Source: Massospora cicadina
Taxonomy: Eukaryota; Entomophthoromycota; Entomophthoromycetes; Entomophthorales; Entomophthoraceae
Direction of reading: 5' to 3'
NCBI GenBank assembly: GCA_022478985.1
Contig: JAKSZP010005281.1
Coordinates: 248,001 to 312,000 of the forward strand
DNA length: 64,000 nucleotides
Numbering within the stretch: position 1 is the stretch's first letter; each line of letters begins with the position of its first letter. The notes below the pieces were generated by a model. That model did not search any database. It saw only the letters and a list, made by a program, of their open reading frames with translations, and was not told the DNA's origin. Below are positions 1-64,000 of this stretch, piece by piece. A program made the position numbers and the translations under genes.

Positions 1-48
1 CAGCCCTCAAGTAACGGATTGGATGAGGCCAAATAGGGGGATCGTCCC
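1..48 (-). other. Left remnant of gypsy element B, cut off by insertion of element A
   Basis: This short flank ends in GTCCC, and the same five bases follow the right end of element A. It is therefore the continuation of the minus-strand gypsy element B that resumes at 7514. Read on the minus strand across the removed insertion, the B reading continues towards where a reverse transcriptase would lie, but the window ends before any RT motif. The link to B is inferred from the target duplication. Confidence 0.6.
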
Positions 49-559
49 TGTTGGGATTCAACCTGCTCCCAATCAATTTAATTCAAATTTCCCTACCTCT
101 GATACCTCTCTGAATTTTTCTCTCACGGAGTATTATTTTCCATCCCCTAATCAATTTGTTAAAAGAAAGCCTGCCATCACTCCCCACCTGATTAACATCA
201 GGATGCTGAAGATTTTGCCAGTGGAGGGCATCGCTACCCTGAAAGGGATTAGGAGGAAAACCTCGCCTATAAATATCTGCACCATTTCTTAAATAAAGTT
301 ACGTTTTTATCTCCAATTTTTTCCTTAGTTTTACTAATTTCTTGAGCCTCTGTACAGCAAGCTCCTCTCCGGCCATCAAATTCACCAGTTTAAATACAAC
401 AAATCCCTCGTCACCTATTTCCAAGCTTATAGCAAGTTACCAGGCCCTACATTTAGGATTCCAGGCTCTCCCTGCTGTCTTCTCACTTCGGGACGTTTTA
501 TCCCATCCATTTTGGCAAGCTTCAGAGGAACTATTACCCTCAGCTACCCCATTCTGACA
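49..559 (+). repeat. 5' LTR of element A
   Basis: Begins TGTTGGGATT and ends CTGACA. It aligns over its full length with 6999-7508. A TATAAATA box at about 270 is followed by an AATAAA signal near 291, placing the U3/R boundary about halfway along. It is preceded by the GTCCC target duplication and followed by a primer binding site. Confidence 0.92.
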
Positions 560-566
560 AAATAAT

Positions 567-580
567 TGGTGCTTTCTGCC
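567..580 (+). promoter_or_regulatory. Primer binding site of element A
   Basis: TGGTGCTTTCTGCC starts seven bases after the LTR end. A TGG start is expected for annealing to the CCA end of a tRNA. The first seven bases are the same as in the primer site of element C at 26029, suggesting related primers. The tRNA itself was not identified. Confidence 0.6.
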
Positions 581-1385
581 AGGTACTCTCCTGGGCTACC
601 TGGTGAATAAATATATTCACAATGGATGATTCCCGCCAAGACTCTACTTGTCCCCTTACCAAAATATCCAGTGTCACCCAATGGGTAACTTCCAATGGAA
701 ATCATGCCCCTGAGAACAATGAATCAATTGTATGCAACTCCGTGCTATGCTCAATATTTCTATTCCAGCCCTAGAACCTCAAATCATTCGTTTTCAGCCT
801 ACAGGTGTTGCTGATATTATTAATCAATTACTTCTAGGTGCCCTTTTCCCCAGATATCGCTCCCAACGTAACCAAGCTTCTGCCATTCCTGATAATATGT
901 GAGTGCTATATGAATCTGCCACCTTACCCACCTCTGAAGTAGGAGTATCTCACACAGAGCAATATTTATGACAGTTTGTGCACCCTGCCATTCACCATTT
1001 AGTTCAAATGATTGGGATCCACCATCAAAAAATCTTGAGACAGCTTACTTTGTCATAAGAGTTACACTCCTACCTTTTAGATTTCTACAACTCAGCTTCT
1101 TCGTTCATAAGGGTTAACTGTGAGGCTATTATTTATAAATTGTAACCAACTTATCTCTATTCAAAACCAACTCTTTCAACTGAACGTGGGAGTGGCTAGC
1201 CTGCTCCGCAAGGAAGTAGATACCCAATTTACTGAGACCACCATAATTATCAAGAGTCAGTCAAATATGCCATCACCAACCTCGCCAGCCAACTTAATGC
1301 TTTTACTGAACAAACTTTTGAACAAATAAGCCATATTGAATCAACAATCCAACCAGTGCTTAATGTCTCAAGCGTGCCCAAGATT

Positions 1386-1530
1386 CCAGGGCCCCCTGGC
1401 CCTGTGGGTCCCCCAGGCCCTGGGGAGCAAGGATCATCTGGTTCAACAGTAGTGATGGGCCCCCTGGTTGGGATGGAAGTGAAGGGCCATCTGGGGCTCC
1501 TGGCCCTCCTGGTCCTCTGGGTCCAACTGT
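1386..1530 (+). other. Collagen-like Gly-X-Y tract within Gag
   Basis: About 45 codons of Gly-X-Y triplets, mostly G-P-P, G-P-V, G-A-P and G-P-L. The first half (GPPGPVGPPGPGEQGSSG) reads in frame 3 and the second half (GWDGSEGPSGAPGPPGPLGP) in frame 2, so one indel near 1440-1460 has broken it. On the minus strand it produces a spurious Gly/Pro-rich ORF. Triplet periodicity in both halves means it was coding on the plus strand. In a Gag the tract could act as a trimerising rod, but that is inference. Confidence 0.8.
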
Positions 1531-2307
1531 GAACTTACCTTCCCCTCCAGAGGATCCTTCCTCAAACAGCCGCCTTCTTACTTTCAAACAAAACCTTGAA
1601 AATATTGCTCAAAGCTGTTGGCTATCTCGCTCTGGAGCACCTATTGATCCAAACCTTACTGTTGATGCAATAAGGAAGGGTTGGACAACTCTTACCATCT
1701 TTAAAATTCTCTCACTGAAGATTTAACTCACCAATTAGAAAAAATTATTAGGTTGGAGCAAGACAATTATGAGCTCTGATCCCTAGTTCAAAATCTACAT
1801 GTCAAAATGGAATCATTATGCAGCGTACTTCAACAAAAAGCATTCACTGAGTCCCTAATTGCCCAAATTGGTGCTCATCAAGATGATCTGAACCATTTTA
1901 GACAACAAGCTGATTTAGATCTAAATCCTGTGCCTCTGGCCAAATCCGAGCTATCCAAGATCAATCAAAATTAGCCAGTATGCGTTAATGTCTTTTCAGC
2001 TTCTGTGGGAACTACATTTAAACCTTCTTTTAAAGACAAGTTCACCCTGGGGGAAGGAAGTATTGCTTCATTTCTATATTTTTATGAGAACGCAATGGAG
2101 GAAACTCCTGATTCACAAAAGGTTAAATACTTACCCTCTTGCCTTAGTAGATCCGCCCAAGAAATTATGGTACCCCACCTCATGAGATGCAGCACTTAAG
2201 ATGAGGTGAAGGCCGCGCTTATTAAAAAATTTGGTAGTGATCTCACCTTGGCAAATCAGAAACAGGCCTTTATGAGTATTAAGTTAAGACGTGGTGAATC
2301 TCCCGCA

Positions 2308-2928
2308 TGTAACGAATCAGGTGGTACCTGATTCATACATTGCTACAGATCAGTTAGTACTAGTTCCAGATATGGAATTTATAAAAAGAAGCCTGAGTAA
2401 AGAGGAATCGAAGTAGGGGAAATTTGTTAATCCAAAGCTGAAACGCATCCAAGTTAATATGATGTCGGACTTATGAGCGTTTTGGATGATGATTCCATGG
2501 GAAATGGAATCTTCGCCCAGAATGTGCTGAATGGTTCAGGAAAGCTTAGCATAGGGAAAAGCCTATTTTATATTTGCAAATGCACTATATATTTGAGGAT
2601 AGGCTGGCTTGAATAGCCAGTTGAGTCTTCTACAATAAATCCTAAAAATCCAATAAAGATATGGTTGCAAGTCAAAAGAATAATTTATTTAAAATAGAAT
2701 ACCATATCAAAGGCATGGGCTCCAATAGTGGGCATGGTGTGGCGTTGGCATGTTACTCGGCATCCTCCTACAGCGTGTGGACAGGAATCCAAGGGCATGT
2801 GACAATGGCGGAACTCAGCGGATGGGTTTGGGGATTGGCTCTGGTGGGCTGGTTCCTAGTAGAGTCAGCTATGTGGCTCTTACTTCCCAATTCCCTTTTG
2901 GGATATTGGCGTGAACCCATTTTTTACA
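2308..2928 (+). mobile_element. Solo LTR inserted in the gag of element A
   Basis: This 621-bp segment starts TGTAACG and ends TTTTTTACA, flanked by a perfect CCGCA duplication (2303-2307 and 2929-2933). Removing it rejoins Gag from ESPA to EFAA in one frame, and element F, which has no insert here, confirms the empty site. A TATAAAAAG box at 2380 and AATAAA signals near 2634 and 2653 suggest plus orientation. The open frame at 2661-2948 runs out of the LTR end and is not a gene. The family resembles the TGTGAAGG solo LTR at 14702 only at its ends. Confidence 0.9.
2314..2334. other. 9-bp perfect palindrome at the start of the solo LTR
   Basis: Arms GAATCAGGT and ACCTGATTC with a 3-base loop, five bases inside the LTR end. 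It could be a protein-binding site or a hairpin. There is no second copy of this LTR in the window to show whether it is conserved. Confidence 0.5.
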
Positions 2929-3499
2929 CCGCAGAGTTTGCTGCTTGAGTCTATTCTGTGGCTCAAACATTGTTAACTAATAACCGCCTCACTCTCAATG
3001 ATGCTGTTGTTGCCATCCTGTACGCTTTAGAGTTTAACCCGCAGCTCCATCTTCGGATGACCTCAATTAAACAAAATTTTACTTCTATTTTATATATTAA
3101 GGAGGCTCTTCTTGAGATTCTACTTCTGTAGTTACTGCCACTCCTGCTTCCGCTTCAGCCTCACGTCCTCAAATTCATGTGGTGAACAACAATGAGTCTG
3201 GAAAAAATTGAGCTTGACCCAACTGCACCTATTGTGGTCGTCGCAACCACACCATTCAGCATTGTTGGACAAAAATGGCCAAAGAGAAAGCAAAAAGAGG
3301 GGTCAGCATAGGGTGAGAGGTTCCTATGCTGACATTTTTACTGCACCTTGAGAACAATCAGTTCATACTGTTTCCGCTGAACTTGTTGGCCCTAGTGCTA
3401 ATGAAGAGGAAATTCCTATTGAGCCTTCCGTTGATATTAAACCTAGCAATATTTCTTCTTATACTCATTCTAAGTCGGCCCCTGCAGCTATATATTCTA

Positions 3500-3852
3500 T
3501 CCCAGCTCAGTGGGGAGTGATGGTAACCCATATTGAATTGGTGGTTCACCAGGTGAAGGTTCTTGCTATTGTTGACTCTGGCTCTCCAATTACATTATTT
3601 CTTCTTAACTAATTGGAAAATTAAGATTCGTCCTGATCTTAAGATCATAATAAGGGAACACTGGTGCCGCATATGCTTGAGCTATAGGTGCTTACTCCCA
3701 CTTGCCCCTAAAGTTAGGCGGCCTACAGCTCTCTATCCATGCTGTAGCCTTGGATAACAATAGCTATGACCTCCTATTGGGCACTGGGTTTCTTATGGAA
3801 CATGCTGCCATTATCAAGTTTAAGGATTATTTCATTTCTATATTAGGATACT
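3500..3852 (+). pseudogene. Aspartic protease of element A
   Basis: The active-site box reads IVDSGSPIT with its Asp codon at 3575-3577, the usual D-S/T-G signature of retroviral-type proteases. Downstream residues NSYDLLLG at about 3760-3785 form the second conserved motif (ILIG-like) near the C-terminus. The same C-terminal motif occurs in element E near 62.65 kb. Stops and at least one frameshift lie between the two motifs, so the copy is dead. It would cut the Gag-Pol polyprotein. Confidence 0.75.
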
Positions 3853-4383
3853 GTGCCTTTACTTTTAACCTCTGCTCTTAAGGAAAAGGGGAAGATAAAG
3901 TTGAGGACGTGCCTGCTTGAGTCTCCTGATTCCGTTGAGTGTCTAGAATATCGTGTGTTGGGGTCCAAAGTTAAGTTGCCCCCTCCCATGGTTGAGGCTG
4001 AGGAGGGGATGACTTTAAATTCTCCCCAGGTCCTTACCATACCTCCGCAGGCCCAAATCCTGGTAGACACTGGGATCCAGTTGGTTCCCCCTAATTACTT
4101 GCTTGAGATATCTATTTTACCTAACCCTTCCATAATTGAAGTTCTCCCCTGTCCAGGGGTTTTAGATCACGCTTATCAAGGCACTGTCACTGTTCTTTTA
4201 GCCAACCTCTCCCAGTCTCCTAAAGTCATTGAGCTGAATCGACCTATCACTTATGTCCGCCTCTTGCCTTATGACCAGGTGATGGAAGTTCATGGCGTTG
4301 GGACCCCTCATGACTTTGGTTTAGAGGAGCCTCCTGTTTTTGCTGAAGTGCCTGTACAAATTTGTTCTGATTTGTCAGCTTAG
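3853..4383 (+). CDS. dUTPase-like domain between protease and RT of element A
   Basis: An open frame of 176 codons that in the live element was part of the Pol polyprotein. It reads like a trimeric dUTPase: a motif-1 position (EAEEGMTLNSP), the strand TIPPQAQILVDTGIQL, a motif 3 GVLDHAYQG followed by TVTVLLANLS, and NRPITYVRLLP in the motif-4 position. The catalytic Asp and Tyr of motif 3 are present. The motif-1 Asp (canonical AGYD) is replaced, and no RSG motif 2 is visible, so catalysis is doubtful. Homologous domains are in element F (about 50880-51180) and element E (about 62030-62460). Distant dUTPase-derived linkers are common in gypsy Pol, but this one keeps more of the enzyme pattern. 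Confidence 0.72.
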   Translation: MPLLLTSALKEKGKIKLRTCLLESPDSVECLEYRVLGSKVKLPPPMVEAEEGMTLNSPQVLTIPPQAQILVDTGIQLVPPNYLLEISILPNPSIIEVLPCPGVLDHAYQGTVTVLLANLSQSPKVIELNRPITYVRLLPYDQVMEVHGVGTPHDFGLEEPPVFAEVPVQICSDLSA

Positions 4384-5050
4384 CAAAAAGTGGCTGCTAA
4401 AGCTTTAATTGACAAGTATTTGGATATTTTCTCCTTGGGCCCTCACAATTATGGCCATATGCAAGGCGTTCAACATTAGGTCGATACTGGAGATGCTGCT
4501 CCTTTTCACTTTCGACCTTCTCAAAAATTAAAGACTGAAGAAGCCCATGTTACCCTTGAATTAAAGCAATTGCTCAATGCTGTCTTCCTTTAACCTTCAC
4601 GTAGTCCCTGGTCCTCCCCTCTCCTGTTGATTAAAAAAAAGTTGGGACCATTGTGTTGTTATGAGTATTAAAATTGAATTACATTACGCGCAAGGACAGC
4701 TATCCTTTACCCCGCATAGATGACTTCTTACGCTCCTTATCTGGCTCCAAATACATTCCTGTGATGGACCTGGCCAGTGGCTACTGACAGATTGATCTTT
4801 CCGCTGAGGATCGTGCCAAGTGTGCCCTCATTTCCCATGAAGGGTTGTTTAAGCCAACCTGTATGCCACAGGGGTTATGCAATGCCCCTGCTACCTTCCA
4901 ACGGGCTATGGACCAGTTGTTTGTGGACCTTGAACTAATGTGTGTGCTAGTATACCTTAATGATGTCACTTTCTTCTCCAGAACTTTTACTGCACATCTT
5001 GTTCATCTTTGTCAGGTATTTCACCAACTACGGGAGGCCTCCTTAAACTA
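4384..5050 (+). pseudogene. pol: Reverse transcriptase (fingers and palm) of element A
   Basis: Readable gypsy RT blocks, in order: SPWSSPLLLIKK near 4597-4635, KDSYPLPRIDDFLRSLSGS near 4691-4750, YIPVMDLASGY near 4750, CALISHEGLFKPTCMPQG near 4820, and NAPATFQRAMDQLF near 4881. The catalytic box at 4950-4964 reads VYLND instead of VYLDD: the first catalytic Asp is now Asn through a G-to-A change. Several in-frame stops and a frameshift near 5035 separate it from the thumb/RNase H frame. It cannot make an active enzyme. Confidence 0.85.
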
Positions 5051-5848
5051 AAACCTTCTAAATGTAAAGTCTTTGAACGAGAAATGGAATTTTCAGGACA
5101 CAAGCTAATGCGGCAAGGTATCCTCCCCATCCCAGATAAGGTCTCTGCCATTGAATGCATGCCCGCTCCAAAGAATTTGCGAGACATCCAAGTATTTATG
5201 GGAATGGTGGGCAACTACCGCCAGTTTATCTCTCACTTCGCTGACCTTGCAGAGCCCTTAGTTGAACTCCTACACAAAAATGTGCCCTTCTTTTGGGACC
5301 CTGAACAACAACAGTCCTTCGATTCCCTACGCACTGCCTTGTCATCAGCCCCTGTCTTCATACATCCTAACTTTGAGCAACCTTTTATTCTCTTCGCTGA
5401 TGCCAGTGACACCGCTGTAGGCGCCATCCTTTCCCAGTTAGACCAAGACCAAGTTGACCACTCAGTTGCCTATTTTAGCAAGACGTTAACCAAGGCAGAG
5501 CGTAATTACTCAGTAACTGAACGTGAGTGCCTGGCACTTTTACTTGCTATCAAACACTTCCGCCTTTATTTGTATGATGAATATTTTACAAAAGTTACCA
5601 ATCATTCCTGCCTCCGTTGGCTTTGTCAAATGAAAGATCCCGATGGGAGGTTAGCTCGCTGGGTCCTCAGGCTCCAAAATTATGATTTTTTTATAGTTCA
5701 CAGAGCCGGCGCCATTCATCAAAATGTGGATGGGCTATCTCGCCTTCCTATTTTACATGTAACTATTCCTAGGAAGATCGACTTTTTGAGCTTCTTCCTC
5801 ACCATAGATTGTGTTCTCAAGAATCTCCAGACATTCAAGCCCAATTAA
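5009..5848 (+). CDS. pol: RT thumb plus RNase H of element A (open segment of Pol)
   Basis: A 279-codon open segment, not a stand-alone gene. It holds the RT thumb (LKPSKCKVFEREMEFSGHKL and IQVFMGMVGNYRQFISHF) and then RNase H: ILFADASDTAVGAILSQ, NYSVTERECLALLLAIKHFR, and a VTNHSCLRWL box where VTDHS is usual. The Asp-to-Asn change in that box is another G-to-A transition at a catalytic residue. The end reads IVHRAGAIHQNVDGLSRLP, the usual RNase H tail. The first start codon is internal to Pol, so the start is not meaningful. Confidence 0.85.
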   Translation: MSGISPTTGGLLKLKPSKCKVFEREMEFSGHKLMRQGILPIPDKVSAIECMPAPKNLRDIQVFMGMVGNYRQFISHFADLAEPLVELLHKNVPFFWDPEQQQSFDSLRTALSSAPVFIHPNFEQPFILFADASDTAVGAILSQLDQDQVDHSVAYFSKTLTKAERNYSVTERECLALLLAIKHFRLYLYDEYFTKVTNHSCLRWLCQMKDPDGRLARWVLRLQNYDFFIVHRAGAIHQNVDGLSRLPILHVTIPRKIDFLSFFLTIDCVLKNLQTFKPN

Positions 5849-6993
5849 AGAAGATGGCTTCTAACACTAAAGTCGTTGATGGTGTCTTGGTAAAACAGGT
5901 TGGCGCCGCTTTTCTGCCCTATCTCCGCCCTTCTCTTCGGACTGAAACTATCATGGAAGCCCATAAGACCCTTGGCATGGGGCTATAAAGAAAACCCTTG
6001 AGTGGCTAAAAACCAAATGCTACTGGGAGAATATGGCCAAGTCCATTCATGATGTTTAAAAAGTTGCTTCACCTGCCATTCCCAGGACAAGTATAATCCC
6101 TGCTTTAAATTTGAGCTCATAGCCCCTGGGGCCCCTTTTGATACTGTTAGCAGCGATGTTATAGGTCCATTACCTGTGGATGTCTATGGCCATCGCTATA
6201 TTATCCTTGCCATTGACCACCTAACCAAGTGGGTTGAGGCCACTTCAGTCCCTCATGCTACTGCTAGAACTACTGCCCTCTTCCTGTACCAACACATATT
6301 TTCCCATTAATGATTGCCCGCGGGTACTTTTATCAGACAATGGCAAAAATTTTATCTCATCTATAGTCTAGGAATTAACCTCTTTGCTAGGTATATAGCA
6401 CCTCCTTACTACACCATATCACCCCGCCACCAATGTCGCGGTAGAGCGTGCTAATGGTACTTTAGTTTCTATTCTAAGAAAGCTAGCTGCTTCAGACCCT
6501 GTGCATTAGAATGATTTTCTCCCTAGTGCCTTATTGGCCTACTGAGTTAGCTATCACAAAGATTTAAGATGTCCCCTTTCCAAGTAATATATGGGCGTGA
6601 GCCACTTTTGCCTTCCAGCCTTCAACCTATAATTGAATCAGCTAATCTAAGCAATGTAGAGCTTACCCTGCGACGGCTATCTGATGAGATCATACGTCTC
6701 CAAGCTATGGTTAATGGATCTATAAAAACTACCAATTTTAGAGAAGGAGTTTGAGCCAATGAGCGCCGTCCTGCGCTCCCTGAAAGCTCTTTAGGAGATC
6801 TAGTTTTGTTCTACCACCATCGCCCTGAGGGGCAGGACCCATAAGCTTGCCACCACTTGGTCTGGTCCTTATTGGGTGATACACCATAGGGGCCTTGTAT
6901 ACTCTATCGCTGCTACTGGTACTGGCCGGTAGTTAATCGTGTCCACAGCCATTTTATGCGCAAGTACTACCCCCTTGGCAAGATCTTGAGGAG
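5849..6993 (+). pseudogene. pol: Integrase of element A
   Basis: An HHCC zinc-binding region (EAHKTLGM, then a CFTCH-type pair near 6065) is followed by the catalytic core. Core residues are SDVIGPLPV with IDHLTKWVEA (first Asp), LLSDNGKNFISS (second Asp) and VERANGTL (Glu), so the DDE triad is still visible in pieces. The C-terminal part reads MSPFQVIYGREPLLPSS and SLGDLVLFYHHRP and ends in PLGKILRRV just before the polypurine tract. Several frameshifts and stops break it. The C-terminal motif recurs in elements E and F. Confidence 0.82.
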
Positions 6994-6998
6994 GGTGT
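6982..6998 (+). promoter_or_regulatory. Polypurine tract of element A
   Basis: GATCTTGAGGAGGGTGT lies immediately upstream of the 3' LTR. The AGGAGGG core is the expected plus-strand primer position. Integrase ends inside it. Confidence 0.6.
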
Positions 6999-7508
6999 TG
7001 TTGGGATTTAATATGCTCCCAATCAATTTAATTCAAATTTCCCTACCTCCAATACCTCTCCAAACTTTCCTCTCACGGAGCATTATTTTCCATCCTCTAA
7101 CCAATTGTTAAAAGAAAGCCTGCTGTCGACTCCCCACCTGATTAACATCAGGATGCTGAAGATCTTGCCAGTTGAGGACGTCGCTACTCTGAAAGGATTA
7201 GGAGGAAAAGCTTGCCTATAAATATCTTCACCTTTTCTTAAATTAAAGTTACGTTTTCATCTATAATTTGTTCTTAGTTTTACTTATTTCTAGAGCCTCT
7301 GTACAGCAAGCTCCTCTCTGGCCATCAACTTCACCAGTTTTAATACAATAGATCCCTCGTCACCAATTCCCAAGCTTATAGCAAGTTACCGGCCACTACA
7401 CTTAGGATTCTCGGCTCTCCCTGCTGTCTGCTTGCTGCTGGACGTTTTATCCCATCCATTTTGGTACGCTTCATAGAAACTATTACCTTCAGCTACCCTA
7501 TCCAGACA
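6999..7508 (+). repeat. 3' LTR of element A
   Basis: Aligns end to end with 49-559 and terminates in GACA, followed by the GTCCC duplication at 7509-7513. TATA and polyadenylation-type signals are kept in the same places. Confidence 0.92.
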
Positions 7509-7607
7509 GTCCCCAATGTCTACTCAACGAACCACGCCTTGAGCACACTCCAGATCTTAATTGTGTGTTTCAAAAATCTCTCAATATTTTTGGAATAAAT
7601 CCATCGC

Positions 7608-7976
7608 TCAATCTTGTTGCTCCTCTAATAGCCCCATCAAAGCTTTATGCGGAACTACCGCCATTAAACCAACTGAATTATGAGAGGGGAGGACAAGCTC
7701 ATCCATTGAAAAAAATTCATGAATCTGGTAGAACTCGTCAATGTGAGTAAGGTGTAGATAAGCCACCACCTGAAGGCTTTGTACCATAAGAAACTCCTTC
7801 TTCAGGTTACACAAAAGCACTATAATTTCCTCAGGGCTGGCTATTAATATTCCCAGAGCCGCATGAGGCTCAAGACGTGATTGTTTGTAGAGGCCAAGGA
7901 CTTCCCCAAACAATACTTCCATTATTTTTACTTTGAACTCTGTTCCCACAATAGCTTGGTGTCCAGAGGGTATCAT
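7608..7976 (-). pseudogene. dUTPase-type linker of element B Pol
   Basis: A 122-codon open stretch reads IPSGHQAIVGTEFKVKI, then LFGEVLGLY, then EEIIVLLCNLKKEFLMVQ. This is the pattern of the beta-rich, dUTPase-derived linker seen between protease and RT in many gypsy elements. No motif 3 Asp-Tyr pair is visible, unlike in element A. It would be part of a polyprotein. The next block to the left is truncated by element A. The call rests on pattern and position only. Confidence 0.5.
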
Positions 7977-8195
7977 TAAAGCACTTTTCCAAAAGCAGTT
8001 ATATTCCTTGGTACTTATATATTTGATTAGGCAGAACCCAAGTCCGCCACTTCAACCGTTGATAGCAGATGGGAACTACGCTGTCACAGTATGCCAGGGT
8101 GGTTTGACCTTCTTGGTGGACTCTGATGATATCCCCTTTGACATAAAGTAGACAGAAATCCACTGAACTAGGATCTCAAAGGTTTTTCTGCCATA

Positions 8196-8509
8196 TCAAA
8201 CATGCCCAAAACGGTGCATGAAATTAGCGCCAATTAATATGATATAATTGTGGTTCAGCAATATAGTTGCTGGTGGTGAGACATTGATTGACCCAAACTG
8301 AAGAGACAATGCACTGTAAAGCTCCTTCTGTAAAGGGTACTTTCTGCCCCTGCGGTCCCATATGCCACCCAATGCTCCACATCGGGTTTTGATGGCAGCG
8401 TAGTTATTAACCAAGTCAATACTGTGTTAACTGGGACACCAGTGTCTATGATAGTCCGTATTTTCCTTTTCTCCACAAAGATGTCACAATAAGTACAATG
8501 AACGTCCAA
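8196..8509 (-). pseudogene. Aspartic protease of element B
   Basis: The active site reads TIIDTGVPVNTV, with an intact D-T-G near 8435-8442, preceded by DVHCTYCDIFVEKRKIR. The C-terminal motif ILIGANFMHRFG follows near 8200-8245 in another frame, so a frameshift separates the two halves. Both motifs in this spacing make a retroviral-type protease certain enough. It follows Gag and precedes the linker. Confidence 0.78.
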
Positions 8510-8919
8510 GGAATCTTCATATCAAGAGAGTGCATAATGCTGGACCCTATTTGTGGGTACTCATTAAAATCTGCTCCACTGGAATGGCGACATTCACGCC
8601 TTCCAATGAGGACACATCTGAGGAGGGTTGTGGTTTGTCAGCCAAGTTACTCTCCAGGACCTGGCAGGCGCATGGTTTCTGAATCTCAAGGCGAATCCCT
8701 TCCATGATGTTTCTTTGGCTTTAGAGCAGTTTACCACACTGCATCATTGGTAGTTTATCAGTAAAGAAAGATGTTATTGGAGTCATGCGCTCTAGCATAG
8801 GCCAACTCATTATGATTAGATGGGACAGATAAATGCAAAGCAGAAGAAGTAGAGCGTCGCATATCTACTCTGCTTGTTCTTTTCTCTGCTCATCCAACTT
8901 TGGAAAAACTTAATGGATG

Positions 8920-9306
8920 TTTCTCTTTGCAGGGCAACTTTCAACATAATGCCCTTGCTGACCACACTTGAAGATAGTTATTCCAGAAAGATCTCAATTC
9001 AGACGTCGATAAACCCAGTATGAGGGTTGTAAGCTGAGCAGGGGCGAGGTGGAGTATTAAAAACTGGCCAGGAATGGCTTGTGTAATTATAAAAGTCAAA
9101 CGCAGTTTAACCAGCATATTGTAAGAAGGCTGAGTATTCTCCGGGGCTGTATAATTCAGGCTATGTTGGACACCTGCAGATGGACCTCCTTTGGCAGCCA
9201 TGTATGGTTTCCAGTAGCTGCTGGGTGGGTTAAATGTGGAGGACAATCGCCGCAGGTAGTTGGCAATCCTTAGTAGGGGGATATCCCACTGTAGATTTGG
9301 AGCCAT
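8920..9306 (-). pseudogene. gag: Gag C-terminus with degenerate zinc knuckle, element B
   Basis: The right part is a proline-rich linker open for 121 codons (SSTFNPPSSYWKPYMAAKGG). A frameshift then leads into IFKCGQQGHYVESC at about 8935-8978, a CX2CX4HX4C knuckle whose first Cys is replaced by Ile. It would bind element RNA. Confidence 0.65.
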
Positions 9307-9427
9307 CGCTTTTTAGAGCTCCTGACAGGGTTTCATGGCAGCGGTCATAATGATATATACATCCTCCTTAAACAGTATTACCGCCTTAATAGTAAATGCA
9401 CTTCCACGGTGAAGTGTTCAGCGAATG

Positions 9428-9989
9428 TCAAAGGGTATTGTTATGTTGAAACCTGATAGTCATGAAGTCTGCTTTCCTTTGCGTCATCGTTTCCACCTCA
9501 TCAAAAAAGCGGAGCACCATATCCTTGACCTCCTTGTAGGTCACTGAGCTATCTTCCAAATAACAGATGACCTGGTTGGCTCTTTTGACATCCAGAGTGG
9601 AGATTAGCAGTTTCACTTTATGGCAATCCAAAACACCTTTGACGGCAAACTCAAACCACTTGAATAGCTCATACATAATCCCTCTTTTGTTAAACGTGGG
9701 CAACTTTTCAAATCTGCATTCTCCTCATGATCCAGGTTACAGTTTTAGGGGGATCTAATTGGGCCATCTCCAGCCTAGTGAACGTACCCCCCCACATGAG
9801 GGTCATAGGTAGGGCAGGGAACAGAATCTGTGGCCGTTGGGTCTCTTGTGAAGTGGTGGCCTCTACATCTGGAATACCAACTACAACCAGGGGTAGCTCA
9901 CTTGCAGAACCAGAATACTCATTTCCCAAATCAAGACTATCCATGACATGACTCCCTTCACCCACCTGGTCCGTGAACAGCTCCTCCAC
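9428..9989 (-). pseudogene. gag: Gag capsid region of element B
   Basis: Two adjoining open segments. The right one (9708-9989) is acidic and probably N-terminal. The left one (9428-9703) reads MYELFKWFEFAVKG, KVKLLISTLDVKRANQVICY, VKDMVLRFFDEVE and ADFMTIRF, a typical retrotransposon Gag helical pattern with a hydrophobic core and the conserved RF near the end. A frameshift lies near 9705. Upstream to about 10240 the sequence is still charged and coiled-coil-like but has stops. Confidence 0.65.
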
Positions 9990-10219
9990 AAGGCATTCTG
10001 CTTTAGCTAATCACACTGACAGCGCCTTTTTCTGACGTCCTGTCTAAGCTCATTGACCTCTCTTTGTAGATCCTAGCAAATTTCCTTCTCCATGGCCATA
10101 ATTCACTCGAGGCTTTTAAGAAGCTCAATCACACCTTCAAGAGCTCCTTGCAATCCTGAACTCTGATGACCACTGTCATGAGCTTGACACGAGGTATTGT
10201 CTAGTTAACTTACTAGTAA

Positions 10220-11600
10220 AGCTCACTCTCAAAGGAGCTCCCCATTTGATTGTCAAAGACTATCAAAACTAACCCAGAGATTGGTATATTCCATCAACTC
10301 CATATATGGAAGGGTCATAGGTCATCCTTGATTGGCACTGCTATATCCCTCATGATGAGCTATCTAATCCAACAACGGGCCATATTTATCAGAACCCTGA
10401 AACAAAACACTTTCTTACTTGGTAATGTGGTGGTTGATCCACTCACTTCTCAATTGACTAAGATCAATTGTGACAGAGTTGGCTTGCTCAATTATGTGCC
10501 GCTATAACAAAGTAACGTGGTCCCTAAGCAAACCACGGTGAAGTCAAAACCTAACACCCATTGAGTAATTTCCTGCATGTAACGTTCGGTGTTCCCTCCT
10601 AAGTTGGTCACATCCCTGATCCAGTCAAGCTTGAGTCCTCTCTGATAAGCAGCTCACCTATAATTCAGGGTATCACATGATTAGATGGGGTATGAGTTGA
10701 TCTATCTGACCATGAGTGTCGGCAACATGAGTATGTACTTAAACAGGAGACCCTTCATCTCCATATACGTCTGTTTGAGGCGCTTCAACAACCAATTATC
10801 ATTTAGTGCACTTGAGCGAACCACATTAAGTCCACAATTTAAATGTTGTTCAAGCTAGGACTCACAGAAGCTGCCAACTAGACAGTTGTACATATATAAC
10901 CAGATATTCTATTTGCCTTTGAGAAGTAAAGATGGTGAATCAGGCTGGTGTTTATTACGTCCAAATAGGACATATAAAATTTTTAGCACTGAGCCTGTTC
11001 ATGCGGATTAAAAAACATACTCATGAAACTTTTACTGAGGTCCCTTCATAAAGATGGTACCCCAAAGGAGCCACTATATAATACTGCGAAGCTGAGCAGC
11101 GTTGACATCCGTGTATTATCCATGCTGCGCCAACTTAAGGGCTGGACAAGCGTATAGCTGCAACTCCATTGGGAGTCACCAAAGTCAGCTGGCTCATCAC
11201 AGTGAAGAGGGTTGGTTCCTTGTAGGAAGATTCCATAGGGTCGCCACTATATATGTCATGAAAACCATGAGGTCTTGGAAAAAATATTACCATTTTCCAT
11301 AGGAACAGGTATTTGAGATGGAGAGTTGAATGAGCTGGCTCCCTGTAGTGAGCACCACTGTTGATTTTCTGGAGGATTAGGTAAGATCTGGAGATTGTTG
11401 CACAGAGGATAAACCCACTGATACCATGGGAGGATGATATGGAGATTGTTTTTCCCAAACAAAGATAGTAAAATATAAGAAGTAGAAACTGAGCGCTTCT
11501 GGAGTACCAATCTTTATGATATAAAGCAGTTTCATACAGAAAACCTATGGGATCTTCACCCATTATTAACTCCATGCTACAGAGTCCACTGTAGCTTACT
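10220..11600 (-). repeat. Probable 5' LTR and leader of element B
   Basis: On the minus strand a TGGGGAGCTCC sequence just upstream of Gag looks like a primer site, with a CA end two bases before it at about 10244. The sequence to the right has no coding signal I trust; several TATATAG boxes on the minus strand near 11075 and 11250 fit an LTR promoter. The right edge is not defined, because no second LTR copy is in the window. Open frames here (for example 11135-11575 minus) show no recognisable domain. Confidence 0.35.
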
Positions 11601-12315
11601 AACTAAAAGCGATCTCCATTCCCTTCTCTATTACTAACGTTATCTCTCTCTTGTTGTGGTTGCTCTTGAAACTCTACCAATCAGCTACAATCACAACATA
11701 TTTGCTCAGTGTAATCTTGGCGGGATCACTACCGTATTGTTGAACTTATCATTATTAACCTTTGGCATTCAGTTCATCAACAACCATCAGGAACTTAATA
11801 ATATACCTACTTTTGATTATCCTTGGTTTCTAAATGCCATTAATCAAATTATACTGAGTTTACCCAAACTGCTCCCTGAGGCAACCAGATCAAGCAGATT
11901 CTTATGTGATAATTTGACTTCCTAATACTGACACTTATTAAATCCTTGTATTCAGCCAGGGTAGTAAACCGTCTGGTTAATTTTCCAACAATCACATATT
12001 TTATATAAATCATAATAGAGTGCTGACTAAGGATAAGCTTTGCTCAAAAAGAGAAGTGCAAAGTGCCATGGTTTAAAACTAGCTCAAGCGCCAAGGCAGC
12101 TACAGCCTCAGTCCTTGCGATATATTTAGTAGACCAAAAACTTCAGTGTTAATTAAAAATATGGTTTATTTCAGCTAATGAAAAATAAACTAGAAATATT
12201 GGGAAAAGGCTGCAAATAAGTGCATGTGTGGTAATTGATACATTGATTGAGTATTCTTGAAAAACTTAAATATTTGGAAAAATTATTAGAAATTGGATGC
12301 TAATAGTAAATTCCA
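11600..12315. other. No gene seen; AT-rich spacer
   Basis: An 89-codon open frame at 11656-11925 (plus) has no recognisable motif. Nothing else in this stretch shows coding or repeat structure. It may be the far part of the element B LTR or older unassigned sequence. Confidence 0.4.
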
Positions 12316-12327
12316 ACCCTTTTTATT

Positions 12328-14225
12328 TTTCAACACTAGTGGTGCCCAACCCAAAAGGATGAGCCGCCATGCATTTTATTTGCAAATGGGCCAACAAAGG
12401 GATTTTTGAAGATGAAAAATTCCTAATATGTCAACTCAGCTAACAGCCTAGGAAGCCATATCAGTAGGTTAGGAAGCTTTGGGGAACTTTTGTCTGGTGC
12501 CCGCTTTAGCTGGCAGACCATGGCGGACAACATAGGGGTTAGGGCATCAGCGACATGTGGCATTAGGGGTATAAATTGTGGGTTTTCTTTGTTAATGAGG
12601 CCGGTGGTGTCTATCACCTCAATGTATTGAGCAAGTTGATGCTCAGCTAAAGTGAGAGAGCTGGCACACAAGTGTAAGACTTGATATGCTGGCAGTTTTG
12701 GGGGTAATTTGGGTCTGACAGAATTTTTTGCTATGTCTATGCAAGTATGGCTCACTCCAAAATTGAGCTCCTCAATTTCATATTTTGCATCCTCATCATA
12801 ATCATGGGGGAAATTTGGGATGGAAATACCCTCAACAAGGGGTTCAATTTCCCCACGAAGATGTTGGTGGAGGAGGGTGTTGGTGGGAGCAGCTTCTTCC
12901 TCTACCGCCATTTTGTTTATATTTTTATAAGCAGAGTAACCGTTGTAGATTTAAAATTGCAGGGATGCAAATTAAGAGGATTTACAAAAAATAATTATAA
13001 GGCAAAGTTGGGCTTAATATTATAAAGCCAATCAGTAGCATTAATATATTTGAGCGCCTTGAATGGATTTAAACTGGCTAATGCTGGGCCAGCCACCAGA
13101 GTTGGTGTAGTGACAGATCCTGATTAGCTGTGAACAGTTGACCATGGCATCTCAGCCAAAACTTCTCAGCCATTGGCTCAGGATTCTGTAATTTCAACAA
13201 TTTTTTAGAAAATAACTTTAAATTCTAACTGGATGCTGCTTTTGAAGCAGCACCAGAATTAGCCAAGGTTGGGGGCAGGAGGATCGCACCCCACTCAAAA
13301 AAATTAGGTGAGGCAGCAGCCAGCCCAACGACAGAAGAAGGAGCGGTGGAAATTGTGGCGTAGGTGGAAGCTGCAGGGCACTTGGACTTAGAATGATCCA
13401 ATTCAAAACACAAGGGGCATATGGCGCAGCCATTTTTGACACACGCCCAAAAAGGGTGATCAGGTGTGGATATGATCACAGTTTGGGGGAATCGCAAGGT
13501 GGGTGTCATGATGGAAAGTGTGGATCATTAAAAGGCGTGAGGTCCTGCCAACTGACCCACCCTGTTGGGAACCACAAACTGCAAGATGGGGTCTGTGCCA
13601 TAAATGGCCAAACCCTCTGTCAGTTCATGTCAAAGGCGTTTGTGGGAGAGAAATGATGGCAACCCAGCAAACTGGACCACCAAAGTGGTCTCATATGGGA
13701 GCCGCTTGCAAACAGTGGGAATTGGGATGTTTTTGTAAATAATTAGCAGCTTAGATGCAGCCACTGCATTGGCCTTGGATTTAAATCTGAGGTCAAAATA
13801 GCTCCTTTAAAGGGTGAAAATTAATATATCTGGACTGGGTTAAAAACTGCAGTGTCCATCTAAAGATGGCTGCACTCACATATAAAAAACCCCATATTTG
13901 ACCTAGAGGCTGAAACGCAGGTTGCTCAAAGGGAGCACCAAAGGGCTCTGGAGCACCACCTGTGAGCATGCAAGATGGTGGGCTAAGTCCTGATGTGGGA
14001 CGTAACGCCCAGTGGCATTGAGAGGGCTAGCAGTTTCAGCCTGGATGCACTTTGGTGGTGGCTGAAGGATTCCAAAAGGTGGAACACCACCACCCCAAGC
14101 CAGGGCATCATGCGTTAATGGCATTGACATTTTAGTTTAAATGCTCGATTTGAGTAGCTGGTTTTTTATTTTTATTAATTAAAATTTTGCTCACTTTATT
14201 CAATAAAAGTGAAAGAATTTTTCTG
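12328..14225 (-). mobile_element. ORF1-only half-LINE retroposon, copy 1
   Basis: Flanked by a 12-bp direct repeat ACCCTTTTTATT (12316-12327 and 14226-14237). On the minus strand it begins with an approximately 95-bp leader, carries a LINE-type ORF1 and ends in a short A-tract at the duplication. No endonuclease or reverse transcriptase follows. The length, 1898 bp, is close to the 1931 bp of the second copy at 34183-36113. LINE copies lose their 5' end when truncated, so having the 5' end and lacking ORF2 argues for a non-autonomous family moved in trans. Confidence 0.75.
12423..14130 (-). pseudogene. LINE-type ORF1 protein of half-LINE copy 1
   Basis: Three readable blocks. The N-terminal block (13903-14130) starts at an ATG and is proline-rich. 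The middle reads YFDLRFKSKANAVAASKLL and TTLVVQFAGLPS, then HPFWACVKNGC and a CCHC knuckle CPLCFELDHSKSKC at about 13390-13440. The C-terminal block is an open 163 codons (12423-12911) ending in LLAELTY, including LAQYIEVIDTTGLINKENPQ and PHVADA. The knuckle and its flank match the ORF1 of LINE1 (HPFWVTVDSAPPICTRCD), placing it in the same superfamily. ORF1 proteins bind LINE RNA. Frameshifts separate the blocks. Confidence 0.7.
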
Positions 14226-14701
14226 ACCCTTTTTATTGATTGCAGCTATTCCCCTTTTTAGCTTAGCAGTTCATTGATCATTAGATTATGGATCTGATCT
14301 AATATCAATGTGGCTGTTAAAACAGGTAGTTGACTCAAAAATAACCTTTACAAAACTATTAAATATGAGCTGATTACCCTGACAATATAACCTTTAAACC
14401 TTTAACTCAGTCGGTTTACCCTTTCAATAACTTGGGGTTAATATCTAAACTTCAATTAGCTTAATTACCCTTACATAACTCAGCCCATATTACCCTTACA
14501 ACAAACAGCAACTGGTTGCAATTATCTGTGCAAAGTATCAACTTTTTTTCGAGAAATTCTCCTGGGATAAAATCTTAAATCAGCTAAAAATTTCATGAAC
14601 CAATAACTACAATAAGATTCAAATTATTGCAGTCAGTTTTCTGCTCTGTCAAATTTTGTACATCAAAGCTTGTGATCACTATGATAGCACTTGCTCATGG
14701 A

Positions 14702-15892
14702 TGTGAAGGTCAAGGCGCTGCCTGACTGCCACATAGCCCTGACCCATTAAGGCGGGGATCACAGCTAATAGTGTCACACTCAATTTACTTAAAAGCATAA
14801 GGCTCGAGGGCAATGACCCTCAAAAATGGCATTCTGACGAATCAGATGCCACAAAACTGACAAAACCTTGAGGAAAAGGTGGTACAAGTCAACATAAATG
14901 TTGACTGGGACAATCAGAAGCTGCTGACCCAAATTCCGAGGTCCCATGTATAGAAATTGGCAACGGCAAAGAGCAGCCCAGTGAATCAGGGGCTGCCAAG
15001 CTGAATTATGCCAAAAATGGAAGCAGCATGACTTATGGCATCAGGCAGCTTAGTGAATCAGGAGCTACCATGCCAAATAACACTAAAAGAGGAAACGTCA
15101 GCATCTGGAAGCTCAACAAATCAGGAGCTGCTAAGCTGAAAAACTCCAGAAAAGGAAACAGCAGCATTGGGCAGCTCAATGAATCAGGAGCCGCCAAGCT
15201 AAATCCACCGCTCATCAAAATTATTGAGAGCCATGGCGAAGGGCAGCCCAGTGAATCAGGGGCTGCTGGGCTGAATTATCCCAAAAATGGTAATTTTGAT
15301 GATAAGATTGAGATGAGCTCTGATTCATCCTTAACAAACGGAAATATATGCAAAAAAGTTTCCATAATGCCACAGGTATTTGATGGACAGTCTAGAATGG
15401 GCCTAGATGAGAATTTCGGAGACTGAGATTCTCAAAGTAGGCCCATGGATAGTCCACCACCCGCAGACTCCGTGGGGTCCAATTTCCCCATATTCCCCAT
15501 TCCCTAATATAAAACAAACCAAGCGAAGGTGTTTAAGACAACTTCATCTTCTAATATATGAGATAAAAACCCCAAAAATCAAAAATAAAATTTTAAATTT
15601 AAAAAGCATTTGTTAAGATTTTGTGGAGGTATTCTATATTTTGAACAGAAAATGAACTATACCTCTGGTTTGCACAAGGCTATCGCCTCTCTGTACGCCT
15701 TCTCGGATGGACAAACAATCCTCCTAAGCATCAATATTGTCCTTACCATCTTTCAAGGGTTCAGCAACAACTGTTCATCAAGCCAACAAATGGGATCATT
15801 AACCACTGCTGCACTCTCCTGCTTGTGGGTCCTTGCTTGGGCCCTCCTTCAAAATTGGTTCATGGCGATGTGGAAAGAGCCCGTTTGTTACA
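14702..15892 (+). mobile_element. Solo LTR of 1191 bp inserted in LTR D1
   Basis: Starts TGTGAAGG, ends TTTGTTACA, and is flanked by a perfect ATGGA duplication (14697-14701 and 15893-15897). The sister LTR D2 reads straight through the site at about 25042-25056 (GCTCATGGACAGCCC), which proves the insertion. It contains an in-frame tandem repeat at about 14970-15300. The open frame 15610-15909 runs over the LTR end and is probably not a gene. Its full element is not present here. Confidence 0.9.
14970..15300 (+). repeat. Imperfect tandem repeat of 63-75 bp, in frame, inside the solo LTR
   Basis: Five units start near 14975, 15046, 15108, 15170 and 15245, each with a core like GAATCAGGAGCTGCCAAGCT. 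On the plus strand the open frame at 15028-15426 reads repeated QLSESGA, KLNKSGAAKL, QLNESGAAKL and QPSESGAAGL with a period of 21 to 25 residues. Unit spacings stay close to multiples of three although the units have diverged. That is unusual for an LTR. Confidence 0.65.
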
Positions 15893-16490
15893 ATGGACAG
15901 CCCAAATAGGAGTCCTAGTGCTATAGAAAATCCTGCATCAGCTCAATTAGAAGGATGTAACTATGCTTAAAGTAAAAGCGAATTTTCCCATTCATTGTAT
16001 TTTGTCAGCTGTATGATAAAACTTGATAACACTTGCAAATGGACAGCCTAAAGGGGATTACATAGTGGTATCAAGAGGCTGCCAATGTCCCAATTAGGAA
16101 TATGTCATCAAGCTATAATTGATGCCAATTTCTTCCAGTAAGTGTATTTTATCAGCTGTATGACGAAATTCAAATTGTGCTGACCTTAGGAAAATCTTTC
16201 ACCTTAAAGCTTCACTTTTTGTACATAAATCTTTAAAATTTTGAGAGTAAATGCCACACATAGTCTTAGTAAAGGGTCATGATCATATCACTTTAAGGGT
16301 TAGCATGTGGTGGAAAATATTATTCTCAGAAATTGCATGCTCAAATTGTGTCAAGGAGATGCCCTAGAGGTATAAATACTGGCACCTGACCTAATGAATA
16401 TATTATTAAATTAGATTATTGATTAAGATCTCAAATAAAATAATTCAATAAAAGATATTTTCTTTTACTTCTCTTTATCTGGTTTTTTAT

Positions 16491-16916
16491 TGGGCATGGT
16501 TCAATGAGAGTGTCAGCAATCTTTTAGGGTAGAAATTTCCCGCTTGTATTGTTGCCAGCCTCAGTAGAAGTTCCAATAATTTGGGGAGAACTAAACCAAA
16601 TTTACCAGAAAAGTCATATTTATTTAAATAAGCCTTATGAGCTTTTGAACGGTTAATATACTGTAAGATACTTGCAAAATATTGAGGATCTTTTGGATAA
16701 ACTTTTATTTAATTATATGTGCAGGATATATTTTATCAATTAAGAGATCCTCAAAATTTAAAACCTGGCGCTCACTCAAAACTGGAAACACTATTACAGG
16801 AACCACCATACCTAATGTTTATATTTGACACAAAGCACATACTGTCTAACTGTCTTATGGTAGGGGAGAGATATAATTAACTCCCTCAAAGCAGGATAAC
16901 AGTTGTTTTATATGGA
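16491..16916. other. Internal leader of element H, homologous to 36479-36760
   Basis: Follows LTR D1 and aligns with the segment after the LTR end at 36478. Shared stretches include GTCAGCAA, TTGTTGCC and CTCAGTAGAAGTTCC, and encoded matches such as LLDKLL-NY--RIYFIN on plus and ATIQAG-FYPK on minus. The coding strand is not certain. The segment is cut by LINE1 copy 1 and continues at 22233. Product unknown. Confidence 0.5.
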
Positions 16917-17108
16917 CCCTTGTGCCCATTTTTAATTTAAATTTATTGCGGGGAAGGCTGACCATGGGATGGACACTTCCGAATATGACTCAGGAAAGAC
17001 AAACTTAGTACCAGGGGAGGCACCCACAGAGAAGCGATGCTATCTCTTGTTGCCAGCGGGAACGCCACTTATGGGGAGGGGAGGGAACGTGTGAAGGGGC
17101 CGTAGCCA

Positions 17109-17684
17109 CTATTGAGCACGTGTGGAGGAAGGGTTCTGATTTGATGAACCAGACTGGGAACCAGGAGGAGACCAGCTGTCAGCGACGCGGTGGGAGGTAT
17201 CCAAACATCCACGCTTGAAAGTAGTCCACCAAATGAGACCAGAATCTGTGGACAGCTTCTGGGAGGGTGGGGATGGAGCCAGCGATGGCATCCAAGACAA
17301 TCGTGTGGATAGTCCACATGGCGATTGCAACCACCAGAGCACGGAGAGAGGGTGGAAGGGGGAGGCCATTGATGAAGCAAACATATCTCTTGACAGACTG
17401 AAGGGATGCGTTTGATCCTGGCCCAGCAGACATTGAACTTCACGCCATATCACTTTAGAGGTGGGGCACTTCTCCAGGCGGTGGAACAGCGTTCCATACT
17501 GGCCACACACGACACAGGATGAGTGTAAAGCGTTAGAGCGCTCAGCTGTACGATACACCCACCTCAGGCAGCGCCACACATGGGAGCGGACTTGAGGCTG
17601 CAACAGAGGATGGTGTGCATATTTCCAGATAGTCTTTTGGGTCTCAGTGGAATAAGGGATGTCCAACATGTCCAGGTAGTCCAC
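17109..17684 (-). pseudogene. C-terminal zinc-knuckle domain of ORF2, LINE1 copy 1
   Basis: 191 codons open. It reads HVWRCLRWVYRTAERSNALH, then CVVCGQYGTLFHRLEKC, a CX2CX7HX4C pattern near 17470-17520. This is the position and spacing of the C-terminal Cys-rich motif of L1-type ORF2 proteins (the zf-RVT type). A stop after SSTRAQ ends it; the 3' untranslated part runs to 16935. Confidence 0.8.
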
Positions 17685-18052
17685 CCTGGATAGGACATGA
17701 GGTCAAATGGGGATCACGCCATCATGGATGGGTAGCCCCTGTACCTCTTGTGTGAACTGAGGAGAGGGGCGGCCTCTTCGGGTTGTATGTCCACTAATAA
17801 GAAATTCTCCACTCTGCGCTTTGCATGGAGAGTAGGATTCGTTTGTAGTGGGTTTTAGTCCTGTGAGGACCTGTGGCCGATGTGTGTGATGCGAGGTATT
17901 TCATCAGGGAGTGGGGGTTTGATGGATTGTTGAGGCCCAAGGCTCAGGAGAAGTTAGAGCAGGCCGCGCAGGACCAGTGTTGGGATGGGAGTGTAGGAGT
18001 GGTGACGGCCGCGATTCAGGTGCCCAGGATCTTGGTAGCATGGGCTTTGAAG

Positions 18053-19324
18053 TCAAGCAGGCCCATGCCACCTTGATGATGAGGGCCAAACATGACCTCT
18101 AGCCGTACTGGTGGAGGGCGGCCTGACCAAAGCCATCATTGCAGCAAAGCATACAGGGATTTGAAGAAGCTTGGGGAGAAGGGGATGGTGTGGGCTCCGA
18201 ACACAGACTTTGGATAGGAGCATAGAGTTGGCAAGAACAACCCTGCCAGTGAGAATAGTAGGGTGGGCTCTGAGAGAGGCGATTTGCTTCGTCACGATGT
18301 CCAGTATACGGCACTCCATTACTGCTGACGCATATCCGCCTGCCTCCATCCACATGCCCAGATGGCGCACCAGTCCTATGGTAGGACGTGGCACGAAGGG
18401 GAGCACCAGTGGAGCGGTGTGTGTTGAGTTAGTAAAGCGTGGACGTGGGCGAGCAGATAGGCTGGGTTGGGAACTAATTGCTGGGGCCCAGCAGTTCTGA
18501 AACCGACTAAGGAGGATGATTTCAGTTTTGGAGGCGTTCAGTGCCACGTTGCTTACCCGGGAATATTCCTGGATGAGGGCTTCAAGCACGCGTGCATCTT
18601 TGTTATTAGACACCCCCACCACGCAATCATCTGCAAATGCCATCATCTTGACTGAGGTTTGGCCTGGCACATGGACCCCAGTGAGTTGGGCATTCACATT
18701 TCGCAGTAGTGGGTTAAGGCTGAAGTTGTATAAGAGTGGGCTGAGGGGGTCCCCTTGTCGCAAGCCCCTTTGAGGGCGGACTACTTCTGTTAGAAAGCCT
18801 GGGCCACGCACTGCCATTGTCACAGATTCTGTGAGCAGCATTACCCAGTTTATGAAGCGGGGGTGTAGGCGGAATTGATGGAGGCAGGCCCTTAGGTATT
18901 CCCAGTTTACTCTATCATAGGCCTTTTGTTGGTCCAAGAATATCAGTGCCCCAGAGGCTGTGGACTGACATGCATTAGCCACGGAGTGCACGTTATCCCA
19001 AATTGACCTTCTGGGGATGAAACTGAATTGTTCTGGGGAGATGGTGGCAGATGCTACAGTCCCTAAACGGTTAGCCATGATTTTTGTTAAAATTTTGGTG
19101 TCTGTGTTTGTTAGAGAAATGGGGCGCCAGTTGGCTAAGTCAAGCTTATCCCCTTTCTTGAAGAGTGTGACAGTAAAGGCCTCATGTCCTCCTGGTAGGA
19201 GGCGTGTTTCCAACAGGCTTTGGTTAAGTGAGGCTAGCAGCAATGGGGATATATATTTGAAATATTTTTTTGTAGAACTCATATGGAATGCCATCTGGGC
19301 CTGGGCATTTTTGGTTTGGCGCAC
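18053..19324 (-). CDS. Reverse transcriptase of ORF2, LINE1 copy 1 (423-codon open frame)
   Basis: The longest clean LINE frame in the window. Blocks: LFKKGDKLDLANWRPISL, NRLGTVASATISPEQFSFIP, ALIFLDQQKAYDRVNWEYL (first catalytic Asp), QRGLRQGDPLSPLLYNFSL, MMAFADDCVVGVSN (catalytic FADD codons at 18626-18637) and LNASKTEIILL. All three catalytic Asp residues are kept. The order and the LDQQKAYDRV box fit L1-clade RTs. The frame is a segment of ORF2; its first codon is internal. Upstream endonuclease and downstream C-terminal parts are broken. Confidence 0.9.
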   Translation of the reverse strand: MRQTKNAQAQMAFHMSSTKKYFKYISPLLLASLNQSLLETRLLPGGHEAFTVTLFKKGDKLDLANWRPISLTNTDTKILTKIMANRLGTVASATISPEQFSFIPRRSIWDNVHSVANACQSTASGALIFLDQQKAYDRVNWEYLRACLHQFRLHPRFINWVMLLTESVTMAVRGPGFLTEVVRPQRGLRQGDPLSPLLYNFSLNPLLRNVNAQLTGVHVPGQTSVKMMAFADDCVVGVSNNKDARVLEALIQEYSRVSNVALNASKTEIILLSRFQNCWAPAISSQPSLSARPRPRFTNSTHTAPLVLPFVPRPTIGLVRHLGMWMEAGGYASAVMECRILDIVTKQIASLRAHPTILTGRVVLANSMLLSKVCVRSPHHPLLPKLLQIPVCFAAMMALVRPPSTSTARGHVWPSSSRWHGPA

Positions 19325-19329
19325 CGCGA

Positions 19330-20701
19330 ATGGCTGTCCATAATTCGTTTGGAGTAATTAAATTCATTATTTCTGGGTATCAGAAAATGGTGCAGATATG
19401 AGCTCGGTTGAGAAATTCCACCATTTTGGCTGGCTGAATTGGTTTGGCTCAGTATAACTCGGGGTAATATTTTTGCGTTTTGATTGCCACTTCAGCCAGT
19501 GTGTCTGCAATGGAATTATCCAATCTTCACACCTGTGTGCAGGCCACACTCTGGCATGGTGCGAAAATTTTTTTAAAGAAGTATGCGATACACTTGTCGC
19601 CTTTAGTGATGTGTGTGGCCCTGTATTGGACACAAACCCAATGTTTGTGTTGCCTTTTGAGTGCATTGAGGTGGGAGGCTGCCTCCACCCACTTCTGGCC
19701 CCATGCAGGGCTGTATCCTGTGGCTGGAATATTGGACTCCAAGTGGGCCAATTCCACCAGAGTGCGCGAGATAACTGCCAATGTGGCTCATGAGCATCTG
19801 GAGGAGAGATGGTGATAGTGGTGGATGGTGTCCTCTTTGAAAGTTACCCATGTGGAAATGGGGTCCGCACAAAACGGTGCAACAAACAATTTTGCCAAAG
19901 TTGCCTCTTCCACCCACATGGAAAATCCTGGTGACGCGAGCTCAGGGGGGCAGATTTTGAACTAATGTGGGGCCTTTGCAACTGTGACGGGTAAGTGGTA
20001 GGTTATTGAGACCAGTTGGTGGTCGGAGAATTCCATTTTCGTTGTTTTGAAGTGGGAGATGTGGGGTTGGAATTTCGCCAGCGTTAGAATAAGGTCAATG
20101 CAGGTCATGGACCTTAATTGGCCGTTGTGGATGTGGGGACGCGTCATGTTTTTGAGCAATGGGGCATGTCGTGGCAGAACATCCATTAACCCAAGGGTGG
20201 CTTTTAGAATGCGTAGTTCTATGTGACCCTGTGGGGCATGGGGTGAGGGAGGCCACTGGTCCGTTGGTGAGGTTAGCCAACAGTTCATGTCGACAATTAG
20301 GAAAGAATCAGGGGTAGCGGGAGGGATTTGACTGATGAGAAAAATTCCCGACGCTCATGTGCACCATTTGGGGCATAGATGTTGACAATTGCATGCACAA
20401 CGTCAGCCCACGAGAAGGTGACAATGAGAACTCGGCCATTTAGGAATGTTTCTGAGGATGTGAATTTGAAAAAATTATTTTTCCAAATTAGCACCCCACA
20501 TTGCTTTGACCAAAAGGATAGGGATGGGAGGAGCATTGTTTTCCAAGCTTCCTCGGAACCTCATGGACAGTGGGACTCCTGGATGGCCAAAATGTCTACG
20601 GGTAAATTGTGTTGTAAAAAACTCAGTTTCCTAGCCTGGAATAGGGAGGCCTTGAGTCCAGCGATATTCAATGTCCCTAGAGTGAAGGTTTCCCCCATCA
20701 T
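19330..20701 (-). pseudogene. APE-type endonuclease domain of ORF2, LINE1 copy 1
   Basis: Starts at ATG 20701, overlapping the ORF1 stop. Endonuclease blocks in order: FTLGTLNIAGLKAS (Asn motif), DILAIQESHCP (catalytic Glu), VHAIVNIYAPNG (Tyr), DMNCWL (the D-x-N box, degenerate) and FSDHQLVSITY near 20030 (catalytic His). A TGA directly after HCP is CGA in copy 2, a simple CpG transition. Further stops and frameshifts follow towards the RT. The enzyme would nick the target for target-primed reverse transcription. Confidence 0.85.
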
Positions 20702-22119
20702 ACCTTAGGTGTGAGGGGTGGGCCCCTGGGCCCACCGGCCTCTTCAAGGTCCCCACGGGCTTTCACAGCAGCATGGGTGTTAGCAGCAACGCTATCAGGG
20801 TTTTTGTTAATTTTTGTGGAAAGAGTCGCGTTGGCTTTGGCCTTTGCTTTTTGTTTTCCCGACGTCGGACAAATTTTTTGTGGTGCGGATGAGTTAGGTG
20901 CACCGTCAAGTGGGTCAAAAAAAAATTTTTCAGTTGGGATAGGTTTCAAGTCAGTTTTGACTGGAGCTTGGGTGCAGCGATTGGGTGAGATCAAATCTCC
21001 CATCAGATCCTCAGATTGAGTGGCCCGCTCAGCATGGGCTTCCCAATCTGATTGGTTGATGGATTCCTGAGTCACTTCCGCCACGAAGGTCTCCATGTTC
21101 TCCTGGCGTTGTGAGTGTGGGATGGCGGTGGTGGCCTTGGCCGCTTCCTTGGCTGTGGCCCTATGGGCCTGCTTGGCCTTCTTCCACTCCTGTGGGGAGA
21201 TGGGCTTTACCAATAGGTAGCAGCCTTGTGCTCCCCACAGGAAAGCCTCCTTGGTGCTTGCAGTTGGTTCATAGTGCGCCTCTCCGCTGGCCATGGCTGC
21301 CGAGGGGTGCTCTTGGAATGTGACGCCCTCCTTAATGGGGCATGCATGTGCCTTATGGATGAACGCGTCACAGCGGGTGCAAATGGGGGGCGCGCTGTCC
21401 ACGGTTACCCAGAATGGGTGGGTGGTATGCCCTGCAATACTAATAAAAGTGGAGTGCAGGATCTGGGTTAGGTCCTTCACGATCTCCTCAGTTGGGGTCA
21501 GAACTGCGATGGCTTTGCTGGTGCACAGGTGTGGCATCAGCGTGAAGCGTTGCATTTCAAAAGATTGTATTTTGCCATATATGGTGAGACCATCTTTCAG
21601 GTGTTGCTCCAAAATGTCACGTTTTACCATAGTAGGCAAAAAATCAAATGTGAGGGAAATTTGGTTTAATTTTGTCCATCTGGTGCATTTGGTTTTAACG
21701 ACCCGTTGCCCTTCAGGGAGGTCGACCACTATGTGCACTGCTGCAGCCTCATCTGCTGCTATTTTGCTTTCAAAACCTAGGTCCAGCCAACCGCGCAACA
21801 TGGAGTGAGGTGCAATGTACACCGCAGTTGGGAAAATTTTGTGTACATCTTCACAAAATTTTTCCCATAAGGCCGTTTTTTGGATGTTCAGATACACACG
21901 GACTCCTAATTCCACCAACAAAAGTGGCTGGGAGTGTGGCGTGTTGATGTACTGGTTGCATTGTGCTTGCCACGCGAGTATCTCTGGGGAAATTGTGACC
22001 ACCGGTTTTTTGAGATTTTTGTCTATTCCGCCGGATTCTTCAGGGCGTTTTCAAACGTTGGAGGCCGCGGGCCTTCCGCCTGCTCCTCTTACCTTGCTTG
22101 CCCAACTGCTCCCTGACAT
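20698..22119 (-). pseudogene. ORF1 of LINE1 copy 1, open except for TGA at codon 23
   Basis: An ATG at 22119 starts MSGSSWASKVRGAGG. Codon 23 (22053-22051) is TGA, after which the same frame is open for more than 430 codons to 20698. The protein has an N-terminal region with LNQISLTFDFLPTMVKRDIL, then HPFWVTVDSAPP and a CCHC knuckle CTRCDAFIHKAHAC, then a long Lys/Ala-rich tail. ORF1 is the RNA-binding partner of ORF2. Copy 2 has TGA at exactly the same codon. The ORF1 stop (TGA at 20700-20698) lies inside the ATGATG that starts ORF2, so the two are translationally coupled by overlap. Confidence 0.85.
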
Positions 22120-22232
22120 GGGCGCAGACTAATCTCCTCTGTGAGATTATCAAACTAGATTTAGTCTTGAATTGAATAGGTTGCAAAAGTGTATGCAACG
22201 AGAAAGAAAAGTTCCCCTTATGCCCATTTTTA

Positions 22233-22785
22233 TACCAAAGATTCTCCTTCTTCCACACAAAATAATTATCCATTAAGTGGAAGCACAGTCACCAAAAACC
22301 CACAGAAAGGGATGAAGAAACATTTGGTATAAAGCCCTTGTCTCAGGGTATGGCAATTACACCTAAGCAAGAAAAAAAGCCCACACAAGGTCCAATTTTG
22401 ACTAATTTTTCTGTGCGCCATTCTAATGAGAGAAGAGATAACGCTTTAACTAATTATAATTCAAGTTACAATGAGGTTGTACAAACTAAATTTGTACCTG
22501 TAATTGGGTAGAATCAGCTAGAGTCCCATGAGTTTATAATCATAAGGTAAACCTCAGTCCCAACCATATAAATTAGATGCCAAATCCAAAATAAAACAGT
22601 CTGAGTCAAAGTTCATTAACCAAAATTCCCTAGGCATTATTGCCCAATATTTCAGAATTATTTCCTATTTTTCACAACCTGGGGATCCAATTTTTCATCT
22701 ATACAAGGACACGGCCAATCTTGACTGGAATTTGACCTGATAAGAAGATCTAGATCAGCTTTAATAGGCACCAGTGGATGCCCCC
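22233..22785 (+). other. Element H internal region, no recognisable domain
   Basis: Continuation of H after the LINE1 insertion. By position it should include Gag to RT, but only short frames are open and no Gag or RT motif is readable. The next recognisable block is RNase H, so a deletion is likely. Confidence 0.4.
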
Positions 22786-23150
22786 ATTCCATAATATCCA
22801 GACTTTGACCATGAAATTATTATCCAAACCAATGCACTACTCACAGCATTTGGGCTGCATTACCTCATATATAGAAGAGTATGGCGAATAACACGCTGTT
22901 GTCTTCACTGACCAGACCTTGAGCGTTTATAAAGAAATTATATGGTGACAGAGTGGGATTGCTTAGAGTTCACATATTCTTGCAAGCAATTTTAGGTCTA
23001 TCTTAACAGCACTCACTTCAATGTTGTTACCTATCATGCGCCTCTAATATAGCTGAACAACTTGAGGGAGCCAGAGGGCATATTAGCCCTCTGGGCGTTG
23101 AAGCTTAAGAGTACAGTTACACAATTGATCGTTATCCTGAGGTAAAGCAT
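22786..23150 (+). pseudogene. RNase H remnant of element H
   Basis: Residues readable across frames: IIIQTNALLTAFG, NYMVTEWDCLEF, VYLNSTHFNVVTYHAPL, EPEGILALWALKLKS. They follow the gypsy RNase H pattern; the VTDH box reads VTYH, so a catalytic Asp is lost. Several stops interrupt it. Confidence 0.65.
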
Positions 23151-23229
23151 TAAAACGCCAATTGCCTATATCAACTTCCATAATCACTGCACATAGTACA
23201 GCCACTGATGAGTTTAAGATGATCAGTGA

Positions 23230-23609
23230 AGAGTACCAAGTTGAGCTGAATATGTCCAAAAATATTATTGGACTCACTGAACATTCAATTATTGAAAAAT
23301 GGGACATTTTACAAGATTTTTGTGGGCAAAAATAACCATTCTGAAAATGCACATTTTATCATCTTGTTTGGCCTGATTTGCCTGGCATACCATACTTATT
23401 GACATTGTCATGCCCTTTACCACAAGCATGTCAAAGGCAAAGTACATTATTGGGGATATCAATTACTTGACTAAATGGATCAAAGCTAAGGCTATTTGGA
23501 GAGCAGAAGCGCATACAACCAAATCACTTGTAGCATACAGTACCATACCTCTAAGACTTGGATCTGTCATAGTAACAGCAACCGCCATATTATTGCGGAA
23601 TATGAAATG
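23230..23609 (+). pseudogene. Integrase fragment of element H
   Basis: The open 66 codons at 23410-23607 read MPFTTSMSKAKYIIGDINYL and TKWIKAKAIWRAEAHTTKSL, which is the first part of a gypsy integrase core (the GNKYIIVAIDYLTKW pattern, with the Asp at DINYL kept). The core stops before the second Asp and is followed directly by protease-like sequence, so integrase is truncated. Confidence 0.65.
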
Positions 23610-24264
23610 ATGATGGCCTAATAGGGATAGATTTCTTTAGAATTGGAGTTGTTACAAATCATAAGTATGGTACTGTTTTCATCTAGACTATCCCACTTCA
23701 ATATAAAAAGGATGGAGTAGTCCAAATTGAGTATGGCAAGGCAATATTGAAGATAAGCCTTTACCCACACAGATTATTGAGTCAAAGGGCATTACTCTTC
23801 AGTCAAGGCAGCACATTATTATATCATTGGGAGATCAAGTAATCTTCCCAACTGGACTGACAGTTAAAATTCTTGAATGTCTTTATGGTGAAGTATACCA
23901 ACCAGATCCAAATCGCAATTTGAATCAAATATAGCATTTGGTATCATTATTCATGGCCATTGAGGAAATCCATATTTTATGTGCAAATCTACAAAATCAT
24001 CTCATTACCACCAAATACATTAGATATCGCCTTTCTGCATCTGTTCACTATCATGGAAAGAAGCTCGTTTCACAAGTTTGGAACCTTTTGCAAAATAAGG
24101 CTTCTCAACAAGGACCTAATCAGCATTAACAACGTAGTCATAATAGACAATTTAGGTAACTTGACCAACACTGAGAAGATATCACAATTCTACTACACAA
24201 TCAAGGATGTTAGGACTGATCATATATACAACTGTGTAAACTTAAAGACTTTTAATAATGTTCC
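23610..24264 (+). pseudogene. Out-of-order protease end and dUTPase-type linker
   Basis: GLIGIDFFRIGVVTNHKYG at about 23617-23675 looks like the C-terminal motif of a gypsy protease. It is followed by ESKGITLQSRQHIIISLGDQ and VIFPTGLTVKILECLYGEV at about 23775-23900, a dUTPase-type linker. Normal gypsy order puts these before RT and integrase, so here they are fused after an integrase fragment. Recombination between copies or deletion of tandem elements would explain it. The tag insertion at 24281 lies just downstream. Confidence 0.5.
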
Positions 24265-24280
24265 AGAAGTTGGTCAATTA

Positions 24281-24327
24281 TTTTTTAGTACTAGATGGTC
24301 CCAACCTGAGGGGGATTCATCGATGTA
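24281..24327 (-). mobile_element. Micro-retroposon tag, copy 1 (47 bp)
   Basis: Flanked by the 16-bp direct repeat AGAAGTTGGTCAATTA (24265-24280 and 24328-24343). Read on the minus strand it begins TACATCGATGAATCCCCCTC, continues through GGTTGGGACC and ends ATCTAGTACTAAAAAA. The A-tract sits against the duplication, as for LINE-mobilised RNAs. One of the two longest copies. It interrupts old gypsy coding sequence. Confidence 0.85.
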
Positions 24328-24487
24328 AGAAGTTGGTCAATTATGATAGAAAAAACATATAAAATATTGATATCATTTCAAGATATAATATATAGTAAAA
24401 AAGCAAAATATAAAAGAAAAAAGAAAATTATAAAAACTAAAACAATAAAAACATATATCACACCTGATTAATAGCTATTGTTCACTC

Positions 24488-24503
24488 TCAGGAGGGGAGG
24501 GGA
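24488..24503 (+). promoter_or_regulatory. Polypurine tract before LTR D2
   Basis: TCAGGAGGGGAGGGGA just upstream of LTR D2. An A-rich stretch precedes it, as before the element C tract at 31721. It marks the 3' end of element H. Confidence 0.6.
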
Positions 24504-26026
24504 TATGGCACCCAATCCATCAGCGATTTAGGCCAACCTTAATACTATGTAGTGCAGCCTTATATTTGTTGGCAAAGCAGGATGAAGTCCAAAGCTGTTT
24601 GTTGACACTCAATGCAAGATAATAGCGAATCTCAGGGCTTACGTTCAAGTCAAGTGAGGGGAAATATCAAATTCTGGTAGTTAACTTGAGAACAACCCCT
24701 TCAAACTATCAAATATGGGCTTATTACCCTGAAAATATACCCTTTAAACCTTTAACTCAGACGGTTTACCCTTTTAATTACTTGGGGTAATTACCTATAC
24801 TTCAATTAGGTTAATTACCCTTACATAACTCAGCCCATATTACCCTTACAACAAACAGCAATTGGTCCCAATTTTCTGTGCAAAGTATCAACTTTTTTCG
24901 AGAATTTCTTTGGGATAAAATCCTAAATCAGCTAAAAATCTCATGGACCAATAACTACAATAAGATTTCCAATTATTGCAGTCAGTTTTCTGCTCTGTCA
25001 AATTTTGTACATCATTGCTTGTGGTCACCATGATAGCACTTGCTCATGGACAGCCCAAATAGAAGTCCTAGTGCTATTAAAATCCTGCATCAGCTCAATT
25101 AGAAGGATGTCACTATGCTTAAAGTAAAAGCGAATTTTATCTAATCATCATGTTTTGTCAGCTGTATATAAAATTTGATAGCACTTGCAAATGGAGAGCC
25201 CAAAGGGGAGTACATAGTGCTATCAAGAGGCTACCAATTTTCCAATTAGGGATACATCATTAAGCTTTATCAATGCAAATTTCTTCCAATAAATTTTATT
25301 TCGTCAGCTGTATGAAAAAATAGATAGCACTTGCACATGGACAGCTTAAATGGGAGTACCTATTGCTATCACTAGGCTACTGAAATCCCAGTCGGGGTTT
25401 TAAAACTTATCAATTCTATTTTTTCTAATAATTTTATTTCATCAGCTTTATGATGAAATGATAGCACTTGCACATGGACAGCCCAAATAGGAGTACCTAA
25501 TGCTATCAAGAGGCTACCAATGTCCTTTATATGAATATGTCATTAAGCCAAATTAATGATAATTTCTTCTAGTAATATTATTTTGTCACCTGTATGACGA
25601 AACTCAAATTTGCTGACCTTAGGAAAAATTATCACTTTAAAGTTGCAATTTTTTTACCTAAAACCATTGCAATTTTAAGAGTAATTTGCCACCAATAGTC
25701 CTAGTAAAAGGCCATGGTCATATCAGTTTAAGGGCCAAACTGATTTGGAAAATTATATTTGCATAATTTTTATGCTTAAAGTGTGGTCAAGAGATGCCTG
25801 GAGATATAAATATCCCTAATTATCAACTTGATCAGTATTTCGTGGATCATTCCAAGTTTAGCGTTGGACCACTAATCAATTGGGTTTATTTATTAAACTA
25901 TGGATAATAGTCCCTATACTATTATCTCCCATCTATCTATTACTATCAAGAAATGAGAATTGTTCATATAACAAAACCTGTGCTGTTAACTTCTGGAAGC
26001 GACAATCAAGAAAAACAGATAAAACA
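24504..26026 (+). repeat. LTR D2: 3' LTR of element H and 5' LTR of element C
   Basis: Left edge set by the polypurine tract, right edge by CA at 26026 and the primer site. From about 24676 it matches D1. A TATAAATA box lies near 25805. After it the sequence switches to an R-U5 that matches 36273-36478 (GTGGATCATTCCAAGTTTAG and GTTAACTTCTGGAA), not D1. It contains four 145-bp tandem units. One LTR serving two neighbouring internal regions suggests a tandem array formed by recombination. Confidence 0.7.
25031..25605 (+). repeat. Four tandem units of about 145 bp in LTR D2
   Basis: Units start TGATAGCACTTGC near 25031, 25176, 25322 and 25459 and share AGCCCAAATAGGAGTACC, GCTATCAAGAGGCTACC, and a TTTATTTTGTCAGCTGTATG end. 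LTR D1 has only two, starting near 14682 and 16024. They lie upstream of the TATA box and could be enhancer-like repeats. Confidence 0.8.
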
Positions 26027-26028
26027 AT

Positions 26029-26045
26029 TGGTGCTCACTACAGGG
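26029..26045 (+). promoter_or_regulatory. Primer binding site of element C
   Basis: TGGTGCTCACTACAGGG two bases after the LTR end. The first seven bases equal those of the element A site at 567. Confidence 0.6.
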
Positions 26046-26059
26046 TGTAGTTGGGTAAG

Positions 26060-27345
26060 ATAAGCCTATCCACAATGTCATATAAGGACGAATTAAGAAA
26101 GGTATGGACGGAATTAGCAATCATCAATAAGAACGCCTGGAATTCAGCTGATTGTAGAGAATTTGCTGCTCTAGAGGAGAGAGTTACTAAGATTGAGAAA
26201 GGAGTAAAATAAGCATCAGTATTTATCAATGAGCTACTTGGAACAATAACGTCCCCAAAAAAAGAATGAAGGAGAGTTGATCAGAGAAGTTTTACCTGAA
26301 AACGGAATGCAAATCAGATTAATCCAATTGTGCTCACTCAGTATGGACATGAAACGTCTAGTGAAACAAGTTGATGAACTGAAGAATCAGAAATGCAGAT
26401 GTGAACCCTATCCGGTGAATGACGCTAAAAAATACTCCAAGAACTCCAGTTGTGAAGTCAGCAACTCCTAAAAATATGCTGACTGCATTTATACCATTTT
26501 GGAGATGTTCCCCGAGATTACTCCTCTAGTTAGTTGGGTATCTGATCCATAAGTGGCAGCTAAAAAAATTTGAAGGAATTCAAAGCCACGCCAAAACTAC
26601 CCACTTTTCATTGAGATAACGCTCCTGCGTTCTTCTTCCTGTTTGACATGGCTATGTTTGAGTGTGACAATAGACAAAAAGCTGTGAAAGTCATGAACTG
26701 CTTGGATACTGGCTATCAAAAGTTGTTGTTACCTCATCTTGAGGGAGACAGCTGGTCCCATTCTGAGGACAAGGTTGCAATTATGAAAATGTTTGGAAGT
26801 TCATTGCATATGTAAAAATGCAAGCAAAAATTCATGGGGATCCAATTCCTGAAAGACGAAACCTTAGCAAATTTTGCTGACTGATTCTACCAAGAATCCT
26901 AGATTCTGGTCAGAGCAAAAGTCTTGACCAATTTTGATGTGCAGATTACATTACAAGAAGCTCTTCAGCCTTATTGCAATTTGTATTAAATGATGTCTTA
27001 TGCACTAGTAACCAAAATAACCACCTTTCAAATGGTGGATCAGCTGAAGATGTTAAGCGCCACGTTTGAGGCCCCTATTATAAGCCTTAAGCAAAGACAG
27101 TCAGAAATTCAAATACCATTTAAAATTTGCTGAACCCATTAAGGAATCGCCCAATTGAGCAGTGCCAGGAAAAGAAACAAGTGGTTCAAAAAACAAGACA
27201 AGATTAGCATGCGCTTTCACCAATGTGAGGGGAAGGGCCACTTCACTACTCAGTGCTTCATCAAGAAGCCTAAGGAGAAAATTATTGTGGTGCAGGCTAA
27301 AGAAGCCAAACCCGCACAAGAGTCAGTAAAAGGACCCACATCCTA
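26060..27345 (+). pseudogene. gag: Gag of element C
   Basis: A Lys-rich N-terminal part with coiled-coil character (MDMKRLVKQVDELKNQKCRC near 26342) leads to a capsid region near 26560-26900. Residues there include KVMNCLDTGYQKLLLPHLEG, with frameshifts. The knuckle near 27206-27250 reads RFHQCEGKGHFTTQC, where Arg replaces the first Cys of CX2CX4HX4C. A Lys-rich tail follows. Broken by several stops. Confidence 0.65.
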
Positions 27346-27454
27346 GACGTGAGACAGTCTAGATATGCAATTAAACCCATTTCTCCCAATATCATGAACA
27401 ATGACATTGACTTCAGCAATCTGTTTGTCAACAATGAAATGTAGGGACAACTTT

Positions 27455-27500
27455 TTTTTAGTACTAGATGGTCCCAACCCGAGGGGGATTCATCGATGTA
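27455..27500 (-). mobile_element. Micro-retroposon tag, copy 2 (46 bp)
   Basis: Flanked by TGTAGGGACAACTTT (27440-27454 and 27501-27515). Same sequence and same 5' end as copy 1, with one transition (CCCGAG against CCTGAG) and one fewer A in the tail. It is between Gag and protease of element C. Confidence 0.87.
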
Positions 27501-27779
27501 TGTAGGGACAACTTTATCAAGTGGCCAACCTAGATTTCAGTGCTGTAATAAGAGCCATAGTGAAGGGGATTGATCCTTAAATATTTAAGGAGGTCGCTCG
27601 CCCATATGAATGTTAAATAGTGGATAAGATCTGATCTGCTGAAAATCTGAATGGACTGGTCAAGGTCAAATTAGATGAAGCAAACCTGTTAATTCCCTTA
27701 AGCGCGATTAAGAAATCTTTTCCTGATTTGTCATCTCAGATAATTTACATTCTCAATTCAGCAAATAACGCCGCTATAC

Positions 27780-28120
27780 AATAATTAAACACTATTTTAC
27801 AATACTCTAACTGTACATATACTGATATACTGGTCAATCAAGTATGGGTGTGAGTATTTATTGAAAGCAGGGCGCAGAACATTATTATCTTGACCAAGTT
27901 AGTGAAAAATATGGAAATCTCGCCAGATTTGGAACAAGAAAGAATATGGGATTTCTTGGCCTGATACTACCATCTCCTGTAGAGCGTATAGCACATTGCC
28001 TCTCAGATTTGGATCCTTGGTGGTATCTGGCCCATCTATAGTTTTGGCCAACCAAAGCTACAACATTCTAATCAGAACTGAGTTTTTAATGAATGTATGG
28101 AGTTAAACGCAATTTTGAGG
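27780..28120 (+). pseudogene. Aspartic protease of element C
   Basis: The region of the active site reads FIESRAQNIIILTKLVK near 27857-27910, where a D-S-G-A-x-N box is expected, so Asp became Glu and Gly became Arg. The C-terminal motif NILIRTEFLMN near 28065-28095 replaces ILIGT-FL. Position between Gag and RT supports the call. The enzyme is dead. Confidence 0.55.
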
Positions 28121-28814
28121 ACATTATATTGACTATATTGGGTCAAACGCTGCCTCTGGTCTATCAGAGAGATGAGGAAACTCAGCTTACCAGGAAATTT
28201 TTTTTATTAATCTTCTAAAATGATGGCATTGTTTTAATCTGCTACTAATTGGTTGGACGAAATCAGAGAGAAATGCCAACGGAAAACTTGCAAAATAGGG
28301 AATTTTGTTATGAACCAAAGAGTTAAAATACCATAACGCTGGGATTGCAAGTATGGTAGATATAAGATTGACTTTGTAAATACCTTAGTAATTGTATGGA
28401 GAGGTTGGCAACCCAAGGAAGAAGTCCAGAGTAGATTCATCGTTGGCGCCTGGAATAGTGATGCTAGGCCGTTGAGAAATCCAAGATCTCCTAGTGAATC
28501 GAAGCAGAAAATTGATGAAGATTGAGTAAAAGTAGATTGTCATGTTTCTATCTTTTCCTGTAGGCGGTATTGAGAAAATTCCGTGATTTTGGGACCCTAT
28601 CCGATATGGGATTGCCAGCACGGGTTGCTGAGAATATCAATTTGTTGGTCAACTAAGAGCAACTCTATGGTCTGATGGAAAGACAGTAGGAGGAAGTGCT
28701 CAAACTATTTGATATTATTGGAGAATCTTCAATCAGGATGATCATGACTTGGGATTTACAAAGAACGTAATCCATAAAGTTGACACTGGGAAAATTTACT
28801 GATATTGATGATAC

Positions 28815-29640
28815 TGATTTGATGGTCAAAGGCAGCTAAAGCAGTAGCTGAAGAGGAAATCAGCAAACTAGTGGAGCATAGGCTCCTAGATCCGTCATCA
28901 AGCCCCTTGGCGAGCCCTATCTTGATAGTCAAGAAGAAGGACGGCTCTAATCAGGTGGTGATCAACAATCAGAGATTGAGTAAGATTTTGAAGAAGGATT
29001 TGTATCCACTAGCATGAGTCAATGATGCACTAGGCAGCCTGGGATATTATAGTATTTCTCTGTGATGGATCTAATCTCAGGATTTAGTCAAATAAATTTG
29101 CCAATTGAATACCAAGAGAAGTTTGCAAATATAACTGCGCAGGTGCTGTACCAAGTGAACTGAATGCCCCAAGGAATTTGTAATGCGCCTGCGACATTTC
29201 AAAGAGCATGGATGGCATATTTAATGACCTGAAGTTACATTCTTCTTGGTGTACTTTGATGAGATAAATGTTTTCAGTAGAAATTTCACTGACCATTTAT
29301 TTCATTTTTAAGAAGTTATCAAGAGACTATCCACGGGGGTTGGGACCATCTAGTACTAAAAAAAGACTATCCACGGCCAATCTGAAGACCAAGCCAAGGA
29401 AGTGCCATTTCTTTAAAAAAGAGTTGAAATATCAGAGGTTTGTCATTAACTCCATCAATCTGCAGCCGCAAATACATAAGATCAAAGCCATAGAGCGGAA
29501 TGTTTTTCTGAGGAGTTTCCAAGTTATTCAAGTGTTCCTAGGAATAATAAGATATTATTGAAGATTCATATGAGAGTTCACAAAAATTTTCAAGCCCCTT
29601 TTCCATTTGCTGAAGGATCTAATGAAAGGATTTTTATGAA
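28815..29640 (+). pseudogene. pol: Reverse transcriptase of element C
   Basis: Blocks: EEEISKLVEHRLLDPSSSPL and ASPILIVKKKDGSNQVVINN (28850-28970), KDLYPLA, FSVMDLISGFSQINLPIEYQ (near 29060), MPQGICNAPATFQRA, and VYFDEINVFSRNFTDH at 29249-29296. The catalytic VYLDD box therefore reads VYFDE. The thumb reads LKTKPRKCHFFKKELKYQRF. Tag copy 3 (29337-29363) splits the thumb. Upstream to 28120 only linker-like sequence is visible. Confidence 0.8.
29337..29363 (+). mobile_element. Micro-retroposon tag, copy 3 (27 bp, 5'-truncated)
   Basis: Flanked by AGACTATCCACGG (29324-29336 and 29364-29376). The insert reads GGGTTGGGACC, then ATCTAGTACTAAAAAA on the plus strand, so it lacks the first 20 bases of copies 1 and 2 but has the same 3' end. 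Removing it restores the RT thumb. Confidence 0.87.
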
Positions 29641-29699
29641 ACAAAGTGACATAAGATTTAATTAGAGTTACGCCAGTACCTTATAGTTTATTAAGCTTT

Positions 29700-30110
29700 A
29701 AAAAATCCGAGACTCAATTAAGAGTTTATTGTACAAACTGATGCTTTATTGACAGCAATTGGCGCTGTCTTGAGCCAAATGAATGAACTTGTGGAGGAGC
29801 ATCTGGTAGCTTATGTGAGCCAGACGTTATCAGCAGCTAAACGGAACTACACCATTACTGAGCATGAATGCCTCATGGTGATTTATGCCTATAAGAAGTT
29901 TTAGTGTTTATCCATGGCATGCACTTTATAGTGGTGGCGGACCACTCCACCTTGAGTTGGCAGCATAATCTGTAGAACTGGAAGGACGGTTGATCAGATG
30001 GGCACTGAAATTTCAAGCAAATGAATTTTGAAATCATTCAGTGAACAGGATCTGCTCATCAAAATGCGGACATTTTATCAAGGTTACTAATGGTCCAAGT
30101 GGTACACCAT
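29700..30110 (+). pseudogene. RNase H of element C
   Basis: Readable residues: FIVQTDALLTAIGAVLSQMN, LVAYVSQTLSAAKRNY, TITEHECLMVIYAYKKF, FIVVADHSTLSWQHNL, GSAHQNADILSRL. Catalytic Asp in QTDA and ADHS are kept. Frameshifts occur after KKF and near 29975. Confidence 0.75.
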
Positions 30111-30239
30111 TATGCTGATGAACTATTCCAGAAGATGGTTTATGGAGAAATTGGGAACAAGCCCAGAGAAATACAAGGTGCACTTTGAAAAGCGTTGGAA
30201 AACACAAGACCAAGGATGGAAATTTATTTAAGATGACTG

Positions 30240-31340
30240 ACAGAAAACAACTGCTATTTTATAAAAAGTCAGAACGAGTGGAGATGAGATAGTTTAGACA
30301 ACACATAAGTTTGTTGAACATGGAGGCCTGAGGAAGACAACCAACCACATTAGCCATTATTATTACTGGGAGTCTATCAACTATGATGTGGACAATTATC
30401 TGTCCTGCTGCGTGGAATGCTAGTTGCATAAACCACACAAAAACACGACCAGATACTGACCGGTCCGCCCAGGATTTTCCTGATATAGAGTGTTCATTGA
30501 CATGATGGTACTACTGAATATGAGCACTGGGGGAGTCAAATATATCATAGTTTCAATTGGTCATCTGATAAGATGAGTCGAGACAAAATCTAATAAAATT
30601 GGTTGCTACAAGTACTATACAATTCATCCTGGATAAAGTTGTTTAATGCCATAGATACCCACAAGTCTTTTATAGTGACATCAGAACGAATTTCACATCC
30701 CATTTGATCCTGAGGTTGAATGAATTTAATGGAGGTTTGAGAACTAATTCTGTTCCCTACCAGCTAGAAACTAACATACTGGTAGAATGAGTAAATGGAA
30801 TACTGTCCTCAACACTAAGGAGGCTGGTCACTGAGAAAACTTTCTTGTGGGGAACCTACCTCATTTTGGTGACATTTGCATACAACGTTAGTCACCATAC
30901 AGCTATGAGGAAAACGCCATTTAAATTGTTATACAAAAGAAAGGCCATTTTATTGCTAATTCTATATTAAGCAGCTTAACTGACATTGGGGATGAGTGCA
31001 GAGCAGTACCTACTCTGACTAACAAAAATCCTGATCAAAATGTAATCACAAGCATTCAATACAACCTTGAAGAAAAAGATCAAGGCCAAGATGACGGACA
31101 ATAAGAATTGACTAGCATTATGCAAATACCATGTAAGCGATAGGGTAACCTATTGCAATATGCATGGCTTTGGAGGAAGAAACAAATTAGATGCGCTATG
31201 GTCAGGTCCATTTGAGAATATCTCCAAGATGGTGTTGGATGCATATTCCATAAAAAACCTTTCAGTTGGAAGAATGGTGAACTGGGACCATGCGAAGTAC
31301 TTAGAGCAGTGGATCCAAAAAAATATTGATAGTGTCTAAA
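30240..31340 (+). pseudogene. Integrase of element C
   Basis: An HHCC-like part (YYWESINYDVDNYLSCCVEC near 30360-30420) and the core start VFIDMMVLLNMSTGGVKYII near 30490 are visible. Later come FIVTSERISHP in place of the second-Asp box, VNGILSSTLRRLVTEKTF near 30795 and AYNVSHHTAMRKTPFKLLY near 30880. The C-terminal part reads DRVTYCNMHGFGGRNKLDAL and WSGPFENISKMV. The second Asp box is degenerate and many stops are present. Confidence 0.7.
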
Positions 31341-31498
31341 AGGACCACTGAACCATTAATATGGTTATTTCCTGAAAATTTTTGGTTAAGTCCTAAAAAA
31401 GGATTGTTGAACCAAAATAAATGGTTAAGTCTTGAAAAATAAGCCCTTTGATCCATGAAAAGTGGTAGGTCAGATTATATCAAGAAACCAGTTTGAGG

Positions 31499-31517
31499 AC
31501 CATCTAGTACTAAAAAA
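31499..31517 (+). mobile_element. Micro-retroposon tag, copy 4 (19 bp, strongly 5'-truncated)
   Basis: Flanked by AAGAAACCAGTTTGAGG (31482-31498 and 31518-31534); because of the A-tract the exact split could move by a base or two. The insert reads ACCATCTAGTACTAAAAAA. It lies in noncoding sequence between integrase and the polypurine tract of element C. Confidence 0.83.
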
Positions 31518-31720
31518 AAGAAACCAGTTTGAGGGGAATAATAAAAGAAAAGATGGACTGCTGAACTGTGTATAGCTCATGTTATATAAAAAGAGTAAGA
31601 AAAATAATGTAAAAATTGATAAAATGTGGAAAAAAGCAAAAAAAACACTTAAATAGTATATTTTATAAATTTTTATCCGTTTTCCTCAACTTGGGGGATG
31701 ATTCCACCTATGTTGCCTCT

Positions 31721-31733
31721 TGAGGGAGGGGGA
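31721..31733 (+). promoter_or_regulatory. Polypurine tract of element C
   Basis: TGAGGGAGGGGGA directly precedes TGTATGACATT, a likely LTR start at 31734. An A-rich stretch lies upstream, as before LTR D2. Confidence 0.6.
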
Positions 31734-31819
31734 TGTATGACATTAGAAGTGAACGATCCATTAAATCTATTTGTGATCAAACGCTTGCAAGGGCTAGACC
31801 CACCTGAAGCCAAGTTCCT

Positions 31820-32703
31820 TTATACAGATGGTGAGCTTTGAGAGAATGTGACCAGGGGAAGAGAACTAAAAATGTCAGTACTAGCCAACATGATACTCCA
31901 GATCGGGGAGGAAAAAGTAGAAAAGGAAAAGGCAGTTGGCAAATAACCCAAATAATCCCAATATGGCACTGGGGCTGGAAGATTAGTTTTAAGTGCTAGC
32001 TGATGGGCTTCATCAAGGACGTTAAACATGTGGGCTGGCATGGAGCAAGGGATACTGGAAGGAGGTTACCAAATCATGCCCCCAATTAGAGCCATCAGAG
32101 GTAGATAGAAATGCTAAGCGCCAGAGACAAGGTAGTCATGAAATGAGCAAACATCATCCTGAAGGCAACGGCTGCGAGCTTCTTGATATTGGAAACAGAA
32201 TGATAATGGAAGTCAGTAGAGGCCAAAATTTTTGGTGGTCCAACTGCAAATGACTTGGCCCACAAAATAAAGAGCGTAGGATGCAACATCTCAATCTAAG
32301 AAGCTTGAGAAGTTGAGGTTTTCAAAGCCTCAGTATAGGCCTTGGTTACCCTGTTCCTTAAGTCTCTTTTTGGGAGCGCAAAATGTTCTTGATTCCTAAT
32401 AGTTAATTTGGATGAAAACACTGCTGGTTTATAATATTGTCCGAGCCAAAAAAGGAACTCTGCAAGCAAATTTGTCTGGTACAAAATAACAGACTTATAC
32501 TGGATGACATTGCTTCAATAGGCTTAATGAATACAATGGGATTATCTGCAAAAGAAGCCAAATCTAACAATGTTTTAAAGTCCAACTTGGGAATTGATAG
32601 AAGAGGGAGAATCAGCCGCAATTCATTCAAGTTGGTAGCTATTCTGGTTTCATCAGGATTAGATGCCATTTCCAGTAGTTCAGCGGAAGGACTACCTACA
32701 TGA
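31820..32703 (-). pseudogene. Unidentified minus-strand coding remnant
   Basis: Three consecutive minus-strand blocks share direction. From right: MASNPDETRIATNLNELRLI with LPLLSIPKLDFKTLLDLASF (32403-32669), then NLLAEFLFWLGQYYKPAVFS and a basic stretch (32296-32484, other frame), then SFAVGPPKILASTDFHYHSV (32095-32289). A frameshift near 32460 would join the first two. I do not recognise the product. It may be an antisense or inserted gene within the element C LTR. Coding is supported only by the length and continuity of the frames. Confidence 0.3.
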
Positions 32704-34168
32704 GCTCAACTTTAAGTATGGGTCCTATGGGGACCTTAAAAGAGATTTAAGTGAGCAGTACAACTCGTTAATTGTAAAAGGCGGGCATCTTCATCATAAA
32801 GTTTGTCCAGATAAAGCTGGTATCAGGAGTACACGAATTTGATTTATGAGCTGAACAAGCCAGGGAATTTCAGACTTTTTATAATAGTTAACATTATCCA
32901 CTTCAGTGTAGATTAAGCTCTATTTTACTCTAATTTTGGCACAATTTTAATTCATGAAATAAGCTCTTTATAAAGAAAAAAAATTCCAAGAATGATATGA
33001 GCAAAAAAGTTATTAAGAAAAAAATATCAAGAGAAAATATAATTAATCATGATTATTTTTGCTGCAGAAAAGACATTGACGATAGTAACCTCCTGCTAAG
33101 GATGAGGAAGTAGATCAAAGAATCAAGGATGGTGAATCAAGGTCCTGAAAATGACAAAGGGTTGTATGCCCTGACTGGGGGAAAACTGGATTTTCAGGAC
33201 TAGCATTGGCATTAACAAATTGACTAGGCTAGCATGGCAGTGGGTCATGAGGACCACACTATGAGGAGGTGGCAGCGAGGAATAAAGGAAGATGACTGCA
33301 GGATTAAGGTTGTCCTGAGCAGCGTTATGTGGAAAGGGCTGTGCTCCCGCTGGAAATTTAGAAGTATTTGACCTGACTTAAGGCGGCAATATCCTTTCCC
33401 AGAATTGTTCTTTCTTGAAATCTAGGCAAGAGGGTGTCATGTTGGTATTTTTTCCCACCTAACTAGCTACTAGGTTATCTGCTGGTTCACTGGGGGATAA
33501 GTCTCACTCGTGAATGAATCAGATATTGGTTGAATTCAATTTTGATTTAATAATGTCCAAGGAGTTTTGGGTAATTCGCCAGGTTCAATCTGTCAGTATC
33601 AATCTGTGTGAACGTTTAAGGTCTCATTTGAACATAGTTGCCAATATAACTGAGGCAACTGAAAGTTGATTATTTATTTTCTATTGGGTGCAACAGATGG
33701 GATCATTTGGGTTATATCACTAACTTATTGGGAATTTATTAAGCAGTTGTAAGGCGTGTGATGTTGCCTGCAACTAAAAAATTGATCAGTTGGTTCGTGA
33801 TCTGCTTTAATTGGTAAAGAGTTTCATTACCTAAGTAGGTCACTTGCCAAATATGGTTGCTTCGCTGTAATTGAGCAAAAATGTTAGGGACAAATTTTCT
33901 GGCTCTTTCCATTTAAAGGTCTCTTGGATGTCTGATGGAGAATTATTAGCCTGATGAAAAAGACCATTGCTGGGAAGAGAACTCACATGGAAACATAATA
34001 TCAATGGCTGCTGTTTCATGGCTGAGGCGTCAACTGAGGAGCTGATCGCCAAATTCTCCTATAAATTCCCTAGAATTTTATAGTAGTAAAGAAGATTAAA
34101 GACTGTACATTAGATTGTTTAGTAGTAATATGTTCTTATCATTTTCAGTTAATTTTTGTAGTACAATA
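32704..34168. other. No recognisable gene
   Basis: AT-rich sequence with one 70-codon minus frame (33840-34052) of unknown product. It might be the upstream part of the minus-strand remnant at 31820-32703. No repeat partner was found in the window. Confidence 0.4.
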
Positions 34169-34182
34169 ATTGTTAACTCTTT

Positions 34183-36113
34183 AATATTACTTTAATCTCT
34201 TTCTGCTTGGCATAAATTTCTGAGCCAAATTACACGAATTTATAAAACAAATTAAATTTGCCCATAGTAGTTTCTCTCTGATGTCCTCAGATTCTCTGCC
34301 AGCTGCTCCAGTGTGGAGCAGCGGCAAAACTCCCCCGCCATTTTATGTCCAGCAGGAAAACGCTCTAAGACTGGTTCACCCAGTCAATCCAAACCCATGG
34401 GCTGATTCATTCCACCCAAGGACCTGGATGCCCACCTTGCTCATACCCAAGCAGTACCACGCTGCCCCCTAGTGCTCCCCCAGAGCAACATGCGCTATGG
34501 CCTAAGGGTTGAATATGGGAAACTATCTCATACCATGACCAAGCCATTATTGAAATGGCACAGGTGGTGATGATACCCGCTGGATTTATCTATTTCCGCC
34601 CCATACAAGGGCTATTTTGACCTCAGCTTCACATGTGAAGCTGATGCTGCCACTGCAGCAACTGTGCCCCTGGTATTCCAGGGCACCCCTTTCCCCACAA
34701 CTTGGACTCAGCTCTCAGTGGACACCACTTTGGTGATCCAGTTTGATGGCCTGCCCACCCACCTCCCCTGAAGTGCTCCACCAGGAGCTGATGGACGCTT
34801 TGGCAGCCTATGGCTCCAACTTCATCTTATTTTTTGTGGTCTCAAATGGGGCCACATGACTTGCTGGGCCTCGGGCATATGCTTTGATAAGCCCTGAATT
34901 TAGTGAAATTTCAGCAGCAATTCCACTGCACACCGTTATTCCCTCAGCGCCTGACCATCCATTTTTGGCCCGCATCAAGAGCGGGTGAATGATCTGTCTG
35001 CCATGTTTTTGAGTTAGACCATTCAAAATGCAAGTGCACCTACTCAATCACTTCATATGGATCAGATGACTCATCCGCTGACCTCCAATCCAACGCCCAC
35101 CCTGTACAATTTCATGTATGGGGAACAATCCTACTTCCTCCACCCCCAAAGCCTGTTGCTGCAGCTACACCTGCAGCCACCAATCAGCTTCCTCCCCACC
35201 CCAATGCCATAAATAATTCCTCCAATCAAACATCAGATTGGATCCCAGTTTGATCCCATGTTTCCACAAATGAATCAAATAAACCTCAATTTTACGCTGA
35301 TTCCCCAATCCAATTCAACCAAAACCCATGGAAATATTAAATTAAATTGACAAATCATGTAACGTCGTTGAAGAACTGTCACTGTAAGTTGAGCGGCTCT
35401 GTAACGCAGAATGGGATGCAAAATTCCCGCCTTGGAAATATACCCCATAACCTAACGCCAAATCATTCTACAGCGACCACCAGCTTGCAGTAGAAGCAGC
35501 TGCCACACCAGATTGCCGTCCACTCCACAAAGCTGCCGCCAAATCTGTGGCTGCGCTTGCAGGAGGAATTTCGCCTCACGTTATCCCCAAAAATCTTACT
35601 GCACAAAGTAAGATCAACATGAAAACTTTACACAAAAACGTCACTGAAGCCATCCAGAACGTGGTAACAGTAGCAAGGAATCTGAAAGAAAAAATAACCT
35701 GAACCAACATTGCCACGTTTGTTAAACTCCCAGATGCTTAATTCAAAGCTGAAGGTGCTTTGGCCAAATACATCGTTGGCATTATTATGACTTTCAACTA
35801 TTTGGAAGTTCCAGTCATTAAGGATATTGAACCCCATACCGCTGATGCCCCACACCCTTACTATCTGCCTTAACACGCACCCTACTCTGGGATGAGATGG
35901 ATGCAGCCAAAGACGAGCCCCCCAATCCTCCCTCCCCGTCCACCATGGAGGGATAGCAGTATTTGCTGCCCACCTGGTTAGATATTTTGTTAGGTATGAT
36001 TCAATCGATCCATCCATTTTTGGCGTTTTGTTTGAATCATTATTTTTATTATTATTTTTAGTTTTAGTTCGGTAATGTCCATCCCCTGGTTGGCTTACCT
36101 CATTTTATAAATG
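34183..36113 (+). mobile_element. ORF1-only half-LINE retroposon, copy 2
   Basis: Flanked by the 14-bp repeat ATTGTTAACTCTTT (34169-34182 and 36114-36127). The 1931-bp unit has a roughly 95-bp leader, an ORF1 like copy 1 and a short 3' region without ORF2. The 3' end has no clear A-tract, unlike copy 1. The matching size and gene content of two copies with independent duplications support a distinct non-autonomous family. Confidence 0.72.
34281..35960 (+). pseudogene. LINE-type ORF1 protein of half-LINE copy 2
   Basis: Starts at ATG 34281 (MSSDSLPAAPVWSSG). Later blocks: YFDLSFTCEADAATAATVPL, TTLVIQFDGLPTHLP near 34725-34765, DHPFLARIKSG and a knuckle CLPCFELDHSKCKC near 34995-35040 after correcting one extra T. 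The C-terminal blocks near 35640-35870 read VTVARNLKEKI, LAKYIVGIIMTFNYLEVPVI and IEPHTADAPHPYYLP. Each block matches copy 1 in order. A proline-rich stretch lies between knuckle and C-terminal part. Several frameshifts and stops. Confidence 0.7.
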
Positions 36114-36478
36114 ATTGTTAACTCTTTTTTGTAAAAAAGGAGTAAGGATTGGATATCCTTAGAAGAGAAGCAGACTTTTTCAGTAGATCTCTGCCAACTC
36201 AGCGTGACAGGAACTAAGGCAAGGAACCTCTGAATTTGAATAAGGGTTTAGTTCATCTGGGATAGGGAAGAAGTCCCTAATTGTCAATATAATCAATATT
36301 TTGTGGATCATTCCAAGTTTAGCGTTAAGCCACATCTGGTTTATCTATTTAAATACAGATAATCAGCCTTATACTATCGCCCATCTTCTATAACTATCAA
36401 GCAACACAATTTATGCATATAACTGAACCTGTGCAGTTAACTTCTGGAAACAACGATCTAGAAAACCAGATTTTAACA

Positions 36479-36901
36479 GGTGGTTTTTGTTGAAGTTGTC
36501 AGCAAGCTTTTTAGGGTAGAATTCTCCAGCTTGGATTGTTGCCTGCCTCAGTAGAAGTTCCCAAATTATAAGAAAGAAACACAACTTGACCAGAAGAGTC
36601 ATATTTATATAAATAAGCCTATTGAGCTTTCAAATGGTTGATATACTGTAAGAACTAGCGAAATATTGATGGTCTTTTGGACAAACTTCTTCCCAATTAT
36701 ACACGTAGGATTTATTTTATCAATCGTGCAATCATTATAATCTACATTGGTCAATATTGGAGGTGTGATGTTGCAACTTTTATAATCAGGCCGCATCATA
36801 AAAGGCTTTTAACTGCACTTAAATTTATTTTTACTAGCTATTTTTTATTGTGTTTTTGGAATTGGTCTCAGGGACCAATTTGCCTTATACTTAAGAAATA
36901 A
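36479..36901. other. Internal sequence homologous to element H leader
   Basis: Follows the LTR end at 36478 and matches 16491-16760 at the DNA level and in short encoded stretches on both strands. A 74-codon plus frame (36677-36901) starts MDKLLPNYTRRIYFINR. It implies a third gypsy internal region after the LTR, so the tandem arrangement D1-H-D2-C-LTR continues here. Function unknown. Confidence 0.5.
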
Positions 36902-37936
36902 GAGAGCAATGTTTCATTCAGGCAAAGCATGGATTTTGATTATTAGGTGATCTGAAGTTAGATCAAACTCCGTTAAGGCTTACTTAAAAAATTCTTTTAA
37001 CTGTTGTCAATTTCAGATTAGCTCTAGAGTTAGTACTGATGACTTTAGGAAATAAATTAGAGACTTTTAAAGTATAAAAGTGATCCTATTTGGAATTTTA
37101 CATAGTATGTATTCTAAGATATTTGAACCAACTTGAGTGTCACTGCCTAACAAGCCAATTTATATAAATCCCAACGTGAATTCTAGTATCTCTAAAGTAT
37201 TTGTATTTATTAAGATCCTTTTTTATACTTTAAAGTTTTTGGATTAGATCTCTGAGGACTTAAATATTAAACAATCATTCTTGACATCTTATCGCCCACA
37301 GTTTAATACTCAGACAGTTTAAGGTAACAAGTCTTTAAGCAATAGTTAGTGTTATATTATAAATTAAACAAGACAAATGGGTGGTCTTTTTATAAAATAT
37401 GTTTTCTCTATAACTAAAAATTGTTTATTTCATATATCCCAGAAAGCTAACTATGGATTGATTCCAAATTGGAAGCCTATTAATATATTTGCCTAAATCC
37501 CCATGAGGAGAAACTGAGTTTCAAAAATACATATAATGAAAAAGAGTGGTGGGTCAAAATAATTGAAATGTACTGCACCTACTATATTATTTAACAAAAC
37601 TCATCTTTAATAAAACACACATTATAGGTAATAATTTTAGCATTAATACTTGTTATGTATAGCTTCAAGTACCTTTTTAAGCATTTATACATAAGCAAAG
37701 GGACCCTAAAAATGGATGAAGCTCATGAATATAGCTTACCACTTGGAACTTTTTCATTAAGGAAGACCCATAGTATGAGACATTATGTTGGTACATAGAG
37801 ATAGTACCTCACTACCCCAACAGCAGGTATATCTGCTCATCCACTTGATAAAGGTCACGATTAAGAGTATAAGGCTAAAGAAATGGTAGGTCATAGATTT
37901 TTATAGTAAATATCAAAGTGATTTAAATTATGAAAT
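36902..37936. other. AT-rich sequence, no gene seen
   Basis: No open frame above 60 codons and no repeat partner. It is probably the decayed continuation of the 36.5-kb internal region, and it carries the left target duplication of LINE1 copy 2 at its right edge. Confidence 0.4.
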
Positions 37937-38059
37937 GCTATCCAAATAATGATTTAATTTAATTTATTGCAAGGAAGGCTGACCAGGGGATGGACACTTC
38001 TGAATGTCAACCCAAAAGAAATGAAACTTAGTAACAGGGGAGGCACCCCAGAGAAGCGA

Positions 38060-41000
38060 TGCTATCTTTTGTTGCCAGCGGGAACGCCACTATGGGGAGG
38101 GGGAGGGAACGTGTAAAGGGGCCATAACCACAATCGAACACATGTGGAGGAAAGGGTCCAATTTGATGAACCAAACTGGGAACCAGGAGGAGACCAGCTG
38201 ATGGCGACGCGGTGGGAATACCCAAACATCCACGCCTGAAAGTGGTCTACCAAATGGTACCAGAATCTGTGGACAGCTTCTGGGAGGGTGGGATGGGGCC
38301 TGCTATGGCATCCAAGTCAATCATGTGGATAGTCCACATGGCGATTGTGACCACCAGAGCATGGAGGGAGGGTGAAAGGGGGGATACCATGGATATAGCA
38401 AACATATCTCTTGACATACTGAAGAATTGTGTTTGATCCTGGCCAAGCAGACGTTGAACTTCGCGCCATATCACTTTAGAGGTAGGACACTTCTCCAAGC
38501 GGTGGAACAGCGTTCCATACTGGCCACACATGACGCAGGATGAGTGTAAAGCGTTAGAGCGCTCAGCTGTATGGTACACCCACCTCAGGCAGCGCCACAC
38601 ATGGGAACGTATTTTAGGCTGCAGCAGAGGGTGGTGTGCGTATTTCCAGATAGTCTTTTGGGTCTCAATGGAATAAGGGATGTCCATCATGTCCAGGTAG
38701 TCCACCCTGGATAGGACATGGGGCCGTGTGGGGATCAAGCCATCTTGAATGGGTACCCCTGTACCTCCTGTGTGAACTGAGGAGAGGGGCGGCCTCTCTG
38801 GGCTGTGTGTCCACTAATACGAATTCTCCACTCAGTGCTCCACATGGAGAGGAGGATTCATTTGTAGTGGGTTTTAGTACCGTGAGGACCTGTGGCTGAT
38901 GGGTGGGAAGCCAGATATTTCATCAAGGAGTGAGGGTTCAATGGATTGTTAAGGCCCAGGGCACGGGAGAAGTTGGAGCGGGCTGCGCGGGACCAGTGTT
39001 GGGAGGGGAGTGTAGGGGCGGTGGCGGCCACAATCCAGGTGCCCAGGATCTTGGCAGCATGGGCTTTAAAGATGAGCAGGCCCATGCCACCATGACAACG
39101 AGGGCCAAACATGACCTCAAGCCGCACTGGCGGTGGGCGGCCTGACCATAGCCACCCTTGTAGGAGGGCATACATAGATTTGAAAAAACCCAGGGAGAAG
39201 GCTATTGCATGGGCTCCAAACCAGACTTTGGAGAGGAGCATAGAGTTGGCTAAGACAACCCTGCCAGTAAGGGAAGTAGGGTGGGCTCTGAGGGAGGCGA
39301 TACGCTTCGTCACATTGTCTAGAATAGGACTTTCCATCACTGCTGAGGCATACCCGCCTGCCTCCACCCACACGCCCAGATGGCGGACAGGCCCTATGGT
39401 AGGCCGTGGCACAAAGGGGAGCACAAGTGGGGCGGTGTGGGGTGAGCAGTGAAGGCGAGCATGTGTGCAAGCAGATGGGCTGGGCTGGGCATTGGTCACT
39501 GGGGCCCAGCAGGTTTGATACCAACCAAGGAGGATGATTTCGGTTTTGGAAGCATTCAGTGCAGCATTACTTACCCAGGAATACTCCTGTATGAGAGCTT
39601 CAAGCGCGCGTGCATCTTGATTATTAGACACCCCGACCACACAGTCATCTGCAAACGCCATCATCTTGACTGGGGCTTGGCCTGGTACATGGACCCCAGT
39701 GAGGTGGGCATTCACATTTTGAAGTAGTGGGTCAAGGCTGAAGTTGTATAAGAGTGGGCTAAGGGGGTCCCCTTGGCGTAGGCCCCTTTGAGGGCGGACT
39801 ACTTCCGTTAGAAAGCCAGGGCCATGCACTGCCATTGTTGCAGATTCTGTGAGCAGCATTACCCAGTTGATGAAGTGAGGGGGCAAGCGGAATTGATGGA
39901 GGCAGGCCCTGATATATTCCCAGTTTACTCTATCATAGGCCTTCTGTTGGTCCAAAAATACGAGTGCCCCAGAGGCTGTGGACTGGCATGCGTTAGCCAC
40001 AGAGTGCACGTTGTCCCAAATCGACCTTCTGGGTATGAAACCAAACTGTTTTGGGGAGATGGTGGCAGAAGCTACAGTCCCTTAACGGTTAGCCATGATT
40101 CTAGTTAAAATTTTTGTATCCATGTTAGTTAAAGAGATAAAGGCGCCAGTTGTCTAGGTCTAGCTTATCCCCTTTCTTGAAGAGTGTGACGGTGAAAGCC
40201 TCTTCCCTCCTGGTAGAAGGCGCGTATCCAGAAGGCTCTGGTTAAGGAGGCAAGCAGCAGTGGGGATATATATTTGAAGTACTTTTTAAAGGAACTCATA
40301 CAGAATGCCATCAGGTCCTGGGCATTTCCGATTTGGTGCACCGCGGATAGGCTGACCAGAGTTCATTTAGAGTAATCAAATTCATTAATTCCATTTATTG
40401 GGAAATGGTGCGGATGTGAGTGCTGTTAAGAAATTTCGCCACTTCAGCTGGCTGAATTGGATTGGATCAGTACGGCTTGGAGTGATACTTTTATATTTCA
40501 ATTGCCACTTCGGCTGGCATATCTTTGACAGAATCATCCAATATCCACACCTGTGTGCAGGCCACGCTCTGGCACAGTGCAAAGATTTATATAAAAAAAT
40601 ATGCGGTGCACGTGCCACCCTCTGTAATGTGTTTGGCCCTGTACTGAACACAAACCTGATGTTTGTGTTGCCTTTTGAGTGCGTTGAGGTTGGCGGCTGC
40701 TTCCACCCACTTCTGGCCCCAATCAGGGCTGTAGCCTGTGGCCGGAATGTTAGACTCCAGGTGTGCCAACTCTTCCAGAGCGCGCAAGATGATGGCTGAT
40801 GCAGCTCATGAGCGTCGGGAGGAGAGGTGGCAAGTGTGGTGGATGGTATCCTCTTTGAAGGCTGACCATGTAGAAATTGGGTCCACACAAAACGTTGTAA
40901 TAAACTCTTTTGCTGAAGTTGCTGATTCCACCCAAGTGGAAAATCCTGGTGACGCAAGTTCAGGTGGGTGGAGTTTGCACCAATGCGGGGCCTTAGCCAC

Positions 41001-41714
41001 TGTGACAGGTGAGTGGTAGGTTATCAAGACCAGCCGGTGGTCAGAGAATTCAATTTTTGTTGTTTGGAAGTGGGAAATGTGAGATCAAAATTTCGCCAGC
41101 GTGAGGATAAGGTTTATGTGGGTCATGGACCTTAATTGGCCGTTGTGGATGTGGGGGCGCGTCATGTTTTCAAGCAGCGGGGCTTGCCATGGCAGCGCAT
41201 CTAATAACCCAAGGGTGGCCTTTAGAACGCGTAGTTCTACATGACCCTGGGGGCGTGGGAGGAGGAAGGCCAACGGTCCGTGGGTGTGTTTAGCCAACAG
41301 TTCATTTTGCTGACTACAAAAGGGTCAGGGGGTACCGGAAGGGATTTGACCAAAGAGAAAAATCTCCGACGCTCTCATGCACAGGTCAGGGAATAAATGT
41401 TGACAATAGCATGCGCCACGTTGGCCCACAAGAAATTAACAATGAGGACTCAGCCATTGAGGAAGGATTCCAATAATAAAAATTTAAAAAAATTGTTTTT
41501 CCAAACTAGCACCCCACAGTGCTCCAACCAGAAGGATAAGGAAGGGAGGAGCATGGTTTTCCAAGTGTCCTCAGAACTTCGTGGACAGTGGGTTTCCTGG
41601 ATGGCCAGGATGTCCACGGGTAAATATTTGTAAAAAACTCAGTTTCCTAGCCCAGGATGGCGAGGCCTTGAGTCCGGTGATATTCAACATCCCTAAAGTG
41701 AAGGCTTCCCCCAT
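38060..41714 (-). pseudogene. ORF2 (endonuclease, RT, zinc knuckle) of LINE1 copy 2
   Basis: Starts MGEAFTLGMLNITGLKAS at 41714. The endonuclease region has the CGA codon where copy 1 has TGA. The RT is open for 383 codons (38858-40009): ALVFLDQQKAYDRVNWEYI, QRGLRQGDPLSPLLYNFSL, MMAFADDCVVGVSN. The C-terminal block (38247-38738) includes CVMCGQYGTLFHRLEKC. A stop and a frameshift separate RT fingers from palm near 40085-40200. Same protein as copy 1, also inactive. Confidence 0.88.
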
Positions 41715-41720
41715 CGCACC

Positions 41721-43131
41721 TTAGGTGCGAGGGGGTGGGCACCTGGGCTTATCAGCCTCCTCTGGATCCCCACGGGCCTTCACAGCAGTGTGGGTGCTTG
41801 TGGCAATGCTATCAGTAGTTTTGTTAATTTTATCAGACAGGTTTGCGTTGGCTTTTGCCTTCACTTTTTGTTTCCCCAACAATGAATGAATTTTTTGCGG
41901 TGAGGATGAGTTTGGTGCACCAACATTTGGGTCAAAAAAAATCTTCAGGTAGGTTGGAGACCAAGTTGGTTTCAATTGGGGCTTGGTTGCAAAGGTTGGG
42001 TGAGATCAAGTCGCCCATTGGATCCTCAGATTGGGTGGCCCAATTGGCATGGGCTTCCCAATCTGATTGGTTGAGGTATTCCCGAGTTGCTTCTGCTATA
42101 AAGGTTTTGATGTCCTCCTGGCATTGTGAGTATGGGATAGCGTAGGTGACTTTGGCCACTTCCTTGGCCGCGGCCCTGTGGGCCTGTTTAGCCTTCTTTC
42201 ACTCTTGAGGGGAGATAGGCTTTACTAGTAAGTAGCAGCCTTGTGCTCCCCACGGGAAAGCCTCTTTGGTACTGGTGGTTGGTTCATAGTGCGCCTCCCC
42301 ACTGGCCATGGCCGCTGAGGGGTGCTCTTGGAATGTGATGCCCTCCTTGGTGGGGCATGCATGTGCCTTATGGCCAAACTCGTCACAGTGGGTGCAGATG
42401 GGGGGTGCGCTGTCTACGGTTACCTGGAAAGGGTGGGTGGTATGCCCTTTGATATTAATATAAGTGGAGTGTAGGATCTGAGTTAGGTCCTTCACGATCT
42501 CCTTGGTTGGAGTCAGAACTGCAATTGCTTTGCCAGTGCACAGGTGTGGCATCAGCGTAAAGCATTGCATCTTGAAGGATTGTATTTCACCATATATGAT
42601 GAGACCATTTTTCAGGTTGTGCTCCAGAATAGCATGCTTGACTGTAGTGGGCAAAAAGTTGAACGTGAGGAAAATTTGGTTGAATTTTATCCATCTGGTG
42701 CATTTTGTTTTGATGACCTGTTGCCCTTTGGGGAGGTTGATCACTATGCATACCACAGCAGCTTCGTCTGCTGCCTCCTTGTTTTCAAAACTGAGGTCCA
42801 GCCAACTGCATGACATGGAGTGAGGTGCGATGTACACCACAGTTGGGAAAAAAGTGTGCACATCCCCACAAACTTTTTCCAATAAAGCTGTTTGTTGGAT
42901 ATCCAGAAACACCTGGACTCCGTATTCCACAGATAAGAGTGGTTGAGAGTGCGGTGTGTTGATGTACTGGTTACATTGCGCCTGCCAAGCAAGGATTTCT
43001 GGGGAAATAGTGACCGCCAGTTTTTTACTTTTTTCTATTCCACCAGTTTCTCCGGGGCATTTTCAAACATTGGATGTCGTGGGCCTACCACCTGTGCCTC
43101 TTACCTTAATTGCCCAACTGCTCCCTGACAT
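41721..43131 (-). pseudogene. ORF1 of LINE1 copy 2
   Basis: ATG at 43131; codon 23 (43065-43063) is TGA, exactly as in copy 1. The following 243-codon open segment (42199-42930) reads LNQIFLTFNFLPTTVKHAIL-like sequence and a knuckle CTHCDEFGHKAHAC. Another open segment (41932-42159) covers the Asn/Asp-rich tail, with breaks between. The ORF1 stop TAA at 41723-41721 is six bases before the ORF2 ATG at 41714. Confidence 0.85.
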
Positions 43132-43244
43132 GGGCGCAGACTAATCTCCTCTGTGAGATTATCAAACTAGATTCAGACTTGAATTTCATAAGTTGCAAAA
43201 GTGATTGCAATGAGAGAGAAAAGTGTCGCTATCCAAATAATGAT

Positions 43245-43790
43245 GGTACTTGTGAATTAGTATAGATTCTTGAAGATACAGTAAAATTTATTATATAGAG
43301 TTACTATAAAGTTCACAATTAAAATTGGTGGGGTGGTTTTGTACTATATAGAGTTTTTAACTCACAATTAATATCAAGTATTGATATTAATAGACTTTCT
43401 CTCAATAAGTATAAAATAGGTCTTTATGTAATTTCTAGCATTGATACCCCTATGACTTTTCTTCTCAGAACTTTGACTAATTTTCCCCTGAGCTCCAGTA
43501 TAATGTCTCTAAACTTTCTAACATCATATCTGTCATCATGATATGATTACTTTAAGTGGGAAAGGCAATTTAGGGGATTGCCAATTCAGTATAAGAAAAG
43601 AATATATGACAAAAAATAAAAGAAGAGATACTTAAAAAAGAAGGCAAATCCACTTCTGCTTTCAGTTGGTTCTGATAGGATTATGGAATAGAGAGTAATG
43701 CTCAGGGAAGTAATTATGCCAAGACAGAGCATTAATGAAGAAAAGGATCTGTGGAAAGCAACCAGATAAGGAACCTGGAGTTAATCATCC
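43245..43790. other. AT-rich sequence, no gene seen
   Basis: Continuation of the target of LINE1 copy 2. No open frame and no recognisable repeat. Confidence 0.4.
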
Positions 43791-43794
43791 TTTG

Positions 43795-44680
43795 GTGGTG
43801 TGATGTCATGTGGCCAAACAACCAGGCTTGAAAGCAAACTAGTAGGTGGAAATGGTATAAAGTGACTGCTTCATATAGGGTGGGAGATGTGCCATACAAG
43901 ACATCCAGGAAAACGGTGAAAATTGTTCATAAAACTAATACACAACTAGCGCATGGATGGAGGTAGTAATGGGTGAATCCATGCTGAGAGAAAAAATGTT
44001 CTTTGATTATAAAGATTCCTGAAAGTTGTTCTGATAGAAGAGATGCATAACTTCGCACCAGATTGCTTTAGAGTGAAGACAATCTTCAAGACGGCGTAGT
44101 AGAGTCCCATGTTGAATTCATACTGCGTATGAAGATTTAGAGGCGTTAGACCGCTCAGCAGTGCATTATACACTCTTCAAGCATGTCCACACATGAGCAT
44201 GGACTGGGGTTGCAATAAGGAATTATTAAAATATCTCTAAGTTATCTTCTGGGTGTTCAAATAATAGGTAATTTCTATCATATTAAGATAGACTATACAG
44301 GTAATGGTACTTGGATGGCAAGGCGTCATGTTGTTTATAACAACTTGTCTATGACTTCTTGGCTGTAAAGCATAGTTGGCTGAAACCTATGGGTAGCTGA
44401 CCACATATTTAAATATTCCAATCTTCTCTTCTCCTAGTCTGGATGTTTTCTAAAATGCGTGGGGCACCATGAGGACCTGCAGCAGAGGGGTGGGACGCCA
44501 GATACTTAAGCAACGAATTTGGGTGATTGAGGTTTCTAAGACAAGATAACATGTGCAAAGTTTGAGCTTTCAGCGCGGTCCTTGTGCTGGGTTGGGAGAA
44601 CTGGATTAGTTACCTGGGCAATTCAAGTTCCTAGTTGTAATCTTTATTGCTGAACAGATTTGAAGTGTGCCTGAGATATT
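43795..44680 (-). mobile_element. Older, diverged 3' fragment of a LINE1-like element
   Basis: Minus-strand sequence aligns in order with the ORF2 end of LINE1: GCGTTAGACCGCTCAGCAGT at about 44140 against GCGTTAGAGCGCTCAGCTGT in LINE1, a CACACATGAGCATGGACT block, and GAGGACCTGCAGCAGAGGGG near 44470. The 75-codon frame 43946-44173 covers the zinc-knuckle region in altered frame. No 5' part is present. It is much more diverged than copies 1 and 2, so an earlier insertion. Confidence 0.7.
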
Positions 44681-45953
44681 GTAGACTAGTACAACGATGA
44701 GTAAGTTGATAATTGTTTAAAGACAACTATCCTAATTAACTTTCTCACAACCAATTGCTTTAAATCTTCACCACTAGAAAGTTGCTGACTCTCTTCTTTC
44801 TGGTAAATAGAATGCACTTCTAGACAATGGAAGCACTCCTTAAATTCTTCCACAGGAGTACTGAAAACAACTTGGAGAAGGGGAAATTATTTTTTCAACT
44901 CTAATTCCAAGAGTTGGCACAAGAAATATAGATATGAGAAAAATAACTCATCCGCTCTAAACACAAAAGCATTATAAAAAATTATATTTCTATTTAACTG
45001 TTTATCTAGAGAAGTCTGTACTTTATTTACTAAGAACAAACAAGGGGTTTAAATAGTAGGGAATTTATTGCCCAATTTTATGTCGTTGCCTTAATAGGAA
45101 CACATCCATCGCCTATGAATTTTACCCCTAATGAGTTACACTAACGATAAATAATGCATCTGCTCATCCATCCACCTAGTTGGCATCCATTGCTCACTAG
45201 ATTATGACCCACCTTAGGTTGGATTCAGAAATAACGTGTCTCAATGCCTTTATTTAAACCCCATATAATTATCCTTATTAAGCTAGCAACTGGCTTAGGT
45301 AATGACCATTTACCCATTGGTAGCAGGTTGCATAACTTTAGGCTAGTTTACGAGGTACTGCCAATACAAACGCTGGAAAAGCTTTCAGAAAAAACATCCA
45401 TCTTAATTGTTAACAAACTCGATCAATCCACATAAAATGATATAATTGTTAATACATTAATTTGACAATCAAACTACATCAAATATTGTAGTTAATTTTG
45501 GTAAATCTAATTTTAGTTGCCCCTTTCTTAAAAAGCTAAATGATTATGAGTTAAATCAGATCCAGCATTTGTCTAGTTGATATTCCTCAATAGGTTCATT
45601 GCACTTTGGAAATTATAGAGGGCGTGACAATGTAGTAGCCAATTTACCTTATCTTATCAAAAGCAATTAAATATTAAATTTTAGCATGGGCACATTCTTG
45701 TTGTGGGTGTCACCTCTCATGCTTGGAAAGATCTTCCTGTTTTAAGAGGAGCAAAACTTTTGAGTGAGGCAGAAAGGATCAATCGCCACTTTTCTTTCAG
45801 GTTTCTGCATTGCTTTGCCCTTTGAGTTGGATTAGACCATGGTCAGATCCAGGGTGCCATCAATCAGCGTTTTCCATTGCTTAATGGGGATTTAATTGGG
45901 GTTTGAGCTTTATCTGAAATGAATTTATTTCGGCCTTTTCTGAAACTAACCCC
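44681..45953. other. No gene seen; may hold the 3' LTR of element E
   Basis: A 63-codon plus frame (45244-45435) is the only open stretch and has no motif. By position, the 3' LTR of minus-strand element E should start just left of 45954. A CATGAGGGG tract on the minus strand at about 45955 resembles a polypurine tract, but no matching LTR is in the window. Confidence 0.35.
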
Positions 45954-47000
45954 TCATGTTTTGCCAAGGGGGGACATAGCAATAGAGAAATCTTCCATGG
46001 ACTGATTAATGACTGTACCCGTTTTGATAGAGGCAATAGAATATTCTGACCCCTGATGGTATATCATTTTATGTTGCCCAGACCATAGCACATCTAATAT
46101 GTGGGCTCTTCCTCTAGGGCGGTGATGATAAAACATGACTAGGTCCCCCAATTAATATCTGGGCATAAGTGGCTTAGAGGAATTTGCTTGTCTCGCCTCC
46201 TGTTGGGTAAAAGTTCTGAAAGTCTAAACACTAAGGCTTTTAGTCTGAATATTTTTTCAAATAGTTTTCTCATGGCTAAATCAGAGGTTTCTGGTAAGGA
46301 AGTCTCCAGAATAGGATGAAAACTGGAGGGTAGAACAAGATCCCGTACATTAGAGCTTAAATTGAGGCATCTGGATGATTCAATGATAGCTTGCTCAATA
46401 AGCCATAAGAGCTCATGTGAGATACTCATTCCATCTACCTGAGTCATCTTGTTCCATCTTTAGATTTGTGGAAATGAGAATGCCATTCACACTTTCTACA
46501 GCAATATTGGTTGCAGGCTTTTAAAAAACAGTGAAGGCTTATTATATCTAATCAACTTATTGAGTTTAGTTACAATCTGAGATATGAAGTTCTCCTCATT
46601 GTCTTATAGCAGTACTTTTAGACTACCATGCCATGTGAAGATGTGCTTGAACAGGAATGAAGCAATAGCTTCGGTTGTGGCAGAGACTACAGAGGAAGCC
46701 TTAACACTTTTTTATAATAATGGTCGGTGGTGATGATAATGTAATGATGTCATACAGGGCTGTAGGTAGTGGACCAGTTACATCTATACTGACATTGGCA
46801 AAGGAAATGTGGGTCCAACGAATTAATGTTAGAAATTAGGCATAATAGGCTTTTTCTTTGCACACACAAGACATGAGTCAAGGACATTGTGGATAGAATT
46901 CATAATGCCATCCCAGTAGCATCGATCCTTAGCCACTGATAGGTTTTTTCACGGCGCCATGACCTAAAGTCATATGGGCTTCCATTATGACCATAGTTCT
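45954..47000 (-). pseudogene. Integrase of element E
   Basis: The 3' end reads GDLVMFYHHRPRGRAHILDV and ends SPLGKT at 45954, matching element A (GDLVLFYHHRP, PLGKIL). Upstream VRDLVLPSSFHPILETSLPE (46139-46447) matches A's GREPLLPSSLQPIIES. The core is visible only in pieces (DNEENFISQIV near 46600, HMTLGHGAVKKPIS near 46960). Several frameshifts. Confidence 0.75.
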
Positions 47001-47159
47001 AGTCAACGGACGGACATAGGGGAACCAAGCAGAGCCTATCTTCTTTTATAACAATCCATTAGTACTTTGGTTTTGTGCTATAATTTATTTTAATTGCTCT
47101 TGGACTTCTAGTTTCTCTCATTTCCATGCTTCAGGTCAACCTATAAGTTTATAACCTAT

Positions 47160-48149
47160 TCTTTTGCAAAGCATATAAAGTTAGTATTGGCAAATGGGAT
47201 AGTCCATCAGCATTTTGGTGTATAGAACCAGCCCAATGAACTATTGAGAAGTCATAACCTTGCAGATGAAGTCCCGCCATGTAAGATAACCATCTGGGCC
47301 CACCATCTGTTGTAACCACTTAAGTGAAGCATGGTCAGTCACTATAATAAAATGCTTCCCATAAAGATAGGGCTGGAATTGCTTGATAGTTAAGAGTACC
47401 GCTAAAAATTCTCACTCTTTAATTTTATAATTAAGTTCTACCTTAGTTAAAAATTATTGAAGTAGGCAACAGGTTGGCCAACTTGACTTGAATTGAGCTG
47501 TGCTAGAATAGCACCAACTGTGACATCTCTAGCATCTGTAAATTAAAAGAAATGTTTGTCAAACTTTTTGTATGTTAAAATTGGAGCATTCATTAAGAGT
47601 TTTCTTGAAGAGTCAAAAGTCTGTCACAGTGTAGTTTCCAAATGAAATAGTACTTTCCTATGGAGTAATTATATAGGATACTCAGCAAGTTTGGCTAAAT
47701 TGGAGATGAATTGTTGGTAGTAACCAACCATTCCCATGAAAACTTGTACATCCCTCAAACTTTGGGGACGTGCCATCATTTTAAATGACATCCACTTTGT
47801 CATGCAGTGGTGAGATGCCTTCATGATTAACCTATGGCTGAGTATATTCATTTCACACCATAAGAAACTACATTTTCTGGTAAAAATTATAGAAGCGTCT
47901 CTCATCTGATTAAAAACCTCTCAAATGTGCTTAAAATGCTCATTGAAGATTTGGGAGAATACCGTGACATTGTCTAGGTAGACCAACATGCAGGACATTT
48001 TCATTTCTCTGAGCATACCATCCATTTCCTGCTGGAAAGTTGCAGGGGCATTACATAACCCCTGTGTCTTGTGAGTATGTTCAAGCAGCCCTTTGCTAGA
48101 AATAAGCGCACATTCTTCCTGTATTATGGAGCCAGCTCAATCTGCTACA
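47160..48149 (-). pseudogene. pol: RT palm/thumb and RNase H of element E
   Basis: RT: CALISSKGLLEHTHK, QGLCNAPATFQQEMDGML and the catalytic box VYLDNVTVFS at 47951-47983, where the second Asp of LDD became Asn. Thumb: SLRDVQVFMGMVGYYQQFIS in the 47669-47905 frame. RNase H near 47300-47480: LNYKIKE, FLAVLLTIKQFQPYLY and HFIIVTDHASLKWLQQM, with VTDH intact. The left edge of G cuts the RT just before the catalytic part. Confidence 0.8.
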
Positions 48150-48407
48150 TGTAATGGTCATACAACTCTAAATTTTGATTTCCACCTTGCCTTTGGTTTG
48201 ACACAACTCTTAAACGCCAAAAGAAAAAAACGCGAGGTTGGACTCTTAACATAAGTGTTAACGCCTCATGCAACTAACCATTTAAACCTCTGAATTAGGG
48301 AAAGTTGAGTTAAGGAGAAAAATGAAATGTTAGGTGATGTAGAAAACCCTAGAGAAACCTCATTTTATTTCTTATTGTATAAAAAATGCCGCCCTTGAGA
48401 AGATTCT
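48150..48407 (+). repeat. First LTR of element G, left part
   Basis: Matches 60927 to about 61192 of the second LTR (TTTGGTTTGAC, GGACTCTT, GTTAG/TAACGCCTCATGC). It ends at ATTCT, where element F inserted. It continues at 59883. Confidence 0.78.
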
Positions 48408-48969
48408 TGTCAGTATCTTACCTAAATCAATGATTTGTGTGTTTCTGTGAAGGTAATAGAACCTGATCTGATGATATAGACAAAACTATTGTTGAGGATA
48501 ATCTCCAACTAAATTTTAGGCCAACCAGAAATAGTGTTCAACCCCAACGTGTGCAAACAAATTTTACTCAATTAAACCCCCTAATATTAGTGTTAAACCC
48601 AATATATGTGGTGATCAAATTCAGTTCAACAGATAAGACCAGAATGCCACAGAATTCCCAATTGGTAATGAGTATAGACCTTGGCTCAGGAATTCTTGTA
48701 GATCTATCAAGAAAAACTACCTGATCTCGCATATAATCATGTTTCTAAGCACAAAAAACTTTACTATCTTTTTGTCATATCTATTTTGGCTTACCTTTAT
48801 TAAATTAGGGATGAAGAATATTTTTAGGGTTTACACTCAAGGAACATTACCCTGAGTGTAGTCTTTTCGGACAAGAAAAGTAAAACTTGTAATTCAACAC
48901 CCAGGAACTTCAAGTCTCCATGCCTAAAAAATAAAGAACTAGTGGTTTAACGCCCCCTCTACCCTGACA
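48408..48969 (+). repeat. 5' LTR of element F
   Basis: Aligns with 59319-59882, for example over GACCAGAATGCCACAGA and CCCAATTGGTAATGAGTATA. Ends CCTGACA. Confidence 0.9.
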
Positions 48970-49389
48970 AAACTGATGCTCCCTGACAGGTATGCCCCAA
49001 GTTTACAGTGAAACTATTACAATGAACAATAATGAATTGACTTCAGATCCTTATTTGGATCATATGAGCCTTGAAAACATAGCCAATTTAACCGTTATGA
49101 TATGTGGCTTGGAGCAAAAAATGCTCACCATCAAGCAACACTAACTTGTACTTTGATATTTTATTACCAATCTAAAAAATGAAATTTGGCTGTTAACTCT
49201 GCTCGTTGCCACAAAATTGGCTCTTTGTGCCACTAATGATTAGGTAGATTTTATATTCAAAAATATCAATGACCTTTAAAGTCATTTGTATGCTCTTCAA
49301 CATCCTAAGTATTCCTTAGATACCAGATCCTCTTTAGGTGAAGGAGCACCCCTGGTGTCAGTTTGTCATTTGGTCTCTAACCCCACCCA

Positions 49390-50080
49390 GTGGCACGTTT
49401 AAACCTTAATTCAAAGAGAAATATGTCCCTTGCAAAGGGAGCATCTTCTCTTTCCTATTTTGTTATGAAAGTGCTATGGAAGAAGCCACTATCGACCAAC
49501 AGCTCAAACACCTAATAAACTACCTTAGTTACGTGGCTCAAGGCATTATGGTACCTCATCTAATGCATTGCCATACTTGAAATGACACCAAGACTGCTCT
49601 GCTTCATAAATTTGGGAGTAACCTAACTTTATCCAAACAAAAGCAAGTTTTTATGTGATAAGCCTTAATTAGAAAGAAACTTTCACTGAGTTCGCTCACC
49701 AATTTTATCTCAAGGCTCAAACAATAGTTTATAGGAATCGTCTTGCATTATACAATGCTATCACCGCCTCGTTTTTGGCTTTAAAATTATGCCAAATATT
49801 TTACTCTATCTTAAAGCGTTGAAGTCTAACTTTCAAGTCTCTCTTCCATATCAAATAAGCCATCTTGGATATTCCTGCCGACCTAACTAACCTCACTATG
49901 CCACCTCATTTTTTGTGATATCAATCATCAACCCCAAGTGTTAATGGTTACACCCCTTGATTTGCTAGACCTGAATTATTCTGCACTTATTGCAAAAAAT
50001 ACAACCACATTGTAAACTTTTGTTGCACCCTTAAAAATAAGACGTCAAAAGATTAGTCAGTCTAGGGCAGGAGGCTCCCT
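49390..50080 (+). pseudogene. gag: Gag of element F
   Basis: The capsid part at 49410-49690 matches element A: KGSIFSFLFCYESAMEEATI, YVAQGIMVPHLMHCH, LLHKFGSNLTLSKQKQ. An intact CX2CX4HX4C knuckle, CTYCKKYNHIVNFC, is at 49982-50023. No collagen-like tract is visible upstream, unlike A. Frameshifts and stops occur between capsid and knuckle. Confidence 0.75.
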
Positions 50081-50399
50081 ATGCTGACGACAATCAATTA
50101 CCTAAAGACCCTTGTTATAGCTCTAGTTCAATGCCCAGCACCTTGGTATGTTTTGTGTTAGCTGCAAATTGCTTAAGTCGATGTACCTCTTTCTATCTAA
50201 ATAAATAAAGATCTTTATCTTTCTTATTTTTACATTGGCCATTCCCGGCCAATTTTGGAGGTCAGCTCCTCTATGGAAAGTCTTGCGTTGGCAGCTAAAA
50301 CCTTCAAAGGCAATGAACAGCCACAATTTTTATCTTAGCAAAATCCTCCACTTGCTTTGCTACAAACACTTAATAAAAGTTTGCTAACCCAATAATTCT

Positions 50400-51180
50400 C
50401 AGTTTGGATCTTTGGTGGTTTGAGTAGATATAATCGTTCAAAAGGTTAAAGTCCTGAAGATAATTGATACCTGTTTACTGTTTAACGTTATATCCTCCCA
50501 ACTTATCCAGAAAATAAATAGGTTTCAGATTTGATTTACGAAGCTGAATATGGGATCGCGGGTAATCAGTTGACTAAGGCAATTGGGGAGTATTCTGCCT
50601 TACTCTCCAATTTGGGAAACTTTTAATTAGTGCCCCACTATTGGATTAGAAAATGATAATTGTGAATTGCTTGTTGGATTCCAACTGATGCGAGAGTTCA
50701 ACTGCATCATCAACCATAAAGATATGTCTTTTGCTATTAGGGCATCAGATAACGTTAATATTTGAACTCCCAGTTAAAAGTAAAGGAGCCCCAAAAAAGA
50801 ACATGCCTCCTTAAATATCCTTCCACCATTTGTAAAATCGAATACCAAGTCTTGGAAGAAAAACTAAGCTACCCCCTGAGGCTGTGGATGCCAAAGATGG
50901 GATACCTCTATATGCTCCCATCCTATTAAGATACCTTCTGGCTCACAAGTTATCATGGATACATGTATTAAGATTCACATCCCTCCTAATCAAGCTTTAG
51001 AGCTAAGTGGACACCTGAACCCTTCAATCAATTAATCATTGACCTGCCCTGGGATTTTGGATCATACCTATAGAAAATCTATCTCTATCTTATGTGGGAA
51101 CCTAATTTATAAAACCCTCCATTTTCCTTGGTATGCCCCTATTGATTATGTATAGTTATGCCCCATTGAAGATAGCGCCA
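50400..51180 (+). pseudogene. Protease and dUTPase-like domain of element F
   Basis: The protease active site reads KIIDTCLLFNVISSQL with Asp at 50466-50468; D-T-G has become D-T-C. The dUTPase-like part begins EAVDAKDGIPLYAP near 50880 and continues IPSGSQVIMDTCIKIHIPPN. Its motif 3 reads PGILDHTYRKSISILCGNL near 51048-51105, with Asp and Tyr kept. As in A and E, the Asp of motif 1 is missing. Frameshifts lie near 50940 and elsewhere. Confidence 0.7.
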
Positions 51181-51369
51181 ACGTGAGTTGTTTCATCTAC
51201 TTACATGGTCTAGGGCTCTATCCTCTACCCAAAATAGCTCTAGTCAAAAGTAAAACTAGAGACAATCTCAGCCCTAATGAATTTTGAATTTTAAATACCT
51301 CCTTGAGGAGTTTTGTATTTTTTCCTCTGGACCAGGTGACTACAGAAATTAGAAAAAGTAAATTCACCA

Positions 51370-52230
51370 AATTGAGAATGTGGCTCACCCTCTATTTAAA
51401 TCTCGGCCATACAGAAAGTTTAAAGTTAAGTAAACTCAAGTGGCCCTAGCGCTACAGCAACTGTTGGAAGCAGGGTTACTTGTGCCCTCTAAAAGCCCGT
51501 GGGCTTCCACAAACTTATTAATTTGGAAGAAGGATGGTGGGCACCATTGTCATGGATTATCGCCAACTTAATTCCAATACATGAAAAGATAGTTATACAT
51601 TGCTGCATAAGATGATTTCTTACACTTAATGTCGGGTTCCCGCTCATTTTTGGGTATGGATCTCACCAGTGGGTACTGTCAATAATTTGTCACCTGAAAA
51701 CTGTTAAAATCGCTCTCTTTTCAAACAAAGGATTATTTAAGCCCACTCAGATGCCGCAGGGGCTATATAACGCCCCTTCCACCTTCCAACGCGCCATTTA
51801 TGGACTCTTGGGCGATTTGAAATGCTCCTGTGTGCTAGTTTACTTTGACAATATTATCATTTTTAGAGCCTTTAACAAGCATATAGCTCATCTCAGGCAA
51901 AACTTCCAGCAGTTATGACAAGCTTTTCTAAAACTAAATCTGTTAAATACTACTTTTTTAGAGAAAAATAGATTATTTAGGCCATAAGGTAAAGCCAGAA
52001 TATCTTCAATGGACGACAATGTCATGGCCATTTCTAAGATGTGCCCCCTAAATCCTTAAGTAAATTACAGGTTTTTTAGGGATGGTGGGATATTATGGCC
52101 AGTCTATTCCACACTTTGGCAATATCTCCGAGCCCCAAGTATATTTAAAAAGAAGAGTACACCATTCCAATGGAAAGAAGAGCAACAGAAGACTTTAAAC
52201 TATTACACGTCACTTTTTTCACTCTCCAGT
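51370..52230 (+). pseudogene. pol: Reverse transcriptase of element F
   Basis: Blocks: LLEAGLLVPSKSPWAS near 51463, FLGMDLTSGYCQ near 51648, GLFKPTQMPQGLYNAPSTFQ near 51735 and the catalytic box VYFDNIIIF at 51838-51864. There the second Asp of the expected FDD is Asn. The thumb reads GFLGMVGYYGQSIPHFGNIS near 52071. A frameshift near 51715 and several stops are present. Confidence 0.8.
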
Positions 52231-52449
52231 ATTTATACACCCTAATTTTGACAAACTCTTTCTACTTTTTATCAATGCTAGCGTTATAGCTATAGGAGCT
52301 ATGTTATCTCAGCATGATAAAAACTTAGTGGATCATCCCATTGCTTATTATAGAAAAACCCTAAACAAGCTGAATGCAACTATAGCATTGTGGAAGGTGA
52401 GTGATTGGTGGTACTACTGGCAATCAAGCATTTTCAGCTCTATTTATAT
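52231..52449 (+). pseudogene. RNase H of element F, left part (continues at 57708)
   Basis: FLLFINASVIAIGAMLSQHD, HPIAYYRKTLN, ECNYSIVEGE and LLAIKHFQLYLY lead up to the LINE3 insertion. The right part at 57708 resumes with YLYIQHFNIITDHTSMQWLQ and MKDPDG. Together they form one gypsy RNase H. Confidence 0.78.
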
Positions 52450-53369
52450 TTTTTTTAATTTTATAATTTTTATTCAGGAGTACGTGACTGGAGATGATGC
52501 ACTCAAGGGATGGGATAGGCGAGTAAATGGGAATTTCTAAAGGGGGTGTAAACAGCGTGGTTTGGTGCTATTCACACAACTTTGGCATCGCGCCTTGCTG
52601 TGGGTTGCTGTTGGTGGAGACCTTAGCTGGCTCAGGTAAATGGGCTTTCCATAAACATGTTCGTTGCACTTTGTAAATCTTGTACATGTATGAGATGTCT
52701 CAAGATGCTACTTGCACACGCTGTTTCAGTGGAATGGCATTTTCAAACATCCAGTAGCCAAAGAATTTGTTCAGACTAAAGCGGAAGTTATTGATGGCTA
52801 TATCTGGGTCAGACCTTTGTGGGCTTGCGGTGGCGGCAACCCAGTTACTATGAATTGCCCATAATGCTAAAATGAAAATTATCTTGTTGCAATCAAGGTC
52901 TTGATGCCTTGACCCAGCCTGAAAGAGCCAGTCCTTGGCTATGTGGTTGGGATTTGTGGATCATAGCTGTGTAAATGCACCGCTTCTTCCCAGACTCTTA
53001 CCACTATTTTACATGAAACATACCTGTGGAGCAAAGAATCTTCTTTGTTGAACACTGTGCACTGCTTGTGCGTGTCATTTGAGCGCTCTTCTGTCCAAAA
53101 AAGTCAATTAGTAACTCTTCAATGCAGAATTGTAATTTTGGGTTGGAGTAGAGGCTCACTTGATATTCTCAAGTAGTATTATGGAGTTTGGGAGAGTGAC
53201 TTATTCCCCAGAAATCTAGCGCTGTGATTGGCTGGATTCTTGGGCTTCATAATTTTTATTGGCTGGTGGCGCTGGGTGCCAATTAAGTTTTAGAATTTTT
53301 ATTTTCACCCACAGCCTGTTTTATGAGGTTCAAGTTTAATTTTTGGTTCTACTTTTATTATTTTAAAAT

Positions 53370-56215
53370 ATTAGAGCATCGCCTTGGCCTCAAGTGTTGC
53401 ATCCCATGGCCCTACTAACTCGGGCGTGAACCTATGTAATTGATTAGGGTAATTAGGGATCCTGAGTTCCTGAGAGCTAGGTTTCTGGATATTTGGGTCC
53501 TTGCTGCCAATGCTCATGGAGGCGGACTCCCTTCTTGTGAGGTCGCAGCACTGATCCATTTCATGAATATTTTCGCAGCGTTGCATGAAGGGTCTATTAG
53601 CCCCATCCCGCCTTCATAAATTGGCACCCTTAGTGTGGTGATCCTGGCTGAGGGGGAGCATGAGCCCCAGAACCAAGGTTGTAGAATTGATGTGAGTTTA
53701 AAAAATGCTAAAGGAGATAGCGTGTGCAGGGTACCATATTTTTTAGAAGAGCATAGTATTGGCAAGGCGACATTTTCTAGTCAGAGATGTTTTCCTGAAC
53801 TTCCACCTTGCCATTGTCCTTTGGATATCCTGAAGTAGCTTCTCTTCCACCTCTTGAGTAGCTATACCTGCACTTTTTATGGGGACCCCAGGTGTTTAAT
53901 GGGTTCCTTTGAAAAAGGCATCTGAAATGGTGGTTGGATAAAGCTGTTTTTTACACTTCTACATTTTGCTTGTGTTTGTGACTTTTCTCTTTGTCCTCTT
54001 GTTTTTAGGGCCTTGGCGCTTAGCATCTGATAGCACCAAGGCTTGGGATTTGGTATTGTTGAGTTTGGATTTGGAGGCTATTTCATATAGGCTGATTATC
54101 TCCTCTAACTTTTTGTAATCCGCCTTGGAGGAGACCCCTACACACAGTCATCTGCAAAGGCCAAAACCTTAAGTGGTTTTTGCCCCTTGCACTCAATACC
54201 AGCTAACTGTTTCTCCATCACCCATAGGAGAGGTTAATTGTGAGGTTGTACAAGATAGGGTTAAGCGAGTCCCCTTGACGGAGGCCTCAAACTGGTGTGA
54301 CAGGAGGTGAAATTAATGCAGACCCTAGAACTGAGAAGGTGGATGACAGCTGATGGTTCGCTATCCATGAGATAAAGGGTTTGGAGAAGCCCTGTTTGTG
54401 AAGTATTGCCGCCAAGTATTCCCAGTCAACTCTTTCATATGCCTTAGCTTGGTCTAAAAGCAGAGTGTGCCCTTAGATGCTCCTCCCAATGTGTTTGTTA
54501 CTTGGTGGATGTTGTCCCAAATGCTCTTCCCTGGGGTGAAACCATGCTGTTGTTGGGCAATGCACTCCTTGGCTTTTTCTGAGAGACGCTTAAACATTAT
54601 CTTTCCCATTATCTTCATATCTGCATTGATTAGAGATATTGGGCGCCAGTTGTTAAGGTCAATACAGTCCCCTTTTTTTGTGGAGAACAATGGTATAGGC
54701 TTCTGCGCCTCCTGGTATCACCCTCCCCTCTTGCAGACTTGAGTTAAAGAGATATCATGGGCTTCTTTATTACTTCATAGTGTGCTTTATAGTACTCATA
54801 GGGGATGTTTTCTGGTCCTGATAATCTGTTGGTAGGGAGCCTCCGTAGAACCTGTGCTAGCTCATCCTCCGTTATGGGGTCAAAAAGGTTGGCTAAATGC
54901 TTGGTGTGGTTGGGAACAACATTGATGAATTAGTTATTAGCAGCTTCCTCTGTTGGAGCTGCCTTATACCTTTCTGAGTAGTAAGAGTAGGTGATGGATG
55001 CTACCTCTTCTGGGTTGCTAGTGATTTGGCCTTCGCATGTTTGGAGTTCAGTGAGACTGGCATTTTTTACCTCATTTTGTAAGTTTGATAGAAAACCTTG
55101 GATGGTTGTTCCCCTTTAACAGCCCATCTGGCCCCTGCTTGGAGGGCCTCCATGTGCATTTGGAGTTGATCGTGTTTCTTGACAATTAGTGTATGTTTCA
55201 CCCAATCTCTAGCCCATTGTGCTGAGTAGCCACTATGGGGTGGGTATCTTTCCAGATGGTTTGATGTTCTCTGAGCTTCGGAAAGTTCTGCTATTTTCTT
55301 CCTTGTGCGACGGGATTTTGCATGGGATGGGGTCGGATAGAATTTCTCTTTTTAACCTTTGCCACTGCTTCCATAAGGTATCAGAGTCAGTGCACTTGGC
55401 TAGTTCATCTGCATGTCTTTTTTTCTGATCTTCTACTTGGACCAGATTCACGTTCTTTGACAGCATCCTTTTCCAACGTTGGTTTTTGGGTGGTCTTTTC
55501 TTTGATTGTATAGTAATTTTCACCATTCTGTGGTCTGATAGATGTAGGTCAATTGTTGCAAAATCTTCAACTTATGATTCCAACAACACGGACATGAGTA
55601 TCCAATCCAGTCTAGTGGCGCTGATTAGTTAATTTTATCTAAAATATTTGGTCGCGTCAGATTTGGAAAGTATGATTCCAAGATTGGTTTGGCGTCTAGA
55701 AGACCTCTTGATGTCATTAATTGCTGTAATTAGTTCGATACTATTGGTGGAGTTGAGACATTTGGCCATATGTCACTAGTTCCGTCCAGCCAGCAATTGA
55801 AGTCCCCTAGGTAAATCGTTTCTTCTGGAAGGTTCAAGTCAATTAGGTTTCTCAAAAACTCTTCCATTTTGTTCGCTTCAACAGGGGCATATACTGAAGC
55901 GGTCTGATATGATTGGTTCCCCCATTTGAAGGCCAGAACTAGAACCCTTCCTTCCAAATGAGAGTAGTAGTTGGTGATTGTGATGGAATCTGTTGCTTTG
56001 ACTACAAATCCATAAAAGCTGGTCCAGAATGTTTGCGAAGGGAGAAAGAGCCTGGACCACTCTTCCTCCTTTCCAGTGGTGCACTTGCTCTCCTGCAAGG
56101 CAAGCACATCTACCAGTAGGTTTAGTAGGAGCCCTCATTTCTTATCCAGGGACTTAATGTATGAGATTCCTGCTATCTTGAGAGTCCCAATCATTAAAGA
56201 GCCCAGCTTGCCTGC
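53370..56215 (-). pseudogene. ORF2 (endonuclease and RT) of LINE3
   Basis: Endonuclease: MIGTLKIAGISYIKS near 56190, LALQESKCTTGKEEEW (catalytic Glu), SVYAPVE, and YLGDFNCWLDGTSD (D-x-N box) in the 55730-56107 frame. RT: KKGDCIDLNNWRPISLINAD (54454-54690), the catalytic FADDC box at 54147-54158 intact, and the thumb near 53520-53765. Stops and frameshifts separate the blocks. A C-terminal Cys-rich part is not readable between 52450 and 53370. Confidence 0.82.
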
Positions 56216-56529
56216 TATGACTGCATAGGGTCAGATTGACCCTGTGCAGCTGCGGTAGCTTACTTGTGTCTATCCTAGTTATAGGACCCTCATAAATGGT
56301 TTGGGCTGGTGGTGTAATTGATTGCCATTCTGGTGGCCCAGAGTTCCGATTTGGGTTCTCCATGCAGTGAGCAGTGTTTTACTCCATCCAATTGAGGGTT
56401 GAGAAACTGTTGGCTTGTGAAATAGGTTTGTCAACTGGTACTTAAATGGGTTGGGCTCCATTGTGTACAGGTAGGAAGTGTGCGTCGTCCCTTTCTGATT
56501 AGAATTCCCATTACTCATAATCTTGCGGC

Positions 56530-57610
56530 TGCTGAGCTGTCTTAGGTACGGTCATACTATAGAGGTGCTCTTGTTGTTGCTTAATGTTGCGCTTGGCTGC
56601 TTCCTTCTCCTCTTACTGCTTCTTCTGCTTGGCCTTCTCCGCTGCCCTTCTGGCCTTCTTTGCCTCTTTACGTTGCTCTAGGGAGACTGGTTGGATCACC
56701 TCATAGTTAGCTTGTGATCCCCAGAGGTGGCTGTTAATGCGTCCCTCTGATCTATATCCTTCAGACTTTCTTCACACTCAATAAACTTTCTTCCCTCCCA
56801 TTTAGCCGGACAGGCATTGTTTTTATGCCCTACTTTGTTGCAGCTCGTGCATATTGGCGGGCTCTTTTCTGAGAGGACTGAGAAAGGGCGAGACTGATTC
56901 CCCTTTGGGTCCAAGATGTACGCTTTGCATGGTAATGTTTTGATGTCGCCATCATCACCCATGCTCAGGCGTATCATTGCACAGCCTTGTCTGTAGCCAG
57001 ATGGGGAAGAGGCGGTTTTTCTCCATTTCAAAATAGACTAGCTCTCCATATGCGCTCAGGCCGCTTGTTAGCGCTGCCTCCAGAAAGTCCCAATATTCAG
57101 TGGTTGGGAGTCCTTCTAGTACTACAATCAAGTTTTTATCATCCCAAAAACTGGTGTGTGTAATTGTGATATTGGCTGTAATTTCTTCAGGATCCTTGCC
57201 TACTCTCAACTTATTGTAGGTGACTACAAATGGGGAAGCTATGGCTGCATCTGCGGCCTCAGCAGTAGTGATGCCAAGATCTAAGGTTCCCATTGTGAGC
57301 TTTTCAGACAAGCTTACAGTTTATGGAAAGCGTTCTGGGATAGCCTGACATACTGCTTCATATCATATAGGTCTACAACGCCAAAGTTAATTCGCATATC
57401 AAATTCACGAGAAGATTTGGGAAATGTGTGGCTGATGTTGCCAGTTTGGTGAAAATCTTGGACCAACTTGTTATAGTCACTGATTGGGACATATGGTCCC
57501 GTTTTTGCACTGCGGTTAATGTTGAGCAGCTGGGCCTTCTAGCCCATGCTGTTCCCCTTCATCGCTGCTGCATATGTATGTGAGTTCAGTGGATTCAGTC
57601 GCTTTGTCAT
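56530..57610 (-). pseudogene. ORF1 of LINE3
   Basis: Probable ATG at 57610 (MTKRLNPLNSHTYAAAMKGN). The open part at 56955-57311 reads ITITHTSFWDDKNLIVVLEG and LPTTEYWDFLEAALTSGLSA. A CCHC knuckle CTSCNKVGHKNNAC follows at about 56790-56850. The tail is Lys-rich. It corresponds block by block to LINE1 ORF1. Frameshifts near 57300 and 57010. Confidence 0.78.
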
Positions 57611-57707
57611 CCCCTGATTGGACGGCACAATTAAGACAAGTTGTAATTGATTGAATAAATTTAATCACCTGTAAACAAAAGTGATGCTCATGGGAAAGAA
57701 AAGCTCC

Positions 57708-57900
57708 AGCCCTATTTATATATACAACATTTTAACATAATTACCGACCATACTTCCATGCAATGGCTACAGTAAATGAAGGACCCCGATGGGATATACT
57801 CTGATGGGCGTTAAAACTTTAAGACTACGATTATACATCATTCATTGACCAGGAACCATACACCAAAATGCATATTGCTTATCCAGGCTCCCCATATTAA
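57708..57900 (+). pseudogene. RNase H of element F, right part
   Basis: Continues the domain cut at 52449: YLYIQHFNIITDHTSMQWLQ then MKDPDG and a RWALKL-like stretch with a frameshift. The TDH catalytic Asp is kept. Confidence 0.75.
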
Positions 57901-58369
57901 CTTTTACTGACCCTGGGGAATATCAACTATACAATCTTTTAGCCCAACTGCATTTATGAAAGGCCAGATCCCTGACACTTCAAAAAAAATAAAAAATCAT
58001 CATATATCGAAGTTTGAAACGACCAACTGTATTTTATTTAACCAAGGCAAGCCGACTAGGTGATGGACAATACCAAAAATGAAATTCCAAAATTAAACTG
58101 ACTAAAAAGTAAATAGGAGTTGACTGGCCTTTTTTGGTCAGTGAGACACAAAAAAACGATAAAGTTACCTACCAGGTGGTATAGCGGCGAGCCGCAAAAT
58201 GGCCAACTGTACAAACTCATTTATTGAAAATGGTTGCCCTAAATACAACCTTCATACCAAACTGACATCATATTGGAGGGACATCTAAAAGTCAGCCATG
58301 GGGGATTTGTAAATTTTACCTAATGGCTCAAGACCCAATGTTACTAGTAAGGGACGCTTGTCTCAATCC

Positions 58370-59305
58370 AAGATATACAAGAGTCCTGCCTGGTATGTAA
58401 AAGTCAATCCAGACCTAATCCCTGGCCTCAACATCCAGTGGTTTCACCCTGCAAACACTTCCATAATATTAGCATTGACGTTGTGGGACCCCTCCCCGAG
58501 CCTCTAATGGTCATCAATCCCTCCTTCTAGCCATTGATCATTAAACTAAGTAGATTGAAAGCTGTATCTCTACCCACCTCTTTGACAAAAACTACCACCG
58601 CATTTTTATATAATTGGATTATCACCCAGCATGGGTGCCCTAACATAATTCTCTCAGACAATAGTCAAAATTTTCAAATGTTGCTGGTGAATGATTTAGA
58701 CAAACCAATGGAATCCAATCAAGTATTTTCCACTCCTTTCTATACTGCAACCAATGGGTTGGTAGAGCATGTATCTAGTAATCTAACTTCAACCCTCCAG
58801 TAAATGGCCATGACTGACCCACTTCATTGGCCCCAATATTTGCATAGTGCGATTCTGGCCTATAGAATAGGCTAGCATAAAACTCTTGAGATGTCTCCCT
58901 TTAAAGCGTTGTATGAAAGAAATTCCCAGATTCCCTCTAAAGTGCAGTCCTTGTTAGACCAAGCTACCTCAAAAGCACCCAAGGTTACTATGTGAAGTAT
59001 TGCTAATGAGATTATCCAACTTCAGGACATGGATTCTGAGAACTTATCTGCTACCACTAATAGAGAAATAATCAGTTTAACAATAAAAATGAACCCTTCA
59101 CACTTTCCAACTGGGTGATCTAGTCCTTTTCTACCATAATCGGCCTGGAGGTTGTGATAACAAATAGGGAACCATCTGGTTGGGGCCCTATAAGGTCATT
59201 TATAAATGAGGTTTTGAACACTCAATTGTGGAGGTCGCTCATGATACCATAGTCAATTGTGTACATAATTTCTTTATTATCCGTTTTCCCCCCTGTGCCA
59301 AGATC
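58370..59305 (+). pseudogene. Integrase of element F
   Basis: CLVCKSQ near 58387 is the Cys pair of the HHCC finger. The core begins NISIDVVGPLPEP near 58465 (first Asp). The 89-codon frame 58534-58803 holds PNIILSDNSQNFQ (second Asp) and TPFYTATNGLVEHVSSNLTS (Glu). The C-terminal part reads FQLGDLVLFYHNRPGG and WLGPYKVIYK. It ends just before a short polypurine tract. Broken by frameshifts near 58545 and 58805. Confidence 0.78.
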
Positions 59306-59318
59306 TAAAGGGGAGCGT
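59306..59318 (+). promoter_or_regulatory. Polypurine tract of element F
   Basis: TAAAGGGGAGCGT directly before the TGTCAG of the 3' LTR. A very similar AAAAGGGGAGCAG occurs at about 62803 before another TGTCA. Confidence 0.6.
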
Positions 59319-59882
59319 TGTCAGGATTCCTTCTCAAATTAAAGATTTGTGTTTGTCTGATGAATGGAATCAAACCTAATCTGATGATATAGATAAAACT
59401 ATTGATGGGGATAATCCCTGACTAGATTCAAGGCTTTCTGATATGGGGGTTCAACCTCAACATGTGTAAACGAATATCACTCAACCCAAAACCACTAATA
59501 TTGGGGTTCAAAACTGATCTATGTGGCGATAAAATCCTGTTCAACGGATGTGACCAGAATGCCACAGAGTCTCCAATTGGTAATGAGTATAAATCTTGGC
59601 TTGGAATCTCTTGGGGATTTATTGAAGCAAACTCTCTAGGCTCCCATATAATTATGTTTCTAAGCAAATAAATGACTCTCTATTTGCCATTTACTATTTT
59701 GGCTTACCTCTTTTAAATTAGGGACTAAAATATCTTTAGGATTTACCACTAAAGGAAAGTTACGTTGTATAAAAACTTTTTCAGATAATAAAAGTAATCT
59801 TATAATCCAACACTCTAGGAACTTTGGGTAGATTGGCCTCAATCATAAAGTAAGAGTGGTTTAACACCCCTCTATCCTGACA
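59319..59882 (+). repeat. 3' LTR of element F
   Basis: Partner of 48408-48969. It starts TGTCAGGATTCC and ends CCTGACA. Open frames inside it on both strands are not genes. Confidence 0.9.
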
Positions 59883-60349
59883 ATCCCAAAACTAGGCGCC
59901 ATGAGTGCAACGAGGAAAAGGACAAAGAAATTGGGGGAGCTCAAACCCCAAAACCCCAAGTTTTTGTTCACATGACATAAATTTTGATGAGTCACAGCCC
60001 ATTAATTAAGACAAGGTAAGGGTGGTATAAAGCCACGGGAATAACCCATTATTGGAGTGAAAACTCCAAAGAGAGAATTCTGAATTGAAGCTCATAATAC
60101 GCAGGCACAACCTTCAAAGGTCATCCTGCTGGGGTCCTCTCCTGCGTCATTCTTTATTTTGTTGTTGTATAAAGTTTAGCTCATTTGAGGCACAGACCAG
60201 CGCCTAACCCAAACCAGAACCAAAAATAAATTGAATGATTCAACTTGGGATTCAAAGTATCTGAACCCAAAAAAATAAAACCATCTAGTACTAAAAAAGT
60301 ATCTGAACCCAAGTTTAAATGCAACAATTAGTTTCTCCCAATTATAACA
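59883..60349 (+). repeat. First LTR of element G, right part
   Basis: Continues 48407 and matches 61193-61606 (AGGCGCCATGAG, CCTTCAAAGGTCATCCT). It ends ATAACA. It contains tag copy 5, which the second LTR lacks. With tag and duplication removed the whole LTR is 683 bp. Confidence 0.8.
60271..60295 (+). mobile_element. Micro-retroposon tag, copy 5 (25 bp, 5'-truncated)
   Basis: Flanked by AAAGTATCTGAACCCAA (60254-60270 and 60296-60312). The insert ends ACCATCTAGTACTAAA; its first ten bases are A-rich (AAAAATAAAA) and do not match the other copies, as untemplated bases at a LINE 5' junction might. The sister LTR at about 61540-61570 has the single unduplicated site, so this is a real insertion. 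Confidence 0.85.
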
Positions 60350-60926
60350 TTACCCCACTAGAGAAAGGCCACAAGAAAAGAATGCCCCATTGTGGGAGGC
60401 TTCCACTACAAGGACTTCCTTAGCGAGTTCCCTAAAGCCCTAGGAAAATTCGCCCATAATAAGAACCAGGCCCCTCATGGTGAGGGACAAATGGTGAGGA
60501 CGAGTTAGGACTGGGATGCTGGAATCAGACCACCTAGTGCAGGAAAGCATACCCAGAACTTGGCTGGGATGCACTCCCTTCTCACGCTTTTAATGGTGAT
60601 GGTCTTCCCACCTCACCCAGGAAGGTGCTTTTCCCAATAGAAACGTGAGAGGAAACATGGTCCAGTGCAGCTGGACACCTGCCCCCTTGCAGGGTAAACT
60701 GTCCAGTGGTAATAGATTCCTGCTGGGACAGGTCCCCTCAGTTCCAACTAAATCCCTGGTGAGGGTGAAGCCCCACAAGGATTTCATATCAATGGTCACT
60801 TCAGGGCTAGAGATTCCCATCAGTCACCAGCTCCCACAAGTTTTAGTTACTTGACAACTGGATCTAACGCGACCAATGAGGTCAGTCAAACTGGTATTGG
60901 TGGCGTGCTTAATGCAAACTTGAGTT
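60350..60926. other. Internal region of element G, non-coding
   Basis: 577 bp without Gag or Pol motifs. Short frames on both strands (60590-60820 minus, 60645-60854 plus) overlap each other and show no domain. The GC content looks higher than the surroundings. Confidence 0.6.
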
Positions 60927-61606
60927 TGGAATTATTTATATTTCAGAAACCACTGGTTTCTTACCACCATCTTTCCTTTGGTTTGACGCCAATTGACAAT
61001 GCCAAAAGAATGACCAATGCAAGGTGGACTCTTGAGCTAAGTGTTAGTGCCTCATGCTGTTCAAAAAAGCCTCCAAATTGTTAAAATCAAAGCAAAAAAG
61101 ATGAAATAGTCAAGTCTGGTAGAAAACCTTAAGATAACCTTATTTTATCCAATATATAATATAAAATGAGTCCATGACTAGATCCTGATAATTAGGCGCC
61201 ATGAGCGCAACAAGGAAAAAGACAAAGTGATTGGGAGAGATTGAACCCCAGGTGCTTATGATTTTTGTTCATGTGCTAAAAACTTGATGCGTTGCAGCTC
61301 ACCAGGTAAGACACGGTAAGAATGGCCTTATAATCACAGGAGTAACCAACGCTTGGGATGAAAACTCAGCGAGAGAACAACAACTGATTTTAGAATGTGT
61401 GAGATGACCTTCAAAGGTCATCCTTCCATGGTGCCTCTCCCTCACCATTCTTAAAGCTCTTGCAAGACCAGAGAATGGCTCAGATGAGGCTTAGTCCAGC
61501 GCCCAGTCCAACCAAGACCAGAAAATTCTTTAAATGATTTGACTCAGAATTTAGTAATCCAAACCCAATTCAAAATTTGTTAATAATATTAATTCTAATT
61601 GTTACA
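60927..61606 (+). repeat. Second LTR of element G
   Basis: 680 bp, TGGAATTATT to ATTGTTACA, uninterrupted. It provides the empty site for element F (ATCCT at 61193) and for tag copy 5. Confidence 0.75.
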
Positions 61607-62480
61607 CCAGTAGTCATTAACAAGATACATGGCTAAAAAACTGAAATCCAGCTAAAGGTGGAGCAAAAACATTGATTTGAGGTAATGGATAGCTGTCCTC
61701 TTGCATATTCGCGTATAAATTTTGGCAATCCATTACAACGCAATAACTGTCATCCTTATTGCAGATCAGCACCATGGGGAGACACAAGGACTCTGTGAGG
61801 GCTTCAAAAACCAACAACCAGAAGCCTTTTTAGTTTTGATTGACTTAACCTCTTCAATATTTAAATTTTGATATGGTCAAGACCAGATAGGTTGGGAGTC
61901 TACAGTATGTACTTGGTGTAGAACTACTCTCTTTAATCTGAAATCATCAGGGCCTTAGAAAATATATCAGCGTACTCATCAATAAGGACTCGGCCATTTG
62001 CTGTTGGTCAATGGGTAGGGTGTTGCTGAGCTTAACATCTATTTGTGTGATAATTCTAGCTTATTCAAGTCCTATATCAGCTAATGATCCACAGGCAGAT
62101 ACAGCTTGGACATGTTCTATCAGTAAGGTATAAAGATAGGCAACTGGGTTGTTCTGAGTAATCATCAAGGGCTATTGGTAATAATTGCCATTAATACACT
62201 GATGGACCCCTGATACATGTGGTCGAGTATGCCTGGGCAGTCCAAAGGTTCAAATATAGAAATCAAATTCCCTAAAAAATCTCCAAAAGATGATCAGTAT
62301 GCATGGTTACTTGCAGTCCAGTTTTCACTAAAAATTGAGGCTTGAGAAGGTATATTTGTCTTATTAATGGAGAAATGGGCATTCCTTCTGAAGCGTCCAC
62401 CACCAGGGGAGTAAAAGTAACTTTAGGACCCATCACTCAATATTAAAGGTTTTTCAGAGACCTGGTATGTTATAAAATGC
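61607..62480 (-). pseudogene. pol: RT start and dUTPase-like domain of element E
   Basis: RT fingers at 61617-61817: SLCLPMVLICNKDDSYCVVM, KDSYPLP-like EDSYPLPQINVF and GFQFFSHV, then the G insertion. Upstream, the dUTPase-like part starts VVDASEGMPISP near 62400, continues FLVKTGLQVTMHTDHLLEI, and has motif 3 PGILDHMYQGSISVLMA near 62165-62215 with Asp and Tyr. Motif 1 lacks its Asp, as in A and F. Frameshifts between blocks. Confidence 0.7.
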
Positions 62481-62559
62481 AGCTCCAAGGTTTTCTCTTT
62501 CCTTTTTCCTTCAGAATTTTTTAGTAATAGGGGGATGCAGAATCCCAAGATGGAGAATT

Positions 62560-62720
62560 ATATGTCCTTAAATCTAATCTAAGCATCAAAATTAGATAGA
62601 GATTGAGCCCCTATAAGTAGGTCATATGAATCATTATGCAAGACTGTATCAGGAGCTAATACTACTAAAGGTCCAAACTGTATAGACAAGGATGATTAAG
62701 CTCTAAGGATCGAGTCCAGG
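62560..62720 (-). pseudogene. Protease C-terminus of element E
   Basis: VLHNDSYDLLIGAQSLSNFD and IRFKDI on the minus strand match element A's NSYDLLLG and IIKFKDYF. The active-site half is not readable further right, so E is truncated or altered near 62770. Confidence 0.6.
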
Positions 62721-62802
62721 CTTGACTGGAAGTCCCATATTCAAGCATATTATCCCTATCAATAGCAATCTTGATTTTTCATTAAATGTGACAAAATGAC
62801 AT

Positions 62803-64000
62803 TAAAAGGGGAGCAGTGTCAATAACGACCATGGCTTTCACCTTGTATGCTATGTTGGGAGTTTAGCCAGATGAATCCCTCCCAAAATCCCAAAATTAGG
62901 TTTTCATTTAGTCAGGTGTGGTTGCCAATTATTTCCCTAGTTCTGATAATACTATTTAATAATAAAACTACCAATTTGTGCTCCCCATTCGGTTTGGTTG
63001 AGCTATTTCAAAGTAAAGGGTTTGATTCCCAATAAGAACATATTGTTTTTTTTAACTTAGCAATTTATGCTGAGGATAATTGATTTATTTACATATATTA
63101 ATTTAACAGGGTTTACCAGTGAGTTGAGGCCAAGAGTAAACTAACACCAATTAGTGGCAGATTACCAATTTGACGCCAGATCTTACAAGACTACTGGAAA
63201 CCTATGCTAAGAATAATAAAATTATATATTTTTTGGAATTAACGGCGATTTAAATCCATTATAATTGTTTACCAGCTTAGGTGCATATATCTGATAAGAC
63301 AATGGAGAGATGGACATTCTGCCGCCTAGAGTTCAAAAAAATCAGTGACTTAGGATGAGGATATTCAATGATATATAATATAAATATATTATTGAACTGG
63401 AGACTAATGCTGAGGATGGATTAAACTAATATATGGCACGCAATTGAGATGAATTTTGAGGGAATATTTGCTTGCAGAGGAGGCTGATGGTAGGGTTGGT
63501 CTGCCAGTGACAAGTACCAATAACTTTTGGTTGACGGGCAGTGGATTGCCAGTAAACGACTAGGTATAAATACCTTAATTTCCCTATAAATAAAGATCTT
63601 ACTTTAGAACTACTCTTTATTCTTCAAGGTAGCAAGAGGGTAGCCTACAATGGGGGGTGGGCTGAAGATCCCCAAGGTTAGGTGCTGAATAAGTGCACCT
63701 ATGGGTAGTTGGCACTGCCAACACCTATATGGATCTATAAGGAAGCCCTGCGGGGACTATCCTAGTTAGCAGACACAAAAAGGGACTGACGGATATAAAC
63801 ACCAAGGAGGATGATAAGACAGAGCCAAGAATCACTCAGGTGGGTGTAGGAATTGCTGTGTGCCTCACGGGGGAGTTTATTGCCCCAAGGTGAAGTTGTT
63901 GGTCTGCCAGGTTGAGGAGTTACACTGTGGACTTGTAGTGAAAGGTATCCTATGAAGGTGAACAGTAAGAGTCAATAGTCGTTATACTGTTGGCCTGGCA
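62803..64000 (+). repeat. Probable LTR sequence of further elements; no gene seen
   Basis: AAAAGGGGAGCAG followed by TGTCAATAACG at 62816 looks like a polypurine tract and LTR start similar to element F. Further right a TATAAATA box near 63564 and AATAAAG near 63588 suggest an LTR promoter and poly-A signal, with a possible LTR end CTACA near 63649 and a TGGGGGGTGGGC primer-type site. No partner copies are in the window, so edges and ownership are open. Confidence 0.35.

Follow-up and report, generated by a model that had tools for sequence, protein, structure and literature searches.

Very short insertions in Massospora cicadina that match the 3' terminus of an L1-like LINE

Two long-standing questions about LINEs are why they truncate and at what point their enzyme turns processive; both have been addressed mostly with limited sets of cell-culture insertions and with longer copies. 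Ordinary 5'-truncated LINE copies, products of target-primed reverse transcription (TPRT), have usual lengths of 100-1,000 bp according to the section of PMC3747384 drawn on here. They share with the insertions described below, which we call tags, a constant 3' end, a variable 5' end, an A-run, target duplications, and occurrence in both orientations. The probable source of the tags, which we designate LINE-A, is unlike them in that most of its copies measure 11-44 nt and those of 50-1,400 nt are almost missing. The L1 of Anolis carolinensis is likewise all-or-none, stopping before 1 kb or tending to be complete (PMC5389967, in part); its early class, however, lies below 1 kb, whereas that of LINE-A, in a fungus, ends at about 44 nt. 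Stringent-type plant L1 elements, of the monocot lineage, carry a conserved 3' end, about 45-50 nt long, that forms a hairpin (PMC3747384, same section). Like LINE-A they are L1-clade elements with a short 3' domain, for which protein recognition is thought to operate in the plant case; for LINE-A, in contrast, no SINE partner was found and recognition is putative, and micro-insertions are a feature of LINE-A that the same section of PMC3747384 does not mention for the plant elements. Mammalian tailless retropseudogenes, which derive from various RNAs, lack the 3' end and are subject to a set minimum of 30 nt (PMC5322556, in part), resemble the tags in being short, L1-made and accompanied by target duplications; the tags, conversely, retain the 3' end and are missing the 5' sequence. 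Among the titles and abstract openings searched, a coverage outside which most subscription journals fall, none describes large numbers of LINE insertions in the 11-44 nt range.

Five tags lie in the window, that is, the whole 64-kb stretch of DNA analyzed (Table 1). One reading frame of the window matches Massospora cicadina at 85%, on which ground a plant host was rejected. An earlier note on this DNA had described them, and they are indeed present at its coordinates, two on the minus and three on the plus strand, each ending in ATCTAGTACTA plus an A-run, with lengths of 47, 46, 27, 19 and 25 including the A-tract, and each flanked by perfect direct repeats of 13 to 17 bp. The retroposition that it read from the constant 3' end, variable 5' end, both orientations and target duplications is upheld, as is the common 5' end that it saw in the longest tags: 5' ends fall preferentially, and sharply, at (T)ACATCGATG. 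It had also pointed to a clean empty site for tag 5; a match does exist, but it is weak, with 69% identity and an E-value of 5e-4, reaching only about 8 bases past the junction. Unoccupied paralogues are found for tags 3 and 4, and none for tags 1 and 2 among the genome loci compared. A scan of the window for A4-12 runs with inserts of at most 80 nt and exact repeats of at least 12 bp yielded only tags of the LINE-A tag family.

Table 1. Positions of the five tags and their target duplications in the 64-kb window
Feature	Positions	Strand	Remarks
Tag 1	24281..24327	-	42-nt LINE-A 3'-end copy + 5 A; ACATCG class; one extra 5' T
Tag 1 target duplication, one copy	24265..24280	.	AGAAGTTGGTCAATTA
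Tag 1 target duplication, other copy	24328..24343	.	directly abuts insert
Tag 2	27455..27500	-	41-nt LINE-A 3'-end copy + A-run; ACATCG class; locus L033
Tag 2 target duplication, one copy	27440..27454	.	TGTAGGGACAACTTT
Tag 2 target duplication, other copy	27500..27515	.	boundary ambiguous by one base
Tag 3	29337..29363	+	22-nt LINE-A 3'-end copy + A-run; empty-site paralogues L050, L013, L047
Tag 3 target duplication, one copy	29324..29336	.	AGACTATCCACGG
Tag 3 target duplication, other copy	29364..29376	.	
Tag 4	31499..31517	+	14-nt LINE-A 3'-end copy + A-run; empty-site paralogue L050
Tag 4 target duplication, one copy	31482..31498	.	AAGAAACCAGTTTGAGG
Tag 4 target duplication, other copy	31518..31534	.	
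Tag 5	60271..60295	+	14 templated nt (LINE-A 3' end), 9 untemplated A-rich nt 5', + A-run
Tag 5 target duplication, one copy	60254..60270	.	AAAGTATCTGAACCCAA
Tag 5 target duplication, other copy	60296..60312	.	

By sequence, the tags correspond to the very last stretch, at the 3' end, of LINE-A, an L1-like LINE about 6.4 kb long that ends in ACATCGATGAATCCCCCTYGGGTTGGGACCATCTAGTACTA and a short A-run. Long copies of this element are found in the genome outside the window. Longer genome copies continue unbroken from the tag 3' end into this element, with its EN, RT and zf-RVT domains. Hence, the independent micro-element entertained in the earlier note, which had itself named extension into a longer LINE as the refuting observation, is not borne out. 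One long copy, L046, spans 6,442 bp with a 15-bp duplication. The predicted reverse transcriptase of LINE-A matches Pfam PF00078 (E 3.6e-33), and the solved structures nearest to it are that of human LINE-1 ORF2p (E 1.6e-37), as against 2.4e-28 for R2; it is accordingly assigned, on sequence grounds, to the LINE-1 kind. In separate frames of L046, an APE-kind endonuclease (PF03372, E 8.2e-06) precedes the RT and a zinc-binding stretch (PF13966, E 2.4e-06) follows it.

The tags are abundant. Exact-word counting in the 1.47-Gb genome gave 37,677 occurrences of the core ATCTAGTACTA versus 980 of the reversed pattern, so that the genome-wide search proposed with the original description returned a number far above chance. 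Direct repeats likewise recur at other loci. In a tag sample made up of 68 of the first 69 places listed (5 long and 63 non-long), 55 of the 63 non-long tags carry a duplication of at least 12 bp with at most one mismatch, the lengths being 13-21 bp; two of the eight without one, L073 and L074, are unrelated sequence. In the genome loci compared, an exact flanking repeat of at least 10 bp accompanies 35 of 49 distinct cores, as opposed to 5 of 2,352 flank-swapped pairs, and a looser control, comprising every A5-8 run on one strand of the long loci and still including real tags, gave 22 of 560. The flanking target duplication that marks TPRT is present at most of the tags sampled. Most duplications begin with A (53/55) or AA (43/55), and the target sites fit the TT/AAAA kind as judged from the duplication start, which can overlap the A-run.

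The copy lengths of LINE-A look all-or-none. The 55 inserts with a duplication in the tag sample comprise 42 of 11-29 nt, none of 30-38 nt and 13 of 39-44 nt. Genome-wide, net counts of words at increasing reach from the 3' end are 36,697 (11 nt), 17,324 (19 nt), 6,933 (40 nt), 2,176 (47 nt), 3,171 (70 nt), 3,103 (242 nt), 3,130 (1,461 nt) and 2,422 (6,146 nt), falling from 11 to 70 nt reach and then staying flat to 1,461 nt; such exact-word counts vary with each word's own mutation loss, the words at reach 40 and 47 hold CpG, and that at 6,146 nt was picked from two copies only. The range between 44 nt and about 1.5 kb is almost empty, although intermediate copies exist, such as L008 of about 506 bp, and this gap is more surprising than ordinary truncation.

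In light of these observations, we consider it probable that TPRT of LINE-A usually aborts within a terminal RNA domain of 41 nt but that the target duplication is completed all the same, and that the enzyme is processive beyond this domain. The proposal builds on the observed common 3' end, 5' truncation, duplications, both orientations, source coding and all-or-none lengths, with enzyme drop-off read from copy lengths and not from direct observation. The LINE-A ORF2p would nick the target and prime on the short A-run, and would then usually fall off within the terminal domain, either some 11-29 nt in or on reaching the 5' edge of the domain, close to nt 41. The aborted site would still be finished normally, leaving a tag with a full duplication, whereas beyond about 44 nt the enzyme would continue, in most cases almost as far as the 5' end. 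It is probable that ORF2p holds the terminal domain or that the domain is folded, and the pattern would thereby resemble the abortive initiation and escape of RNA polymerases. Folding of 12 long LINE-A copies predicts a 3' hairpin in 11; since it is absent from the remaining one and is no more stable than shuffled sequences (z +0.32), its role stays a guess, and we do not accept it as a proven cause of the stops. More tentatively, LINE-A reverse transcription might possess an initiation checkpoint comparable to promoter escape or, alternatively, the 41-nt class might be mobilized as a discrete RNA. With a checkpoint, aborts would be frequent while the 41-nt domain is anchored, each being sealed into the genome with a full duplication, and past the domain the enzyme would enter a mode with a roughly thousandfold lower fall-off.

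The discrete RNA deserves consideration in its own right. Here, a putative RNA some 41 nt long, with a short A-tail, would template the ACATCGATG class as a minimal non-autonomous retroposon, with the shorter tags being truncations of it or of LINE-A RNA. It would start ACAUCGAUG, and could be a LINE-A 3' fragment shielded by ORF2p or by folding, or else an independent transcript. To our knowledge, it would be far smaller than any known retroposon. The sharp 5' end is compatible with it, as all 18 fully templated tags of the ACATCG class stop at nt 40-43, although an exact 41-mer was used to choose most of this class, and such a choice sets a lower bound on the end but no upper one; so is the drop in net counts between the two CpG-bearing words, from 6,933 (reach 40) to 2,176 (reach 47). 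However, a strong stop on a long RNA gives the same end, and most sampled tags are shorter (42/55 at 11-29 nt). An extra 5' T, as expected at a template end, occurs on tag 1, L020 and L024, but a single extra T is also seen in 5 of 29 short tags, for which a template end is not postulated. On balance, we regard the discrete RNA as unlikely. By tally, the 5' junctions show no clear excess of microhomology: there is none at all for 12 of 17 short tags that are fully templated, or for 11 of the 18 tags in the 41-nt class.

Still less probable is a SINE origin, in which the tags would be the tail, derived from a LINE, of a family with an overlooked 5' part. SINEs with a common LINE tail are frequent (PMC3747384, same section). 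One locus lacking a duplication, L030, has upstream of its tag a B-box-like stretch. This stretch presumably resembles a tRNA B box. Nevertheless, in 11 of 11 aligned copies the sequence upstream of ACATCGATG is LINE-A, no common non-LINE 5' sequence was seen in the flanks of 38 loci, and the tags lack the 5' body that a SINE, with its pol III promoter, possesses. Rfam yielded no match in the window or in L046, and no tRNA was found in the window, which led us to reject known RNAs as the tag source. That the tags are deletion remnants or repair patches, namely LINE-A pieces caught at breaks or leftovers of longer copies, is hardly credible at all: we found no support for it, and the constant 3' end, the duplications of 13-21 bp (55/63), mostly with an AA start, and the empty sites of tags 3 and 4 are marks of TPRT.

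Returning to early abortion of TPRT, the LINE-A family supplies more than 30,000 early stops that arose naturally and have defined ends; it also indicates that a full target duplication is possible after copying only about 11 nt of RNA. If a checkpoint exists, the genome would document, at base resolution, tens of thousands of individual abortive TPRT events. Such scars likely escape repeat masking and pass as small indels; hence, similar records may lie hidden in other genomes.

The two LINEs within the window offer a contrast. Although the earlier note had inferred that LINEs nearby mobilized the tags, they are not the source, because they belong to another family, whose RT region is 35-38% identical to that of LINE-A at the amino-acid level and whose 3' end is different. 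Word counts reveal no 3' excess in this family: net counts are 7,031 and 6,152 for the 3'-end words versus 14,836 for a word about 95 nt upstream, the former both holding CpG, following one version of a variable 3' end and being such as would miss tags under about 10 nt. Among 37 CAATAAAT places checked in the retrieved loci, the five matching the 3' end of this family are long copies. We therefore reject micro-insertion by every LINE of this host, as the window's own family shows no sign of it, and the lack of early stops there suggests that the cause lies in the RNA or enzyme of LINE-A itself and not in the host. The first frame of LINE-A (644 aa), a candidate for an RNA-binding protein, gives no Pfam match and has 25% identity to the first frame of the window LINEs; by eye only, it contains a CCHC-like motif.

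Each of the five micro-inserts (tags) that the earlier note had described lies at the coordinates it had assigned (table). Every one is closed by ATCTAGTACTA and a short A-run, and has perfect direct repeats of 13-17 bp on both sides. Related surroundings that lack both the insert and one of the repeats, i.e. empty sites, were recovered for tag 3 at three genome loci used for comparison (L050, L013 and L047) and for tag 4 at L050, and none was found for tags 1 and 2 among the loci compared. The "clean empty site" previously claimed for tag 5 proved to be a weak match (69%, E 5e-4) that continues for only about 8 bases beyond the junction.

Tags, second-family LINEs and a reading frame in the window
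Feature	Position	Strand	Remarks
Tag 1	24281-24327	-	LINE-A 3' end
Tag 2	27455-27500	-	LINE-A 3' end
Tag 3	29337-29363	+	LINE-A 3' end
Tag 4	31499-31517	+	LINE-A 3' end
Tag 5	60271-60295	+	LINE-A 3' end
Window LINE copy 1	about 22213-16931	-	second L1-like family, ~5.3 kb; between apparent target duplications
Window LINE copy 2	about 43224-37953	-	second L1-like family, ~5.3 kb; between apparent target duplications
Reading frame	20698-22047	-	matches Massospora cicadina proteins (85% identical across 64% of the frame; 66% across 68%)

The tags are copies of the extreme 3' end of LINE-A, an L1-like LINE of about 6.4 kb whose long copies lie outside the window, and were made with target duplications. 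Among the first eight loci, L004, L006 and L008 continue upstream of ACATCGATG (with a one-base variant in L006) into a common sequence; in an upstream alignment of 11 such copies, ten match across the full 700 bp taken and L008 across about 500 bp. L046 contains a 6,442-bp LINE-A copy flanked by a 15-bp duplication, and L048 a near-full copy, with 97.9% identity across 6,036 bp. The former matches, in separate frames, the endonuclease (PF03372), reverse transcriptase (RT; PF00078) and zf-RVT (PF13966) domains, and the LINE-A RT is closest among solved structures to human LINE-1 ORF2p (E 1.6e-37), with R2 proteins at 2.4e-28. The best database match of this RT (40%) is labelled as the plant Thalictrum, amid many fungal matches, and possibly represents a contaminated record. 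The first-reading-frame region of L046 also holds a 376-bp tandem duplication (2080-2455 and 2458-2833, ~94% identical), which recurs in L048.

The earlier note had offered, as an inference, mobilisation by the nearby L1-like LINEs, a role that does not fit the two in the window. These are 83.5% identical to each other across 5,293 aligned nt, but their RTs share only 35-38% amino-acid identity with that of LINE-A and both end in CAATAAAT rather than ATCTAGTACTA; hence, they belong to another family and are not the source of the tags.

The 1.47-Gb assembly contains 18,754 + 18,923 occurrences of the 11-base tag core, as against 462 + 518 of the reversed pattern, giving about 36,700 copies above background. 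We sampled 68 of the first 69 core places listed, leaving out the locus C4:164265, already known to be long; five proved to be long, and 55 of the 63 others are flanked by a repeat that is 12 bp or longer and has no more than one mismatch. The eight below this threshold comprise L073 and L074, which are two copies of one unrelated sequence, L055 with an 11-bp repeat, L061, L066 and L070 with 9 bp each, and L045 and L093, at which no flanking repeat was found. In an earlier set, an exact repeat of at least 10 bp was present at 35 of 49 distinct cores versus 5 of 2,352 swapped flanks; a looser control of A5-8 runs, which may itself contain tags, gave 22 of 560. The 55 duplications average 16.5 bp and begin with A in 53 cases and with AA in 43, with 21 mismatches in 907 positions, a figure biased downwards by the one-mismatch limit.

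The length spectrum of LINE-A is all-or-none. Of the 55 verified tags, 42 measure 11-29 nt, none 30-38 nt and 13 39-44 nt, the last group being widened by the variable length of a C-run within the domain. A second set comprised 57 tags, each with an exact repeat, and was chosen in part by an exact 41-mer; its 18 fully templated tags of the longer class all end at nt 40-43. Net genome counts of words at increasing reach (the distance from the 3' end that a copy must span to contain the word) are 36,697 at 11 nt, which misses copies as short as an insert at L002 with only nine body bases, 17,324 at 19 nt, and 6,933 at 40 nt and 2,176 at 47 nt, both undercounted because these words contain CpG, which is why the latter falls below the 3,171 at 70 nt. 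Thereafter they are 3,103 at 242 nt, 3,130 at 1,461 nt and 2,422 at 6,146 nt, the last with a word picked from two copies. Assuming equal decay of the words, nothing measurable is lost between 70 and 1,461 nt, and roughly three in four long copies extend to 300 nt or less from the 5' end. Over the first 70 nt the apparent fall-off is ~0.04 per nt, and past that point ~0.00004 per nt; copies of intermediate length are rare but present (L008, ~506 bp). The window family displays no such 3' excess, two 3'-end words giving 7,031 and 6,152 net and one word ~95 nt further up 14,836, which suggests that the effect is a property of LINE-A and not of the host. The two 3'-end words each contain a CpG, match a single version of an end that varies, and cannot register tags of less than about 10 nt.

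The protein matches of the reading frame (table) suggest that the window comes from M. cicadina or a close relative, and point to an insect-pathogenic fungus with a giant genome and not to a plant. A substantial fraction of L1 LINEs (6.3%) is reported for M. cicadina in PMC11105155, unique among the entomophthoralean fungi compared. Truncated LINE copies are a known and usual kind, with lengths put at 100-1,000 bp in PMC3747384. Anolis L1 copies, according to PMC5389967, either halt before 1 kb or tend to completeness, whereas the apparent LINE-A barrier falls no further than 44 nt from the 3' end. In the literature searched we found no description of the scale, of a barrier so placed or of inserts this minute.

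We propose that target-primed reverse transcription by LINE-A's own ORF2p would generate the tags, with the enzyme probably dropping off inside the terminal 41-nt domain and synthesis becoming processive once this zone is passed. The shortest stops fall at or inside the 3' strand of a predicted hairpin (GAUG...CAUC), and the 41-nt stop ~5 nt past its 5' base. As this hairpin is no more stable than shuffles (z +0.32) and is missing from one of 12 folded copies, the stops may be read at least equally well as the mark of an anchored RNA domain, from which the enzyme would have to strip the RNA. Alternatively, the tags stopping near nt 41 might possibly be templated by a discrete 41-nt RNA. A single untemplated T at the 5' junction of 5 of 29 short tags (tallied from rows of the second set) would fit non-templated addition by the enzyme, an activity studied in a silkworm R2 protein according to PMC8857657.

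At L031 (~1530), a 39-nt tag sits within another LINE-A copy, indicating that the element has inserted into itself. The 41-nt tag at L030 (~1530) has no detectable duplication and lies downstream of a tRNA-B-box-like stretch; it is possibly a chimera. At L028 (~1210), direct repeats of 14 bp enclose an A-rich insert of 14 nt, which differs in kind from the LINE-A tags.
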